A stretch of DNA of 54,449 nucleotides, taken from contig JAFYWK010000072.1 in the NCBI GenBank assembly GCA_017558065.1, forward strand, positions 1 to 54,449. Reading direction: 5' to 3'. The notes beneath the pieces were generated by a model. That model did no database searches and was not told the DNA's origin. It was given only the letters and a program-made list of their open reading frames with translations. The DNA is from Paludibacteraceae bacterium. GTDB taxonomy: Bacteria > Bacteroidota > Bacteroidia > Bacteroidales > Paludibacteraceae. The stretch's first letter is position 1. Every line of letters starts with the position of its first letter. Shown here in pieces: positions 1-54,449 of the stretch. The position numbers and the translations under genes are program-made.

Positions 1-239
1 ACGATGCTGTGCTCTTGCAAGTTGTGACCCTCACCTGGGATGTAAGCGTTCACCTCCTTTTGGTTTGTCAAGCGAACACGTGCTACTTTACGCATAGCAG
101 AGTTTGGCTTCTTAGGAGTTGTTGTGTAAACGCGTACACAAACGCCACGACGTTGTGGGCAGCTGTCCAATGCTGGAGACTTGCTCTTGTCGATAAGTTC
201 TGCTCTTCCTTTTCTAACTAATTGTTGAATTGTAGGCAT
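1..239 (-). CDS. rpsL: 30S ribosomal protein S12 (N-terminal part)
   Basis: Minus-strand reading from the ATG at 239 gives [12 protein letters not shown], then [20 protein letters not shown] and a segment with [12 protein letters not shown], which is the N-terminal two thirds of S12. S12 sits at the decoding centre of the 30S subunit; the PKKPNSA segment carries the lysine classically altered in streptomycin resistance. The gene runs off the left edge, so the C-terminus is not visible. The start is fixed by the conserved [10 protein letters not shown] strong promoter lies about 145 nt upstream (385-415). The usual next genes of the str operon (rpsG, fusA) would lie outside the window. Confidence 0.97.
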
Positions 240-384
240 TTTAAACTTTTAATTTTGGTTAATAATTTATGTTAATTTAAACTTGTTAGTTTTCTCTCGT
301 TTTACATTCACTCATTCTCCCTTTTCTCCCCCTTGCCGCTCGCTCACATAACACACCCGCGTACACGCGCCGCGAAAAAGCATG

Positions 385-415
385 CAAAGGTACTACTTTT
401 TTCCGACATGAGCAA
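385..415 (-). promoter_or_regulatory. Promoter of the rpsL operon
   Basis: On the minus strand a TTG at 415-413 is followed after 20 bp by TACCTTTG (392-385), matching the Bacteroidetes -33/-7 consensus. Transcription would begin near 378, leaving a leader of about 140 nt before rpsL. The leader has no clear ORF. Confidence 0.75.
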
Positions 416-618
416 CTTTTCCTGCCTAAAAGTTACACTTTTCATGCATTTTCTGCCCAAAAAATTAAAATTGCTAAACCGACTTTACAAAATCACCCCT
501 ATTTTTCGCCCCTAACTCACTTTTTTATCAATCACTTACAAACCTTTTCAACAGCGCATATTTGGTTCTTAAAATTGGGGATTTACATACCAGTTGACAC
601 CATTCATTATTTCCTTGA
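416..618. other. Intergenic stretch without a gene
   Basis: AT-rich sequence between the rpsL promoter and the remnant at 619. I see no ORF, tRNA or terminator here. A 7-bp inverted repeat (CGCGCCA/TGGCGCG) lies just to the right, around 620-643. Confidence 0.5.
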
Positions 619-888
619 GCGCGCCAGGAAGTTGATTGGCGCGACAGGGAAAAATATGTATGGTGCAACAGACTTGACACTATAACGAAAACAACGAGAA
701 TTATTTTAAATCAACAACTTAAACAACTTATAGAATCCGACAATATGGTTATTGCTATTGAGCCAACTGGTGTAGAAAACACCCAAAGCCCATCGCCAAC
801 CTCCAATTGCCAAAAGATTCTCTACGAAGACCACATCTACATCCTCCGTGATGGCAAGATACACTCTATCATGGGACAGGAGTTGTAG
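619..888 (+). pseudogene. 3' remnant of a secreted-protein gene with C-terminal tail
   Basis: The frame ending at TAG 886-888 is open back to a stop at 616-618 but has no plausible start. Its last 45 residues include EPTGVENTQSPSP and end YILRDGKIHSIMGQEL. This closely parallels the end of the 1340-residue secreted protein at 12868-16890 (DPTSIEDTHSPSP ... LLIIHKGKTYNVLGVQVK). Such tails are common on Bacteroidales secreted proteins and resemble C-terminal sorting or anchoring signals. The body of the gene is missing, so this looks like a deletion remnant. A short stand-alone peptide from the ATG at 745 cannot be excluded but is unlikely. Confidence 0.55.
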
Positions 889-903
889 TTGATAATCTGT
901 CAC

Positions 904-1590
904 CTACTTCATTGCGGCGAGTATCACCTCTGCCATTTTGCGCTGCCCCTGCTCATTGGGGTGGATACCATCATCGCACAGATAAGCGCGAAAGTTATGC
1001 TCCTTGAGCAGTTCGCTCGTCACATCAATCCACTGTGCACCAGTGCGTTGCGCGATACGCATCGTTGCCAGATTATACAGTTCATGACCCGACATAATCG
1101 TATTGGTCGAACCACCTAACCAGCGCATCACATTCGCACGAAAATCCTCTTCCCACTTCTGCGAAAAGAAGGCAAAATACCGCTCGGCATCCATGGGCGG
1201 CAAGGATAGCACAAGCGGTATCGCCCCCATCGCTTTTATCTTATTGATCACACGCTCATAAACTTCTTCAAACACCTCCAAACGCGTGCGTGGAAAGTGC
1301 TCTTTCTCTGGCGACTCGGCAATCTCCTGCCAGTTGTAATCACTATCGTTGCCTCCATACTCCAGCAACACATATTGCGCTCCAGAACACTTATCCAAAT
1401 ACCTATTTAATATACGCTCGCCTGCTTCAATAGTGCAACCCATCTTACCCAAGTTGAGGCACTCACCGCCTAACTTCTCTGCACAGCACTCCACGATACT
1501 CTTATCAGCTAAAGAATAATGACAACGCTCGCCCTGCGAACGAAACAACACACCCTTCATAATCGAATCACCTAAAGCTACAAGTTTCAT
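904..1590 (-). CDS. SGNH/GDSL-family hydrolase
   Basis: This 228-residue protein begins MKLVALGDSIMKG, the block I GDS motif with the nucleophilic serine. Block III appears as YGGND near residue 79, and block V as DGIHPNEQG near residue 209, giving the catalytic Asp and His. These are the signatures of GDSL-like lipases/acylhydrolases and related esterases. There is no signal peptide, so it probably acts in the cytoplasm; the substrate cannot be told. It is transcribed alone from a promoter at 1766-1797, with a leader of about 170 nt. The length is normal for the family. Confidence 0.85.
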   Translation of the reverse strand: MKLVALGDSIMKGVLFRSQGERCHYSLADKSIVECCAEKLGGECLNLGKMGCTIEAGERILNRYLDKCSGAQYVLLEYGGNDSDYNWQEIAESPEKEHFPRTRLEVFEEVYERVINKIKAMGAIPLVLSLPPMDAERYFAFFSQKWEEDFRANVMRWLGGSTNTIMSGHELYNLATMRIAQRTGAQWIDVTSELLKEHNFRAYLCDDGIHPNEQGQRKMAEVILAAMK

Positions 1591-1646
1591 ATTATCTACC
1601 CTTTATTATTTAACATATTATCTCCTTGCCCATCGGCAGAAATCCC

Positions 1647-1687
1647 AACTATCTAAACCATTTATCCTTCTCTTAGTTTGGATAGTT
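1647..1687. other. 12-bp inverted repeat in the SGNH gene leader
   Basis: AACTATCTAAAC (1647-1658) pairs with GTTTGGATAGTT (1676-1687) over 12 bp with one G-U pair and a 17-nt loop. It lies in the leader of the SGNH gene and has no following T-tract. It could be a leader hairpin or a protein-binding site. Confidence 0.4.
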
Positions 1688-1765
1688 TAGATTTCTTATC
1701 TCACCCAAAGGGCTCGAACGATTTTTTCTCGCGCCCAGCGCGTAGGAGGCTTTCAAAATCCGCTG

Positions 1766-1797
1766 CAAAATTACTGCCTTTTTGGCGCACAGACAAA
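1766..1797 (-). promoter_or_regulatory. Promoter for the SGNH hydrolase gene
   Basis: Minus-strand TTTG (1797-1794), 20-bp spacer, TAATTTTG (1773-1766). It matches the Bacteroidetes consensus exactly and points at the SGNH gene. Confidence 0.7.
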
Positions 1798-1842
1798 CTT
1801 TTGTGATAGTATGGCACAGTTTTTGCTGAAAACACATATATA

Positions 1843-1871
1843 GTGACAAAAATGGCTTATTTGTGACAAAA
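1843..1871 (+). promoter_or_regulatory. Paired direct repeat upstream of the LytTR regulator, likely operator
   Basis: GTGACAAAA occurs at 1843-1851 and again at 1863-1871, two 9-bp direct repeats set 20 bp apart. LytTR domains bind paired 9-bp direct repeats with about 12 bp between them, so this fits autoregulation of the gene starting at 1917. A related TTGTGATA lies at 1801-1808. Confidence 0.5.
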
Positions 1872-1916
1872 TCACCCCATCTGCCATTTCGTCACACCAA
1901 ACAAATTGACTAAATT

Positions 1917-2720
1917 ATGAACAAATTACCCGCTATTTTCCGCAAACTGAGCAACCAATTGCTCTACATATTGGGCATACCCGCATTCTTCCTCTGCTTC
2001 GTGCTCATCTACCAACCATCGCACGCCACCACCCTACTCCAAATGGAGCAAGACATGCTCAGCTTCAACACCACCATTATCATGTGTATCCTGCTCGGCG
2101 TGGTGCTCATCTCGCGCGTACTAATGATGGTGCTCTCGCACCACCAATTGCGACTCAATTGGGCACGCTATGTGTATTGGGAAATAGCAGAACTCGTTGC
2201 CATGAGTATGTTCATGGCACTCTATCTCACACTGATGTACAAAGGAGCATTCCCCTACTTCCATGTGGTGGGACAATCGCTATATGCACTACTCATCATC
2301 TGTATCTATCCTTATGTCATATTCAATCTCTCAGTGGCTTATATGGCACAAAAAGAAGAGCAAGCCACCTACGATGACTCGCTCATGCGCTTTGTGGATA
2401 ACACCCAACGCGTCAAACTGATGATTGCTTCCTCTGCCGTGCTATACATCAAGGCAGAAGAGAACTATGTACATATCCGCTACATGGAAGGCGACCGCCC
2501 AAAAGAGTACGCGCTGCGCGCATCCATGAAGTCACTCGAAGAACTCATGCACAAGCACGGACTAATCCGTTGCCAACGCAGCTACTACATCAATCCCCAA
2601 CACATCAAAGTGCTGCGCCGCGACAAGGAGGGCATGATTACTGCCGAACTCAACACCCCACAAGCACAATCCATACCCGTATCGCCCCGCTACTACGAGG
2701 AACTGGCGAAGTGGCTGTAG
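1917..2720 (+). CDS. Membrane-anchored LytTR-family DNA-binding regulator
   Basis: 267 residues. The N-terminal ~150 residues contain four hydrophobic spans (around 15-32, 53-73, 88-106 and 121-143), so the protein is inserted in the inner membrane. The last ~100 residues form a LytTR domain: VLYIKAEENYVHIRY, then LRASMKSLEELMHKHGLIRC, the hallmark QRSYYINPQHI, and IPVSPRYYEEL. There is no phospho-receiver domain, so the membrane part probably replaces it as the sensor; related Bacteroidetes proteins share this layout. A paired direct repeat just upstream (1843-1871) suggests it controls its own gene. The signal sensed is unknown. Confidence 0.85.
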   Translation: MNKLPAIFRKLSNQLLYILGIPAFFLCFVLIYQPSHATTLLQMEQDMLSFNTTIIMCILLGVVLISRVLMMVLSHHQLRLNWARYVYWEIAELVAMSMFMALYLTLMYKGAFPYFHVVGQSLYALLIICIYPYVIFNLSVAYMAQKEEQATYDDSLMRFVDNTQRVKLMIASSAVLYIKAEENYVHIRYMEGDRPKEYALRASMKSLEELMHKHGLIRCQRSYYINPQHIKVLRRDKEGMITAELNTPQAQSIPVSPRYYEELAKWL

Positions 2721-2772
2721 TGTATTGGATATTGGATATTGGATATTGGTATAGGTTAAAGGTTAGAGGCAG
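2721..2772. repeat. Short direct repeats (GGATATT and GGTTAAA/GGTTAGA units)
   Basis: TTGGATA is repeated three times (2725-2746), followed by GGTTAAAGGTTAGAGG. The second part belongs to the same repeat family as 27284, 28537 and 47033. It fills the gap between the convergent LytTR and ttcA genes. Confidence 0.6.
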
Positions 2773-2786
2773 GAAATATAATGCGG

Positions 2787-3533
2787 TCACTTCCGCTTTG
2801 GGAGATAATCGGATTTTATATTCTCCATTGCTCCCCAGATTGAATCGCGGACATTGGGATTGAGTTGTTCGAGTTGGGAAACCAGATTCTTCATCTGCGT
2901 GCGGCTACTCTCTTTCTCAAATGGGCAAGCCTTCAGTTGCTTCTCATAGCCACTCAGCTGCGCATAACGAGCAATATCACGTTCCTCCAGCAGACAGAGC
3001 GGACGAATCATCTGAATAGGCATCTTCTCCATTTGCAAGAGCGGAGGAATAGTACCTATGCTGCCCTGAAAAATCAAGTTCATCAGCAGTGTCTCCACTA
3101 TATCATCTTTATGATGCCCCAAGGCAATCTTATTGCAGCCCAATTCTTGCGCCACATCAAATAGTGCTTTACGTCTATACCACGAGCATAGGAAGCATGG
3201 ATCCTTCTTCTCCTCCGCACCAATCTCCGTATCGCGTACTATAAAAGGTACACGCGCGCCCGCGCAAAAGCGTTGTAGATATGCTATGTCCGACTGATAC
3301 GAACGCTCCTTGAGGCGCACATATACAGCAGTCACCTTGAAACGCGGCACATAGACCTGCGCACGCTTACCCAAAAACTCCACCAAGGCCAGCGAGTCCT
3401 TGCCGCCACTCACGCCCACCAAGATATGATCGCCATCAGCAATCAATCCATAATCGGCACATGCTTTGTGAAATCGTTTGGTCAAACGAGCACGCAAACG
3501 GATAAGTTCTATTTCTTCTTCGGTACGTTGCAT
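2787..3533 (-). CDS. ttcA: tRNA 2-thiocytidine biosynthesis protein TtcA
   Basis: 248 residues from the ATG at 3533. It has the PP-loop ATPase motif VGVSGGKDSLALVEF, a CFLC motif in DPCFLCSWYRR, and GHHKDDIVETLLMNL. Together these mark TtcA, which uses ATP and an iron-sulfur cluster to thiolate C32 of certain tRNAs. The open frame extends further upstream to 3839, but that part is low-complexity, and a -7 box at 3552-3559 places transcription start just before MQRTEEEIEL, so I use 3533. The second cysteine motif is only a single ACPFE, as in other Bacteroidetes forms. It sits next to tRNA genes but on the opposite strand. Confidence 0.88.
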   Translation of the reverse strand: MQRTEEEIELIRLRARLTKRFHKACADYGLIADGDHILVGVSGGKDSLALVEFLGKRAQVYVPRFKVTAVYVRLKERSYQSDIAYLQRFCAGARVPFIVRDTEIGAEEKKDPCFLCSWYRRKALFDVAQELGCNKIALGHHKDDIVETLLMNLIFQGSIGTIPPLLQMEKMPIQMIRPLCLLEERDIARYAQLSGYEKQLKACPFEKESSRTQMKNLVSQLEQLNPNVRDSIWGAMENIKSDYLPKRK

Positions 3534-3551
3534 AAATAGGCAAAAGTGGTG

Positions 3552-3559
3552 CAAAGGTA
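3552..3559 (-). promoter_or_regulatory. -7 box of the ttcA promoter
   Basis: TACCTTTG on the minus strand, 19 bp before the ttcA ATG. The -33 region is weak (TGTG-like). It supports the short start and implies a very short leader. Confidence 0.5.
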
Positions 3560-3581
3560 CGGCTTTTTTGGCAAATATCAC

Positions 3582-3833
3582 ACAAAAATAACAAAAAAAG
3601 CACTTTTTTCGCATTTTTTTCTCAAAATATTTGGTCATAAGTGACGATATGCGGGCTTCGCCCTCACATTTTGCGACACTATTGTACCTTCGGACGCCGC
3701 CTTGACCAAAAATAAATTTTGGTACAATTCCCCCGAAGTTACGGTCGCAAATTGCAGCCCATGACCCCATTTTTGCCCAAAAATACACTTTTTTTAAAAA
3801 AAAATGCATTTTTTTGCAAAAATATTTGGTCAT
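3582..3833. repeat. Imperfect duplication of the tRNA promoter region, plus a small hairpin
   Basis: An A/T-rich block ending in AATATTTGGTCAT occurs at about 3582-3640 and again at about 3780-3833. The second copy supplies the -33 box of the tRNA promoter; the first is followed by no good -7 box. Between them lies a small hairpin, GGGCTTCGCCC (3651-3661). Confidence 0.4.
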
Positions 3834-3856
3834 GTCCAATTTTTGTTGTACCTTTG
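3825..3856 (+). promoter_or_regulatory. Promoter of the tRNA-Gly/Leu/Leu operon
   Basis: TTTG (3825-3828), 20 bp, TACCTTTG (3849-3856): a perfect match to the Bacteroidetes consensus. It lies 40 bp before tRNA-Gly. Confidence 0.85.
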
Positions 3857-3895
3857 CACTCGCTTTCGGTTGAGAGCGATGTTCTTAAACATTTT

Positions 3896-3968
3896 GCGGC
3901 AATAGCTCAGTTGGTAGAGCACAACCTTGCCAAGGTTGGGGTCGCGAGTTCGAGTCTCGTTTGCCGCT
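3896..3968 (+). tRNA. tRNA-Gly (anticodon GCC)
   Basis: 73 nt. The acceptor strands GCGGCAA and TTGCCGC pair. The D-arm AGCTCAGTTGGTAGAGC, anticodon loop TTGCCAA and T-arm GCGAGTTCGAGTCTCGT are all canonical. CCA is not encoded. It is the first of three tRNAs behind one promoter. Confidence 0.96.
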
Positions 3969-4065
3969 CTATAGAAATGAGCAGGACACAGTTCCTGCTT
4001 TATTTTTCTAAAAGGTCTTTGAATACGGAATAGAATCGGCAGTCGATAATTATTCGCTGACGCGC

Positions 4066-4147
4066 GCCCAAATGGCGGAATTGGTAGACGCGCTCGTTTC
4101 AGGTGCGAGTGTTGAGAGACGTGCAGGTTCGAGTCCTGTTTTGGGCA
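4066..4147 (+). tRNA. tRNA-Leu (anticodon CAG)
   Basis: 82 nt class II tRNA. The acceptor is GCCCAAA/TTTTGGGC with discriminator A. The anticodon loop TTCAGGT gives CAG. A short variable arm (GTTGAGAGAC) precedes the T-arm GCAGGTTCGAGTCCTGT. Confidence 0.94.
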
Positions 4148-4151
4148 CATC

Positions 4152-4235
4152 GCGCAGGTGGTGAAATTGGTATACACGCTACTTTGAGGGGGTAGTGGTC
4201 GCAAGACCGTGTGAGTTCGAGTCTCATCCTGCGCA
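4152..4235 (+). tRNA. tRNA-Leu (anticodon GAG), target of element I
   Basis: 84 nt class II tRNA. The acceptor GCGCAGG pairs with CCTGCGC, discriminator A. The anticodon loop TTGAGGG gives GAG, and the variable arm is TGGTCGCAAGACCG. Its 3' end is the junction with element I: the shared 9-mer TGCGCACAA (4230-4238) restores the acceptor end, so the tRNA stays intact. The last codons of the recombinase gene overlap it on the other strand. Confidence 0.95.
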
Positions 4236-5762
4236 CAAATTTACTAATGAAGGATTTTCGAAAGAATTTCCTTCATTTTTTTGTCTGTAACTATCTGATA
4301 ATTTGTCTATTATATCAAACACTACATTTCTATCAGAAGTTCGATAATCGCCTTTTTCACGGTCGTACAAAATTCCATTAGGAAATACTAATTTTTGTAG
4401 TTTTTTCTTTGTTTCCAAATCAAACTCACTCCACCAACTACTTGTGTTTGAGCAGATTAGTAAAATTTCCTCAATTCGTTTTTCATAGTTCGATAAAATT
4501 TCTCCGTGTTGCTCCAATTCGCTGTCAATGACCTTTAATCTTTCTTCGAATCCTCTGACTGCTGCGGTATATATATCAGTGTCAATCTCTCCAAGCGCAT
4601 ATCTTGTTTTACAAGTATTGACCTTCTTCTCTATCTCTGTTCTTTCCTTCTTGAGAAGTCTTGAATGTTGTAGTTGTTCCTCATTACAAACCTTTAACAT
4701 TTTACTTATCATATCCTCGTACATTGCGCATAACTCTTTTGGAACATCAAATGACCTCAACATATCTTGATACTTGTTGTGCAACTTGTTGGCTGACATG
4801 TTGAATTTGCAGCCCATAGTATTACACTTGTAATACCAATATCCTTTCTGATTGTAGGCGGTCAATGGTTTGCCGCAGCAAGAACAGAGGACATAACCTT
4901 TCAAGGGAGCATTTTCCAGTCTTTTCTTATGTTTATATTTCCCTGACCTGTCAGCCATTATCTTCTGTACCTTTAGCCAATCTTCGTATGATACCGCCTT
5001 CTCTATTTTTCCGTCCCTCATACCCTCATCAAGCATTTTAGACCTTATCTTTCCTGCATAGAAAGGATTGTTGTAGATGTGGTTAAGAGTTTGCTTAGTT
5101 ATAACAAGCCCCATGTTTTTGAGCATATCAAGGATTTGTCCGTTGGTATACCCTTGCAACTTCCAACGAAAGGCAAGCTTGATTTTCTTGCCCTGTTCAT
5201 CAAGATAGCAATAGGAATTAAGACTTTTCGTGCGTATGCCCGTCTTGGGGTCTATTCGTGTATAGCCGATAGGAAGAACACCTGTATATGCTCCTGATTC
5301 ATAACAATGCTTTCGACCTGAATAGAACTTATCTGCTCGTTTATCATTGTCCCAAGTAGCCATGAGTAGCAGGTTAGAAGCAATCATAATATTATCTTTT
5401 GTATCTGTTTGGAAGCCCTGTTTTACGGAGCAAACAGGAACTCCCAAATCATACAACTCTCGAATTATACCAATTGCCTGTGGAGCATTTCGGCTGAAAC
5501 GGTCAAACTCCGAACATAAGATTTTGCCAATGCTCAAATCCTTCTTTACTGACCTAATCATCTCCTTAAAGAGTGCTCCGGGAACTTTGGCTGATTCATG
5601 CGTACCGCCAAAATAACCTACTATTTGCAAACCGTGTTCTCGTGCATATTGCTCGCATAATTGTCTTTGATAGTCTAAACTACCGCCATTTTTCTCTTGT
5701 TTTTCTGTACTTACTCGTGTCCAAATGACACATTTATTACTATTTCTTTTATTAGTATTCAT
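4224..5762 (-). CDS. Large serine recombinase (integrase of element I)
   Basis: 512 residues. The N-terminal resolvase domain has CVIWTRVSTEKQ with the catalytic serine, then the EFDRFSRNA motif. The recombinase domain follows (GVLPIGYTR, NPFYAGKIRSK), then a zinc ribbon (CSCCGKPL ... CNTMGC) near residues 300-325 and a coiled coil (about 370-430). This is the standard large serine recombinase layout, which catalyses attP x attB integration. The last codons (LCAG and stop) lie in the core and in host tRNA-Leu sequence. In the circular form the frame would instead continue for about 27 more codons (see findings), so the integrated copy has a host-derived C-terminus. Confidence 0.93.
   Translation of the reverse strand: MNTNKRNSNKCVIWTRVSTEKQEKNGGSLDYQRQLCEQYAREHGLQIVGYFGGTHESAKVPGALFKEMIRSVKKDLSIGKILCSEFDRFSRNAPQAIGIIRELYDLGVPVCSVKQGFQTDTKDNIMIASNLLLMATWDNDKRADKFYSGRKHCYESGAYTGVLPIGYTRIDPKTGIRTKSLNSYCYLDEQGKKIKLAFRWKLQGYTNGQILDMLKNMGLVITKQTLNHIYNNPFYAGKIRSKMLDEGMRDGKIEKAVSYEDWLKVQKIMADRSGKYKHKKRLENAPLKGYVLCSCCGKPLTAYNQKGYWYYKCNTMGCKFNMSANKLHNKYQDMLRSFDVPKELCAMYEDMISKMLKVCNEEQLQHSRLLKKERTEIEKKVNTCKTRYALGEIDTDIYTAAVRGFEERLKVIDSELEQHGEILSNYEKRIEEILLICSNTSSWWSEFDLETKKKLQKLVFPNGILYDREKGDYRTSDRNVVFDIIDKLSDSYRQKNEGNSFENPSLVNLCAG
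4230..4238. other. Attachment site attL of element I
   Basis: TGCGCACAA, the end of tRNA-Leu plus three bases; it matches 10931-10939 exactly. Serine recombinases need only a short core, so nine shared bases is plausible. Confidence 0.65.
4246..4282 (+). terminator. Rho-independent terminator behind tRNA-Leu, supplied by element I
   Basis: AATGAAGGA (4246-4254) pairs perfectly with TCCTTCATT (4269-4277), followed by T's to 4282. It reads in the tRNA direction, inside the 3' end of the recombinase gene, and replaces the host terminator displaced to 10941. Confidence 0.7.
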
Positions 5763-5878
5763 ATTTTTTGTTGAATGTCTTTACAATACCATTCGTAGAG
5801 GACTGATTACTCTGTGAATCAGTAGGAGTTTCGAAGGAAATCGCAAAGTTGTTAAACGTATATAACTCCTTTTCTTAG

Positions 5879-5968
5879 TTATGCTGCCATAATGATAATC
5901 TCTATCAACTGCCGCATGAAATCATCAAGTATCTTTTTTTCATCTTCTTGTAAATTAGAAGTGTTCAT
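5879..5968 (-). CDS. Possible 29-residue peptide before the recombinase
   Basis: Short ORF MNTSNLQEDEKKILDDFM followed by RQLIEIIIMAA, acidic then hydrophobic, between a promoter at 6128-6159 and the recombinase start at 5762. Codon use looks coding-like, but the length gives little statistical support. It could be a leader or control peptide for the recombinase. I do not recognise it. Confidence 0.3.
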   Translation of the reverse strand: MNTSNLQEDEKKILDDFMRQLIEIIIMAA

Positions 5969-6127
5969 GTTATTGACCTATCTTACTTCCCACAGATGTG
6001 GGTTATTCGTTTTTTCTGCTATTTCGTAACCTTACTATCATCAGTAGGTCCTTGAAATTCTTTTACTGCCGCAGCGGTAACCTATGAAACCTTCAGCCAT
6101 TGTATATATATTATTTTATCATCAACA

Positions 6128-6159
6128 CAAATATAGTGATTTTTCTTTATCATGCCAAT
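6128..6159 (-). promoter_or_regulatory. Probable promoter for the recombinase unit
   Basis: Minus-strand ATTG (6159-6156), 20 bp, TATATTTG (6135-6128). The -7 box is perfect and the -33 box is off by one base. Confidence 0.5.
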
Positions 6160-6250
6160 ATATCTAATTGCACCCTCTCCGCACCCATTGGCAAATAGGG
6201 TTTGAAACACATGTATTGTAAGTGTAATTACTTATAATATAAATGATTAA

Positions 6251-7069
6251 CTAAATAATTTTTAACAAATAACTTAATATACACTTATTATTACAAAATC
6301 TAATAATCCGATTAAGGGTGCTGACAAATATTTGCTCAAACAAATCTTCAAAAGGAAAATAATACAATTCTTCAATATCTACACAAGACAGCTTTAGTGC
6401 CTTTTGAATTTGCTTGGAATTTGTGAATCTAACCTCTAATCTATATATCTTCTTATCAAATTGCAGGTTTTCTTTGATGTATTCTTTTTTGCTGCTGTTG
6501 TCTATCTCTTGTTGTTTATTGTATGCAACTAATTCAATCTCATTGCCCTTCAATATGAAAGACTTATTCCTTCGAATATTTTTCAGCGAACCTGTAGAGT
6601 AGTGTATCATTTTATCTATAATATTATATCTATCCCTTATAACCTTATTGTTAATGATAAGTGTTTGAGTTTCGTCCTTTAATAGGCGATAGAACCTGTT
6701 TATAATGTTAATATTAGTATCAAGGCATATGTCCAATTTGCTTATACGATAGTATGACATGTGTAGAGCCTGTTCTATATAGGACAACCCTCCCACGCAT
6801 GTGTATAATATTCTATTATCAACAGCCAAATAGATATGTGGGCGATTAGGATTTGGCGTGTCGAAAAATAGTTGTCCTACATACATGTTGCTGCAATATA
6901 CCGCAAAGTTGTGGCAGTAAGTAGTGCATGTTGTACGCACCACCCGTACATCATTGTCCATTCCGCAGATATGCTCATCTGTAATACTTGCAAATAATTC
7001 TCTCATTTCTTTACTGCAAGTATAAGTTATTTCCAATCTATCAATATTAAACTTGTATTTTGTATTCAT
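6251..7069 (-). CDS. Replication initiator, phage gpII/gpX (CRI)-like Rep
   Basis: 272 residues, basic. Visible motifs in order: FNIDRLEITY at the start, YYRISKLDICLDTNIN near 130 (the beta-strand with paired aspartates seen in these Reps), IELVAYNKQQEI near 195 (the YxK motif) and KIYRLEVRFTNSKQ near 230. This order (RLDI.., vaYnKq.E, lRfEvR) is that of filamentous-phage gene II/X type and related plasmid Rep proteins, which nick DNA for rolling-circle replication. The catalytic tyrosine is probably in the YNK segment. I infer that element I has a replicating ssDNA or plasmid stage. Usual family length is 300-400, so this one is short. Name by motif only. Confidence 0.6.
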   Translation of the reverse strand: MNTKYKFNIDRLEITYTCSKEMRELFASITDEHICGMDNDVRVVRTTCTTYCHNFAVYCSNMYVGQLFFDTPNPNRPHIYLAVDNRILYTCVGGLSYIEQALHMSYYRISKLDICLDTNINIINRFYRLLKDETQTLIINNKVIRDRYNIIDKMIHYSTGSLKNIRRNKSFILKGNEIELVAYNKQQEIDNSSKKEYIKENLQFDKKIYRLEVRFTNSKQIQKALKLSCVDIEELYYFPFEDLFEQIFVSTLNRIIRFCNNKCILSYLLKII

Positions 7070-7480
7070 CTCTTATTTTTATTTTATAAATTCTACGATA
7101 CAAATATAATATTTTTTTTAAAATGATACTTTAAATCGTTTTAAAAAATTAAAAACATCACTTTATCAGCAGATTTTTTTGATAAAAATAACACTCCCTT
7201 CAACAGAAAATTTTTTTTAATTATTTTAAAAAGCATGCTTTTGATAGGATTTTTAGCTGTTTTTAACTCAATTTTACCTCTAATCCTAAACATATCAACC
7301 TACAAATATAGTAATTTTTTTCGTAATAGGGGGATTATATATTTTTACATGAAACCCACCCGAAAAACAGCCGAGAGAGCAGTATAATAGGCATATCCAC
7401 CAATGGGACACAAAATTTTTTCAAGGAAAATAGCATTTTTTGAAAGTTCAACTATTTATAGGAAATAAACAAATTAAACT
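7070..7480. other. AT-rich divergent region between Rep and the small plus-strand ORF
   Basis: About 410 bp of very AT-rich DNA with homopolymer runs. Two minus-strand TATATTTG boxes (7108-7101 and 7310-7303) could be -7 elements for rep. There is no convincing iteron array, though this is the natural place for an origin given the neighbouring Rep gene. Confidence 0.35.
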
Positions 7481-7660
7481 ATGACAAGACAATATAGAGA
7501 GTTGTCAAACGACACCAAACAGAAGATTTCTACAGCGATGAAACAATACCACGCCAACAAGACCGCAGCACAGGAAGCAACTACTTCACAACGACAATCC
7601 GCAGCGATGAAAAGATATTGGACGACTATTCCAAAGAAAAGTACACCTTATTGTATATAA
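7481..7660 (+). CDS. Small basic NUMOD3-like protein
   Basis: 59 residues: MTRQYRELSNDTKQKISTAM ... SAAMKRYWTTIPKK. The two copies of 'K-x-K-I-S-x-A-M-K' / 'SAAMKRYW' resemble the short NUMOD3 DNA-binding helix repeats found in homing endonucleases and as tiny stand-alone proteins on Bacteroidetes mobile elements. It has no catalytic domain. It is the only gene on the plus strand inside element I with good coding features. It may bind DNA near the presumed origin. Confidence 0.5.
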   Translation: MTRQYRELSNDTKQKISTAMKQYHANKTAAQEATTSQRQSAAMKRYWTTIPKKSTPYCI

Positions 7661-7682
7661 TATATTGATTGTTATTATATAT

Positions 7683-7823
7683 ATGTACTATGGTAGCATA
7701 CATCAATCTTTATTATGTATTTTTCAACAAGAATTTCATCTTGCTAACTTGCATTATCTGCGCGAATTAACAGCACAATATCACAATATTATTTTTGTAA
7801 ATTATTACGAAAAAAGCTGGTAG
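7683..7823 (+). CDS. Doubtful 46-residue ORF
   Basis: ORF beginning MYYGSIHQSLLCIFQQEF, directly after the NUMOD3-like gene and ending inside the terminator stem at 7810-7841. There is no recognisable family. It could equally be 3' untranslated sequence. Confidence 0.15.
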   Translation: MYYGSIHQSLLCIFQQEFHLANLHYLRELTAQYHNIIFVNYYEKSW

Positions 7824-7841
7824 CAATCTACCAGCTTTTTT
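7810..7841. terminator. Bidirectional rho-independent terminator
   Basis: AAAAAAGCTGGTAG caat CTACCAGCTTTTTT: 14 bp perfect stem, 4-nt loop, T-tract on both strands. It separates the plus-strand small ORF from the convergent gene at 7878. Confidence 0.9.
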
Positions 7842-7877
7842 GTAGCTTATAGAGCAACTATTTGCCCTATTATTCTG

Positions 7878-8372
7878 TTAATCCCAAATATAGTATTTTT
7901 TTCCTTCCATAGTGTATAGGGAATTTCCACTTATTTCAACTTTCGCGGGAGAACGGAGTCCATCAATATAGAGATACAGATAATCACCATCAGACGTCAC
8001 TTCATATATATCTGCCTTTATAAGTAAATCTTCTACAACATCTGTGCCTGGATATGTTGAGAATACTAGAAATTTTCCATATCCTGAATTATCAAAACTA
8101 AACGCAGTATGTTGTGGAAAATTAGCTACTAATGTTGTGGCTTTATATCTTCTTCCTGCAAACTTTTTCCATTCGTTTCCCAACTCTCTTTGATATTGTT
8201 CCCTCTCGTTTTTTCGTTGAGAATCTTCTTTGGGAAGTTCAAGTCGTTCGACACGAGCAACCGTATTGCTTGCATTAGCTTTTTTAGAATTACGAACATT
8301 ATAATCAATGATTATAATAGTCATAGTTATAATAGCAAATGCAATTGTAGCAAGGATAATCCTCTTATTCAT
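7878..8372 (-). CDS. Unknown membrane-anchored protein of element I
   Basis: 164 residues, not recognised. One N-terminal transmembrane segment (ILATIAFAIITMTIIIIDY, about 5-23), then a charged linker (about 45-65, many K/E/R) and a C-terminal beta-rich domain with YLYLYIDGLRSPAKVEISG. The topology suggests a domain exposed to the periplasm. It follows the lipoprotein gene at 8406 with a 33-bp gap, so the two probably form an operon and may work together. It ends at a bidirectional terminator. Confidence 0.6.
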   Translation of the reverse strand: MNKRIILATIAFAIITMTIIIIDYNVRNSKKANASNTVARVERLELPKEDSQRKNEREQYQRELGNEWKKFAGRRYKATTLVANFPQHTAFSFDNSGYGKFLVFSTYPGTDVVEDLLIKADIYEVTSDGDYLYLYIDGLRSPAKVEISGNSLYTMEGKKYYIWD

Positions 8373-8405
8373 ATATCTTTGAATATAGATTCGTTATTTT
8401 CTCAA

Positions 8406-9107
8406 CTACTCAATAGACTCACTTTCTTTATAGTAAATCCTTCGTAACTCATAATAAGTCTTTGAAGAGCGTTTTACTCGTGAAGTATAATCATCTGTCT
8501 TTATGGTGCACTCATCTACTTTTCTAAAGTACCAATTGTTATAGCTATCATATGCAATATCTGAAAATTCACGAGTAATATCTTCACTGCCTTCGTGACA
8601 ATAGAATTGAATTTTTTCTTTTACAAGTTCGTATTTTTCATTGTAAATGTATTCAATACTCTGACCTGCTTCAAAGTAATTTGCACTTCTTTTTTTCATA
8701 TAACCTAAACTATCATATTGCCATGTATAACTATCCCATACTTGACTATCCTCTATTCTCATATCGGTCATTTGATTATCAGCATTTCTACTAATAATAA
8801 TGGTATTATTTTCCCCTCCGACTTCTCGAAGTGCATCAAAAAGATATTCTTTTTCTTCAAAATCACTTATAGAAGACATTAGTAACCCCTCTTCATCAGT
8901 GTAAAACTTAGTGTATTTGACATCGCAAACGACCTCACCTCGTCTTGGCACAAGTTCACAAATTTCTATTTTCCATACATCTCCTCGTGCTAATTCCATT
9001 TGTAAATCAGAGGATTTGTACTGAGGTTGCTCATTACTTGTCTTGCAGCTAACGAGCATAGAGGAAAGTAGCATTATACTTATATAAAAATAATTAACTC
9101 TTTTCAT
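8406..9107 (-). CDS. Unknown lipoprotein of element I
   Basis: 233 residues from the ATG at 9107. The N-terminus is a lipoprotein signal, MKRVNYFYISIMLLSSMLVSC, with the lipobox cysteine at 21. The open frame extends to 9203, but that extra part lacks a signal and would run into RNA candidate A, so I reject it. The mature part is acidic with repeated 'Y-D-S-x-G-Y' and 'Y-I-Y-N-E-K-Y-E' strands (around 140-185), reminiscent of the repeated beta-hairpins seen in secreted Bacteroidetes proteins. Function unknown. RNA candidate A lies 95 nt upstream in the same direction. Confidence 0.65.
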   Translation of the reverse strand: MKRVNYFYISIMLLSSMLVSCKTSNEQPQYKSSDLQMELARGDVWKIEICELVPRRGEVVCDVKYTKFYTDEEGLLMSSISDFEEKEYLFDALREVGGENNTIIISRNADNQMTDMRIEDSQVWDSYTWQYDSLGYMKKRSANYFEAGQSIEYIYNEKYELVKEKIQFYCHEGSEDITREFSDIAYDSYNNWYFRKVDECTIKTDDYTSRVKRSSKTYYELRRIYYKESESIE

Positions 9108-9201
9108 GTTGTAAAAAATAAAATGATTTTCTCTACTCTGTTGTAGGATTTTCGAGTTTTCTCCTTTTATAGCCCTTTTGAAGATAAGAAAATTAGACAA
9201 C

Positions 9202-9418
9202 AAAAAAGCGCGGGCTATTGCTGTATTGTCAATTCGGGTCTTCGACTACCCACCACTCCAATATATACAAAAGCCCACGCCAAAACGTGAGCGTTGATTA
9301 TATTTAGGAAAGTGGTTTTCAAAGTGTCGAAGTTTGAATTGCTCCCAATATAAGCAAACGCTTAATATGTTTATGTCTTTAGACTGATTCTATTCCATAG
9401 GCAAATGATTTTGAATTT
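9202..9418 (-). ncRNA. RNA candidate A (family of three in this window)
   Basis: About 217 nt from the start point implied by the promoter at 9425-9456 to a U-tract. On the RNA strand GCGTGGGCT (9280-9272) pairs with AGCCCGCGC (9216-9208, one G-U), closing a ~55-nt region just before TTTTTT. Inside that region GGGT (9238-9235) can pair with ACCC. There is no ORF of note. The layout matches candidates B (51326-51600) and C (37044-37294). It could be an independent small RNA or an attenuating leader of the lipoprotein gene. Confidence 0.5.
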
Positions 9419-9424
9419 CGACTG

Positions 9425-9456
9425 CAAAGATAGTGAAAATAAACGACCTGACCAAA
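9425..9456 (-). promoter_or_regulatory. Promoter of RNA candidate A
   Basis: Minus-strand TTTG (9456-9453), 20 bp, TATCTTTG (9432-9425): a perfect consensus match. Confidence 0.75.
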
Positions 9457-9500
9457 TATAAAGCAAGAAAAATGGCATTAACCGTTCTTCTTATTGCTCT

Positions 9501-10133
9501 TTATGCTCTCTCAAACTCTTTTTTTAGTCGTTGAACCGTGCTGATTCCAACATTAGACAACTTGGCAACATTTCGAATACTGATTCCTTTCCGCAACAAC
9601 CGCAGCACCTCTGCATATTCCTCTTTCTTCTGCTCTGTGGTCTTACAAGTACCCTCTTTCCTGCCTAACTTACCACCCTTGTCAATATATTGTTTCCTTC
9701 CTGATTGCAAACGGAAGGCAATATTTTCGCGTTCTAACTCTGCGCAGGTACTCAATGTGGCGAGCATAATGGCGGCAAATGGAGAGGGTTTGCCATTGTC
9801 TTGCAGTAGAGTAAATCGCTCTTTTTGCAAATAGAGATTGATATGGTTGTCTATCAAGAATTTGATAGTTTCAAGTACATTAAAGGTATTACGACCAATT
9901 CTTGATAACTCATTAGATAATAAGTAATCCACCTTCTCCTGTTTGCAATATTCCAATGCCTCTTGCAATACTTGTCTCTCCTTGTTCTGTTTAGCACCGC
10001 TAATTTTTTCCTCGAATACCTTTACTACTTCTAAATGATTGGCTGCGGCATAGTTCATCAAGTCTGCTACTTGTCTGTCTGTTGTTTGTCTGTCTGTTGT
10101 CGAACTAACTCTTGCATAGATTATTGCTTTCAT
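9501..10133 (-). CDS. Small serine recombinase (resolvase/invertase type) of element I
   Basis: 210 residues from the ATG at 10133, giving MKAIIYARVSS with the catalytic serine at 10. Further motifs are LLSNELSRIGRN and CAELERENIAFRLQSGRKQY. A C-terminal helix-turn-helix (about 180-205: KGISIRNVAKLSNVGISTVQ) completes the resolvase layout. The frame continues upstream to 10301, but that part is unrelated in character and overlaps the next gene, so the start is set by the family. It may resolve multimers of the circular form or control an invertible switch. It is clearly homologous to the resolvase on element II (31321-31998). Confidence 0.9.
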   Translation of the reverse strand: MKAIIYARVSSTTDRQTTDRQVADLMNYAAANHLEVVKVFEEKISGAKQNKERQVLQEALEYCKQEKVDYLLSNELSRIGRNTFNVLETIKFLIDNHINLYLQKERFTLLQDNGKPSPFAAIMLATLSTCAELERENIAFRLQSGRKQYIDKGGKLGRKEGTCKTTEQKKEEYAEVLRLLRKGISIRNVAKLSNVGISTVQRLKKEFERA

Positions 10134-10258
10134 ATAAATCAAAGGATAAAATGAATACAAATTTTTGGTTGTTTTCTGAATGATTATAGATTTTTTTGAA
10201 TACACTTCAAATTTGAACACAGAGAGAGAGGATTTTAATCCCCTCTCTAATTTAGGGA

Positions 10259-10618
10259 TTAAGCGACCCAAACAAGGTTCTCCCAACGGAACGAACGCCA
10301 CTCCCCTTTCTCAATGTCAAAATAGGCAGTAGTGTTGTAGCACTCTCGGCTGATACCATTGCCATTAGTTTTTGCAGAAGCAATATTAGTTTGTGTCGTT
10401 CCAAATGCTTCTCTAATAGTACCGTCCTTTTTCATAAAAGCAAAATGTGCTATTCCATTTGCCATTTTAGTTTTCAACAACTCTATTTGTACTGCCTTTG
10501 CTGCTGCAATCGTAATATTTCCTATGCGATGAGCGATTACCTGCATGCGTGCTGCGGTAGCATTGTTTATGACCATTGTGTTTATGCCTTTTTGATTGTT
10601 TGTTACGATAGTTTTCAT
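10259..10618 (-). CDS. DUF2693-like (SH3-fold) protein
   Basis: 119 residues. The second half reads FAFMKKDGTIREAFGTTQT ... TTAYFDIEKGEWRSFRWENL, the pattern of the DUF2693/WYL_2 family of small SH3-like barrel proteins common on Bacteroidetes mobile elements. The N-terminal half is a helix. Function is not known; nucleic-acid binding is a guess. An internal ATG (MVINNATAAR) is a possible alternative start. A promoter at 10669-10700 points at it. Confidence 0.6.
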   Translation of the reverse strand: MKTIVTNNQKGINTMVINNATAARMQVIAHRIGNITIAAAKAVQIELLKTKMANGIAHFAFMKKDGTIREAFGTTQTNIASAKTNGNGISRECYNTTAYFDIEKGEWRSFRWENLVWVA

Positions 10619-10668
10619 TGTTGTAATCTCCTGTGTTTTAGCTGTTTAATTGGTTTCTAAATCTACAG

Positions 10669-10700
10669 CTAAGGTACAGCTTTTTTTTGACATATGCAAG
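10669..10700 (-). promoter_or_regulatory. Promoter for the DUF2693-like gene
   Basis: Minus-strand CTTG (10700-10697), 20 bp, TACCTTAG (10676-10669), one mismatch in the -7 box. Confidence 0.45.
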
Positions 10701-10747
10701 CTTTTGAGCAACTTTTTTTCTGAAAAATAGCTTTTTTTTCTGAATTA

Positions 10748-10779
10748 TTTGCAGGATTCAGAAATTTATACTACCTTTG
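10748..10779 (+). promoter_or_regulatory. Outward-facing promoter at the right end of element I
   Basis: TTTG (10748-10751), 20 bp, TACCTTTG (10772-10779): perfect consensus. It reads out of the element through attR into the displaced tRNA terminator. In the circular form it would read antisense into the 3' end of the recombinase. Confidence 0.75.
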
Positions 10780-10930
10780 CAATCAAAAAGGTCATTGAAG
10801 TGATAATAATATAAAATTGCAGGGTTCTTATAGACTTGTGTTGTCATCGGCTATGATACCATTTGTACCAATCCATGAAATCAATAAACGACTTCAAACT
10901 GTCAATAAAAGTTCGATAGTCTGTAAGAAT

Positions 10931-10939
10931 TGCGCACAA
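10931..10939. other. Attachment site attR of element I
   Basis: Second copy of TGCGCACAA; everything to the right is host DNA, beginning with the tRNA operon terminator. Confidence 0.65.
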
Positions 10940-10940
10940 G

Positions 10941-10980
10941 AGAGAGGAAACTATGAAGATAGTTGCCTCTCTTTTTTTTA
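10941..10980 (+). terminator. Displaced terminator of the tRNA-Gly/Leu/Leu operon
   Basis: AGAGAGGaAACTAT gaag ATAGTTgCCTCTCT: 13 of 14 pairs, then eight T's. No gene of the element ends here on this strand, so its natural partner is the tRNA operon now 6.7 kb away. Confidence 0.85.
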
Positions 10981-11017
10981 TGTATATGGTAACTACTAAA
11001 GATTGATTGTATTAGAT

Positions 11018-12316
11018 ATGAGAAAAACGATCTTTATTGCAGCATTATTGTGCAGCACGATGCTTTCTGCGATTGAGAAGGTGCAGTTTCCTGAATCGTT
11101 TGCACAGGGATGGGATTCCTATATAGGCAAGATGGTGCAGATCACTACACCATTGTATGTCTGCGGTAATCAGTACGACTCGCTTATTCTATCGCCAGAA
11201 CGGTTGTATGTACCAGAAGAACGCGCACTAGGATTGGCAGAGGGCGATAGCACTCAGTATTGGGCACTCAAAGCCGCTAATCGCGAGAATAGTTTGCGCC
11301 TGTCGTGTAAGATAACCAACTACAAGGTGCGCACGGGAGCCATGTTGAAGAACCTGACGGCACGAGTGGTAGCACCAGGCAAACTGGTGACAGGTAACGC
11401 CCCCACCTTCCTCAACAACAAACCCGAAGCGAAACCCAAGATGCCCAAAGGTGGACTGCTCATCTGCGCAGCGAACATACAAAACTATTTCTATGATTTG
11501 GGTGGTTATGCTCACCCTAAAACGACCAAACAGCAGCAAGCACTACAGACTGAGAAGATTGTCAAGGCATTCGCGCATATGAACGCTGACATTTATGCGC
11601 TATGCGAGATTCAGAAAGGAGATAGCGCGCCTCAGATGTTGGTCAATGCCCTGAATAAGCAGGTGAAGAAAGCGCGCTATGCGTACATCTCGCAGGGCTG
11701 GAGCAATGGCGACACTCTATCCTGCGGGTATATCTATCGCACCGATTGCGTGCGTCCGTATGGAGAAGTGCAATATGCCTATCACGACACCAATAACCTG
11801 TACCACTATCGCATGGTGGCATGCGGATTCGAAGAGCTGAGCAGTGGCGAACGCTTTGTCCTGAACATCAACCACCTGCGCTCAAAGCGCGGAACGGGAG
11901 AGGAGTCCAACAGCAAGAGAATGGTGAATGTGGATAGTCTATTGGTGATGCTGAATAAGATAGAAGAAGAACAAGTGTTTGGCGACACGGATATACTGCT
12001 CGTAGGCGACTACAATGCGTATGCATACGAGCAACCTATCCAGACAATCGTACAAGCGGGCTATGCAGATATGGTGACAAAATATGACCCTACTGGGTAC
12101 TCATATGTGTATCGCAGCGAAGCGGGGTATTTAGACCGCGTCTTTGCTTCGCCCAGTATGGCTACACAAGTGAAGGCGGTAGGTGCTTACCACCTGAATA
12201 CTGACTATTTCTATAGTCGCGGATACAAACGGGGATTGGACAATACCATGTTCCGCTATGCGGACCATGACCCTGTGCTGATACAGGTGCAACTCTCCCC
12301 CACCAATAACCAATAA
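11018..12316 (+). CDS. Secreted endonuclease/exonuclease/phosphatase-family nuclease
   Basis: 432 residues from the ATG at 11018, which begins a signal peptide (MRKTIFIAALLCSTMLSA). An N-terminal OB-like region (to about 125) is followed by an EEP domain: LLICAANIQNYF near 145, DIYALCEIQKGD near 190 (metal-binding Glu), NINHLRSKRG near 285, DTDILLVGDYNAYAYE near 325 (Asp/Asn pair) and DNTMFRYADHDPVL at the end (catalytic Asp-His). This matches secreted ExeM-like nucleases that degrade extracellular DNA, probably to scavenge phosphate or nucleosides. No promoter is visible in the 37 bp after the tRNA terminator; before element I arrived, readthrough from the tRNA operon could have served. Confidence 0.88.
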   Translation: MRKTIFIAALLCSTMLSAIEKVQFPESFAQGWDSYIGKMVQITTPLYVCGNQYDSLILSPERLYVPEERALGLAEGDSTQYWALKAANRENSLRLSCKITNYKVRTGAMLKNLTARVVAPGKLVTGNAPTFLNNKPEAKPKMPKGGLLICAANIQNYFYDLGGYAHPKTTKQQQALQTEKIVKAFAHMNADIYALCEIQKGDSAPQMLVNALNKQVKKARYAYISQGWSNGDTLSCGYIYRTDCVRPYGEVQYAYHDTNNLYHYRMVACGFEELSSGERFVLNINHLRSKRGTGEESNSKRMVNVDSLLVMLNKIEEEQVFGDTDILLVGDYNAYAYEQPIQTIVQAGYADMVTKYDPTGYSYVYRSEAGYLDRVFASPSMATQVKAVGAYHLNTDYFYSRGYKRGLDNTMFRYADHDPVLIQVQLSPTNNQ

Positions 12317-12377
12317 CTCATACCCAATACCCCATATCCAATATCCATTATCCAATACCCAATATCCATTATCCAAA
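12304..12377. repeat. Direct repeats (CCAATATCCATTAT units) before the DUF486 gene
   Basis: About ten degenerate copies of a 7-mer like CCAATAT/CCATTAT run from the end of the nuclease gene to eight bases before the ATG at 12385. They are the complement of the TTGGATA units at 2725. Confidence 0.75.
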
Positions 12378-12384
12378 AAAAGAC

Positions 12385-12753
12385 ATGAATAGTTTTTATA
12401 CAATAGCATTATTGATTGCGTCAAATGTGTTTATGACATTGGCGTGGTACGGCCATCTAAAGATGGCGGAGTTCTCGTGGTTTAAGACCTTGCCTCTGAT
12501 AGGCGTGATTGCCTTGTCATGGGGCATTGCGTTCTTTGAGTATTGCTTGCAAGTGCCTGCCAATAGGATAGGTTTTGAAGGCAATGGTGGTCCGTTCTCG
12601 CTCATGCAGCTGAAGATTCTGCAAGAGGTGATTACGTTGGTGGTGTTCATTGTCTTCTCTGTGGTGGCATTTCACATGCAAGTGAAGTGGAATCACATCG
12701 TAGCAGGACTGTGCTTGGTGGCAGCGGTGTATTTCGTATTCGGGTTTAAGTAG
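12385..12753 (+). CDS. DMT-superfamily DUF486 membrane protein
   Basis: 122 residues with four hydrophobic spans (about 5-23, 34-54, 72-95, 102-119). The sequence SNVFMTLAWYGHLK, SWGIAFFEYCLQVPANRIG and FSLMQLKILQEVITLVVF is the DUF486 signature; the family belongs to the drug/metabolite transporter group with four-helix subunits that presumably dimerise. Substrate unknown. The bases just before the start codon are a low-complexity repeat, and a strong terminator follows. Confidence 0.9.
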   Translation: MNSFYTIALLIASNVFMTLAWYGHLKMAEFSWFKTLPLIGVIALSWGIAFFEYCLQVPANRIGFEGNGGPFSLMQLKILQEVITLVVFIVFSVVAFHMQVKWNHIVAGLCLVAAVYFVFGFK

Positions 12754-12785
12754 GTTAATTTTTAAAGACGACATAGACAACAATT

Positions 12786-12812
12786 GCGCTCGCCAATACG
12801 GCGAGCGCTTTT
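12786..12812 (+). terminator. Terminator after the DUF486 gene
   Basis: GCGCTCGCC aatac GGCGAGCGC followed by TTTTGTTTG. Nine perfect pairs. Confidence 0.85.
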
Positions 12813-12867
12813 GTTTGTTGTCACCCGAAGGTGAAAGAATTTACTTATCGGATGAAGACAGTAACAA

Positions 12868-15800
12868 TTACTTGACTTGTACACCCAACACGTTGTAGGT
12901 CTTGCCTTTGTGGATGATGAGGAGTTGTCCGTCGCGGAGGAGCTTTTGATAATCGGCTATTGGCGATGGGCTATGGGTATCCTCAATAGATGTAGGGTCT
13001 TGGTTGTAGATACAGCCGATATCGTTGTAATCGGGGTGATCGGTGATGTAGAGGCAGCTATCTTCGCGCCAAGCGCAGAGCATGACGGAGGTTTGTGTTT
13101 CGCTGTTAGCACTTCTGGCTGGGGTAGCGTGAGCGTTGCTTGTTCGTGTGGCTGTATTGTGCACAATGCCATCGATAGAACCGAGACCTGCTAACCAGAC
13201 TTTTTCTGCGTTTGTGGCAGTCGTGGTTTCTTCTGGGAAGACTACCTCCAAGAACATTCTGCAAGCTCCATCTTCAGTGGTGTCTTTATCAACCACCACA
13301 TGGGTGTAGGTGCTGTCTTGTGGATAGTTGTTGATACCTGCAAAGATTTCCACAGTATCACCTGGCTCGGCGGTGAAGTCATAGAGAACGTACTCTACTC
13401 CATCGCGGAGGAAGTACACGCGGTTGTCTTCGTCTTTGCCGAAGTGTAGTGCACCGACAAAGGACTTGGTAGTTGCAGTATCTTTGGTGGATTGGCGTGC
13501 GAGTTGATAGAAGGTCTTGTCGTTCGCCACAACGGAGTCATTCTCCAAGGTGTAGCTAAAGGTCTCAGCACGCAGGATAGTAGTGCCATTGTCCATTTCG
13601 CGCAGATCCAGTTCCAATTGGTTCCATTGTGTAGGTGTAGGTCTGCCACCAATCTGACCGTCTTTGGCGTTGTCCTTGCGTGGTCCACGATCATAATCGC
13701 ATAGGCACTCGGCGCCAAGGCGCTCCATTTCGGTATCGTCCATTTGGTAGAGGAGTTTGTTGTTCTTGCTTACGCAGACGAGGTGTGTGCCAGTGTGACA
13801 TGGAACAACAATTTCCTGAATCAATCCGAAGAAATTGCCGTTGCGACGACCTCCATACATACCAATACCCTCTACATACTCCATACCATTGTCGAATGTC
13901 CATTTCTTGTATTCCTTTCCGTCAAGGAGTGTGACAGAAGAAATATCTGTAACCACCAATATATCATCAGAGTACATCGTTCCGTCGAAGTCTTTAATGT
14001 AAGCAGGCAGTGAGTCGCCTACTTCCAATGTAAAGTCATACAACACGATGTCTTTATTCAGACTTTGACTATAAAGAAATATCTTATTATCTTCTTCGCG
14101 TAGGAGATAACCATTGCAAAGGATATATGGTTTGTCATTCTCAAAGAATATGCTATCAAAAGTCTGCTTGTAGGTAAAATTAGCAGAATTATCATCCTCT
14201 GTGTCTCCACAATATTCATTGCAAACCGTCCGCTGCAAGCCCCAAAGCGTTGGAAAGAGGTCTGCGGCATTCTGTTCTACAGCGTTGTATTCGCAACCAT
14301 AATCACCTTGGTATAATTTGCTTATATATTGTAGTTCATCATTTTTATAAGCACAGAGAAGTTTATATCCAACGCCACCAACCCAATCACTACATGGAAG
14401 GTCTCCCATTAGGAATCCATCTGTGGATCCTACCCCCTCTATCCATTGCACAGGGCAACATTCAGACAGATAATATCCGTTCTCATCACACTGGTCACAA
14501 TCAAAGTCCTCTTTAAGTTTGCATAATGGATATAGGGTTATCGTTTTGCGATTTGTAGCATCATCAACATCTACTTGATGAACAACTAATTGCTGACGCG
14601 TATTATCATAAAATGCTCCTACGATGGTTTCAATGGTATCTCCCACCTCCACGGAAAAATCATAGACTAATTGCTCTTGATTGCCACTAAGTAGATACAC
14701 TTTCTTGTCCTCTGTAAAGCGTACAAGTGCTATTCTGTACACCTTTGATTCTTCAAGCGTCCAATAACAATTAACAAAGGTATATGTTTGACCATTAATA
14801 ATCGTATCTTGCGCTAAGTAATGTCGCCATGTTTGTTCGTTGTAATTTCCACTACCACTATATTGTCTATCATGTTCCAGTACATTCCATGTATCACACC
14901 ATGTGTCAGTCCATTTCTTTTCTACATCGCACAGACACTCTGCGCCAAGGCGCTCCATTTCGGCATCGTCTATTTGATAGAGTAATACACCATCGCGGCT
15001 CACACATACCAATCGTTCTCCAAAATAGCAACTGGGTACTTCAAAAGGATATACTAAATCTACATAATCGCCCCCATATTTGCTGGCATTACCGATACCT
15101 TCTACATAATAATTTCCTCTCTCCCAATCATATCCAAATAACCACGCCTTATATTCATTTCCATCTAATAATCTCATTGTAGAAATATCTTTCACTCGTT
15201 TATTTCCTAACGGCTTTTTGACGATTGTTCTATTTCCATTTGCATCATATTCCTCAAATGCAACATAATCCACCACTGCGGTATATTCAAGTTCAGGGAA
15301 AGAGAATGGATCAACACCCAAAATTTGTAGCGTATCACCTACTTCCAATGTCCAATCATACAAAACAAAATCCTTCTCATAAGGAAAACTATATATTAGC
15401 ACCTTAGAATCTTCTTCACGCAAAAACACACCGCCATATTTAAGATACTGCTTTCCATTGATCTCCTTGATCTCATCAGCTTGCATCAAGTAAGTTTCGT
15501 TTTTTTGGCAATCAACATATTCGCTACAACTTGTTCGCTGCAAACCCCAGAGTGTTGGGAAGAGGTCTTCGGGACTTTGTCCTACAGCGTTATACTCGCA
15601 ACCATACTCCGTAAACACCTCATCTTCAGTGGAGTATACAATAGAACTGTTTTTATAAGCACATAGCAAATGATAATTTGAGTTGCCAGGCACAAGTAAA
15701 TCTCCATGTAAAATGCCATTATATGATCCAACAAATTCTTTCCAAACCATTGGAGAAGGAAAAACTTTGCCTGTGAATGGATCAATAATATCCATGGAAT

Positions 15801-16890
15801 AGGTGGATTCTGTTATGCCTCCTTCCGTTTGCTCTACAGATTTAATTACACATTTGTATGTATTAAAGTGTACGTAATTATTGATTCCTGCAAACACCTC
15901 AAGCGTATCTCCTTCTATGAGATCGAAATTAAAGTCATACAATAGGTACTCGGCGTTGTCGTAGTAAATAAAAGCTTTACTATTCTCTTCAAACCGCACT
16001 GCAGCCACATATTCTTTGGTTTTCTCTTCATCTGCTGTCCAATGGCGTGTAACGGCTTGGTATTCTTTGCCATCAATGATGGTATCATAAGCCAATTTGT
16101 ATTGCCATGTTTGGGCAGTTTGTTCGAAAGCCATTCCATTAAACTCTAATACATTCCATGTATCGCACCATTTACTTGCCCAAGAGGAGCATTGGCACTC
16201 TGCATTCAAACGCTGCATTTCGGCATCATCCATTTGATAAATTAATCTATCATAAATGGATGCACACACAAGGCGTTCTTCTATGCAACATGTAGGAATA
16301 GGTTCCCATGGGTTTTTGATTATAGGGAAGAAATCTGCTCCTAAGTTGCCGATGTACTCCATGTACTCCATACCATTGCTAAAAGTCCATTTCTTGTATT
16401 CGTTGCTATCGCGCATCATGACCATGGACACATCGGTTACGATTAAGCTATCAATAGGGCAAGATAACTCGCCATTAATGTAGATAGGATAATCTACTAC
16501 AACAGATTTCAGTCCTGGTAATATTGGGTCTCCCTCTGTCATAGGAACCATATCAATATTTAGGGTTGTGAGGGTGTCGCCTACTTCAAGTGTAAAGTCA
16601 TAAAGTACCAAATCCTTTTTTGCAGGTTCGCTGTAAACTAAGATTCTACCTTCTTTGTCTTCGCGTAGCCAAAAGTCGTTGTATTCTATATAGTCGTTGC
16701 CATCTATTTCGAACATATTGTCTTCGAAGTTCAATCTGTTGATTGTGCGATACTGCTCATCTCCTTCGGTATAATAGCAAGTAGTACGCTCCAAATATGC
16801 CAATGTAGGAAACAGATATCCAAATAATGTTTCCGAAAACATTTGAGTGCTCATCAGCGCACAAAGTAGAAAAAGTAATGCTCGTTTCAT
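12868..16890 (-). CDS. Large secreted protein with three ~430-residue repeats and a C-terminal tail
   Basis: 1340 residues with a signal peptide (MKRALLFLLCALMSTQMFS). Three long repeats begin near residues 27, 440 and 876 with LFPTLxxLxRTxC. Each contains LLREEDNKIxxYS, 'VLYDFTLEVGDTL', YKxWTFDNGMEYVEGIG, RLVCVSxxxxLLYQMDDAEM and GAECLC; the first two also have WCDTWNVLE. The tail SPSPIADYQKLLRDGQLLII continues to KTYNVLGVQVK, a sorting-type C-terminus shared with 619-888 and 50876-51274. Conserved cysteines in the repeats suggest disulfides. It is surface or secreted, function unknown; ligand binding is a guess. Its promoter is at 17046-17077, with a leader of about 150 nt that contains a tandem repeat. 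Confidence 0.85.
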   Translation of the reverse strand: MKRALLFLLCALMSTQMFSETLFGYLFPTLAYLERTTCYYTEGDEQYRTINRLNFEDNMFEIDGNDYIEYNDFWLREDKEGRILVYSEPAKKDLVLYDFTLEVGDTLTTLNIDMVPMTEGDPILPGLKSVVVDYPIYINGELSCPIDSLIVTDVSMVMMRDSNEYKKWTFSNGMEYMEYIGNLGADFFPIIKNPWEPIPTCCIEERLVCASIYDRLIYQMDDAEMQRLNAECQCSSWASKWCDTWNVLEFNGMAFEQTAQTWQYKLAYDTIIDGKEYQAVTRHWTADEEKTKEYVAAVRFEENSKAFIYYDNAEYLLYDFNFDLIEGDTLEVFAGINNYVHFNTYKCVIKSVEQTEGGITESTYSMDIIDPFTGKVFPSPMVWKEFVGSYNGILHGDLLVPGNSNYHLLCAYKNSSIVYSTEDEVFTEYGCEYNAVGQSPEDLFPTLWGLQRTSCSEYVDCQKNETYLMQADEIKEINGKQYLKYGGVFLREEDSKVLIYSFPYEKDFVLYDWTLEVGDTLQILGVDPFSFPELEYTAVVDYVAFEEYDANGNRTIVKKPLGNKRVKDISTMRLLDGNEYKAWLFGYDWERGNYYVEGIGNASKYGGDYVDLVYPFEVPSCYFGERLVCVSRDGVLLYQIDDAEMERLGAECLCDVEKKWTDTWCDTWNVLEHDRQYSGSGNYNEQTWRHYLAQDTIINGQTYTFVNCYWTLEESKVYRIALVRFTEDKKVYLLSGNQEQLVYDFSVEVGDTIETIVGAFYDNTRQQLVVHQVDVDDATNRKTITLYPLCKLKEDFDCDQCDENGYYLSECCPVQWIEGVGSTDGFLMGDLPCSDWVGGVGYKLLCAYKNDELQYISKLYQGDYGCEYNAVEQNAADLFPTLWGLQRTVCNEYCGDTEDDNSANFTYKQTFDSIFFENDKPYILCNGYLLREEDNKIFLYSQSLNKDIVLYDFTLEVGDSLPAYIKDFDGTMYSDDILVVTDISSVTLLDGKEYKKWTFDNGMEYVEGIGMYGGRRNGNFFGLIQEIVVPCHTGTHLVCVSKNNKLLYQMDDTEMERLGAECLCDYDRGPRKDNAKDGQIGGRPTPTQWNQLELDLREMDNGTTILRAETFSYTLENDSVVANDKTFYQLARQSTKDTATTKSFVGALHFGKDEDNRVYFLRDGVEYVLYDFTAEPGDTVEIFAGINNYPQDSTYTHVVVDKDTTEDGACRMFLEVVFPEETTTATNAEKVWLAGLGSIDGIVHNTATRTSNAHATPARSANSETQTSVMLCAWREDSCLYITDHPDYNDIGCIYNQDPTSIEDTHSPSPIADYQKLLRDGQLLIIHKGKTYNVLGVQVK

Positions 16891-16959
16891 AGGTACAATA
16901 GTTTTATGAAGTTATATATTTCAGTTATACATTTGGGTTTCTTATGGTGTTTCTATGGT

Positions 16960-17013
16960 TATCTATCGTATATCTAACGTATATCTATCGTGTATCTATC
17001 GTGTATCTAACGT
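16960..17013. repeat. 11-bp tandem repeat in the leader of the large secreted protein
   Basis: Five near-perfect copies of ATCTATCGTGT / ATCTAACGTAT. They are transcribed as part of the leader of the gene starting at 16890. Perfect period and no spacers, so this is not a CRISPR array. Confidence 0.85.
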
Positions 17014-17045
17014 AATTGACAGCGGAGAGATATTGAATTTTCTTG

Positions 17046-17077
17046 CAAAGGTAGTACAATTTGGTAATATATGCAAT
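17046..17077 (-). promoter_or_regulatory. Promoter of the large secreted protein gene
   Basis: Minus-strand ATTG (17077-17074), 20 bp, TACCTTTG (17053-17046). Confidence 0.65.
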
Positions 17078-17182
17078 AGGCAGAGGCATTTGTACAGAAG
17101 TCGAAAATGTATAGCGTTTATATTCTGCGAGTTATAATCGAAATGTACAGTTTTGATTGTAGAATAAATATTGTTTAGAGCT

Positions 17183-17965
17183 TTATTTTTTTATCAAATA
17201 ATACATTGCTGTTGTATAAAAGTCTGACAAATATGGAATTTGCAGGTATTTGGGTATTATACGAGGGTGCAAACCGAATTTTATCTCATAGTTTGGATTG
17301 ATGAAATAATGTGTATGTTTTAATATCTGGTATTGTTCTTTGCGCAATATACTTTCGAAGCGGAAAAGACTAATGCCTGTATCTTTGATATCTAAAAGGG
17401 CCTTTATTGTAGCAGTACTTTCCCCGCCAAGTTGTAATACCTTTTTATATAAACGTTTAGGCAACAAATGCAACCAAGGGGTATGCGATAGCCACTTGCT
17501 GCGACATATTTGTTGGTGTCCACCGAAGGGATTGCACCATACGGGAAAGCCGAAGAAAACAACCGATTTGCTATGCATAAAACATTTGAGTTGGCGCATA
17601 AATACTTCTTGATTTGGTAAATGTTCTATCACATCTCTAAGTATGATCAAGTCAAAATGTCCTATTTCATTAGGTGACACCTTATTTATATCGTTCGCTA
17701 TAAAACGAAGATTTTGTTTTTTGGGGTGGTTTGCAAAAAATGCTTTGGCTTTTTCCAACTGTGCTACATCTATATCAATCCCGACGCAATAGCATCCTAA
17801 ATCTAAGAATGGCCTTAGGTTGCCGCCTTCCCCACAACCAATCTCCAGAATGCGAAGATTGGGTTTGATACATAGCACTTGTTCAATATACGGAATAACA
17901 TACTTTTGGGTACATTCCGCTTGCTCTCGAAAGTAAATCTCTCTGTTCTTGTGTCGTATTTGCAT
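17183..17965 (-). CDS. SAM-dependent class I methyltransferase
   Basis: 260 residues. Motif I is LRILEIGCGEGGNLRPF near residue 40, with the acidic loop VGIDID near 63. Motif II is HFDLIILRDVIEHLPNQEVF near 105, as in UbiG/COQ3-like small-molecule or glycan-associated methyltransferases. After the Rossmann fold there is a long tail with KWLSHTPWLHLLPKRLYKKV, typical of methyltransferases found near surface-glycan genes. No such genes are visible here, and the substrate is unknown. It stands alone with about 130 bp on its 3' side. Confidence 0.8.
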   Translation of the reverse strand: MQIRHKNREIYFREQAECTQKYVIPYIEQVLCIKPNLRILEIGCGEGGNLRPFLDLGCYCVGIDIDVAQLEKAKAFFANHPKKQNLRFIANDINKVSPNEIGHFDLIILRDVIEHLPNQEVFMRQLKCFMHSKSVVFFGFPVWCNPFGGHQQICRSKWLSHTPWLHLLPKRLYKKVLQLGGESTATIKALLDIKDTGISLFRFESILRKEQYQILKHTHYFINPNYEIKFGLHPRIIPKYLQIPYLSDFYTTAMYYLIKK

Positions 17966-18098
17966 TGTTGCAGTGTGTTAAATTCACTGCAAAATTATAG
18001 ATATTCTTCAATCCCAGCAATAGTCAAAGGTAGTTGTACTGTTTTGTAAAATAAATGTTGTTCATTATCAGTTAACTATCTATTAAAATGTACAATTA

Positions 18099-19511
18099 CT
18101 ATTTTTCGCTTTGTAGCATCTCATGTAGGAAATGATACAGTCCTCGGGTGGGAATGCCTATCTTCTGTGCGATGCGGCGTTTGAAGGTGCTGACGCCTGT
18201 GGCGGAGTAGTGCATCCAATCTGCCAGTTCCTCCAATGAAGCATTGGGATAAAGGAGCATATAGGTGCAGAAGACATTTTCGCGGTTGGAGAGTTGGTAG
18301 GTCTCCAGTTGAGATAGCCAGTCGTGGAGTTGGGGTTCTAAGTCTTTTTTGAGTTCGTTGTAGTCGTTCCACTGTTTGCGTGGGCGTGGGTAGGTCGCGC
18401 GGATATTGGAGAGTTGGGCGCTGATAGATAGGTCTTCTATCTGATGATGAGCCACTTGCAAGCGGCGAGCAGCATATCGGCGGTGCAGCACGATAGCAAT
18501 GACCAATAGCAGGCAAGCCACAAGAAGGCATAGGAGCGTGATCCACGCCCAGCGGTACGGATGGGGATTTGCCAGATGCTCTTTCAGCAGCGTGAGCGCT
18601 CCGCGGTATTTGCCCACTTGTGCGTTGAGCAGACGGTTGGCATCTTGGCGTGCGTGGGCATAACGGCTCAGCAGTTCAATATCGTTGTTGGCTTTGGCAT
18701 CCTGCATGAGGCAGTAGTAGGCATTGACCAATTCGTTAGGCGTAGCGGAGTGCTCCACAATAATCTTTGCGTAAGGCAATGCCGATGCTTGATCGCCCAT
18801 GTCAAGATGGACTTGCATGAGTTTCTTATAGGTATAGAGGCGGTCTTCTTCGTATTGCCAGATGTCTAAAGCTTGGTGGAAATAGTAGAGGGCAGAGTCG
18901 TATTGGAGTTGCTCGTAGAAATAGAGGCCTTGGGTCTCGTAGTAGCGCGCGAGGTAGTAGGCGTCTAAGTTGTAGGATTGGGCGATACGGAGCACGCTAT
19001 CTGCCTGTGCGAAGTGGTGGAGGTAGGTATGGAACTCGCTGACATCTAATAGGGTGTGCGCATAGTACCACTCTTTGCCACTGGCGCTAAACGCTTCGTT
19101 AGCGCGAAGGAAGAAGATGAGGGCGAGGCTGTCGCTTTCGTTTTGTTTGGCTATATGCGCCATGCAGGAATTGATGCGACCGCGATAGATAGGATCGCAT
19201 ATCTGCGCGCGGTCGGCAGCGATATAATGCTCTGCGGCTTGAGTGATCTGGTCAGCAAGACTGAGACGGCGACCCATGTAGTAGTGGGCTTTGCCGAGTT
19301 GGTTGTGCGCGAAGAGACGACCGAAGGGGTTATCGAGTGTGTGGATGGCTTGCTGAAGCGCTGCGGTGTCATCGTAGAGGATGTGCTCATTTTGGTCTAA
19401 GCTATCTGCGATGGCGATCGTGTGCATGGCTTCTTGGTAGCGCGTGGTATAGCTGCATGAAGCAAAGAGTAAGCAGAGGAGCAGATATGTGAGATGACGT
19501 GTTGGTGACAT
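18099..19511 (-). CDS. TPR lipoprotein/membrane regulator with C-terminal HTH
   Basis: 470 residues from the ATG at 19511. The start is fixed because the promoter -7 box is at 19535-19542, downstream of the longer ORF's start. Order: signal with lipobox-like LLFASCS (cysteine near 18), TPR-like helices about 30-310 (YYMGRRLSLADQITQAAEHY, YDSALYYFHQALDIWQYEED), one transmembrane segment (WITLLCLLVACLLLVIAIVL, about 330-350), a cytoplasmic helix, then a LuxR-like HTH (LSNRENVFCTYMLLYPNASL ... TGVSTFKRRIAQKIGI). The arrangement, periplasmic TPR sensor plus cytoplasmic DNA-binding domain, recurs in Bacteroidetes one-component regulators. Target genes are not evident. Confidence 0.8.
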   Translation of the reverse strand: MSPTRHLTYLLLCLLFASCSYTTRYQEAMHTIAIADSLDQNEHILYDDTAALQQAIHTLDNPFGRLFAHNQLGKAHYYMGRRLSLADQITQAAEHYIAADRAQICDPIYRGRINSCMAHIAKQNESDSLALIFFLRANEAFSASGKEWYYAHTLLDVSEFHTYLHHFAQADSVLRIAQSYNLDAYYLARYYETQGLYFYEQLQYDSALYYFHQALDIWQYEEDRLYTYKKLMQVHLDMGDQASALPYAKIIVEHSATPNELVNAYYCLMQDAKANNDIELLSRYAHARQDANRLLNAQVGKYRGALTLLKEHLANPHPYRWAWITLLCLLVACLLLVIAIVLHRRYAARRLQVAHHQIEDLSISAQLSNIRATYPRPRKQWNDYNELKKDLEPQLHDWLSQLETYQLSNRENVFCTYMLLYPNASLEELADWMHYSATGVSTFKRRIAQKIGIPTRGLYHFLHEMLQSEK

Positions 19512-19534
19512 AAGGCATTTAGTGATTTTGCATG

Positions 19535-19566
19535 CAAAGGTAGTAAAAATATTGGACTTTGGCAAG
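19535..19566 (-). promoter_or_regulatory. Promoter of the TPR/HTH regulator
   Basis: Minus-strand CTTG (19566-19563), 20 bp, TACCTTTG (19542-19535). It puts the start of transcription about 17 nt before the ATG at 19511. Confidence 0.7.
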
Positions 19567-19647
19567 TGTGCAGGTGAAATGTACATGATTTTGCGTGAAT
19601 AATGATTGATAATGTGGCAGTTGTGGGGATTTTGTACAGATGTAGTA

Positions 19648-19680
19648 TTTAGTGTAAAGTGTAAGGTGTAAAGGCAGGGA
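19648..19680. repeat. Direct repeats (GTGTAAA units)
   Basis: AGTGTAAAGTGTAAGGTGTAA and following AGG: four degenerate copies of a 7-mer, the same family as 53933-53963. It lies just after the exb operon terminator. Confidence 0.6.
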
Positions 19681-19687
19681 TATAAAA

Positions 19688-19721
19688 AAGAACTACCCAG
19701 CCTTTTAGCCGGGTAGTTCTT
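19688..19721 (-). terminator. Terminator of the exbB-exbD operon
   Basis: AAGAACTACCCaGC / GCcGGGTAGTTCTT stem with a 6-nt loop; on the minus strand it runs into TTTTTT. Confidence 0.9.
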
Positions 19722-19747
19722 AGCAGTATATCTATTGGTAAGATAGA

Positions 19748-20218
19748 TTAGTAGGATGTGCGTTGGGTAGCAGCATAGTTGATCTTCAGTGCGTATGCAC
19801 GGCGAAGCTCTTGCTTGATGTCTGCGATGATACCCATCTTTGTCTCCTTGTCTGCTTTGATAGACACGGTCATAAGACCTTGGTCAGACTCTTTCATAGA
19901 AGAACGCTCGTTGATGATATAATCACCAATCTCTTTAGCGTCAGCGAAAGCGTCGTCCAACTGGATACGTGTCTCTGCACCGTATTGCTTGCGGAACTCA
20001 GCAGTAGGAGTACCTACATAGATGTAACGAACCAATGATTTTTTCTCAAGTTTAGTCAACTCTGTTGCTTGTGGATTCTGGATTGAAACCTTGTATGTAA
20101 CCTCCTTCATGGAAGTAACAGACATGAAGAAGAAAAGCAACATGAAGATGATATCTGGCAATGAACTGGTGTTCAATGCTGGCATCTCGCGTTTATCGCT
20201 TCTACGAATTTTTGCCAT
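19748..20218 (-). CDS. exbD: ExbD/TolR-family biopolymer transport protein (second copy)
   Basis: 156 residues. N-terminal KRSDKREMPALNTSSLPDIIF leads into the single transmembrane helix MLLFFFMSVTSM; the aspartate in LPDIIFMLLFF is the proton-carrying residue of ExbD/TolR. The periplasmic part follows (VSIKADKETKMGIIADIKQEL). With ExbB it forms the motor that uses the proton gradient to energise TonB-dependent outer membrane transporters. It starts 2 bp after the first exbD copy and is the last gene of the operon. Confidence 0.92.
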   Translation of the reverse strand: MAKIRRSDKREMPALNTSSLPDIIFMLLFFFMSVTSMKEVTYKVSIQNPQATELTKLEKKSLVRYIYVGTPTAEFRKQYGAETRIQLDDAFADAKEIGDYIINERSSMKESDQGLMTVSIKADKETKMGIIADIKQELRRAYALKINYAATQRTSY

Positions 20219-20220
20219 AA

Positions 20221-20802
20221 TTACTTTCCTCCATAATTTTTAGGTTCAGCCTCAGAAATCTTTTGAGGATAAATCTTTTGGATTTTCTTTTGCCACTCTT
20301 CATCCAATTCTGTATAAGCAGTATGGAAATACTTTTGAGCGCATTCCTCACGCAACTCGCTGTACGCTGCTACCAATTCATTCTGCACCTCCAAATATGC
20401 TTGGTATTGTGTCTCCGCATCGTTTTGCACAGAAATCACGTGTTCCTTAGTATATTGAAGTGTACCAAATGGCTGACCAAAATCCTCCTCAAAGAGTTTA
20501 GGCATATTGGCGTCGTCATTGGCATTGAGAATGAACTCCTTGGCTTTAGCGCGCAGTTGACGTACATCAAGCTCTTGGCCTTGCACTAGGAGTTTGTTCT
20601 CCCAGTTGATCTTCACAACAAACAAGTTGCGTTTGTTGATATCGGTGTCCTCAATCTTTTGATCTGGTGGAATAGGCGCAGGCAAACGACGTGCCAAACC
20701 TTGATTCACATCCATAGAGGTGGTCACCAAGAAGAAAATGAGCAGCAAGAACGAGATGTCGGCCATGGAACTGGCGTTAATCTGCGGAATTTTCTTAGCC
20801 AT
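20221..20802 (-). CDS. exbD: ExbD/TolR-family biopolymer transport protein (first copy)
   Basis: 193 residues. It begins MAKKIPQINASSMADISFLL; the aspartate in MADISFLLLIFFLV is the conserved motor residue in the transmembrane helix. The periplasmic part is longer than in the second copy and carries a charged C-terminal helix (about 135-185: EVQNELVAAYSELREECAQK). Two tandem, diverged ExbD proteins are normal in Bacteroidales and probably form a heteromeric ring with ExbB. It lies 18 bp after the membrane protein gene at 20820. Confidence 0.92.
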   Translation of the reverse strand: MAKKIPQINASSMADISFLLLIFFLVTTSMDVNQGLARRLPAPIPPDQKIEDTDINKRNLFVVKINWENKLLVQGQELDVRQLRAKAKEFILNANDDANMPKLFEEDFGQPFGTLQYTKEHVISVQNDAETQYQAYLEVQNELVAAYSELREECAQKYFHTAYTELDEEWQKKIQKIYPQKISEAEPKNYGGK

Positions 20803-20819
20803 AATGTTTTACAATTGGA

Positions 20820-21296
20820 TTACTTTTTAACTTTAGTGTAAATAACACCCCAAACCAAAGCAGCTACAGTAGATGCGGTAAGGATGTAAACCAGGTACAT
20901 GATAGCGTCGCTCATGCGTGCCATGTTACCTACGTTGTCGGTACCTTCGTAACCAAGGATCTCAATCTTCTCAGGGCTACCCAAGAACCAGCAGAGAGCG
21001 CAAAGAGCTACAGCAGCCAGCACTACCAAAACAGAGGTCAAACCACGTTTAGGGTCCACCTTGAAAGTCTCAACAAGCTTAGCGATAACGAAACCGAAAG
21101 TAGCAAGGATAACAAGAACTACGAGCGCATAAATCCAATAGAGGAGTACATTGGTGAACTTAGGGATATCCAAGAAGTCACCAGCCACCTCCAACGAACC
21201 TTCAGAGCCCCCGAGGAAGAACAACGCAGTAGCTACGATGCCTACCACCATGAGTACCCAGAGGGTTACTTTTGGGAATAATTTATAATTCTTCAT
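20820..21296 (-). CDS. Four-helix membrane protein of the exb operon
   Basis: 158 residues with four hydrophobic segments (about 10-28, 48-70, 85-103, 128-150) and little soluble sequence. I do not recognise a named domain. A protein of this size and topology is commonly found between exbB and the exbD pair in Bacteroidales, so it is probably an accessory part of the TonB energising complex. The start follows the exbB stop by 56 bp. Confidence 0.75.
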   Translation of the reverse strand: MKNYKLFPKVTLWVLMVVGIVATALFFLGGSEGSLEVAGDFLDIPKFTNVLLYWIYALVVLVILATFGFVIAKLVETFKVDPKRGLTSVLVVLAAVALCALCWFLGSPEKIEILGYEGTDNVGNMARMSDAIMYLVYILTASTVAALVWGVIYTKVKK

Positions 21297-21352
21297 AATA
21301 ATCTATAATTTTGCAAGTTTAACAATAAGAGTTCTGCACAATGCAAAATAGA

Positions 21353-22186
21353 TTATTTCTTTTGTGCTGCGTCGTATTCAACTACGAGGTCGAGAAGGCT
21401 GATAGAAGCGTCCTCCATCTCATTAACGAGACCCTCGATCAAGCTGAGGATGTAGTTATAGAATACTTGAAGAATAATAGCGATGATCAAACCGAGGAGG
21501 GTTGTCAAAAGAGCGACCTTGATACCACCAGCCACAACGGTAGCAGAGATATCACCTACTTGTTGGATCTTATCGAACGCTTGGATCATACCGATAATGG
21601 TACCCAAGAATCCCAAAGATGGAGCGATAGAGATGAAGAGAGAAATCCAAGAGAGGTTCTTCTCGAGGAGACCGAGTTGAACACCACCATAAGAAGCTAC
21701 GGTTTTCTCAACTACGTCAACGCCCTCGTTGTAGCGGCTAAGACCTTGATAGAAGATACTTGCTACAGGACCACGAGTGTTGCGGCAAACTTCCAAAGCA
21801 GCCTCGATACCACCGTTCTTCAAAGCAGCCTCAACCTCAGCCAAGAGAGCCTTGGTGTTAGTTTTGCTCAAGCTCAAATAGATGATACGCTCGATACAGA
21901 GTGCCAAACCAAATACCAAACAGATAAGGGTAGCAGCCATGAAGCCAGCACCACCTTCGATGAATTTGGTTTTGAGAGTTTTGTGGAGAGCTACGATACC
22001 GCTCTCTGCCTCTTCTACTACTTCTTCTGCCTCAACAACAGGAGCTACAGGAGCCTCTACTGCTGCAGAATCTACAGTTACTTCCTCAGCTACAGGAGCA
22101 GCCTCAGCTGCGTCTTGAGCCATTACTGCAACGCTTCCGAAAGAAAACATTGCCAACACCGTAAGGGTTGCAAAAATTTTTTTCAT
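21353..22186 (-). CDS. exbB: ExbB/TolQ/MotA-family proton channel protein
   Basis: 277 residues. A signal-like N-terminus (MKKIFATLTVLAMFSFGSVA) precedes an alanine/valine/glutamate-rich periplasmic stretch (to about 62). Three membrane segments follow (about 78-98, 175-200, 212-235), with the family signature FISIAPSLGFLGTIIGMIQA near 180 and ATVVAGGIKVALLTTLLGLI near 207. This is the ExbB subunit that houses the ExbD rotor and drives TonB. The extended N-terminus is typical of Bacteroidetes ExbB. First gene of a four-gene operon ending at 19688-19721. Confidence 0.93.
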   Translation of the reverse strand: MKKIFATLTVLAMFSFGSVAVMAQDAAEAAPVAEEVTVDSAAVEAPVAPVVEAEEVVEEAESGIVALHKTLKTKFIEGGAGFMAATLICLVFGLALCIERIIYLSLSKTNTKALLAEVEAALKNGGIEAALEVCRNTRGPVASIFYQGLSRYNEGVDVVEKTVASYGGVQLGLLEKNLSWISLFISIAPSLGFLGTIIGMIQAFDKIQQVGDISATVVAGGIKVALLTTLLGLIIAIILQVFYNYILSLIEGLVNEMEDASISLLDLVVEYDAAQKK

Positions 22187-22273
22187 ACGATTTGTTTTTT
22201 GTGTATTAAATTGTTTATAATTTATTTATTCGCTTTCGCTCATGTTGGTGGCTCGTGTTGCGAGCGTTGTTAT

Positions 22274-22416
22274 CTGGATTCGAGGGCACCGACCTCGCTT
22301 CGCTCGCCCACCTCGAACACCCCACAGTCTGCCGACGGGATAAATAGGATTCGAGGACACCGACCTCGCTGCGCTCGCCCACCTCGAATGCCCAAGTCTG
22401 CCGACGGCATCCTTGC
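22274..22416. repeat. Two copies of a ~65-bp palindromic repeat downstream of tRNA-Ser(GGA)
   Basis: GGATTCGAGGgCACCGACCT continues with CGCTTCGCTCGCCCACCTCG and AA, then GTCTGCCGACGG at the end. The unit occurs at about 22276-22341 and 22348-22414. A third, inverted copy is at 39080-39130, beside tRNA-Ser 3' scars. The ends ATTCGAGG/CCTCGAAT are inverted. No gene lies in 22187-22477. Confidence 0.75.
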
Positions 22417-22477
22417 AATCCTTTTACTCACGTCCTCGCTCAAGCAAGCTTGGACTCGTCCGTTCGTAAAAGTCTTG

Positions 22478-22565
22478 CGGAGAGAGGGGGATTCGAACCC
22501 CCGAAACCCTTTTGGAGTTTACACGCTTTCCAGGCGTGCCTCTTCAACCACTCGAGCATCTCTCC
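22478..22565 (-). tRNA. tRNA-Ser (anticodon GGA)
   Basis: 88 nt class II tRNA. The acceptor GGAGAGA pairs with TCTCTCC, discriminator G. The anticodon stem CACGC/GCGTG holds loop CTGGAAA (GGA). A long variable arm precedes GGGGGTTCGAATCCCCC. It is followed by GCAAG, not CCA. Confidence 0.95.
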
Positions 22566-22700
22566 TTCGTCGGAATGCGCTTGTCGCATTGACTGCCGCT
22601 CTGCGGCATTAGGCGACCGCGATTCCTCCTCTTAACTCGGGCTCACGAAGCCCTCGTTAGGTTTTCACGATTATCGGTCTTCGACCGACTATAATGTATA
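22566..22700. other. String of small hairpins in the tRNA-Ser precursor leader
   Basis: Four consecutive short-loop hairpins: AATGCG cttgt CGCATT, TGCCGC tc TGCGGCA, GGGCT cacga AGCCC, TCGGTC ttc GACCGA. They lie between the promoter at 22764 and the tRNA. Confidence 0.5.
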
Positions 22701-22763
22701 TCTAAGAACACATTTACAGAATGGCAACCGCACACAAAATGACGCAATACACCTTTCGACCCG

Positions 22764-22794
22764 CAAAGGTACAAAAATATTTACAAATTACAAA
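22764..22794 (-). promoter_or_regulatory. Promoter of tRNA-Ser(GGA)
   Basis: Minus-strand TTTG (22794-22791), 19 bp, TACCTTTG (22771-22764). It lies in the gap after tatD and points at the tRNA about 200 bp away. Confidence 0.7.
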
Positions 22795-22841
22795 ATTTAC
22801 AATGTACAATTTGCGTTTTTTTTGTTATTTTCCTTAATTTT

Positions 22842-23696
22842 TCACAAATTTATAACAAAAAGCTCCTTTGCATTGGCTGTTGTCACCTCATTTATGTGTT
22901 CAGGAGAACAATTATACACCTGCGCCAAGCGCTCCGCCACATACGACATCCAACGACTTTCATTCCGCTTACCACGATGAGGAACAGGTGCCATATAAGG
23001 TGCATCCGTTTCCAGCACCAAACGCTCCAACGGAATCCCCACCAAGTGTTCTGCCAACTTGCAATTTTTGAAAGTAATCACACCACCAATACCCAAGTAA
23101 TAACCCATTTTCACAACCTGCTCCGCTACCTCATGGCTACCGCTGAAACAATGCATTACACCCTTCACATTAGGGAACTCACGCAATATCTTCAGCGTAT
23201 CCTCAGCCGCATCGCGGCTGTGAATCATCACAGGCAAATGATACTGCTCCGCCCAACGCATCTGTTCGCGCAAAGCCTCTTGTTGCTGCTCCTTGAAGGT
23301 TGTATCCCAATGATAATCAAGACCTATCTCGCCGATGGCGATGAGGCGACTGTGTCGCGGTGCAGTCGCTTCGCGAAGTGAGTCGGCTTTGCCGAGGTTG
23401 TGCGCCTGCGGCGGGTGTAGAGTGTAGGGCGTAGAGGAAAGGGATTTATCTACCGCTTCTTTCAACACACGCAGTTGCTCTTGCCAGTCTTCTTTGACAT
23501 TCTCAGGGTGGAGGCCTAAAGCGGGAAAAAGATAATTGGGATAGCGGTCGCAGACCTCCAAGACATCTTTGACGGAAGTCTTATCCACTCCAGGTACTAA
23601 GATACATTCTACGCCGTCTTGGCGTTGCTCCGCCAAGAAAGCATCTAATCCATCCGCATATTGCGGGTCGTCTATGTGGCAATGGGTGTCGATCAT
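22842..23696 (-). CDS. TatD-family metal-dependent DNase
   Basis: 284 residues. Metal-ligand motifs: MIDTHCHIDD at the start, IAIGEIGLDYHWD near 120 (Glu), QYHLPVMIHSRDA near 152 (His), VKGVMHCFSGS near 178 (His) and RLVLETDAPYMAP near 230 (Asp). These are the TatD signatures; members act as 3'-5' exonucleases or D-aminoacyl-tRNA-linked hydrolases. Residues about 83-117 (KSLSSTPYTLHPPQAHNLGK and on to PRHSR) form an insertion just before the GEIGLDY motif that TatD proteins normally lack, and it is encoded by repeat-like DNA. The start codon is preceded by GTTGTGTAG-type repeats. Confidence 0.92.
   Translation of the reverse strand: MIDTHCHIDDPQYADGLDAFLAEQRQDGVECILVPGVDKTSVKDVLEVCDRYPNYLFPALGLHPENVKEDWQEQLRVLKEAVDKSLSSTPYTLHPPQAHNLGKADSLREATAPRHSRLIAIGEIGLDYHWDTTFKEQQQEALREQMRWAEQYHLPVMIHSRDAAEDTLKILREFPNVKGVMHCFSGSHEVAEQVVKMGYYLGIGGVITFKNCKLAEHLVGIPLERLVLETDAPYMAPVPHRGKRNESRWMSYVAERLAQVYNCSPEHINEVTTANAKELFVINL
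23345..23452. repeat. Repeat-like insertion inside tatD
   Basis: Contains short-loop hairpins (TCGCTTCGCGAAGTGA, TCGGCTTTGCCGA) and GGGTGTAGAGTGTAGGGCGT, which resembles the GTGTAAA repeats at 19648 and 53933. It is in frame and encodes the extra ~35 residues. Confidence 0.55.
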
Positions 23697-23698
23697 AA

Positions 23699-23745
23699 GT
23701 GTTGTGTAGCAGTTGTATAGCAGTTGTGTAGCATTGTTTAGTATT
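23699..23745. repeat. GTTGTGTAG repeats between queA and tatD
   Basis: TGTTGTGTAGCAGTTGTATA and following GCAGTTGTGTAGCATTG: three to four degenerate copies, from three bases before the tatD ATG into the 3' end of queA. Confidence 0.7.
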
Positions 23746-25051
23746 GTTTTTTGTAGAGGATACTGCTATCACCGTAGCTCAGGAAGCGGAAGTCGTGGGA
23801 GAGGGCGTAGTCGTAAATCGTATGCCAGTCGCCTCCGACAAATGCACTTACCAAGAGCAACAGCGTGGATTTGGGTTGATGGAAATTCGTAATCAACTGA
23901 TCCACCACACGGAAAGTATATCTGGGTTTGATCATAATCTGCGTTTCTGCATGCAGCACATCTTGCCCCGTAGCATCCAAATACGCCACTATTGCTTGCA
24001 ATGCCTCACGCGTGGAGAGCATGTGCTCCCGCTCGTAGGGGGCGAACTGGGGGACGGAGAGCGGTTGTGTAGAGTGGTGTAGCGGTTGTGTAGAGTGGTG
24101 TAGCAGTTGTTCGCCGAGGAAGTATAGACTCTCCAGGGTGCGCATGCTGGTGGTGCCGACAGCGACGATATGACCGAGGTTGGCAATGATCTGCTGGATT
24201 GTTTGGCGTGGCACGGCGATAATCTCGGTATGCATGGTATGTTGGTTGGCATCAGCCACCTTCACGGGTTGGAAAGTACCCGCACCGACGTGCAAAGTGA
24301 CTTCGGCTGTCTGTATGCCTTTTTGGCGCAAGCCGTTGAGGACATTATCCGTGAAATGAAGACCTGCAGTGGGGGCAGCCACCGAACCTTTGATGCGCGA
24401 ATAGACGGTCTGATAGGTCGTTTTGTCGCTCTCCTCAGTCTTGCGATTGAGGTATGGCGGAATAGGCAGTTCGCCTACGGCGTCCAATATCTCAGCAAAG
24501 CTGAGATGAGAAGTGAGAGGTGAGGAGAGAGAGGCGGGGGTGTTCCACCAAAATCGTACGGCGAAGGTGTTGCCTGTTTGTTCGCCTTTTTCTGCAAAGA
24601 GGGTGATGGTGTCACCAGAGGGGAGCAGAACGGGCAGAGATAACGCGCCTGTTTTCCATTTCTTGGCATTGCCAATCATACACTTCCATGTACAACCATC
24701 GGTTGCGCCCAAACTGAGTTGATAATCATGTGGCTCTAAAGGTTCGAGGCAGAAGATCTCAATGCGAGCGCCAAGCGGTTGTGTAGAGTTGTTTAGGGTG
24801 GTGTAGAATTGTGTAGAGTTGTTTAGGGTGGTTTTGTGAAATACCAAGCGTGCTTGTATCACGCGCGTGTTATTATATATAAGGAGTGAGTTGGCTGGCA
24901 GGTATTCGCCCACATGGCAGAAGCGGTCCTCACTGACCTTGCCATCGCGGTAAACGAGTAGTTTGCTCTGATCGCGCTCTGTCAGAGGATATTTAGCAAT
25001 ACGCTCATCGGGTAGAGGGTAGTTGTATTCTTCTATAAGGATTTCTTCCAT
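23738..25051 (-). CDS. queA: S-adenosylmethionine:tRNA ribosyltransferase-isomerase (QueA family)
   Basis: 437 residues. Family motifs: YPLPDERIAKYPLTERDQSK near 10, LLIYNNTRVIQARL near 55, VYSRIKGSVAAPTAGLHFT near 222, VTLHVGAGTFQPVK near 260, VAVGTTSMRTLESL near 300 and LITNFHQPKSTLLLLVSAF near 385. QueA transfers ribosyl from SAM to preQ1 in tRNA to make epoxyqueuosine; tgt, four genes upstream in the same direction, makes its substrate. Two in-frame repeat insertions stand out: TTLNNSTQFYTTLNNSTQ near 74-91 and HHSTQPLHHSTQP near 318-330. The start overlaps the rlmL-like stop by 19 bp. Confidence 0.92.
   Translation of the reverse strand: MEEILIEEYNYPLPDERIAKYPLTERDQSKLLVYRDGKVSEDRFCHVGEYLPANSLLIYNNTRVIQARLVFHKTTLNNSTQFYTTLNNSTQPLGARIEIFCLEPLEPHDYQLSLGATDGCTWKCMIGNAKKWKTGALSLPVLLPSGDTITLFAEKGEQTGNTFAVRFWWNTPASLSSPLTSHLSFAEILDAVGELPIPPYLNRKTEESDKTTYQTVYSRIKGSVAAPTAGLHFTDNVLNGLRQKGIQTAEVTLHVGAGTFQPVKVADANQHTMHTEIIAVPRQTIQQIIANLGHIVAVGTTSMRTLESLYFLGEQLLHHSTQPLHHSTQPLSVPQFAPYEREHMLSTREALQAIVAYLDATGQDVLHAETQIMIKPRYTFRVVDQLITNFHQPKSTLLLLVSAFVGGDWHTIYDYALSHDFRFLSYGDSSILYKKQY
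24060..24112. repeat. 21-bp tandem repeat inside queA
   Basis: GCGGTTGTGTAGAGTGGTGTA occurs twice head to tail, plus a partial third copy. It encodes HHSTQPL twice. Confidence 0.85.
24498..24534. repeat. GTGAGAG-type repeat inside queA
   Basis: GCTGAGATGAGAAGTGAGAG followed by GTGAGGAGAGAGAGG: degenerate 7-8-mer repeats encoding the serine/leucine-rich ASLSSPLTSHLS segment. Confidence 0.4.
24776..24838. repeat. ~30-bp tandem repeat inside queA
   Basis: The unit TTGTGTAGAGTTGTTTAGGG plus TGGTGTAGAA occurs twice. It encodes TTLNNSTQ twice and shares the GTTGTGTAG core with 23699 and 24060. Confidence 0.85.
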
Positions 25052-26202
25052 GTCTTTCTATCACCCTTGAACAATTCATACTTATTAAATAGACAATCCA
25101 GATCGCCGTTCACCAAGCGAACACGTTTGGCTGGGCGTAGTCCTACGCACTTGAGGGCATCCTCGTTGCTGGAGATAATCCATGCCGTAGCCCCACTAAA
25201 CTGATGCTTGAGGGCGGTGCCCATATCTTGGTAGAGGCGCAATACATCTTTGTCTTGCGAGAGACGTTCGCCATATGGGGGATTCATCATGACAAGCGCA
25301 CCTTCGGTGGTTTGGTCTGCAAGGCGGAGTTCTTGTACACGAATCTGTTTGACCTCTATATCTCGTTGCAGATTAGCCGATTGCACATTCTTGATGGCTG
25401 CTTGCACGGCATAGAAGCCCGCATCGGAGCCATAAATCTTGTGTGTGAACTCGCGTTCGCGACTATCGTCGCTGTATATATCCTCAAAGAGGTCGGCATC
25501 GAAGTCTGCCCATTTCTCGAAGGCAAAACCTTTGCGATAGATACCTGGTGCAATATTGCGTGCAATGAGAGCCGCCTCAATGAGCAATGTGCCTGAGCCG
25601 CACATGGGGTCGTAGAAGTCGCTTTGTCCTTTCCAGCCCGCCAGCAACAACATACCCGCAGCAAGCGCCTCATTGATAGGTGCTTGTGTGTTAGCCACAC
25701 GATAACCGCGTTTGTGCAGACTCTCACCCGAGCTATCGAGAGAGAGTGTCACCAAGTCGCCTGCTATATGCACATTGAGATAGAGGTCGGGATTGGTGAG
25801 TTGTACGCTTGGGCGCACGCCACCATGCTCCATCCACCAGTCCACGATGGCATCCTTCACGCGATAGGTGATGAACTGCGAATGGCGAAAGAGGTCTGAA
25901 TATACAGTAGCATCAATCTGGAACGTGGTTTTGGCGGTCATATACTGCGCCCAGTCCAGCAGTTTGACCTGCTCGTATATGTCATCGGTCTTCTTAGCTT
26001 TGAAGGTAGCTATTGGCACCAGAATACGCGAAGCAGTACGCAGGCAGAAGTTTGCGGTATATAACATACGTTTGTCGCCCGTGAACGATACTGCGCGACG
26101 TTCTATTTGCACATTATTGGCACCCAACTCTATCAATTCGTTTGCGAGCACTTGCTCCAAGCCCTTGAAGGTCTTTGCCAACATTTGAAATTCTTTATTC
26201 AT
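25033..26202 (-). CDS. THUMP-domain RNA methyltransferase, RlmL-like
   Basis: 389 residues. The N-terminal THUMP domain (about 1-160) binds RNA. The methyltransferase domain has YRVANTQAPINEALAAGMLL, the SAM-binding FYDPMCGSGTLLIEAAL near 197 and the catalytic MMNPPYGERL near 306, the NPPY motif of N2-guanine methyltransferases. The layout matches the N-terminal half of E. coli RlmL (m2G2445 of 23S rRNA); the RlmK half is absent, as usual in Bacteroidetes. It starts 2 bp after the upstream permease stop and overlaps queA by 19 bp, so these genes are co-transcribed. Confidence 0.88.
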   Translation of the reverse strand: MNKEFQMLAKTFKGLEQVLANELIELGANNVQIERRAVSFTGDKRMLYTANFCLRTASRILVPIATFKAKKTDDIYEQVKLLDWAQYMTAKTTFQIDATVYSDLFRHSQFITYRVKDAIVDWWMEHGGVRPSVQLTNPDLYLNVHIAGDLVTLSLDSSGESLHKRGYRVANTQAPINEALAAGMLLLAGWKGQSDFYDPMCGSGTLLIEAALIARNIAPGIYRKGFAFEKWADFDADLFEDIYSDDSREREFTHKIYGSDAGFYAVQAAIKNVQSANLQRDIEVKQIRVQELRLADQTTEGALVMMNPPYGERLSQDKDVLRLYQDMGTALKHQFSGATAWIISSNEDALKCVGLRPAKRVRLVNGDLDCLFNKYELFKGDRKTWKKSL

Positions 26203-26203
26203 A

Positions 26204-27277
26204 TTAACGACTTACTCGAATATACAACACTATACCTATTGCAAGGAACATAAAGTTTGGCAACCACACACTCATGAACGGCGATAAGACGCCATTCACC
26301 GAGAAGGTGGTGGACACCGTAGAAAAGAGGATATACAGCGCGCTGAGTGTCAGACCTACTCCCAAATTTTTGCCCATGCCGCCACGCACTTTCTTGGAAC
26401 TCATCGTCACGCCCAGCAGCGTCATAATGAATGCGCCTATCGGACTCGCCCAACGTTTCCACCACTCCGTTTCGAAAGCCTGCACATTACCAGAACCGCG
26501 TTTGCGCTGTATCTCGATGTATTGTTTGAGTTCGGGATTAGGCATCATTTGCGCATTCTCGGCAGTATAGAAAAGTTCCTTGGGTAACACAGGAATAATC
26601 GTGTCTAAGCGAGTGCCGCGCGTAAGCGTCTCGCGCATTCCATCAAAATCACGACGCACAAACTTGTCGAAATGCCAGTTGTAAGCGGAGTCATAGTGAA
26701 TGCGATCGGCAGTGATACGCATAGTCAGTTTCTTGCCATCAAAATGCTCCAGAGAAGCACGATAACCTAAATTAGTACGTTTCTGAAAACTCTCGATATA
26801 TAGGATGGTTCCTGGTTCGACCTCCATCTGCACGTTGCGTGCATTCTCACGACTGAAGTGTTCAATATACTTATCTTGGAACGTGAGCATTTTTTCGGAA
26901 GCAGGCGGAATCACATAACCCGTCATCCAAAATGAGAAGACAAACAGCAGCAACGCACTCACAAAATAGGGCCACATAAAACGATGGTAACTCACGCCAC
27001 TGGCTAAAATAGCAATAATCTCGCTATCGCCCGCCAACTTCGAAGTGAAGAAAATCACCGATATGAAGATGAACAGCGGGCTGAACATATTCATGTAATA
27101 AGGAATGAAATTCAGGTAATAATCCAAGATTATCTCACGCATACTCACCTGATTTTCAAAGAAGTTGTCCAGTTTCTCCGTCAAGTCGAAGATCACCGCA
27201 ATACTCATAATCAGCACAATCGAAAAGATGAATGTGCCGAGGAACTTGCCTATTATGTATTTGTCGAGACGCTTCAT
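26204..27277 (-). CDS. LptF/LptG-family permease (YjgP/YjgQ)
   Basis: 357 residues. An N-terminal membrane helix LGTFIFSIVLIMSIAVIFDL follows RLDKYIIGKFL; FIPYYMNMFSPLFIFISVIF and SGVSYHRFMWPYFVSALLLF come next, then a large periplasmic domain (about 120-270) and three C-terminal helices (about 278-352). This is the LptF/G pattern of the ABC exporter that moves lipopolysaccharide from the inner membrane to the Lpt bridge. Which of the two subunits it is cannot be told from one copy. Its ATG is preceded within 7 bp by the repeat module at 27284. Confidence 0.9.
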   Translation of the reverse strand: MKRLDKYIIGKFLGTFIFSIVLIMSIAVIFDLTEKLDNFFENQVSMREIILDYYLNFIPYYMNMFSPLFIFISVIFFTSKLAGDSEIIAILASGVSYHRFMWPYFVSALLLFVFSFWMTGYVIPPASEKMLTFQDKYIEHFSRENARNVQMEVEPGTILYIESFQKRTNLGYRASLEHFDGKKLTMRITADRIHYDSAYNWHFDKFVRRDFDGMRETLTRGTRLDTIIPVLPKELFYTAENAQMMPNPELKQYIEIQRKRGSGNVQAFETEWWKRWASPIGAFIMTLLGVTMSSKKVRGGMGKNLGVGLTLSALYILFSTVSTTFSVNGVLSPFMSVWLPNFMFLAIGIVLYIRVSR

Positions 27278-27283
27278 TTTATT

Positions 27284-27380
27284 TGAGGTTAGAGGTTAAA
27301 GGTTAAAGGCTAAAGGTGGGTAATATGCGGCAAAGCCGCTATTTCTGGCCTCTCGCCTAATCGCCTCTCGCCTCATTGCC
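27284..27380. repeat. Repeat module with GCGGC hairpin, copy a
   Basis: GAGGTTAGAGGTTAAAGGTT continues with AAAGGCTAAAGGTGGGTAAT, then ATGCGGCaaaGCCGCTATTT, then GCCTCTCGCCTAATCGCCTC. It lies between tgt and the permease start; homologous to 28537 and 47033. Confidence 0.85.
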
Positions 27381-27386
27381 TATAAA

Positions 27387-28526
27387 CTACATACGTTGCA
27401 TGAGTCGGGGGGTGATGTCGTCTTTCCACGCCTTGAAGTCGCCTGCAAGGATATGCTTGCGTGCTTCGCCCACGAGCCAGAGGTAGAACGCCAGGTTGTG
27501 GATACTGAGTATCTCCAAGCCAAGCATCTCCTGCGCATGGATGAGGTGACGCACATAGGCGCGGGTATAGTGGTGGTCCACAAAACTGGTGCCGCAGGGG
27601 TCCAATTCGGTGAAGTCATCCTCCCACTTCTTGTTGCGCAGGTTCATCACTCCATTCTGCGTAAAGATCATACCGTTGCGACCATTACGGGTTGGCATGA
27701 CGCAGTCGAACATATCCACGCCGCGTTCGATACCCTCCAGGATATTCCATGGCGTACCCACGCCCATGAGGTAGCGCGGTTTGTTCTGAGGCAGGATATC
27801 ATTGACCACCTCAATCATGGCGTACATATCTTCGGTAGGTTCGCCTACTGCCAGTCCGCCGATGGCATAGCCATCGCGGTCGAGGTCACGCAGGCGCTTC
27901 GCCGCATCTTGGCGCAGGTCAGGATATACGCAGCCCTGCACGATAGGGAAGAGGTGCTGGCGGTAGCCATAGAGGTCGGGGGTGTTATCGAAACGTTGGA
28001 TACAACGGTCGAGCCAGCGATGGGTGCGCCCCATGGATTTCTGTGCGTATTGGCGGTCGGCAGTACCAGGGCAGCACTCGTCGAATGCCATGATGATGTC
28101 GGCACCAATCTCGCGCTGGATATCCATGACGTTCTCGGGGGTGAACATGAGTTTTCGTCCGTCGATGTGGGAGGAGAACTGCACACCCTCTTCGGTCATC
28201 TTGCGTATATCGGTGAGAGAGAAGACTTGGAAGCCACCCGAGTCGGTGAGGATAGGGCGTGTCCAGCCCTCAAAACGATGCAAGCCGCCCGCCTTGTGCA
28301 GGATGTCGGTGCCAGGGCGCAGGTAGAGGTGGTAGGTGTTGCCAAGGATGATCTGTGCGTTGATATCCTCTTCGAGGAAGGTACGTTGCACACCTTTGAC
28401 AGTACCCACGGTGCCCACAGGCATAAAAATAGGGGTTTGGATATCCCCATGGTCTGTATGCACCACGCCAGCGCGTGCGCACGTGTGCGCATCTGTATGT
28501 ATGAGGTCAAAAAAAACTTTCTCCAT
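27387..28526 (-). CDS. tgt: tRNA-guanine transglycosylase
   Basis: 379 residues. Motifs: ANTYHLYLRPGTDIL region near 65, ILTDSGGFQVFSL near 92 (active-site region), IMAFDECCPG near 146, YAIGGLAVGEPTE near 215 and GVGTPWNILEGIERGVDMFD near 255 (nucleophile aspartate region), CVMPTRNGRNG. It exchanges guanine-34 for preQ1 in tRNA. The C-terminal CxCxxC zinc motif of the E. coli enzyme is replaced by ELDPCGTSFVDHHYTRAYVR, as I recall for Bacteroidetes homologues. The repeat module 28537 ends 10 bp before its ATG. Same direction as queA, consistent with a queuosine cluster. Confidence 0.95.
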   Translation of the reverse strand: MEKVFFDLIHTDAHTCARAGVVHTDHGDIQTPIFMPVGTVGTVKGVQRTFLEEDINAQIILGNTYHLYLRPGTDILHKAGGLHRFEGWTRPILTDSGGFQVFSLTDIRKMTEEGVQFSSHIDGRKLMFTPENVMDIQREIGADIIMAFDECCPGTADRQYAQKSMGRTHRWLDRCIQRFDNTPDLYGYRQHLFPIVQGCVYPDLRQDAAKRLRDLDRDGYAIGGLAVGEPTEDMYAMIEVVNDILPQNKPRYLMGVGTPWNILEGIERGVDMFDCVMPTRNGRNGMIFTQNGVMNLRNKKWEDDFTELDPCGTSFVDHHYTRAYVRHLIHAQEMLGLEILSIHNLAFYLWLVGEARKHILAGDFKAWKDDITPRLMQRM

Positions 28527-28536
28527 TTGATTGAAA

Positions 28537-28619
28537 TGAGGTTAGAGGTGAAAGGTTAAAGGTTAGAGGCGGGTGATATGCGGCTGCGCCGCTATGTCTT
28601 GCCTTTTGCCTCATCGCCC
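28537..28619. repeat. Repeat module with GCGGC hairpin, copy b
   Basis: GAGGTTAGAGGTGAAAGGTT, AAAGGTTAGAGGCGGGTGAT, ATGCGGCtgcGCCGCTATGT, CTTGCCTTTTGCCTCATCGC. It fills the whole gap between tgt and panD. Confidence 0.85.
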
Positions 28620-28961
28620 TTATACTCTATTGTTATTAGGGAAAATGATAGCGGGTTTGAAGGTTTTTACTTCTTCTTCGGTCATCAGGGCGTATGCCAT
28701 GATAATAACGGTGTCGCCCACATGTACGAGGTGCGCCGCAGCCCCATTGATGCAGATACAACCGCTACCGCGTTTGCCCGGAATGACGTAGGTCTCGATG
28801 CGTGCGCCATTGGTGTTATCTACGATTTGCACTTTCTCGCCTGCGTAGATATTGGCAGCATTCATGAGGTCTTCATCAATGGTGATACTACCGATATAGT
28901 CTAAGTTAGCTTCGGTCACCGTCACGCGGTGTATCTTGGATTTAAGTATTTGTAACAACAT
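28620..28961 (-). CDS. panD: Aspartate 1-decarboxylase
   Basis: 113 residues, the usual length for PanD. The self-cleavage site is in [15 protein letters not shown]: cleavage between Gly24 and Ser25 makes the pyruvoyl group. Further signatures are [19 protein letters not shown] and [20 protein letters not shown]. It decarboxylates L-aspartate to beta-alanine for pantothenate and CoA synthesis. It is the first gene of the panD-tgt-permease-rlmL-queA-tatD run; its leader is divergent from the tRNA-Ser(TGA) promoter. Confidence 0.96.
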
Positions 28962-29027
28962 TTTTGCACAATTTTGGGTGCAAAATTACTATAAAAAATC
29001 GATATACGCAAAAAAAGTGCATAAAAA

Positions 29028-29059
29028 TTTGCACAATTCAAAAAAAAGCAGTACTTTTG
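29028..29059 (+). promoter_or_regulatory. Promoter of tRNA-Ser(TGA)
   Basis: TTTG (29028-29031), 20 bp, TACTTTTG (29052-29059). Confidence 0.8.
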
Positions 29060-29073
29060 CAGCCGATTTCGAA

Positions 29074-29159
<86 letters not shown>

Positions 29160-29164
29160 AAAAG

Positions 29165-29207
29165 AAAACCTACAAGGAATTATGTTTCAACCTTGTAGGT
29201 TTTTTTT
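29165..29207 (+). terminator. Terminator behind tRNA-Ser, supplied by element II
   Basis: AAAACCTACAAGG (29165-29177) pairs perfectly with CCTTGTAGGTTTT (29191-29203), then T's. It is element DNA but serves the host tRNA. Confidence 0.88.
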
Positions 29208-29225
29208 ATGCCCAAAAAGATGCAC

Positions 29226-29239
29226 CAAAAATGCACCAA
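29226..29239 (-). promoter_or_regulatory. Candidate integrase arm-binding site (left)
   Basis: TTGGTGCATTTTTG on the minus strand; exactly repeated on the plus strand at 38587-38600 near attR. Inverted arm sites near both ends are typical of tyrosine integrases. Confidence 0.5.
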
Positions 29240-29368
29240 CCCCGTTTATAAGCACTTTGGCGGGCGTTTTTTCGCCCAAACTTTCTACCCCATCTTTTCT
29301 CTCTGCTTGGCAACGCAAAATGCGGTGTGCATTTTTTCTGCTATTTTTGTTGAAAAAAATGCACGAAA

Positions 29369-29394
29369 AAGGGAACCACCTTTGTAGTTCCCTT
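29369..29394 (-). terminator. Terminator of the integrase gene
   Basis: AAGGGAAC / GTTCCCTT stem abutting the integrase stop codon, followed on the minus strand by TTTTT. Confidence 0.7.
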
Positions 29395-30729
29395 CTAAAA
29401 ATGTTTTTCCATAAACATTCGCCTTTTCTTATCTCCGATTGCAAAATATGGTCTCATTGCCTTGAAATCTTCGTGTCCAGTGTATGTTCTAATCATTTCT
29501 TCTGTCCAACCCTCTTCCGCACAATGCACAACAAAAGTTCTTCGTCCAGCGTGTGTAGCAATAATGTCGCATATCTTGGCTGTGATGTCGCTTCTGTCAT
29601 TCCCACAATACTCTGTTTTGCTTACTTCTCTCGTTATCCCCAATCTGCGCGCTATCTTCTTCAAGCACTTATTCATTTTCTGATTTGATTTCTTGGGGAA
29701 AAGCAGTCCTTTTTCCGTCTCCCTATCCTTATACTTCATATATATGCTCTTGCTATATTCATTCAAGAATATGGTGGGAGCGTCGTCCGTCTTCTTGCTC
29801 ACTATCGTGAATGATGACGGGTCATCGGGATTATCAAAATGGGCTTTCTTTAATAACGCCAAATCACTATGTCGCAACGAGGTCGCACAGCAGAAGCAAA
29901 ATCTATCCCTTGCTAATTCCAAGTCCTTTTCAAGTTCATCAAACTTGTAATTATAGAATAACTGAAACTCGTCCCAAGTCAAATAATTGAACGGTGTTGG
30001 CTTCGCAGTCTTTAATTTCTTAACCTTATGTTTCATCACATCGCTCCCATACTTCAAATATCCCTTCTCATATGCCCAATCCAAAATCTGTCCGAAGTAT
30101 GACATATGGTTCTCAATCGTTTTATTGTTATATCCCTCACTGATGAGGAAGTTCTGATATTCGTCCAATGTTGCACCTGTTATCTTATCCATCATCAACA
30201 TCGGGTTCATTTCTTGAAGTTTGCTCTGCACAGCACTCAATTTGTCAAATGACGGATGGTCCCAGTATTTCTTTCTGTTTCTGTGGCTCTTCTTTGCTGG
30301 TTTCCAATGTTCTTCCTTACTCCTAACCTCCACATAAATCTTTGAAAACTCATCAAATGTCAGGTTCTTTATTCTTGTGAGTTTCACGCAAGGGTCGTAA
30401 AAACTCTCAATAACTAAATCTATCCAATCCTGCCTATCTTTTTTATCCGTCATTTTCTCCAATTCTCGTTCGCCGATAATTGCTTTTTCTATATGGCTGC
30501 CCAGTTTAGCGAGTTCATCACGAAGTTTTGCAAGTTCTTGCTGCTTTTCCACACTCTCAATCTTACTAATCTTTCTTACTGAATTGGTCTTATCGTCCCA
30601 ATCTTTCGGCGACACATACAGTTTTGTCTTGCATCCTACACGGAAACTTCTTGACACTGATATTCTTACAAGTATTTGGCTCTTCTTGTTTGCGTCCTGT
30701 TTTTTTGACAATTCAAAATTAATAGTCAT
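29395..30729 (-). CDS. Tyrosine recombinase (integrase of element II)
   Basis: 444 residues. The N-terminal part (VRISVSRSFRVGCKTKLYVS) is the arm-DNA-binding domain of Bacteroidetes integrases; a SAM-like core-binding domain spans about 125-235 (LDEYQNFLISEGYNNKTIEN). Catalytic part: CATSLRHSDLALLKK near 283 (first Arg), a Lys near VSKKTDD, ATHAGRRTFVVH near 394 (HxxR: His, Arg), YTGHEDFKAMRPYF near 421 (His ... final Tyr). It reads toward attL. The gene overlaps the upstream HTH gene by 11 bp, so the pair is translationally linked. Confidence 0.93.
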   Translation of the reverse strand: MTINFELSKKQDANKKSQILVRISVSRSFRVGCKTKLYVSPKDWDDKTNSVRKISKIESVEKQQELAKLRDELAKLGSHIEKAIIGERELEKMTDKKDRQDWIDLVIESFYDPCVKLTRIKNLTFDEFSKIYVEVRSKEEHWKPAKKSHRNRKKYWDHPSFDKLSAVQSKLQEMNPMLMMDKITGATLDEYQNFLISEGYNNKTIENHMSYFGQILDWAYEKGYLKYGSDVMKHKVKKLKTAKPTPFNYLTWDEFQLFYNYKFDELEKDLELARDRFCFCCATSLRHSDLALLKKAHFDNPDDPSSFTIVSKKTDDAPTIFLNEYSKSIYMKYKDRETEKGLLFPKKSNQKMNKCLKKIARRLGITREVSKTEYCGNDRSDITAKICDIIATHAGRRTFVVHCAEEGWTEEMIRTYTGHEDFKAMRPYFAIGDKKRRMFMEKHF

Positions 30730-31027
30730 ATTCTACGCTGCTCCCTTTCTTTAATTCAATTTCTTTCTTCGCATAATAATCCATTCCACCAATAGTTCTG
30801 GCTGTTAAATACCCAGAGTGTTTCCACCTATTGATGGTGGAGATACTCTTATTAAAAATCATTGCAGTCTCACGGCTACTATACCACTCCTGCTTTTCCT
30901 TTAACTTATTGGCTTCCGCCAACTTCTTCGCCCACTCTTCTTGCCAATAGCAAAACAGGGCTTTCAAATCTTCCATCTTCACCGTGATGGAGAGATTGCT
31001 TTCGTCAATATTGATATTTCTACTCAT
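30719..31027 (-). CDS. Excisionase-like helix-turn-helix protein
   Basis: 102 residues. An N-terminal helix-rich part (LFCYWQEEWAKKLAEANKLK) is followed by a MerR/HTH_17-type domain: WYSSRETAMIFNKSISTINR, WKHSGYLTARTIGGMDYYAK. Proteins of this type directly upstream of a Bacteroidetes integrase usually act as recombination directionality factors or regulators. The 11-bp overlap with the integrase supports a joint role. Confidence 0.8.
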   Translation of the reverse strand: MSRNINIDESNLSITVKMEDLKALFCYWQEEWAKKLAEANKLKEKQEWYSSRETAMIFNKSISTINRWKHSGYLTARTIGGMDYYAKKEIELKKGSSVEYDY

Positions 31028-31231
31028 ATGATTATATTATTAAAATTTCAAAAATTAGAAGGCTTGAAATTGAACTCATCGTTATATTCACCATTTCTCA
31101 ACCTTGTATTATAAAAATAACAAACCTCCGAGAAAAATGACGAAAAAATGCATTTTTTTTCAAAAAAAATGTCGTTTTTCTCTCTTTATAATCTACAATA
31201 TCTTTCTCCAAACTATCCACCATACAAAAGC

Positions 31232-31265
31232 AAGGTCCGCGAGTATCTCATACCCTGCGGACCTT
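31232..31265 (-). terminator. Terminator of the element II resolvase gene
   Basis: AAGGTCCGC / GCGGACCTT, nine perfect pairs with a 16-nt loop; a weak T-rich run follows on the minus strand. The rest of 31028-31320 shows no gene. Confidence 0.6.
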
Positions 31266-31320
31266 AGCGCCATCACAACACCGAAGTGCTGATATATCCA
31301 TTTGATTTGTTCTATGTTTA

Positions 31321-31998
31321 TCATATGCCAAACTCCTTCTTTAATCGTTTAATGGTGCTTTCTGAAACATCTGTTAGTTTAGCCACCTTTCGTATTGGAT
31401 AACCAACACGCAGAAGTTTCAGTGCCTCCTTATATTCCTCTTTCTTGGTATCAACGGGCTTGCGATAACCGACCTTACGACCAAGACCAGACTTACCAGT
31501 TGTAGCAATGTTCTTATCCACATAGACCTTCCTGCCCGATTGTAGGCGATAGTGTATGTTCTCACGCTCCATTTGGGCACAGGTTCCCAGAACGGCTATC
31601 ATAATAGTAAGGTAAGGGTTCTCTTTGCCATCAGATCCGTAGATGGATATACCTTCTTTTTGAAAATAGACATTCAAGCGGTTCTCCTTTGCGAAGCGGA
31701 TATTAGCGAGGACTTCATCTACATTTCTACCGAGACGGCTCAACTCCGAGAGCAATAACACATCAACCTTCTCCTCTATACAATATGTCAAACACTCTTG
31801 GAGAACTGGTCGCTCGTGGTTCTTCTTCGCTCCACTAATATGCTCCTCAAAAGTTCTACATATCGTCATCGTGTTCTTGTTGGCGTAATCTGTTAGGTCT
31901 ATCACTTGTCTTTCTGTTGATTGTCTTTCCCCTGTTGAGGATACGCGAGCATATATTGCCGCTCTGATGTCTGTTGTCATAGTCATATATGGGTTCAT
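31321..31998 (-). CDS. Small serine recombinase (resolvase type) of element II
   Basis: 225 residues with the longest start; ATGs six and seven codons downstream (around 31980) fit the family better because the domain begins AAIYARVSSTGERQ. The catalytic serine is in VSS. Other motifs are LLLSELSRLGRN, CAQMERENIHYRLQSGRKVY and a C-terminal HTH (YPIRKVAKLTDVSESTIKRL). It is clearly homologous to the element I resolvase at 9501-10133, with many identical blocks (HISGAK, ELSR-GRN, MERENI/LERENI, RLQSGRK). Likely role: resolving dimers or multimers of the circular element. Confidence 0.9.
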   Translation of the reverse strand: MNPYMTMTTDIRAAIYARVSSTGERQSTERQVIDLTDYANKNTMTICRTFEEHISGAKKNHERPVLQECLTYCIEEKVDVLLLSELSRLGRNVDEVLANIRFAKENRLNVYFQKEGISIYGSDGKENPYLTIMIAVLGTCAQMERENIHYRLQSGRKVYVDKNIATTGKSGLGRKVGYRKPVDTKKEEYKEALKLLRVGYPIRKVAKLTDVSESTIKRLKKEFGI

Positions 31999-32395
31999 TT
32001 TAATGTTGTGTTCATTTAAGTCTTATATGGTCATTTGAACCTATTGGTTCTTGCGGTCATATCTAACAAAGAGTTATTTGGTCTCATTTTGGATATTGTT
32101 CTCAAAAAAAATAATTATAAAATAATTATTTTTTGCAAAATTACAAAAAATCTTTCATACCACCAAGGAAAAATCACAAAAAATTGGTCCATAACTGTAT
32201 GGTCCTCAAGTAGTTATACAGAACAATGAGAACAAAAAAACGGAGGATGTCCTAATAGAACATCCTCCTGAACCTTATCCTTAATAAGGATACCTGAAAG
32301 TCTCAATTTGTCAAATAATAGATTTATACCGCTGATTATCAGTTGTTTAGAAAAGCAACCCATCCAAACACACCTTTTTTCATACTCTACGCCCC
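31999..32395. other. Intergenic region of element II with palindrome and terminator
   Basis: No gene. Contains an AT palindrome (ATAATTAT aaa ATAATTAT, near 32109-32129) and the hairpin TATCCTTA ata AGGATA (32277-32293), besides the terminator listed separately. Confidence 0.4.
32242..32268 (-). terminator. Terminator of the gene at 32396
   Basis: GGAGGATGT / ACATCCTCC, nine pairs, loop of nine; the minus strand runs on into GTTTTTTTG. Confidence 0.75.
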
Positions 32396-32932
32396 TTATT
32401 TATACTGATTTTCGACATCCAGTTTTGCCTTTTCTTGCTCTTCATAGTCAAGTATATCGTGTCTCGCATCTGCTACACCGAGTAATCTTTGATACCTTGA
32501 AAACAATTTCTGATAGACCTGTAGCCAACCATTATACCCTGATTTATAATCTTGGTCCTCCATCAGGCAGCGAAGATAAAAATACTCCTTACTATCAGTT
32601 ATATACGCTCCCCGCAAATCATAGTCATCCTCAACCCAATACTCATCAATTCTGAAATATGTGTGGGTATCAAGTGCTGCTATATAAGAATATAGTTCTG
32701 TTGCATCGCCTGAATAGTATATTCGTCCATTCCTATCTATCCATTTTGATTTTGTTAATTCGTCTATCATTCCAGAATGACGATTAAGGAAGCACCACTT
32801 GCCGATTATCTCCTCAACTGCAAAATCAACAATATATTTCGCCAGTTCGTCGCAAGGGATGCGAAATCCATATATAACCCCATCTTCAAACTCTAACGGT
32901 TTGTTGAACAATACCTGAAAACACTTCTTCAT
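32396..32932 (-). CDS. Unknown protein of element II
   Basis: 178 residues, acidic, no signal peptide or membrane segment; I do not recognise the family. Many aromatic residues (YYSGDATELYSYIAALDTHT, YFRIDEYW) suggest a compact globular cytoplasmic protein. The C-terminal 30 residues are helical and charged. It is transcribed divergently from the helicase/primase gene with a ~310-bp gap and has its own terminator. It may be an element regulator or a defence/anti-defence cargo; nothing in the sequence decides. Confidence 0.55.
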   Translation of the reverse strand: MKKCFQVLFNKPLEFEDGVIYGFRIPCDELAKYIVDFAVEEIIGKWCFLNRHSGMIDELTKSKWIDRNGRIYYSGDATELYSYIAALDTHTYFRIDEYWVEDDYDLRGAYITDSKEYFYLRCLMEDQDYKSGYNGWLQVYQKLFSRYQRLLGVADARHDILDYEEQEKAKLDVENQYK

Positions 32933-32998
32933 AATAATATTTTTTTTATATAAAATATTTATGTGTGATGAAAATCTGCACTAAAATTGCAAAAAATA

Positions 32999-33030
32999 TT
33001 TGGATAAATTATTTTTTTTTGTTATATTTG
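32999..33030 (+). promoter_or_regulatory. Promoter of the helicase/primase gene
   Basis: TTTG (32999-33002), 20 bp, TATATTTG (33023-33030). It leaves a leader of about 205 nt before 33244, rich in short ATAATATAG-like repeats. Confidence 0.7.
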
Positions 33031-33243
33031 TATCAGATGGCACTTCTTGCCACTTATACATAAATAATATAGATAATATTAATAATATAGAATGGTAATA
33101 ATATAAAGAATAGTAATACGGTTTTTGGTCGGTTGTCTTCCACAATAGACTGCTGAAAACAAATATATGAGAGATAAACAAACACTTGAAGTCTGAAAGC
33201 GGAGTGGAAGCCGTAAGTAAGATTTCAGGTGTTATTTTTTATT

Positions 33244-36033
33244 ATGGCTAAACATATTACGAAGACGAGTGAAGAAGCGTTATTCAAGTTTGATGAGGTC
33301 ATCAAGGTAAAGGATGACCAGAAGTATTTGACGGAAATCCTAACAGACCGTCATTACGAGAAGTGGTTCTCACAAGTGAGAGGAGGTAAAGGTAAGATTT
33401 TCATCCTAAACAAAGGTCGTTGTGGCAACGGTGGAACTATGGGATTTATAAACTATGCGAGAGAGCATTGTAAGGGATTGATTGTTAGTGTGCCGAACAG
33501 AAGTATCGTTATGTCAAAGGAGAAACACGATGAGTGTTGTTGTGTGTATGGTGGGGCGGAAAGCATTGACAAGAACAAGAATATCCGCATCTGCACTTGG
33601 GATAAGACGGATGAAGTGGAAGGATATGACCAGTTCGGGTTTGAGAATATAGATTTTTTTGCGGGTTTGCCACGATTTTGGAGTGGTTCGCTTCTTGTCG
33701 TTGATGAGTATCATAAATTGATCGACGACAGCAATTTTAGAACTGTATGTAATAAGATAATAAAGACCATCCTCACTACTAATAGCAATGTGGTGTTGAT
33801 GAGTGCGACCCCAAACTATGAGTTCATTGAGTTCATAAGAGATTTCAGCGGTAAGGAGGTTGAGACATATAATGTGAAGTATGATGATGAGGATATACAC
33901 AAGAAATATATTCCATTGCACTGGTTTGAGCGTCAGAAGGGATATAGGATGTATGATATTATCAGTGAGGTTTGTAATACTTCTCGTAAAATGAAGAAGG
34001 AGTATGAGTTATATCCGTCAAAGATAGGTCTGGCGCATAATAAAGTGGCGTTCTTTTTCAATTCTGTTAAGGAAATCAGCAATATAGTATCCCAGATGCC
34101 TGACACTTCTGATGTTGAAGTATTATGTGCGAAGACAGAATTGCACGAAGCAACCGTTCCTTGTTATAGTAAGGTGTTTAATCCAGAGAAGCAGATACAT
34201 TTTATGACAAGTGCATATTTTACGGGAATGGATATTGATGAGAAAATCCGTTTCTGGAAAGTGGTGTTCATTGGTGGAAACAATGCTTCTTACTTGGCTT
34301 ACAGCAATAAGACGATTAAGCAGGGTTTAGGTCGTTTCCGTGGTGGATATGATGGAACGGCGTTCATTACAAATGGTAGGGTTAAGGATAAGTTTGGGTA
34401 TATTCATTTGAAGTCTAAGATTAGCGAACTTGATGAGAAAATCCAACTCCGCAAGAAATATGCTGGTGATCAGGAGTATGTTAAAGACCATATGGATGAG
34501 ATTGTTCAGGAGAATATTGATTATCTCTACTATACCACGATGGTTGAGAGTATGAATGGATGGGATGATTTTAATTCGTTCAAAAAGATGATGAGTGTAT
34601 ATCCTGAATATACAGTTGGGTCTTCAAAAATGCTTAAACCAAAGCAATATCCGAGATTGAGAGATATCAGTTTCAAAGTGTATAAGCAGAAGCGATTGAA
34701 GGGAATTAAGGTGGCGTATCGGTATGGTGCAATTTGCGAAATGTTCATTGAGAAGTATGGATTGGAGCGATTTGCGAATGCGACGAGAAGTGAGATAGAA
34801 GGAAAGTTAAAATTGGATGATAAAGTAGGTGATGTTGATATTGTGTCTATGCCACAGTGGCATAAGTATGATTTATTGTTGGGGGATGGTTATTATCGTG
34901 GGTCTTATCTTATGAGTGTGTTGGATTATCTGGGAGAAAAGTGTGATTATGAGGATTTAGAGGAAAAGATGTATGAGGTGTTTGGTTGTTTTTGTTTTTA
35001 TCAAGAGGGTAATACTGCTAATAAGAGAAGTTGTTTGTTTTTATGTATTTTACCCAAAATGGTGGAAAATGTTCAAATACTGGGACACACCTCTATATAT
35101 AATAGTGTATCCCACAAATTGAACCAAAACCACCCATTAGCCTCCATCAAAGTATCAAAGAAGGTATCAAAGAGAAACAAAGCAACACAGGCAATCACCG
35201 ACTACCTTGATATAACAAAACTATACTCTATGATTAATGACGGTAGTGAGAAACAGAAGAGTATGATGATAGAGTTATTTAGGGACCCAACAGTAATAAG
35301 TGAATTAAAGAAAGATGATGGATGGAAGCAAGTGTTTGATGATTTCAAAAATAACCAGACGATGATTAGCGAGTTTTATAAAGAAGTCCCACCATCTGTT
35401 AAGTATCCTCATAAGAAAGACGAGATGGAGAAGATTGATTGCCTCATTGTAGATATTGATAACTCTATATCTTATAACGAGTTTAAGGAGAAATATGGTG
35501 ATTACACATACATTGCGTATCCAACCATATCAAATGTAGTCGCTGATAATTGGACGAAGTTCAGAGTTATCATACCGTTAGCACAGACCCTTTATATACC
35601 CAATGATAACCTAAATGTTCTTAAACTATTGAGAAGGATGGTATGTAAGTATGAGGATAAAAATCATCAGTTGGGTTCATATATAAATCAAGAGCAATGG
35701 GATATGAAGCGTATTAATAAAGGTGAGGTGGTAGATATCAGTCAGGACACGGTGTCATACCTTGATGCATTGTTGAAAAACTTGAAGACTTACGATGGTA
35801 AGTTCAAGAAGAGCAAAAAAGATGGTGGGTTCTCCACAACTAACTATTGGGATATAGATAGAGCGATTGCTTATTATCAGGAGCACAATAAAGATGGCGA
35901 ACGACACCAAGCAACATTCGTCATCAAGAATAGATTATCCGAGGAGGGTTGTGGTTTGTTTGAGGATTGGTTGTGGCATAACCATCCAAGCAAGATGCAC
36001 CACTGGAAATCCCATAAAAGAATTACGAGTTAG
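33244..36033 (+). CDS. SF2 helicase fused to a primase-like C-terminal domain
   Basis: 929 residues from the ATG at 33244 (a GTG five codons upstream is less likely). The N-terminal ~400 residues show SF2 helicase motifs: a nucleotide-binding NKGRCGNGGTMGF (56-68), IVSVPNRS (Ia), LLVVDEYHKL (DEYH at 154), LMSATPN (187), TSAYFTGMDID (V-like, 322) and QGLGRFRGG (VI, 360). The middle (about 400-640) is unrecognised. The C-terminal part has IDCLIVDIDNSISYNEF, a YIAYPTISN segment and FRVIIPLAQTLYI, followed by GERHQATFVIKNRL ... WHNHPSKMHHW. This pattern (DxD, then RviiPl, then a PriCT-like tail) recalls archaeo-eukaryotic-type phage/plasmid primases. It is probably the replication protein of element II. 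Confidence 0.65.
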   Translation: MAKHITKTSEEALFKFDEVIKVKDDQKYLTEILTDRHYEKWFSQVRGGKGKIFILNKGRCGNGGTMGFINYAREHCKGLIVSVPNRSIVMSKEKHDECCCVYGGAESIDKNKNIRICTWDKTDEVEGYDQFGFENIDFFAGLPRFWSGSLLVVDEYHKLIDDSNFRTVCNKIIKTILTTNSNVVLMSATPNYEFIEFIRDFSGKEVETYNVKYDDEDIHKKYIPLHWFERQKGYRMYDIISEVCNTSRKMKKEYELYPSKIGLAHNKVAFFFNSVKEISNIVSQMPDTSDVEVLCAKTELHEATVPCYSKVFNPEKQIHFMTSAYFTGMDIDEKIRFWKVVFIGGNNASYLAYSNKTIKQGLGRFRGGYDGTAFITNGRVKDKFGYIHLKSKISELDEKIQLRKKYAGDQEYVKDHMDEIVQENIDYLYYTTMVESMNGWDDFNSFKKMMSVYPEYTVGSSKMLKPKQYPRLRDISFKVYKQKRLKGIKVAYRYGAICEMFIEKYGLERFANATRSEIEGKLKLDDKVGDVDIVSMPQWHKYDLLLGDGYYRGSYLMSVLDYLGEKCDYEDLEEKMYEVFGCFCFYQEGNTANKRSCLFLCILPKMVENVQILGHTSIYNSVSHKLNQNHPLASIKVSKKVSKRNKATQAITDYLDITKLYSMINDGSEKQKSMMIELFRDPTVISELKKDDGWKQVFDDFKNNQTMISEFYKEVPPSVKYPHKKDEMEKIDCLIVDIDNSISYNEFKEKYGDYTYIAYPTISNVVADNWTKFRVIIPLAQTLYIPNDNLNVLKLLRRMVCKYEDKNHQLGSYINQEQWDMKRINKGEVVDISQDTVSYLDALLKNLKTYDGKFKKSKKDGGFSTTNYWDIDRAIAYYQEHNKDGERHQATFVIKNRLSEEGCGLFEDWLWHNHPSKMHHWKSHKRITS

Positions 36034-36079
36034 CAATATCACATAAATACATTATATAATAAAAAATATTTTTTTTGAG

Positions 36080-36850
36080 ATGAGTGTATTGAAGGTAAAA
36101 ATATCAGGTCAGCGTATCAAATATGAGGTAATGAAAGTATCATTTGAGGAGAGCGACTTAATGAAAGCGAAAAGATGGAAGTGGGACAATAAAGGGTCTC
36201 TTTATTACACTGGAAACAGACTGGATGTATTAAGAGATTATGAGGCATTTGATTGTATTGATGCAGGAGTTGCTATACATCCTATTGGTGAGATTATCTA
36301 TGAAATGGGGAACTCACACGGTGTGATACCAATGGATAATGTATTGAATGCTATCAATCATAAAATCCTCGTTGCTTACAGACGAGCAAAAGAGGAGGAA
36401 GGTCTGACCCTTCTTAACGCTGATGTGTATGATAACAATATATATGAATATACAATAGAAGTCGGCGATGGCGAATTATTTGATGCTTCTCTGTTAGAGA
36501 TGGTCTCTATTCAATGTCCCATTACGGAGGAGCAATATATCGTTGAATTGAGATATGCAGGAAAGACAATGAAAGGCGGAATAGAGGGATTGCCGTTTAG
36601 AGGTGAACCTGTGAGCAATACGAGTATGCTCACGGTGCCAAAAGACTATGCTGATGCTCTGGGTCTTGGTGAGAATAGACAACTGACCAACATATTAAGG
36701 TTTGAGGATTTTATGAATGAGAATATGAATGACGGTAAGAAACCTATCAACCAGGTCAAGTCGGTGAAGGACTTTAAGCAAATCAGCGAGGATTACATTC
36801 ACTCCTTCATCAATGAACACGAACCAGACCACGAACCAGAAGAAGAATAG
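36080..36850 (+). CDS. Unknown protein downstream of the helicase/primase
   Basis: 256 residues, acidic, soluble; not recognised. The N-terminal part (MKVSFEESDLMKAKRWKWDN, KGSLYYTGNR) has a basic, aromatic character. The C-terminus ends in an E/H/P-rich tail (NEHEPDHEPEEE). It starts 46 bp after the helicase/primase gene in the same direction and is followed by a strong terminator, so the two form an operon and it may assist replication. Confidence 0.6.
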   Translation: MSVLKVKISGQRIKYEVMKVSFEESDLMKAKRWKWDNKGSLYYTGNRLDVLRDYEAFDCIDAGVAIHPIGEIIYEMGNSHGVIPMDNVLNAINHKILVAYRRAKEEEGLTLLNADVYDNNIYEYTIEVGDGELFDASLLEMVSIQCPITEEQYIVELRYAGKTMKGGIEGLPFRGEPVSNTSMLTVPKDYADALGLGENRQLTNILRFEDFMNENMNDGKKPINQVKSVKDFKQISEDYIHSFINEHEPDHEPEEE

Positions 36851-36883
36851 CCACCTTCAATACAATACAAGTATCTTCGTAAG

Positions 36884-36912
36884 CAGCCACCCGATTTGGG
36901 TGGCTGTTTTTT
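36884..36912 (+). terminator. Terminator of the helicase/primase operon
   Basis: CAGCCACCC gattt GGGTGGCTG then TTTTTT. Nine perfect pairs. Confidence 0.92.
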
Positions 36913-37005
36913 GGGGTTAAAAATAAAAAAAATAATTATTTTTTAGATTACCTCTAAATATTTTTCAAAAGACATCATAAAAAATGTAGTGAAAGAGGTG
37001 AAATA

Positions 37006-37037
37006 TTTGCGAATATCAAAAAAATGTATTACCTTTG
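37006..37037 (+). promoter_or_regulatory. Promoter of RNA candidate C
   Basis: TTTG (37006-37009), 20 bp, TACCTTTG (37030-37037): perfect. Confidence 0.8.
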
Positions 37038-37043
37038 CACCGC

Positions 37044-37294
37044 TTTGCACTTGGTGCGGGCATTACATATTGAAAGTGTTTTCGCTGTCCTTCAAGAAAA
37101 TGTGGAAGTTTTCAAGAACTAAGGATGAACGAATGACACTCATTACTTGTATGCTTATGGCAGAGAATACATTGTTTATCAATGTGTCCTATCCCCATAA
37201 CATTCAGGTGTGGGGATTAGCATCGTTTATTTTAGTTCGGGTCATTCCACAACCTTCTTGTTGATAAGCGTGAGCAAGCCTCACACTTTTTTTT
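37044..37294 (+). ncRNA. RNA candidate C (family of three in this window)
   Basis: About 251 nt from the promoter start to a run of eight T's. A 5' hairpin GCACC..GGTGC is followed by TGTGTCCTA (37183-37191), ATAACAT, GTGTGGGG (37208-37215), GGGTC (37239), AACCT (37251) and the closing CCTCACAC (37279-37286), which pairs with GTGTGGGG. Candidate B shows the same motifs at nearly the same distances. A 91-codon ORF overlaps but has no family character. Confidence 0.6.
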
Positions 37295-37311
37295 GTATAT
37301 ATCCATACCCA

Positions 37312-37558
37312 ATTGTAAAGAAGGAGATTGCCGAAAATCCTGTAAAGAGTAGGTATCAACTAAAAACTAATAATGTTATGTATTATTTCACATTAAAGTT
37401 TGCAAACAAGTATGTAGGCGGTATGACCGCAGGTTTTACTCTCAATGTTTCATCTGAACAAAATGTTCCTTGTGGAAGAGACATTGAGAAAGCCTTAATA
37501 AATGCAGGTTTTTCCAAATCTGACGCTCAGCGATTATCAGAGCCAACTTATTGGAGTA
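37312..37558. repeat. Direct repeat, first copy (~245 bp)
   Basis: TTGTAAAGAAGGAG to ACTTATTGG, over 90 % identical by eye to 37616-37860. It covers the leader and the coding part of the gene at 37378. Confidence 0.92.
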
Positions 37559-37563
37559 GATAA
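37378..37563 (+). CDS. Small duplicated protein of element II, short copy
   Basis: 61 residues from the ATG at 37378: MYYFTLKFANKYVGGMTAGF, SSEQNVPCGRDIEKALINAG, FSKSDAQRLSEPTYWSR. It is nearly identical to the first ~59 residues of the next gene, then stops two residues after the repeat ends. Either it is a tandem duplication of the domain alone or a truncated paralogue. The family is unknown; the domain is small and mixed alpha/beta. RNA candidate C ends 84 nt upstream. The longer ORF start at 37210 would run back through RNA C and is rejected. Confidence 0.65.
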   Translation: MYYFTLKFANKYVGGMTAGFTLNVSSEQNVPCGRDIEKALINAGFSKSDAQRLSEPTYWSR

Positions 37564-37615
37564 AAACTCTCTCTCCATAACAGAAAAATAGATAAGATAG
37601 ATAAAGTAATATAAC

Positions 37616-37860
37616 TTTGTAAAGAAGGAGGATGCCGAAAATCCTATAAAGAGTAGGTATCAACTAAAAACTAATAATGTTATGTATTATTTCACATTAA
37701 AGTTTGCAAACAAGAATGTAGGTGGTATGACCGTAGGTTATACTCTCAATGTTTCATCCGAACAAAATGTTCCTTGTGGAAGAGACATTGAGAAAGCCTT
37801 AATAAATGCAGGGTTTTCCAAGTCTGACGCTCAGCGATTATCAGAGCCAACTTATTGGGA
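37616..37860. repeat. Direct repeat, second copy (~245 bp)
   Basis: Second copy of the unit at 37312-37558; it includes the leader GTAAAGAAGGAG and the N-terminal domain of the gene at 37682. A TAACTTTG box (37610-37617) sits at its start. Confidence 0.92.
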
Positions 37861-38245
37861 ATGGGAAACTGCTCAAGGAGGAGGAGGTAATAGAATATCT
37901 CAACCGACAGCCTCCTCTAATAGTAAAGGAAAGGTTCAAGACAAAGTAGCGGAAGAAGATTTAGATGATGATTACAACGAACAAAGCGATTGGTCATATA
38001 TGAGTTTTCTTGAGAAATGTGAATATATAGTTAAATTTAAATGGATAGATGATTTTTTTGATAACCTTCCCAAACGAATTCTAAATGCTATTCTATCCTT
38101 CATTTATCTAGAAATTATGGCAGTGGTTTGGTTACTGGCTTCTTTATTTTCAGAACGATGGAGAAATGCGGTATGGAGGTCTATATATAAAAGCGTAAAG
38201 TGGTTGAACGAAAAACTTGATAATTCAAATATCCTCTCAAAATAG
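37682..38245 (+). CDS. Duplicated-domain protein with a membrane segment
   Basis: 187 residues. The first 59 match the small protein at 37378. A glycine/serine/asparagine-rich linker (about 62-85) and an acidic patch (AEEDLDDDYNEQSDW) follow. A C-terminal hydrophobic helix (AILSFIYLEIMAVVWLLASLF, about 138-158) probably anchors it in the membrane, with a basic tail. A soluble paralogue plus a membrane-bound one from the same element could act as a pair, for example toxin and immunity or an exclusion system, but nothing proves this. Confidence 0.6.
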   Translation: MYYFTLKFANKNVGGMTVGYTLNVSSEQNVPCGRDIEKALINAGFSKSDAQRLSEPTYWEWETAQGGGGNRISQPTASSNSKGKVQDKVAEEDLDDDYNEQSDWSYMSFLEKCEYIVKFKWIDDFFDNLPKRILNAILSFIYLEIMAVVWLLASLFSERWRNAVWRSIYKSVKWLNEKLDNSNILSK

Positions 38246-38271
38246 TTTGATTTATTTTTAGATACTATAAG

Positions 38272-38312
38272 AAAAGAGTATGGTCTTAATTTATATAGGG
38301 TCATACTCTTTT
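38272..38312 (+). terminator. Terminator after the duplicated-domain gene
   Basis: AAAAGAGTATG / CATACTCTTTT, 11 perfect pairs with an 18-nt loop, T's after. Confidence 0.8.
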
Positions 38313-38760
38313 GTTATATTTATATTCAATTATTACAATCCCTAGTTTTTGATATGGGTAAATAAGCAACATTTCTTCACACATTAAGAGAGGCTCCAAG
38401 CGAGAAAGTTCTATAATTATTACAAAGATTTATTGTTGAGAATAATGAACTGGCAGAGAAAAAGAAGAATGTGATATAGAAGTTAAAGGGATTTTTTGAG
38501 ATGTGTTTTGGGATTATTTAAAAATGTAAAATAATAATTATTTTATTAATTATCAATTAGTTATAATTATTTTAGTATGTCGGTTTTTGGTGCATTTTTG
38601 CTATAAAAAAGTTGCACCGATGTGGGACCGATAGAATAATATGAGATGATTGAGAAGGTAAAAAGCAGATAATTTTTCCCAAAAACTCATTGTGGGTTCC
38701 TATTCTTGATGGTATGAGGGAAATATAAAAGGGGCTAAGAACATTGCAAAAATGGGCCTT
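38313..38760. other. Right-end region of element II, no gene seen
   Basis: About 450 bp of AT-rich DNA with no convincing ORF. It contains an AATAATAATTATTTTATT palindromic tract (38527-38544) and the arm-site candidate at 38587. Confidence 0.4.
38587..38600 (+). promoter_or_regulatory. Candidate integrase arm-binding site (right)
   Basis: TTGGTGCATTTTTG, the exact inverse-oriented match of 29226-29239. Confidence 0.5.
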
Positions 38761-38777
38761 AATCCCTCTCTCTCCGC
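38761..38777. other. Attachment site attR of element II
   Basis: AATCCCTCTCTCTCCGC, the tRNA-Ser 3' end. The bases before it do not form a tRNA, and a terminator follows directly. Confidence 0.85.
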
Positions 38778-38784
38778 TAAAAAG

Positions 38785-38819
38785 AAAGGAGTTCCAATAA
38801 GGAGCTCCTTTTCTTTTTT
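38785..38819 (+). terminator. Displaced terminator of tRNA-Ser (first)
   Basis: AAGGAGTTCC aataa GGAGCTCCTT (one G-U) then a T-rich tract; it directly follows attR. Confidence 0.8.
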
Positions 38820-38911
38820 TGTGAGAAGGACAGGGCCTTCTCACACCCACGGACGGGGGCTCTTATCTCGACCTAATTGGTCTCGAACGATACGCGCAAA
38901 AAATGCGCTAG

Positions 38912-38932
38912 CGAATCCCTCTCTCTCCGCAA
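38912..38932. other. Second tRNA-Ser 3' scar
   Basis: CGAATCCCTCTCTCTCCGCAA begins here; 21 bp identical to 29141-29161, longer than the match at attR. No tRNA body precedes it (38820-38911 does not fold as a tRNA). Confidence 0.75.
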
Positions 38933-38944
38933 CACAAAATGAAG

Positions 38945-38970
38945 AACGAGTCCGATAGGGCTCGTTTTTT
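38945..38970 (+). terminator. Terminator behind the second tRNA-Ser scar
   Basis: AACGAGTCC gatag GGGCTCGTT (one G-U) then TTTT. Confidence 0.8.
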
Positions 38971-39079
38971 GTATGTAGGCACATAGACATCAACTTGTTG
39001 AATGGAGATGTGCATAGATACAAAAAAAAGAGAGTTGCTCTGCAACTTCTTCATTTTGGGATGCACTGGATGCCCGTGG

Positions 39080-39132
39080 CAGAGTAAGGCATTCGAGGTG
39101 GGCGAGCGAAGCGAGGTCGGTGCCCTCGAATC
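39080..39132. repeat. Inverted third copy of the tRNA-Ser-linked palindromic repeat
   Basis: GGCATTCGAGGTGGGCGAGC continues with GAAGCGAGGTCGGTGCCCTC and GAATCCCTCTCC. It is the reverse complement of the units at 22276 and 22348, and ends in a tRNA-Ser-like GAATCCCTCTCC. Confidence 0.75.
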
Positions 39133-39165
39133 CCTCTCCCTATCAGATGCCCTCACTCCTCCACC

Positions 39166-40476
39166 CTATTCATTCAGTGCTACCAGCACGCCGACTTCAT
39201 TCCACAAGGCAAAGAGCTTGCCGTCAGAGGTACTCACCAGCAGTTCCACATGCGATTGTACCGTCACAGCCCGTAGCGCAGGATAATCTACCAGCGCAAA
39301 TTTGGCTGTTTGCACTGCCTCGTCATGATAACGATACAAGACACGCAACGTTCGGCGACTACATTCTATATCGACAATCTGGTATTCAGTTGTTGGTACT
39401 AATCCCTCCTCGCTATACCGTCGCAGTTCCGTTTCACGCTTTATCTCGTCGCTCATCTGACGTGCGCAGTTCACTAACTGGGGATCGTCCTGTTCGTGTA
39501 GCGTAACAAGTTGCTTGGGCAACAGTCTATTCAATGCATGTTCCTCTTCGGGCGTGAAAGTCAAAACATGTTTTCCATTAATCTCCTCTAATTGCCACCA
39601 GAGATTTATGCCGGTAGTCTTTCGCTCCTTGGTATGTAACAGCCGAACGGACTGGTGCTGATTAAAGAGGAGCATAAAATGTTCTGCCTGCATTACATTT
39701 TGTTGGTCTTCTATGCGCATAATATCATAGATAGCATCCGTTGTGCCGTTTTTCAGCCAAAACCACAATGTATCTCCAGCCTTATTGCTACTCGCATCGC
39801 GCCACCATTGCCACCACCTAAATGGCATAGGAGTTGTGTCTTCCTGGAAAATATCCTCTACGTATGTAGGCTCATAATACAAGCGCAACACGACAGCTCC
39901 GAAGTAGCCCATCCACCACCAGCTATCGACATCCTCTCTCTCTATTGTTTGCACCAATTGTTGCGCAGCGTCATTGGCATTGACTTGCTGGGGATAAAGT
40001 TGGTGTAAATAGGTATTGAGTTCGTTGATTACTTGCGCAGTTGCCCGCATGCCTTTTTGCTGATAGGGGTTGATATGGTTGCATTTGGCATAGAGCAAGC
40101 CCAACAAGATGTAATACAACATCCTATCCTTCCCCCAGAGCGTTTGTACCTGCAGCCAAGTGTCGTTGTCGATGCTTTGGGGTTGGGTATGTTCCTCTGG
40201 AGGTGAATCCAATCGTAACACTTCGGGCGAATTTTTCAGTTGATTGCACAAGTCCCAAACAGCAGGCAAATGAGGCAATATCTCCTCGGGCACACCAAAC
40301 AGCCTGCCAATCTCCTCCCAAAGGTGATTGACGGCTCTTTCGCCCAATGTTCCGTCTATTAGGCGTGAGATGTTCATTCTGCCCTTTTGCCCCAGCAGGC
40401 TCGCCAATCGGGTGTTGTTGGTAGCAAAAAAGCAGTGTTTGACCAATTGTTGCAATATGTCTTTGCGGTTCGTCAT
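39166..40476 (-). CDS. Unknown ~436-residue cytoplasmic protein
   Basis: 436 residues from the ATG at 40476; the -7 box at 40489-40496 rules out the ATG at 40491 and implies an almost leaderless mRNA. The N-terminus (ILQQLVKHCFFATNNTRLAS, LLGQKGRMNISRLIDG) looks like a helix-turn-helix region. The middle is tryptophan-rich (DSWWWMGYFGAV, FRWWQWWRDAS) and the C-terminus is a beta-rich domain (TLRVLYRYHDEAVQ ... TVQSHVELLVST). There is no signal peptide. I do not recognise the family; a DNA-binding regulator with a sensory C-terminal domain is possible. Confidence 0.65.
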   Translation of the reverse strand: MTNRKDILQQLVKHCFFATNNTRLASLLGQKGRMNISRLIDGTLGERAVNHLWEEIGRLFGVPEEILPHLPAVWDLCNQLKNSPEVLRLDSPPEEHTQPQSIDNDTWLQVQTLWGKDRMLYYILLGLLYAKCNHINPYQQKGMRATAQVINELNTYLHQLYPQQVNANDAAQQLVQTIEREDVDSWWWMGYFGAVVLRLYYEPTYVEDIFQEDTTPMPFRWWQWWRDASSNKAGDTLWFWLKNGTTDAIYDIMRIEDQQNVMQAEHFMLLFNQHQSVRLLHTKERKTTGINLWWQLEEINGKHVLTFTPEEEHALNRLLPKQLVTLHEQDDPQLVNCARQMSDEIKRETELRRYSEEGLVPTTEYQIVDIECSRRTLRVLYRYHDEAVQTAKFALVDYPALRAVTVQSHVELLVSTSDGKLFALWNEVGVLVALNE

Positions 40477-40488
40477 AGAAATTTCGCG

Positions 40489-40520
40489 CAAAGGTACACA
40501 AAAATTGGTGTTTATGCAAA
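40489..40520 (-). promoter_or_regulatory. Promoter of the unknown gene at 39166-40476
   Basis: Minus-strand TTTG (40520-40517), 20 bp, TACCTTTG (40496-40489). Confidence 0.75.
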
Positions 40521-40597
40521 TCCCTCTGCCATTTTTGTATCAAAGTCTTTTGGTTTGATACAAGATGACGCTTGTTAGTCCATTTTCGATACGATTC

Positions 40598-40691
40598 ATT
40601 GGCATTTTCATAATTTTTAACTAATTTTGCAGCGAAAACGAGAAATAATGCTCCTAAAATTTTGCTCTTTGAAAAAAATGTAGTAATTTTG
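40598..40691 (+). promoter_or_regulatory. Two tandem promoters of the 41089-42649 operon
   Basis: ATTG (40598-40601), 20 bp, TAATTTTG (40622-40629); then TTTG (40661-40664), 19 bp, TAATTTTG (40684-40691). They would give leaders of about 400-460 nt. The remaining stretch to 41088 holds no credible gene. Confidence 0.5.
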
Positions 40692-40952
40692 TAGGGTTTT
40701 GGGGAGAAATCCAAAACAGAAAGCGTAATTACTTTTGACCCAACAAACAGAAATCTGGTACATTTCATCAACAGAAGGGCAAAGAGTAAGCGTTTCCGCA
40801 TATATGAATTCTATGAGAAATCATATACAGCGTGGAGCATTATTTCTCTTTGTTTCTGTAGGGTTTACCAGAGCCTTGTTTGTGACGAAGGAAAAAATAC
40901 TCTGCGCTTTTTTGTATTTAATCTTTCTGTTTCCTTGTCGGTTTCGAGACAA

Positions 40953-40985
40953 ACACGGCAACGACACGGCAACGACACGGCAACG
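40953..40985. repeat. 11-bp tandem repeat, three copies
   Basis: ACACGGCAACG three times head to tail, in the long leader before 41089. Confidence 0.85.
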
Positions 40986-41088
40986 AAAGCACTTTTTACT
41001 AAGGAATCAAATACAAAATTCGCAAGAAAAGGGAAGATACTATACATTTTTAAACCATTGAAAAATAAACTGATAAACACAAAAGAAT

Positions 41089-41316
41089 ATGACTTATATG
41101 TACGAAGTAGTCGTTACGCGCGACTTGAACACAGGCAGGTATCGTCTGCCAGCAGGGCTTTCTGTTAGAGTTCCCCACGATCAAATGTCAAATCCTTTGT
41201 ACTCGGTAGAGGGAAAACGTCGTATTGCCGAAGCATTTGCCATGCAATGTGGCATAGACATGAGTAGTGCAATCCACTATATCAGCACTGCCTACATGGA
41301 GGCTAAGAGAATGTAA
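41089..41316 (+). CDS. Small unknown protein (75 residues)
   Basis: 75 residues: MTYMYEVVVTRDLNTGRYRL, PAGLSVRVPHDQM, then two helices with RRIAEAFAMQCGIDMSSAIH. No cysteine cluster, signal or membrane part. Codon use fits its neighbours. It is the first gene behind the tandem promoters and precedes the EcsC-like gene by 72 bp. Family not recognised; small predicted beta-hairpin plus helices. Confidence 0.5.
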   Translation: MTYMYEVVVTRDLNTGRYRLPAGLSVRVPHDQMSNPLYSVEGKRRIAEAFAMQCGIDMSSAIHYISTAYMEAKRM

Positions 41317-41388
41317 TTTACATATTTATATATATAATAAGAGCAAATCATTAAACATGCATTATAAACCATTTAAATTATTTTTATT

Positions 41389-42117
41389 ATGAAAGAAATC
41401 AATACTGTTCAATTATGGAACAAGACGCTTCAAGCAGCAATGAAATTACCTATGGTTGCCGTTAATCGTGCAGAGTTTATAACCAAGGAGCTTGCACCAT
41501 TCTGTAGCGAGGAACAAATACAAATAGCAATTGATGGCAAACCATCTGAAGTTATCTCAATCGATAAAATTAAACAAATTGCAAATGGTGTTATAAAAAA
41601 TCACTTGACAGCGGTAACATTAACATCTACACTTGCTGGTATTCCTGGCGGCTGGTTCATTGCAGGAACAATTCCAGCAGACTTGGCACAATTCTATGGT
41701 CACGTTTTATCTATGGCTCAAAAACTTCTATACTTATATGGTACGCCAAACATGCAAAACGATAGTGGAAAATTAACTGAAGAGGCAACTCATATTCTAA
41801 CTTTGTCTATTGGTGTTATGTCTGGAGCACAAGTAGCAATATCAACTCTCAACCAAGTTCTGAATATGCTTGCACAGACCATTACCAAACAATTACCTAA
41901 ACAGGCTCTTACCAAATCGGGTATCTATGTTGCCTGCAAAGCAGTAGCTAAATGGCTTGGTGTTGAACTGACAAAAAAATCTTTTTCACAAGGTGTAGGT
42001 AAGGCTCTTCCATTAGTAGGAGCTCCTGTCTCTGGCGCACTGACTTATTGGACATTCCGTCCTATGGCTAATAAATTTAAAAAATACTTGGATAGTAATT
42101 TTGAGGTATTAAAGTAA
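41389..42117 (+). CDS. EcsC-like membrane-associated protein
   Basis: 242 residues. Glycine/alanine-rich hydrophobic stretches (AVTLTSTLAGIPGGWFIAGT, about 76-95; GKALPLVGAPVSGALTYWTF, about 204-223) and the segment PADLAQFYGHVLSMAQKLLYLYG resemble the EcsC family, whose members carry G-rich helices and 'a.iaylYG'. Function is poorly known; they are membrane-associated and often found in mobile or secretion contexts. The stop overlaps the next ATG (ATGA at 42116), so translation is coupled to the membrane protein at 42117. Confidence 0.45.
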   Translation: MKEINTVQLWNKTLQAAMKLPMVAVNRAEFITKELAPFCSEEQIQIAIDGKPSEVISIDKIKQIANGVIKNHLTAVTLTSTLAGIPGGWFIAGTIPADLAQFYGHVLSMAQKLLYLYGTPNMQNDSGKLTEEATHILTLSIGVMSGAQVAISTLNQVLNMLAQTITKQLPKQALTKSGIYVACKAVAKWLGVELTKKSFSQGVGKALPLVGAPVSGALTYWTFRPMANKFKKYLDSNFEVLK

Positions 42118-42305
42118 TGAGAAAAGTTTGTATTATCCTACTTATCTTCTATTTTTTAGGATTACTCACATTTTTATTGATTGTTGGATGGGATACCTAT
42201 TTCCATTGGTGGAGACACCATACCTTTGCATATATTCTATGTGAGGTGATAGGACTATTATTGGCTATAGGGGCATTTTCATCTGACAAAGAAAAAAATC
42301 AATGA
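42117..42305 (+). CDS. Small two-helix membrane protein
   Basis: 62 residues with two hydrophobic helices (IILLIFYFLGLLTFLLIVGW, about 5-24; AYILCEVIGLLLAIGAF, about 38-54) and an aromatic, histidine-containing loop (YFHWWRHHTF) between them. Unknown family. It is translationally coupled on both sides, overlapping the EcsC-like gene by 1 bp and the next gene by 4 bp, which strongly supports that it is real. Confidence 0.65.
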   Translation: MRKVCIILLIFYFLGLLTFLLIVGWDTYFHWWRHHTFAYILCEVIGLLLAIGAFSSDKEKNQ

Positions 42306-42649
42306 CCTCCACTCTAACTTTTCCACAGCCTGCAAGGCGGGTGTTTGCTTGTGTGAAACATGTCTTGCAGACAACGGATGACTTTAAACGTGTGCGGTAC
42401 GATGAGGACAATTTTGTCCTCACCGCATCGCATGGCTGGCATCTTATTCCTACAGGACAAGACATCCGCATTCGCGTGGTAGCCAAAGGCACGCAAACCA
42501 CAGATGTTATCATTGAGAGCAAGGCGAAGGTATTCATTAACCTACTTGCCATTCCACAAAACAAACGCAATGTGCAAGAACTCTCCAACTATATCCAAAA
42601 TCGTGTTTATAAACTCTGCTCCGACGAGGAGATAAAACTGCGCAAGTAA
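42302..42649 (+). CDS. Unknown small beta-rich protein of the EcsC-like operon
   Basis: 115 residues: TFPQPARRVFACVKHVLQTT starts the domain, followed by alternating strands (NFVLTASHGWHLIPTGQDIR, IRVVAKGTQTTDVIIESKAK) and a C-terminal helix. The pattern (helix, five strands, helix) suggests a START/SRPBCC-like or TBP-like fold, but I cannot name the family. It starts 4 bp inside the preceding membrane protein gene, so the three are one unit. Confidence 0.6.
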   Translation: MTSTLTFPQPARRVFACVKHVLQTTDDFKRVRYDEDNFVLTASHGWHLIPTGQDIRIRVVAKGTQTTDVIIESKAKVFINLLAIPQNKRNVQELSNYIQNRVYKLCSDEEIKLRK

Positions 42650-42829
42650 CTCAAGGGGAAAAGAGTTACCCAGTTCTCGCTCGTATGTGTTAAGCGAAGC
42701 GACTATCAAGCGGCGCACCGCGCCGTGAGAAAAACCTCCAACTAATAGATTGCTGGGAGGAAGTTGCTAAGGAATGAGCTGCACTAACTACTCGGCAACT
42801 ACTTTACTTCGTGGGTAAGCATAGTGCTA
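42650..42829. other. Intergenic region with hairpins
   Basis: No gene. Contains CGGCGC acc GCGCCG (42713-42727) and CCTCC..GGGAGG (42737-42758), either of which might end transcription from the operon to the left. Confidence 0.4.
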
Positions 42830-43325
42830 TTAGCGAAGGGCATCAATACCTGCGGAGAGGGCAAAGAGCGTGACATTCCAGTTGATAGTTACCTCGTTGG
42901 ACGCATAACTGGGTTGGAAATCCAAATAACACTCGTCCGCCGACACATTCTTAGGATAGTGTACCCCATCAATGCCTTCGTCTTGGCGCTCGCGGTTAGG
43001 ACCTCCAGCAAGGAAACCAGGGAGTGTACCTTTAGCATGGCTGAAAGACAAACGATGGTGAGGATCTTGAGTAGGACGCATGCCAAAACCCGTGACATAG
43101 CAGAAGCCCGTAGCATTCTGACCAAGGATATGATTGAGGCAGCGCTCGGCATTCACCAGATACTTATCCTCGCCCGTTAAACGATAGGCATACAGACACT
43201 CCACACCACGCCAACAACAACCCTCGGAGTTACATCCCCAAAAGAAATCTTCTTCTCGGTTGCCATAAGGCGAACGGATGAAATCACCATACATATTGCG
43301 GCTGATACTTTTCACGGAACCCTGA
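42830..43325 (-). pseudogene. C-terminal fragment of a GH9 cellulase/endoglucanase
   Basis: Reading from about 43325: DFFWGCNSEGCCWRGVECLY, then NHILGQNATGFCYVTGFGMR, DPHHRLSFSHAKGTLPGFLA, GGPNRERQD, and DECYLDFQPSYASNEVTINW. These are the last ~165 residues of a GH9 catalytic domain, including the PHHR and the D..YASNE motif with the catalytic acid. The N-terminal two thirds are missing, and upstream the frame runs into antisense of an AraC-type gene, so the enzyme cannot be functional. It once degraded beta-glucans such as cellulose. Confidence 0.8.
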
Positions 43326-43876
43326 TAGATAAGAGTGCGCTTGCATCTATTCGGTATATGCTGGAGAGAGCACAACGAGGACTGGCATTTCCCGAGGCTG
43401 CCATTCAGATTGTACGCGAAGATATTGTCAATCTCGCCCACAGTACCGATAGTTTTGCTTCCGTTATTCGCTTACTGAACTTGCTGTATCGTCTCTCGCT
43501 TGTCAAGGATGCAAAAGAACTATCATCTTCATCATTCATTGATGCTGAAGAGAGTATTGAGGATGATCGCATTCGTTTGATAAAAGACTATGTTGCCAAA
43601 CATTATATGCACGATATACACCTAAAAGAATTGGCAGACATGGTCTGCATGTCTGCCGAGTCTTTTTCGAGGTTTTTCCGTCATCGCACAGGTCGTACAC
43701 CTAATCGCTATATTATAGACTACCGTTTGGGGATTGCAGCGCGGTTACTACTCCAAACAAAATTAGCAGTCTCTGAGATAGGCTTCTCATGCGGATTTAA
43801 CACCCTCAGCCATTTCAATTGACTATTCCGTGAATCAAAAGGCTGCACACCATCCGAATTCCGCGAACGCTATTAA
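43310..43876 (+). pseudogene. AraC-family regulator, truncated and with a nonsense codon
   Basis: The frame gives GTLIDKSALASIRYMLERAQ, RGLAFPE, then the double HTH: DYVAKHYMHDIHLKELADMV, SAESFSRFFRHRTGRTPNRY, EIGFSCGFNTLSHFN. A TGA at 43820-43822 falls where the family has an Arg (CGA), after which the frame continues LFRESKGCTPSEFRERY to the stop at 43874. The N-terminal ligand-binding half is also missing: the left edge abuts the GH9 fragment. Both genes lost their 5' parts at the same head-to-head junction. Confidence 0.8.
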
Positions 43877-44363
43877 AAGCCCCTTAGTATCCTCTAAGTA
43901 AAAAGAGTCGCATATTTAGTGAGTGAAAACTTGCTAATGTGCGATTTTTTTTCGGAATTATAAGGGTCGCCGTGAAAAGCAAAAAAACACCTCCGATTTC
44001 TAAGCATTCATATCCGATTTTTAAGGCAGAAGTGAAACGATTAATCCGCTGGGCAATTGACACTTACAAGGTTTTGTATCCCATAATACGTGCAACATTT
44101 GGTGGAAAAGCAATTTGGGTAGTAATTTTGCAGTCGATTTCGAAATCCGCTACGAAAATTATTGAAAAACAAAAATTATCACTACTGTCCACTAAAAAAC
44201 GAGAAACATGTATTAAAAACAAAAATTATAGAAAATTAAGCCAAAAATTGACAAAAATTACCTTATTCACTACCAAAATTGCAATATATTACAGTAAATT
44301 AAACAAAATTTTGAACAATTTTGGTAGTGCAATTTATTAACCTTTTTAAACCTTATTTATTTT
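43877..44363. other. AT-rich leader region, no credible gene
   Basis: A 133-codon ORF here (43939-44340) is lysine/isoleucine-rich and looks random. A good promoter is at 44098-44130. Two close copies of a segment with ACAATTTTGGTAGTGCAATT / GCAATTTGGGTAGTAATTTT suggest duplicated control sequence. Confidence 0.45.
44098..44130 (+). promoter_or_regulatory. Promoter before the DUF3987 remnant
   Basis: TTTG (44098-44101), 21 bp, TAATTTTG (44123-44130). Confidence 0.55.
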
Positions 44364-44939
44364 ATGTTAAACTCCCACCTCAACACCGAGAAGCAAGACC
44401 TTCTCATCACCCCAAACCTCCAACCTAACCAACTACCTACCCTGCTTGAGCAAGCTGTTTCTGTCGCACCCGTTGGTGAGACACGCGACATGCTGTTGCT
44501 CTCCTTACTCACCAACTGCGGCTACGCCCTGCCCGCCATGCGTATGCCTGTGATTATGAAGCGTATTGGTATGATATTGACGGGATTGCGATTGGATATG
44601 AAGAAACCATTGCCCGAGCGCGTGGTTTGCTCGGAGGAGGATTTTCAGACAATGCTCCTCATTGGTCACAAACTGCTCATGCACGCCGCGATGGTGTTCC
44701 AAATGATGCCTGAGTTGAAAGCCACACCTGTGGGTGAGATAGGGGGCAATATGTTGCAAAAGCAGTTCTTCCAAATGCTTCCCACGGACTTCACCAAGCA
44801 GGAGGCAATTCAGCAAGCGGAAGTCCTTGGAGTGGCATTGAGTACAATGGAGAGATGGATTACGAAATCCGTACAAACAGCTCACATAGAAAGACTTGCA
44901 ACAGGTTTGTACAGAAAGAAACCCTCATGTATTGCATAG
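44364..44939 (+). pseudogene. Probable internally deleted DUF3987-type protein
   Basis: 191 residues. The start (LPTLLEQAVSVAPVGETRDM, LLLSLLTNCGYALPAM) resembles the N-terminal part of DUF3987 proteins, large (~700-800 residues) primase/helicase-like proteins of Bacteroidetes mobile elements. Directly after, KRIGMILTGLRLDMKKPLPE, FQTMLLIGHKLLMHAAMVFQ and FQMLPTDFTKQEAIQQAEVL look like their C-terminal part, ending in an HTH-like segment (STMERWITKSVQTAHIERLA). The central P-loop region is absent, so I read it as an in-frame deletion derivative. It could still be expressed. Confidence 0.5.
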
Positions 44940-44941
44940 TG

Positions 44942-45004
44942 AGGGGAATGAGGGAGTGAGGGAAATACACCCCTCACTTCCCTCACTCCCTCACTTCCCT
45001 CATT
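44942..45004. repeat. GAGTGAGGGAA repeats forming an inverted repeat
   Basis: GAATGAGGGAGTGAGGGAA on the left pairs with TTCCCTCACTCCCTCACTTC on the right; the unit TGAGGGA/TCCCTCA is repeated six or more times. It may also terminate transcription of the preceding gene. Confidence 0.75.
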
Positions 45005-45300
45005 CTATATTTTAATAGAATAGATGCTATAGATATGATAGGATATAGATGTGCTACGGAAGGTATAGTGATGTCTTCTTATGAACCCGTCAAGAACCCG
45101 TCATGAACCCGTAATTGATCGCTGATTGGTGGGGGAGTTTTGACTAAAGACAACATCAATAATGGGGAGACAATTGTCAACAATATAGACAATGAGAATC
45201 AACAATAAAAACAATGCAAGGCATATCCACTACCAAAATTATAAACAATTATAGTATATTAACAAAAATTATCTTATTAACAACTTAAACAACATAAACG
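45005..45300. other. Intergenic region, nothing identified
   Basis: AT-rich; contains a direct repeat AAGAACCCGTCA/ATGAACCCGT (45085-45110). No gene, tRNA or clear promoter. Confidence 0.4.
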
Positions 45301-45567
45301 ATGGCACGATTAGAATTAATAGCAATGCTTGTAAAAGCAACAGGAAAAATCTTTGGTCGCAAATGCGACATGTGGCTCATGGAGCGATATGGTACCAAAT
45401 ATACCGCTCACAGCAATCACCCACGTGATTACAAGAAGAATCCGCAGTCCAAAGCGGAGAAAGAATGCACTTTGCGTTTGGCTGCCGCCTCGAAGGCATA
45501 CAACCAATTGGTCAAAGGTTCGCCCGAGTGGCTTGCGCTGGAGAAAGCATGGCGCGTCATGAAGTAG
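45301..45567 (+). CDS. Small basic unknown protein
   Basis: 88 residues, basic: MARLELIAMLVKATGKIFGR, KCDMWLMERYGTKYTAHSNH, PRDYKKNPQSKAEKE. No signal or membrane segment. Small basic proteins of this kind accompany DUF3987-type genes in Bacteroidetes, so it may be another remnant or surviving part of the same old element. The start is the only ATG in frame near AACAACATAAACG. Confidence 0.5.
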   Translation: MARLELIAMLVKATGKIFGRKCDMWLMERYGTKYTAHSNHPRDYKKNPQSKAEKECTLRLAAASKAYNQLVKGSPEWLALEKAWRVMK

Positions 45568-45633
45568 CGCTTTTGCGGTTGGTGGGATTGATATCCGCTG
45601 AAGGCAAATGGTAGAGATAGGTGATGTCAAGCA

Positions 45634-47019
45634 TTAGCGTGTAGCTTGATAGATACGCGGAGCTATCTCGCTGTTGTCCATCCAACCTGTGAAACGATCA
45701 GCGCCTACACCCACGGCGAAGACAGGCACCGCTGTGGCTGAATGGCCATGTGTGGTCCAACCCAAGCCCGCCTTGTGGTTCACCAGTTCTTTGGCTTTCG
45801 CCGCCAAAGCGTTGATGTCGGCATAGAGCGTCTTGAGCGACGCTTGCTGGCGCATCATATTATTGAAAGCGTCCTGCAAAACAGCCTCTTCTTCGGCTAT
45901 CACCGACAAGTCGCCAAACAAACCTGTGTTCGCTGCCAAGAACGCTTTGACCTGCTCCCAAGTGAGTTGGTCGGTATATTGCTGGCAGAGTGCCGTGAGG
46001 CGAGCAGAAAGGGTGTCGGACGAGCACTTCTGGTGTGCCAAGCGCTCCAAACGCAACGAATGGCCATTGCCCAAGATCATACCACCCGTCTCATGGTCTG
46101 CCGTCACCACAATGAGGGTCTCATCGGGGTGCTGCTCATAGAAGCGATATGCCACCTGTATCGCGCGGTCGAAATCTAATACCTCTTGGATATTCGTTGC
46201 CCCATCGTTGCCGTGACCTGCATAGTCAATCTTACCGCCCTCAGCCATCATGAAGAAACGGTCGTGCTTAGAGAGATGCTGGATAGCCACGTCCACTATC
46301 TGCGCCAAGTTGAGGTCGCCCTCTTGCTGGTCAATGGCATATGGCAATGCCTCTGCGCCCTTGTTAGGATTATCCAGATTGACCTGTGGCACGAGCAGCA
46401 TTTTCTTTTTCTTCAGGTTCTTTTGCGCCTCAGCATAGCTGCCCACGAGGGCATAACCATTCTTCTTGCAGAGGTCATAGAGGTTAGGCGCCGTAGCATC
46501 GTCTTTATTTATAGGGCGTTGGAAACCGCCACCGCCGAAGAAATCGAAGTTCGACTCCGCGAGGTGGGTGCCGATGAGATAATAATTGCTGCGTTTCTCG
46601 GCATGCGCGTAGTGCGAAGCGGGGGTAGCGTGGTCCACAGGCACGGTGGACATGATACCAATACCCCACCCCTCTTTCTTCAGGTCGTATGCCACGCTAT
46701 AGGCGGGTGCGCCGTCAGGCGTTTGGCCGATCATACCGTTGTTGGTCTTCTTGCCCGAAGCGAGGCAAGTGCCTGCCGCAGCGGAGTCGGTGATACCATC
46801 CGAAGCGGAGAAAGTGGCAGCTTGACCCGAATAAGGGAACTGGGTCATGAGCAGCGGTACACGACCGTGTTTGCCTTGGAGCGCTGCCTGGTACATCTCG
46901 GCGGTGAGCACTTGGTTAGGTCCCATGCCATCGCCAATGAAAAAGAATACATACTTGGCCTGAGCCATTATCGCTACTGCCAAACAGAGTAGCCATACGG
47001 AGAGAATAACGCGTTTCAT
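45634..47019 (-). CDS. phoA: Secreted alkaline phosphatase
   Basis: 461 residues with a signal peptide (MKRVILSVWLLCLAVAIMAQ). Motifs of the PhoA family: FFFIGDGMGPNQV near 25 (metal Asp), GITDSAAAGTCLASGKKTNN near 75 (nucleophile Ser in DSAAAGT), VDHATPASHYAH near 127, MMAEGGKIDYAGHGND near 250 (Glu, Asp, His), VVTADHETGGM near 305 (Asp-His) and WTTHGHSATAVPVFA near 425 (His). It hydrolyses phosphomonoesters in the periplasm. The ATG is preceded 14 bp upstream by repeat module c. Probably in an operon with sulP and rluA. Confidence 0.93.
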   Translation of the reverse strand: MKRVILSVWLLCLAVAIMAQAKYVFFFIGDGMGPNQVLTAEMYQAALQGKHGRVPLLMTQFPYSGQAATFSASDGITDSAAAGTCLASGKKTNNGMIGQTPDGAPAYSVAYDLKKEGWGIGIMSTVPVDHATPASHYAHAEKRSNYYLIGTHLAESNFDFFGGGGFQRPINKDDATAPNLYDLCKKNGYALVGSYAEAQKNLKKKKMLLVPQVNLDNPNKGAEALPYAIDQQEGDLNLAQIVDVAIQHLSKHDRFFMMAEGGKIDYAGHGNDGATNIQEVLDFDRAIQVAYRFYEQHPDETLIVVTADHETGGMILGNGHSLRLERLAHQKCSSDTLSARLTALCQQYTDQLTWEQVKAFLAANTGLFGDLSVIAEEEAVLQDAFNNMMRQQASLKTLYADINALAAKAKELVNHKAGLGWTTHGHSATAVPVFAVGVGADRFTGWMDNSEIAPRIYQATR

Positions 47020-47032
47020 GATTTTCTGTTTT

Positions 47033-47125
47033 TGAGGTTAGAGGCTAAAGGTTAAAGGCTAAAGGCGGGTAATATGCGGCAAAGCCGCTGTTTCTTGCCT
47101 TTCGCCTAATCGCCTATCGCCTTTT
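47033..47125. repeat. Repeat module with GCGGC hairpin, copy c
   Basis: GAGGTTAGAGGCTAAAGGTT, AAAGGCTAAAGGCGGGTAAT, ATGCGGCaaaGCCGCTGTTT, CTTGCCTTTCGCCTAATCGC. Nearly identical to copy a (27284-27380). It fills the gap between sulP and phoA. Confidence 0.88.
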
Positions 47126-47128
47126 TTC

Positions 47129-48859
47129 CTAATCACCTGATTTTACTATTTCCTCGGCACGAGCGAGGGCACCATTGATATGGTTGCGCACGTTCTCGCG
47201 ACCGATCTTGTTGACTAATCCAGCTTTGTCCAGGGTGTTGAACACTTTCTCATTGACACCAGAGAGCACCAGTTGTATGCCATCGCGCTGCAAGCGCATA
47301 TGCAGTTGCTCCAAGTTGTGAATACCTGTGGAGTCGATAAACGACACCTTACGCATACGGATGATACGCACTTTCTGTTCGCCACTATGCGTGCGGCGGC
47401 TGATGTCGTCGAACTTGTTGGCGATACCGAAGAAGTATGGGCCATCAATCTCATACACCTCTGTAAAAGGCGGAATCTTCAGGGTCTCAAGGTCTTGACC
47501 GTGCAAGCGCAGGTCGTTGTTGTGCGTTGGGTCGAGTTCGTTGCTGAAAGACTGCACCGTAGTGGACTCGTTGGTACGCTTGATGAAGAGAATAACCGCC
47601 AACAGCAGTCCCACCTCGATGGCGATAGTGAGGTCGAAGAGCACGGTGAGAATGAAAGTAACAAGCATCACCAGGAAGTCGGACTTAGGGTTCTTGGCGA
47701 GCCATACGATGGAGCGCCACTCCGACATGTTGTAACTCACCATGATCAATATACCCGCCAGACACGCCATAGGTATCAGTCCGACCAGCGGACCAAAGAA
47801 GAGCAGCACCGCCATGAGCACAATAGCGTGCACGATACCTGCCACAGGGGTCTTGCCACCGTTGTTGATATTGGTCATGGTACGCGCGATAGCGCCCGTA
47901 GCAGGGATACCGCCGAAGAATGGCACCACCACGTTCGCCACACCCTGCGCAATCAGTTCGGTGTTGGAGTTGTGTCGATCGCCAATCACACCATCTGCCA
48001 CCATAGCCGACAAGAGGGACTCTATAGCGCCCAGCATAGCTATGGTGAAAGCCGCAGGGAAAAGACTCTGCACCAAACTCCAGAAGGTCTGACCCTCTGC
48101 CAGTTCGAAAGATGGCAAGTGTGGCGCTGGAATACCGTTAGGGATGGTATAGAGGTCGCCGATAGTCTTGATACTCTCCACGCCTGCATAACGGCGCAGC
48201 AGCCATGTAACGAGTGTCATCAGGATGATAACTACCAAGGAACCAGGGATTTTCTTGCTGATGCGGGGCATAAAAATCAATATCGCCAACGAGGTGATAC
48301 CTATGCCGAATGCCCACCAGTTAATATCCTTCCAGTGCTCGGCGTAGCATACCCATTTGTGAATAAAATCAGCAGGCACGCCCTGGATGTTCATACCAAA
48401 GAGGTCGTTCATCTGCGTGGAGAAAATGGTCAGCGCAATACCTGCCGTGAAGCCCACAATCACAGGATAAGGGACAAACTTGATGATACTACCCAACTTG
48501 AATACGCCCATGAGAATAAGCATAATGCCCGCCATAATAGTGGCGATAAGCAAGCCCGTGAGTCCGTGCTGCTGAATCACGCCATAAATGATGACAATGA
48601 ACGCACCCGTAGGACCGCCAATCTGCACCTTGCTACCGCCGAAAGCAGAGATGATAAATCCTGCAATGATAGCCGTGATCAGACCTTCCGCAGGTCCGAC
48701 GCCCGAGGCGATACCGAAGGCGATAGCCAATGGGATAGCCACCACGCCGACAATCAGTCCGGCGATGGAGTCTTGCATCAGTTTTTGTTTGGTGTAGCTC
48801 TTCAGCGTGTGGAAGAGTTTAGGCTGAAAAACATTTTTGAATGAAAATGACTGTTTCAT
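47129..48859 (-). CDS. SulP-family anion transporter with STAS domain
   Basis: 576 residues. The membrane part (about 28-420, ten or more helices) contains DSIAGLIVGVVAIPLAIAFG, GPTGAFIVIIYGVIQQHGLT and GGIPATGAIARTMTNINNGG, the SLC26/SulP signatures. The C-terminal STAS domain (about 460-560) has VRIIRMRKVSFIDSTGIHNL with the DSTG loop. Family members carry sulfate, bicarbonate or similar anions with protons or sodium; the substrate is not decidable here. It begins 3 bp after rluA's stop, so the two are co-transcribed. Confidence 0.92.
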   Translation of the reverse strand: MKQSFSFKNVFQPKLFHTLKSYTKQKLMQDSIAGLIVGVVAIPLAIAFGIASGVGPAEGLITAIIAGFIISAFGGSKVQIGGPTGAFIVIIYGVIQQHGLTGLLIATIMAGIMLILMGVFKLGSIIKFVPYPVIVGFTAGIALTIFSTQMNDLFGMNIQGVPADFIHKWVCYAEHWKDINWWAFGIGITSLAILIFMPRISKKIPGSLVVIILMTLVTWLLRRYAGVESIKTIGDLYTIPNGIPAPHLPSFELAEGQTFWSLVQSLFPAAFTIAMLGAIESLLSAMVADGVIGDRHNSNTELIAQGVANVVVPFFGGIPATGAIARTMTNINNGGKTPVAGIVHAIVLMAVLLFFGPLVGLIPMACLAGILIMVSYNMSEWRSIVWLAKNPKSDFLVMLVTFILTVLFDLTIAIEVGLLLAVILFIKRTNESTTVQSFSNELDPTHNNDLRLHGQDLETLKIPPFTEVYEIDGPYFFGIANKFDDISRRTHSGEQKVRIIRMRKVSFIDSTGIHNLEQLHMRLQRDGIQLVLSGVNEKVFNTLDKAGLVNKIGRENVRNHINGALARAEEIVKSGD

Positions 48860-48862
48860 ATC

Positions 48863-49780
48863 TTAATCGTTAAATAGTCGAAGCATTTCTTTGGGGGCTG
48901 CCGCTTCAAAACGCACCTTTTTCTCGGTCATTGGATGAATAAACTCCAATACTTTAGCATGCAGGCAGAGGCGGTCAACGGGCGAATACTCGTTGCCGTG
49001 TCCATACTTGCGGTCGCCAATCACGGGATGACCCACGCTCTGCATGTGCACACGAATCTGATTGGTGCGACCCGTCTCGAGGTTCAGTTCTATGAGAGAC
49101 ATGGCTAAATCCGGGCTCCCGAGTCCGGCTTCCAATTCTTTGAGCACCTTGTAGTGCGTCACGGCTTTTTGTCCGCCGTCGTCTTTAGGCGACGAATAGA
49201 CCATGCCTGTGTGTGGATCTTCGGTCAGCCAAGTGGTGATGGTGCCTTCTTTCTGCTCAAACTGTCCCTCCACGAGAGCAACATACGTGCGTTTGGTGAC
49301 CAATTGTCGCCAATAGGTGCGCATATACTCTTGCAGTTCAGGGGATTTGGCAAAAACCAACACACCACTGGTCTCGCGGTCAAGGCGGTGCACCACATGC
49401 ACGGTGTTGCGTTTGGATTCTTTCTTGACATACTCCTTGAGGATAGAGTACGCCGTCATCTCGCTGCTCTTAGGGTTGTATGGTACGGTGAGCAGTCCGT
49501 TTTTCTTCTCCACGATGATGAGCGCATCATCTTCGTAGATGATACGCAGTTTGGGATGACGAAGCTCAATATTACCCCTACCCTGTAGCACTTGTACCAC
49601 ATCGCCCGCCTTGAGCGGAGTGTCGTGACGAGTTTGAATACCTGCATTGACGGTCACACGACGTTGACTGAGCAATTGTTTGACGCTGGTGCGGGTCATA
49701 CCGCCCAGTTTAGAGAGCAGAAAGGGCATCAATTCTGCCGCTGCTTCCACTCGAAAAGATGTATCTTGTTTGCGTTTCAT
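48863..49780 (-). CDS. RluA-family pseudouridine synthase with S4 domain
   Basis: 305 residues from the ATG at 49780; the promoter -7 box at 49803-49810 excludes the longer ORF. An S4 RNA-binding domain (TRTSVKQLLSQRRVTVNAGI) is followed by the catalytic domain with VHRLDRETSGVLVFAKS near 142, the HRLDxxTSG motif holding the catalytic Asp, plus LETGRTNQIRVHMQSVGHPV, IGDRKYGHG and RLCLHAK. It isomerises uridine in rRNA or tRNA. Which position is not clear from sequence. First gene of the rluA-sulP-phoA unit. Confidence 0.92.
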   Translation of the reverse strand: MKRKQDTSFRVEAAAELMPFLLSKLGGMTRTSVKQLLSQRRVTVNAGIQTRHDTPLKAGDVVQVLQGRGNIELRHPKLRIIYEDDALIIVEKKNGLLTVPYNPKSSEMTAYSILKEYVKKESKRNTVHVVHRLDRETSGVLVFAKSPELQEYMRTYWRQLVTKRTYVALVEGQFEQKEGTITTWLTEDPHTGMVYSSPKDDGGQKAVTHYKVLKELEAGLGSPDLAMSLIELNLETGRTNQIRVHMQSVGHPVIGDRKYGHGNEYSPVDRLCLHAKVLEFIHPMTEKKVRFEAAAPKEMLRLFND

Positions 49781-49802
49781 TCGTTTGTTTGGAATTTGGG
49801 TG

Positions 49803-49834
49803 CAAAGGTACAAAAAAAAATGTATATGAACAAG
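49803..49834 (-). promoter_or_regulatory. Promoter of the rluA-sulP-phoA unit
   Basis: Minus-strand CTTG (49834-49831), 20 bp, TACCTTTG (49810-49803). Confidence 0.7.
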
Positions 49835-50059
49835 AAAAGTTTACTTTTGTTGCATAGGCTACATTTTTTTGCTGTAGCTTCGAGGTGAATCACATCGGCA
49901 AGGCGGCTTCGAAGGTAGTATTTTGTACTGAATATGCAATAGTAGAGAGCAGGGAATGCCTAATTTATAGCGATTTTAGCGAATAATCACGAAATTTCTC
50001 TGTTTCCTGCATAAAGGAAATCCCCTCCGCAAGAAGAAAGAGAGAAGATAGAGAAGAAA

Positions 50060-50097
50060 ACTCACCCTGCAAATCAGTAGACTTGCAGGGTGAGTTG
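50060..50097 (-). terminator. Terminator of the Fib_succ_major gene
   Basis: AACTCACCCTGCAA / TTGCAGGGTGAGTT, 14 perfect pairs with a 10-nt loop, T-rich on the minus strand. The rest of 49835-50125 holds no gene. Confidence 0.9.
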
Positions 50098-50125
50098 TAA
50101 AAAAGCGGAAAACGAGTGTTAATTT

Positions 50126-50806
50126 CTAAGGGCATACTGGTCGCACATATAGTCCATAGCAGCGAAAGTTGCTGGTCCTCTCCCTGCCACTCGAATCGAA
50201 GAACAAGCGGTACGCGTAGTCCGGGTAGTCCGTATCGAGCGAACTCGACCAGTAGTTGCCGTATTCGAGGGGATAGCCTGTGACGGGGAGGAAAATACTA
50301 TTGCCGTTGGCTCCTGTCACCTTATAACCTATTACACCATTTTGGGTAGTCCTTTTCCAAGTGCATTCGGTGCACAATTCGTCTTGCTCAGCCTTGGTTG
50401 GCATACGCCAAGCACCACCCCAATTCGCAGTAGCGGCATCGTCAGAGGCTTCGAGGACAGTTTTATTATCTACATTACCAAAATAGCGGTTAGTACAGTA
50501 TTTTATTTGGGTACCGGAACTGCCATTGTACCATTTATAAGTACTCCAATCATAAGTTTCCTTAGGTTGTGTTTCTCCCCAAGCGAAACAATCGCCGTAC
50601 TCCTCTGGACTGTTTGCACCTACATTGCAAGTCGCCCATTTGACACTCAATCCAAGATCTACGTACTCGTGAACTGACTCCTTTGGCGCTACCATACTAA
50701 TACTATCTACCTTTGCTACAGTACCATCACTGTAATAAATATAAAACTGTGCAGAAGCACTAATTGTCATCATTAAGGCGACGACTGCCATAAAAATCTT
50801 TTTCAT
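50126..50806 (-). CDS. Secreted Fib_succ_major-domain protein
   Basis: 226 residues with a signal peptide (MKKIFMAVVALMMTISASAQ). A short N-terminal strand segment (FYIYYSDGTVAKVDSISMVA) is followed by the domain HEYVDLGLSVKWATCNVGAN, CFAWGETQPKETYDW, GGAWRMPTKAEQDEL and GNYWSSSLDTDYPDYAYRLF ending YGLYVRPVCP. This is the Fibrobacter-succinogenes-type major paralogous domain common in gut Bacteroidales, a lectin-like (FGE/DUF1566-related) fold of unknown ligand. Likely exported to the cell surface. A strong terminator follows. Confidence 0.88.
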   Translation of the reverse strand: MKKIFMAVVALMMTISASAQFYIYYSDGTVAKVDSISMVAPKESVHEYVDLGLSVKWATCNVGANSPEEYGDCFAWGETQPKETYDWSTYKWYNGSSGTQIKYCTNRYFGNVDNKTVLEASDDAATANWGGAWRMPTKAEQDELCTECTWKRTTQNGVIGYKVTGANGNSIFLPVTGYPLEYGNYWSSSLDTDYPDYAYRLFFDSSGRERTSNFRCYGLYVRPVCP

Positions 50807-50875
50807 ATTGTTGTGTTTTATTGTTTAAAAGTTTCACGCGCAAAGCGCTTGTTTCAGAGTTTCAAAGTTTCAATT

Positions 50876-51274
50876 TTAGACTTTAAGTCCCATCACATCG
50901 TACCAAACTTGTTTGCCATCAGGCATAGTGGCACGAATAAACAATTTGCCATTGAGCAACACTTTGTCTGTTTTGGCTTTGTCCAAAGACGACACTTCTT
51001 CCAAAATGGTAGTTGTATCATCTTGCTTTACCATAGCAAAGGTGATACTACGAACACCTGCCACATCTGTTTCAGGCACACTCACAGTAAGACTCCCCTT
51101 GCTGCATAACACACTAAAGTCTGTCACAGAAGTGTAGTCCAATTGTACCACCTGCTTGCTACCGTCTGCCATTTGTACCACCACAGAAGGTACAAGTTCG
51201 GAATCTTGAGCAAGAATGGGTACACTTACACTACATAAGAACAGACTTAGTAGAAATAAGGATAACTTATTCAT
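50876..51274 (-). CDS. Small secreted protein with C-terminal tail
   Basis: 132 residues with a signal peptide (LSLFLLSLFLCSVSVPILAQ). The mature part begins with VVVQMADGSKQVVQLDYTSV and TDFSVL, a 'use of numerical or symbol strings' type motif seen in Bacteroidales secreted proteins. It ends in KVLLNGKLFIRATMPDGKQV, WYDVMGLKV, the same tail pattern as at 619-888 and 12868-16890 (here 'Y-D-V-M-G-L-K-V'). The function is unknown; it may be an exported binding or anchoring module. RNA candidate B ends 50 nt upstream of its start. Confidence 0.75.
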   Translation of the reverse strand: MNKLSLFLLSLFLCSVSVPILAQDSELVPSVVVQMADGSKQVVQLDYTSVTDFSVLCSKGSLTVSVPETDVAGVRSITFAMVKQDDTTTILEEVSSLDKAKTDKVLLNGKLFIRATMPDGKQVWYDVMGLKV

Positions 51275-51325
51275 AAACTTGTTTTTTGTGGGAAGTTGGC
51301 TCCAAACGCCCCGTTGGTATAAATA

Positions 51326-51600
51326 TACAAAAAGCGTGGAACCTTACCTTTGCTTATTCTCAAAATCGAGGTTCCAGCAAGACCCTACACACAAGAATAA
51401 ACAATGAATGCCCACGCCGATATGTTTATCGCTGTAGGACACAACGAATTAAACACACCAATGGGCATTTATCGCTCTCTTGCTTTGGGTGTGAGAAATT
51501 TGCTGGATTTCGATTTTCCAAAACAAGCGCCAATAAACGCCTTTTTATTATGTCTGCTACCCTTCGCCGCTGATGTGCAGACATCCCCAGCGCAGGTTCA
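51326..51600 (-). ncRNA. RNA candidate B (family of three in this window)
   Basis: About 275 nt from the start implied by the promoter at 51606-51636 to a U-tract. RNA-strand motifs in order: 5' hairpin CAGCG..CGCTG, TGTGTCCTA (51443-51435), ATAAACAT, GGCGTGGG (51418-51411), GGGTC (51385), AACCT (12 nt after the start of GGGTC, exactly as in C), AATAAGC, and CCACGC TTTTT, which pairs with GCGTGG. There is no credible ORF on either strand. Candidate C (37044-37294) has the same order and spacing. Confidence 0.6.
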
Positions 51601-51605
51601 CGCTG

Positions 51606-51636
51606 CAAAGGTACTGCTTTATTTTGAATTGAGCAA
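51606..51636 (-). promoter_or_regulatory. Promoter of RNA candidate B
   Basis: Minus-strand CTTG (51637-51634), 20 bp, TACCTTTG (51613-51606). Confidence 0.7.
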
Positions 51637-51713
51637 GAGGGAGTACGAAAAAAAATGCCACTTATGCGAATTTTGCATAAATGGCAGTGAGAGAATGATA
51701 CAAACCAGTTCAG

Positions 51714-52607
51714 TTATTTTACTTGGTCTATAATTGTTTGTGCAGGAATACCCATAAGACTAATAGCAGAAAGTTTCTTACCCATGTCTTTGAGTGAGTG
51801 ACCACAATGGTATAGCTGGTCGTCAATAATCAACCATCTATCGTGTGATGGATTTGTCCATACGAAAGTATCAATTGGTTCTACGCCTGCTGTCGCGTTA
51901 TGAGCATCGCGCAAACCACTCAAGTCTTTACCGCAATAGATGGCGGCTTCTACATCCTTTGCGCGTACATCCAATATATCAAACGTTGCAGCATCTACAT
52001 AGGCATCAATGATAACTACCCTGTTCTTCGCGGTCTTTATCAATTGTTCTAACAGCACACGAGCAGCAAAAAACTCTCCGCCAAAGAACACTTGCTCCAC
52101 TGGCGCTTGATTGGTGCGAACGAAGAAGTCTACTTTTTGCTGTAGTTCTTGAATTTGGTTGCTGTGTTCTTGCAGTCTGCGATCAAGACAATCTTCAACT
52201 GCAATAAGGCGTTGGTTGATGGCATAACCACGCAAAAGGTACTCTTTCAACACATTGGTAGCCCAACGACGAAAGCATGCTGCATTGCGAGTATTAACCC
52301 TATAGCCCACAGCCAAAATGGCATCGAGGTTATAGTATTTGGTTTGATAGCGTTGCTTCCCATCATTACCCATGTGTTCCAAAATGGAACATGTGCTTTC
52401 GCTGTCCAATTCTCCGCTTGTGAAGATATTGTTGAGGTGCTTACTAATAGCAGGTCGCTGCGTGCCAAAGAGCGTGGCTATCTGCTCTTGAGTGAGCCAT
52501 ACAGACTCTTCCTTAAGTTGTACATCCAGTTGAAGAGTTCCGTCTTCAGACTGATAGACCACCACACTACCATCAGAAGGGTTATATAATGCTAATTCGT
52601 TTGCCAT
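51714..52607 (-). CDS. rhuM: RhuM-family protein with PLD-like C-terminal part
   Basis: 297 residues. The N-terminal half is the RhuM/'virulence RhuM' domain: LKEESVWLTQEQIATLFGTQ, RPAISKHLNNIF, KYYNLDAILAVGYRVNTRNA, FRRWATNVLKEYLLRGYAIN. The C-terminal half (about 185-297) has VVIIDAYVDAATFDIL and SHDRWLIIDDQLYHCGHSLK, DMGKK, a phospholipase-D-like fold region with one His-Asp motif. Such proteins are widespread in Bacteroidales, often near mobile or defence genes; the biochemical role is not established. No signal peptide. It stands alone on the minus strand. Confidence 0.85.
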   Translation of the reverse strand: MANELALYNPSDGSVVVYQSEDGTLQLDVQLKEESVWLTQEQIATLFGTQRPAISKHLNNIFTSGELDSESTCSILEHMGNDGKQRYQTKYYNLDAILAVGYRVNTRNAACFRRWATNVLKEYLLRGYAINQRLIAVEDCLDRRLQEHSNQIQELQQKVDFFVRTNQAPVEQVFFGGEFFAARVLLEQLIKTAKNRVVIIDAYVDAATFDILDVRAKDVEAAIYCGKDLSGLRDAHNATAGVEPIDTFVWTNPSHDRWLIIDDQLYHCGHSLKDMGKKLSAISLMGIPAQTIIDQVK

Positions 52608-52656
52608 TGAAAAATTGGTATTTACGAAAGAATTGTACTATTTCCAATTCAAAGAA

Positions 52657-53166
52657 TCAATACTCCACCTTGTCCTCTTTCTCTGCCCATTTCTTAAATG
52701 CTCTTATCGCTTCCGCGCGCATGAAATGGTCGCATTGGATGGAACGATCAGCATAGTTCAACTCAAGCTGATCATAGATAAACGAATCGTCAAAGTTAAT
52801 AGCTTTGGCATCATCCTTGGTATTGCCATAGCAAATGCGCTTCACCCCTGCCCAATACAATGCACTCAAGCACATCGGACATGGCTCGCACGAACTATAC
52901 ACCGTGCAACCAGTCAACTGAAAAGTGCCTAACTTCTCACACGCACTACGAATTGCCATCACCTCTGCGTGAGCGGTAGGATCATTGTTAGGTACTACAC
53001 GGTTGGCACCTGTGGCAATCACTTCGCCATCACGAACGATAACGGCACCAAAAGGACCACCGCCCTTGTCTATATTGTCTTCGGAAAGGCCAATAGCCAT
53101 TTCCATAAACCTCGCATCTTCTGCCGAAATGTGTACGCTTTCTTCTAAGTATTTTTTCATGTTCAA
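52657..53166 (-). CDS. Nucleoside/guanine deaminase, CDA superfamily
   Basis: 169 residues. Zinc-site motifs: DPTAHAEVMAIRSA near 71 (His and catalytic Glu) and VYSSCEPCPMCLSALYWAGV near 98 (PCxxC). GGGPFGAVIVRDGEVIATGA matches guanine deaminase (GuaD-type) better than TadA, as does the C-terminal tail with IYDQLELNYADRSIQCDHF. It would convert guanine to xanthine in purine salvage. The alternative, a tRNA adenosine deaminase, is less likely because of that tail. It lies 14 bp downstream of the PnuC-like gene. Confidence 0.88.
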   Translation of the reverse strand: MNMKKYLEESVHISAEDARFMEMAIGLSEDNIDKGGGPFGAVIVRDGEVIATGANRVVPNNDPTAHAEVMAIRSACEKLGTFQLTGCTVYSSCEPCPMCLSALYWAGVKRICYGNTKDDAKAINFDDSFIYDQLELNYADRSIQCDHFMRAEAIRAFKKWAEKEDKVEY

Positions 53167-53180
53167 GATAAAGATTAATG

Positions 53181-53930
53181 CTATTTACTATTCCTATATG
53201 CCTTTATCCATGCAAGACCTGCTCCGCCATTCACTACAAGAAAGACCGTAAAGAGCACAAAAGAGAAAGCATTGCCGATCAAAGCATATAATATCATACC
53301 TGCTATAGAATATACCACCCACCATAACCACGCATCCAGTTTTTTGTATATCAACCAGAAATTGGCAAGCACCGAAGAACCAATCATCACCCCGCTCATC
53401 AGTTTTTGTAACAGCTGCTCGCTATGGACAGTTGACTCAAAATGCGTTAGTAACCCACTATCCAATGCCACCATTCCTAATAGAAACAATAGATTAAAGG
53501 CTTGATTTCTAATGGATAACCAAGTTGGACAGAATATATCTTCATTCTCCGAGGATTGCAATGTCTGTTTGCGCCAACAGATGATAGAGTAAATCATAAA
53601 TGGCACAAATACCACCACATACAATACGGTCAGACCCCATTGTTGCAACAATGCAAATTGCCATGAAAGGAGCAATGCCATCACGATGCCGCCATAGAAT
53701 CCCGTATAGTTTTGTGGGTTGCGAATGGTCAATACGTATGCCACCCCTATCACACTGGCAGGAATACCCACCACAAAAGCAGGATCATGCCATTGCAAAA
53801 GCACACCGCTGAACGAAGGCACCGCCCACTCTATTATATATAATATAAGGAATAGCGCGAAGAAGATGCCGAGCGACACCAACATCTGCTTTCCAAACTC
53901 TTTCCAAAGGGAGCATTGAAGGGGGGTCAT
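53181..53930 (-). CDS. PnuC-like transporter
   Basis: 249 residues with about seven hydrophobic helices. The C-terminal half carries the PnuC-like sequence KKLDAWLWWVVYSIAGMILY, ALIGNAFSFVLFTVFLVVNG and AGLAWIKAYR, in which paired tryptophans and an asparagine line the substrate path. Family members import nicotinamide riboside, thiamine or riboflavin by facilitated diffusion; the substrate is not decidable here, and no riboswitch is evident upstream. Its ATG is preceded three bases upstream by GTGTAAA repeats (53933-53963). Probably co-transcribed with the deaminase gene. Confidence 0.82.
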   Translation of the reverse strand: MTPLQCSLWKEFGKQMLVSLGIFFALFLILYIIEWAVPSFSGVLLQWHDPAFVVGIPASVIGVAYVLTIRNPQNYTGFYGGIVMALLLSWQFALLQQWGLTVLYVVVFVPFMIYSIICWRKQTLQSSENEDIFCPTWLSIRNQAFNLLFLLGMVALDSGLLTHFESTVHSEQLLQKLMSGVMIGSSVLANFWLIYKKLDAWLWWVVYSIAGMILYALIGNAFSFVLFTVFLVVNGGAGLAWIKAYRNSK

Positions 53931-53932
53931 AA

Positions 53933-53963
53933 GGGTGTAAGGTGTAAAGTGTAAAGGTTGGGA
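53933..53963. repeat. GTGTAAA repeats before the PnuC-like gene
   Basis: GGGTGTAAGGTGTAAAGTGT plus AAAGGTTGG: four degenerate 7-mers filling the space from the terminator to three bases before the start codon. Confidence 0.75.
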
Positions 53964-53964
53964 T

Positions 53965-53997
53965 TAAAAAAGGCGAGCGTGATGCTCGCCTTTTTTG
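53965..53997 (-). terminator. Terminator of rpmE
   Basis: AAAAAAGGCGAGC gtgat GCTCGCCTTTTTT: perfect stem, T-tract on both strands. Confidence 0.93.
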
Positions 53998-54006
53998 TTT
54001 ACCGTA

Positions 54007-54261
54007 TTAGTTACGCTTGCGGTTACCGTAGCGAGACATAAACTTGTCAACGCGACCTGCGGTATCCACGAGTTTAGACTTACCAGTATAGAATGGGTGA
54101 CTGGTGTTGGAGATCTCCAACTTGATCAATGGATAAGTAGTGCCATCGATCTCGATGGTGTCCTTCGTGTTAGCTGTAGAGCGAGAGAAGAACTGTGTAC
54201 CATCGGACATATCTTTGAAAACTACAATGCGGTAGCTCTCTGGATGAATTCCTTTTTTCAT
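54007..54261 (-). CDS. rpmE: 50S ribosomal protein L31 type B
   Basis: 84 residues: [80 protein letters not shown]. The HPFYTGK and FMSRYG motifs identify L31, and the missing CxxC zinc cysteines make it type B, the zinc-free form. It binds the 50S central protuberance and bridges to the 30S head. It lies 24 bp downstream of rplI in the same direction and ends at a strong terminator. Confidence 0.97.
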
Positions 54262-54285
54262 AATTCGTTTTCCTTTCTTTAGCGC

Positions 54286-54449
54286 TTATTCAGCAACAAC
54301 GTTCAACTTAATTTCAGCCTTAACCTCGCGGTGAAGTTTAGCAGTAGCAGTAGCCTCGCCCAAAACTTTCACAGCCTCGTCGATAGTGATCACCTTCTGG
54401 TCAATCTCGATGCCTTGAGCAGCCAAAGCCTCAGATACTTGAGCAGTAG
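54286..54449 (-). CDS. rplI: 50S ribosomal protein L9 (C-terminal part)
   Basis: The minus strand reads LLAQVSEALAAQGIEIDQKV, ITIDEAVKVLGEATATAKLH, REVKAEIKLNVVAE and stop at 54286. This is the C-terminal domain of L9, which binds 23S rRNA and helps frame maintenance. The N-terminal part lies beyond the right edge; rpsR and rpsF would be expected there. Confidence 0.93.
   Translation of the reverse strand, partial: TAQVSEALAAQGIEIDQKVITIDEAVKVLGEATATAKLHREVKAEIKLNVVAE

What the first reader, a model, noticed from the sequence alone, without database searches (positions are those of the whole stretch)
37044..51600. A three-member structured RNA family with a fixed promoter-RNA-terminator-gene layout
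Segments 9202-9418 (minus), 37044-37294 (plus) and 51326-51600 (minus) each begin at a consensus promoter, run 217-275 nt without a credible ORF and end in a U-tract. The final stem is formed with an upstream GnGTGGG segment 55-75 nt earlier. B and C share in order: a 5' hairpin after TACCTTTGCA, TGTGTCCTA, ATAA(A)CAT, GG(C/T)GTGGG, GGGTC, AACCT, (A/G)ATAAGC. Spacings agree: TGTGTCCTA to GGGTC is 56 and 58 nt; GGGTC to AACCT is 12 nt in both. An unrelated gene follows 50-95 nt later in all three. Two of the three are on integrated elements. I know of no named family with these motifs, but could not search Rfam.
Basis: partly seen in the sequence, partly recalled or inferred. Interest (0 to 1): 0.85.

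Follow-up and report, generated by a model that had tools for sequence, protein, structure and literature searches.

The report
Gene-leader RNA with matching variable passwords
The segments are real members of a large, apparently undescribed family of gene-leader RNAs in Bacteroidetes, in which each copy carries its own variable sequence words twice, once as such and once as the exact complement, so that the RNA can pair with itself; what this controls is still a hypothesis.

Summary
It matches all 37 genomes searched of the window's genus and 8 of 24 from other families of the order. No Rfam family matched convincingly.

Each copy has a 5' hairpin and a 3' hairpin ending in a U-tract; their loops hold three hypervariable words complementary to one another (v1/v2 cells 92.5% paired; covariation 0.731 against 0.197 shuffled). 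v1 differs between copies even where the rest is at least 90% identical.

A co-oriented ORF starts within 260 nt after the U-tract in 170 of 186 copies, median 59 nt, mirror control 51 of 178; a promoter -7 box lies in that gap in only 10 of 163. Best reading (about 0.5): an attenuator-type leader whose terminator is gated by v:v' pairing, the words giving each locus its own identity. The mechanism and the reason for the hypervariability are inferred; there are no expression data here.

The parts
9197..9418 (-). RNA copy A (model match 9197-9366; v1 9336-9341, v2 9326-9332, v3 9311-9316)
   Evidence: R2 E 1.1e-9 without A in training; words strictly complementary
9423..9432 (-). promoter-like -7 box TATCTTTGCA of A
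9130..9166 (-). DUF805b-like leader element (RF02914) between A and its gene
   Evidence: 31.7 bits, below the gathering score 35.6, E 5.1e-7
8406..9107 (-). first ORF after A, 233 aa, lipoprotein-like N-terminus by eye, no Pfam family
37044..37297 (+). RNA copy B (model match 37071-37297; v1 37093-37098, v2 37101-37107, v3 37116-37122; complements 37255-37260, 37245-37251, 37232-37238)
   Evidence: R2 E 1.3e-9 without B in training
37030..37039 (+). promoter-like -7 box TACCTTTGCA of B
37321..37355 (+). DUF805b element (RF02914) after B
   Evidence: 43.8 bits, above gathering
37378..37563 (+). first ORF after B, 61 aa, no Pfam family
40718..40918 (+).
   Evidence: R2 E 1.3e-15, not in training
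40684..40691 (+). promoter-like -7 box TAATTTTG of D
41089..41316 (+). first ATG-started ORF after D, 75 aa, followed by a 242-aa ORF 41389-42117 without Pfam family
51323..51600 (-). RNA copy C (model match 51323-51545; v1 51510-51517, v2 51500-51507; v1' 51362-51369, v2' 51373-51380)
   Evidence: R2 E 2.2e-51, C is in the training set; word positions
51604..51613 (-). promoter-like -7 box TACCTTTGCA of C
50876..51274 (-). first ORF after C, 132 aa, secreted-looking by eye, no Pfam family

Best explanation
A family of cis-acting leader RNAs that attenuate transcription of the gene just downstream. SHOWN by comparison: transcription box, then a 5' hairpin (HP1), a variable middle hairpin and a 3' hairpin (HP2) that ends in a U-tract, then a co-oriented gene about 60 nt on; the loops of HP1 (v1, v2, v3) are exact complements of the loops of HP2; the stems around the words can pair in two mutually exclusive ways, locally (HP1 and HP2, the latter a terminator-like hairpin) or long-range (one rod in which all words pair and the 3' strand ACGCUUUUU pairs with AAAAGGCGU at the start). 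INFERRED: HP2 plus U-tract stops transcription; when v:v' pairing zips HP1 and HP2 together, the terminator hairpin is dismantled and the gene is read; the words make this locus-specific, so that related leaders in one cell (or a terminated leader acting in trans) do not pair across loci. The family as a real structured leader RNA is close to certain (about 0.97); attenuation gated by v:v' pairing is given 0.5.
For: Layout: co-oriented ORF (60 aa or more) within 260 nt in 170 of 186 copies, median 59 nt, mirror control 51 of 178; TAnnTTTG in the 130 nt upstream in 142 of 197 against 20 of 197 on the reverse strand. The same box lies between U-tract and ATG in 10 of 163, against 120 of 159 upstream; the two-box form in 1 of 163 against 104 of 159, so the gene seems to depend on read-through. 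Word pairing: 92.5% of cells, 198 two-sided changes against 59.0 shuffled, slid controls at most 48.0%; 71 of 76 against 2 of 76 shuffled. Local hairpins: 91.2% paired, 29 pairs with two-sided change against 17.5 shuffled. In 59 copies of nine genomes' sets with other arm sequences, the four arm pairings beat cross-genome partners in 45 (a:b), 36 (c:d), 40 (a:d) and 43 (b:c) of 59. Middle-to-3' terminator pairing: median score 18 against 12 with the 3' strand shuffled; higher in 157, lower in 29, of 196. G-U pairs are 0.4% in v2 and 4.3% in v1 against 5.0-26.0% in the other helices of 120 copies, as expected if short loop-loop pairing must be exact.
Against: No RNA-seq, no 3'-end data, no reporter result. 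Covariation of the long-range arms is weak: 88.1% against 86.3% shuffled, and pairs with two-sided change were reached by 46 of 500 shuffles. The rod with v:v' is the lowest-energy fold (median gap to the MFE 0.0 in 186 copies), and its base, AAAAGGCG/CGCUUUUU, could itself terminate, so which state is 'off' is not shown; the alternative was not a true local-hairpin fold, so no energy balance was measured. 55 of 197 copies lack the upstream box, and several sit after an upstream gene. Plain attenuation does not explain the hypervariability. Identical v1 is not rarer within genomes (1 of 169 pairs) than between them (32 of 6971), so avoidance inside a genome is not demonstrated.
Confidence: 0.5

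Rival explanations
1. A trans-acting small RNA family: the 200-280 nt RNA is an independent sRNA with its own terminator, and its words pair with RNAs or DNA elsewhere; the downstream gene is incidental.
For: Own promoter box and U-tract; hypervariable words; the same words recur in different genomes beside unrelated genes.
Against: The exact v1-N(0-30)-v2 pattern of C occurs in the own genome only in its own two arms. Word pairs are not clearly enriched within the fetched flanks (17 hits against 10.0 expected, much of the excess from one tandem copy, L151). The downstream gene is nearly always co-oriented and close and usually lacks a box of its own.
Confidence: 0.17
2. The words act at the DNA level: the element is a folded-DNA or inverted-repeat site (recombination site, inverton, integron-attC-like or miniature mobile element), and the RNA structure is secondary.
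For: Words nearly free of G-T pairs; in 7 pairs with the same 24-nt word stretch, the only BLASTN hit covers roughly the RNA unit, with unrelated flanks; truncated and chimeric copies.
Against: G-U pairs are common in the other helices (up to 26%), typical of RNA. The inner segment kept one orientation in the 120 aligned copies, against inversion. Orientation towards the gene is fixed and a promoter box precedes. No recombinase family turned up in the 10 representative downstream proteins scanned.
Confidence: 0.15
3. A guide RNA with two loops, working like the bridge RNA of IS110 elements: HP1 and HP2 each bind a DNA strand of a target.
For: Two stem-loops, each with variable 5' and 3' internal-loop sides; units found beside unrelated flanks.
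Against: In bridge RNAs the two loops read different sites (recalled); here the loops are complements of each other. No IS110-type recombinase among the downstream Pfam matches seen, and no target for C found. I did not search the genomes for IS110 recombinases.
Confidence: 0.04
4. Neutral structural RNA: the words are ordinary helices drifting by compensatory change, with no identity function.
For: Every word change is matched by its partner; copies with the same words exist by descent.
Against: v1 is as different in pairs with at least 90% identical backbone (mean identity 0.48 within, 0.43 between genomes) as in distant pairs, while in some pairs 24 nt of words stay identical with only about 80% identity elsewhere (L025/L126, L027/L198); almost no G-U intermediates.
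Confidence: 0.14

Closest known systems
DUF805b RNA (Rfam RF02914)
   Same: A known Bacteroidetes leader element; lies directly after B and, below threshold, after A, and within about 110 nt after the RNA in 4 of 20 loci scanned (5 of 20 contain one).
   Different: 35 nt, a separate element downstream of the RNA described here; other copies carry other short leaders.
Attenuator leaders (T-box, riboswitches) in general
   Same: Promoter-proximal structured RNA, mutually exclusive pairings, U-tract, gene close downstream.
   Different: No conserved ligand pocket recognised; three hypervariable words per copy that are self-complementary; downstream genes in 81 sequence families (159 ORFs).
Plasmid replication-control RNAs with loop-loop or pseudoknot pairing (recalled, no call)
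   Same: Short, strictly paired, hypervariable loops that set specificity between related RNAs.
   Different: There the partner is an antisense RNA from the other strand; here both partners lie on the same sense RNA, and the elements are chromosomal leaders.
Bridge RNA of IS110 elements (recalled, no call)
   Same: Two stem-loops with variable internal loops.
   Different: Loops complementary to each other; no recombinase gene seen beside the copies examined.
Palindromic candidate RNAs of human microbiomes, e.g. HMP2_4205 (PMC8040213, passages seen)
   Same: Bacteroidetes, palindromic, predicted terminators; could be fragments of this family.
   Different: 132 bp or less; no hypervariable self-complementary words described in the passages seen; its alignments are in supplements I could not open, so overlap is untested.

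Membership tests
6S RNA / 6S-Flavo (RF01685) / Bacteroidales-1 (RF01693) / Flavo-1 (RF01705) | match to the Rfam covariance model | tested here: not met
   No match to these families at gathering on the window, at E<=10 on A, B and C or at E<=0.5 on 20 loci with copies from other families; family names from PMC2864571 (passages)
DUF805b (RF02914) | match to the 35-nt model within the RNA | tested here: not met
   matches lie downstream of the RNA, not in it
Known riboswitch or T-box classes in Rfam | match to a curated model | tested here: not met
   none at gathering; only chance-level matches at E 0.16-8.7 over A, B, C
Attenuator-type leader (mechanism class) | structured leader and U-tract between promoter and a co-oriented gene | tested here: met
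   170 of 186 copies, controls 51 of 178; promoter box absent from the gap in 153 of 163
Attenuator-type leader (mechanism class) | two mutually exclusive conserved folds, one with the terminator | tested here: inconclusive
   both sets of arms pair above controls, long-range arms only weakly
Attenuator-type leader (mechanism class) | conditional termination and read-through in the cell | not testable with these tools
   needs transcript-end data
IS110 bridge RNA | recombinase gene adjacent to the RNA | tested here: not met
   no recombinase family among the first downstream proteins scanned: 4 in the window and 10 representatives; not tested genome-wide
Invertible promoter (inverton) | inner segment found in both orientations | tested here: not met
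   one orientation in the 120 aligned copies; no raw reads examined
Type III toxin-antitoxin (ToxIN) | RNA followed by a toxN gene | tested here: not met
   no ToxN Pfam match in the 20 window and representative proteins scanned; downstream ORFs fall in 81 families

The most novel reading that the evidence does not exclude
An RNA password system: each leader carries a unique three-word key and its exact complement, and the gene is read only if the two halves match, so every locus in a genome with dozens of related leaders is regulated on its own channel, possibly by its own terminated leader acting in trans (a chromosomal counterpart of plasmid incompatibility). The alternation of within-hairpin and between-hairpin segments (about 6-8, 5 and 7 bp) even resembles the paranemic crossover used in nucleic-acid nanotechnology (recalled), which would make it a natural example.
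Probability: 0.25. Interest if true: 0.93.

Novelty: new variant of a known kind. Interest (0 to 1): 0.82.

Why it matters
A leader RNA present in up to about 29 matches per genome across gut Bacteroidales and scattered in the wider phylum, sitting ahead of accessory and surface genes, would be a major regulatory layer not in Rfam. The hypervariable yet strictly self-complementary words are unusual: they suggest that RNA leaders can carry identity tags, and they make a sharp test possible, because swapping or mismatching the words has a clear predicted effect. It would also give a ready-made set of naturally orthogonal RNA switches for Bacteroides engineering.

Tried and rejected
Rfam at gathering and permissive thresholds gave only tRNAs, DUF805b, a group II intron piece in L249 away from the RNA, and chance-level matches. 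Plasmid collection: no match for C; exact core pattern in viral contigs: 0; neither excludes diverged copies. Inverton: rejected, inner segment in one orientation in 120 aligned copies. Word targets: exact v1-v2 pattern of C only in its own arms; flanks 17 hits against 10.0 expected, not convincing. Orphan 5' halves L033 and L029 acting on a 3' half elsewhere: no matching half found in their (88-89% complete) genomes beyond their own arm. A first model R1 was set aside because A and B were in its training set and its structure had only 21 pairs. Energy comparison of the two folds was set aside because the 'B' constraint left long-range pairs in place. Within-genome avoidance of shared words: not supported (1 of 169 against 32 of 6971 pairs). 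Rows dropped: one search kept 158 distinct copies of the 213 5'-half hits (identical 45-nt stretches and short ends removed), of which 134 score above 44 and 24 do not (truncated, chimeric, contig ends, a run of N, weak); the alignments use 120 and 45 of the copies that paired well, so the percentages describe well-formed copies; one search uses 59 of 76.

Literature: searches (listings) showed no paper describing this family; passages only were seen of PMC9723704, PMC8040213, PMC2864571 and PMC7366714. The 2017 collection of 224 candidate RNAs (recalled) and supplementary alignments were not available, so prior description cannot be excluded.
Full report
What was checked. The three segments were read on their own strands. 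Each starts 14 nt or so after a Bacteroidetes-like -7 box, runs over a structured stretch and ends in a U-tract; the first ORF begins about 52 (C), 84 (B) and 90 nt (A) later. The motif spacings given for B and C recount correctly. Rfam finds only tRNAs and two DUF805b elements at gathering in the window, the latter downstream of the RNA; permissive scans of A, B and C add a sub-threshold DUF805b after A and chance-level matches.

How large the family is. BLASTN with C finds 15 matches in the own genome, five nearly or fully full-length at 84% identity or more, and matches in 20 of 61 relatives. A covariance model, R2, from 45 copies without A, B or D then finds C (E 2.2e-51, trained on), D at 40718-40918 (1.3e-15), A (1.1e-9) and B (1.3e-9) in the window. 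It also scores the antisense of C (6.2e-9), because the element is palindromic, so match counts can include antisense matches. Over 61 genomes it matches 45 at E<=1e-3: all 37 of the genus (1 to 29 matches; G024 and G036 only weakly) and 8 of 24 from other families, with only 36 candidates per genome scored. With more candidates scored, seven of those eight other-family genomes gave 1 to 25 matches. In a phylum sample 11 of 148 genomes match at E<=1e-5, one being the own genome, with only 15 candidates scored each; two of the others belong to another class.

The paired words. In 158 distinct copies a finder for three nested helices scored above 44 in 134; the other 24 are truncated, chimeric, cut by contig ends or N, or weak. 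In 76 further matches, mostly from other families and including A-D, 71 have at least 17 strictly Watson-Crick word bases against 2 of 76 shuffled sequences. On 45 aligned copies the two main word helices are 92.5% paired (shuffled 63.7%; slid partners 27.1-48.0%), with 198 two-sided changes (shuffled 59.0) and a covariation score of 0.731 (0.197). In 120 copies G-U pairs make up 0.4% of v2 and 4.3% of v1, but 5.0-26.0% of the other helices. v2 comes from a small set of words (such as TCTGGTA, TCCGGAA, TCTAGCA, TCCTGCA, CTTCGCA), v1 from a wide one.

Hypervariability. Across 120 copies from 64 genomes, v1 identity does not depend on identity of the rest: 0.43 between and 0.48 within genomes for pairs with at least 90% identical backbone, and 0.39-0.56 in the other classes; none of the 27 within-genome pairs in the top class shares v1. 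Yet 23 groups of copies share the same 24-nt word stretch, many in different genomes with unrelated first genes. In 7 pairs of the 20 groups compared the only detected similarity is the RNA unit, 80-98% identical (L003/L123, L163/L165, L077/L190, L099/L192, L150/L192, L041/L060, L025/L126); other pairs share more, up to kilobases (L138/L147, L142/L177). So words behave as discrete types, kept exactly or replaced wholesale. Against a simple avoidance rule, identical v1 is no rarer within genomes (1 of 169 pairs) than between (32 of 6971).

Structure. RNAalifold on the 120-copy alignment gives one long rod with all words paired and the start AAAAGGCGU closing on ACGCUUUUU; on the 45-copy alignment it gives two local hairpins, HP1 and HP2, the second ending in the U-tract. 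Both are supported: local hairpins 91.2% paired, 29 pairs with two-sided change against 17.5 shuffled; long-range arms 88.1% against 86.3%, with weak two-sided support. In 59 copies with varied arm sequences, own partners beat cross-genome partners in 45, 36, 40 and 43 of 59 for the four arm pairings. The middle GGCGUGG segment fits the terminal strand (median 18 against 12 shuffled; 157 higher, 29 lower of 196). The rod holds the minimum free energy, or nearly so, in the 186 copies folded (median gap 0.0). Either the two folds alternate, or HP1 and HP2 stand side by side with their loops kissing; the data do not decide.

Layout and genes. In 170 of 186 copies a co-oriented ORF of 60 aa or more starts within 260 nt of the U-tract (median 59 nt), against 51 of 178 in the mirrored control; TAnnTTTG lies upstream in 142 of 197 against 20 on the reverse strand, and in the gap before the gene in only 10 of 163. 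159 first ORFs fall into 81 families. Representatives are surface or envelope proteins (DUF4988 with collagen repeats, Por_Secre_tail, glycosyltransferase 2, MBOAT) or a radical-SAM protein, and several have no Pfam family. Some copies follow directly after an upstream gene.

Broken copies. Seven copies (L060, L105, L109 near 5496, L121, L139, L143, L198) have a 5' half and a 3' half with different words, read by eye; the L143 3' half fits the L019 5' half. They may be recombinants or assembly chimeras. Others are 5' halves joined to a gene, including DUF1016-, RhuM- and ORF6N-like ones by eye.

Mechanism. The position, the missing gap promoter and the competing pairings favour an attenuating leader in which word pairing decides between terminator and read-through. 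That the words are exact, diverse and typed suggests identity, either to keep dozens of related leaders from pairing with each other or to let a terminated leader act on its own locus only. These last steps are inference. No target for the words of C was found elsewhere in the own genome.

Known or new. No Rfam family matches, and the literature searches listed under Tried and rejected showed no description; the supplementary alignments of earlier surveys could not be opened, so an earlier unnamed appearance remains possible. I file it as a new RNA family and a new variant of the attenuator-leader kind, and keep the password reading as the bold case.

Noticed in passing
   Followed up: yes
L060, L105, L109 (near 5496), L121, L139, L143, L198: Copies whose 5' and 3' halves carry different words; some halves fit another locus (L143 3' half fits L019 5' half). 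Recombination or assembly chimeras.
   Followed up: partly
L022, L029, L033, L039, L042, L109 (near 4475), L128, L181 (near 237): 5' half of the RNA joined directly to other sequence or a gene (DUF1016-, RhuM-, ORF6N-like by eye), often breaking just after v2.
   Followed up: partly
after the U-tract in many copies, e.g. L025, L026, L028, L083 and L003, L016: Short recurring leader motifs other than DUF805b: AAAAGTTGCGCCCGACAC and GGGGCGTTTGGAGCCAACTTCCCAC, both unnamed here.
   Followed up: no
upstream of the RNA, e.g. L027, L165, L192: Tandem small hairpins such as CGTCACTCACTGACGTTAAACAG and CGCTGGCACCGACAGCGTAAAAA; 16 of 201 copies by simple patterns.
   Followed up: partly
L005, L016, L047, 5' region: A similar insert (GCTACAATGCTACACCATTCTACACAACG) replaces the tip of the 5' hairpin in copies of two genomes.
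   Followed up: no
window 3896-5762: tRNA-Gly and two tRNA-Leu genes beside a serine recombinase gene, a likely integration site.
   Followed up: no
L249 207-282: Group II intron match (65.6 bits, above gathering) about 1.2 kb upstream of an RNA copy.
   Followed up: no
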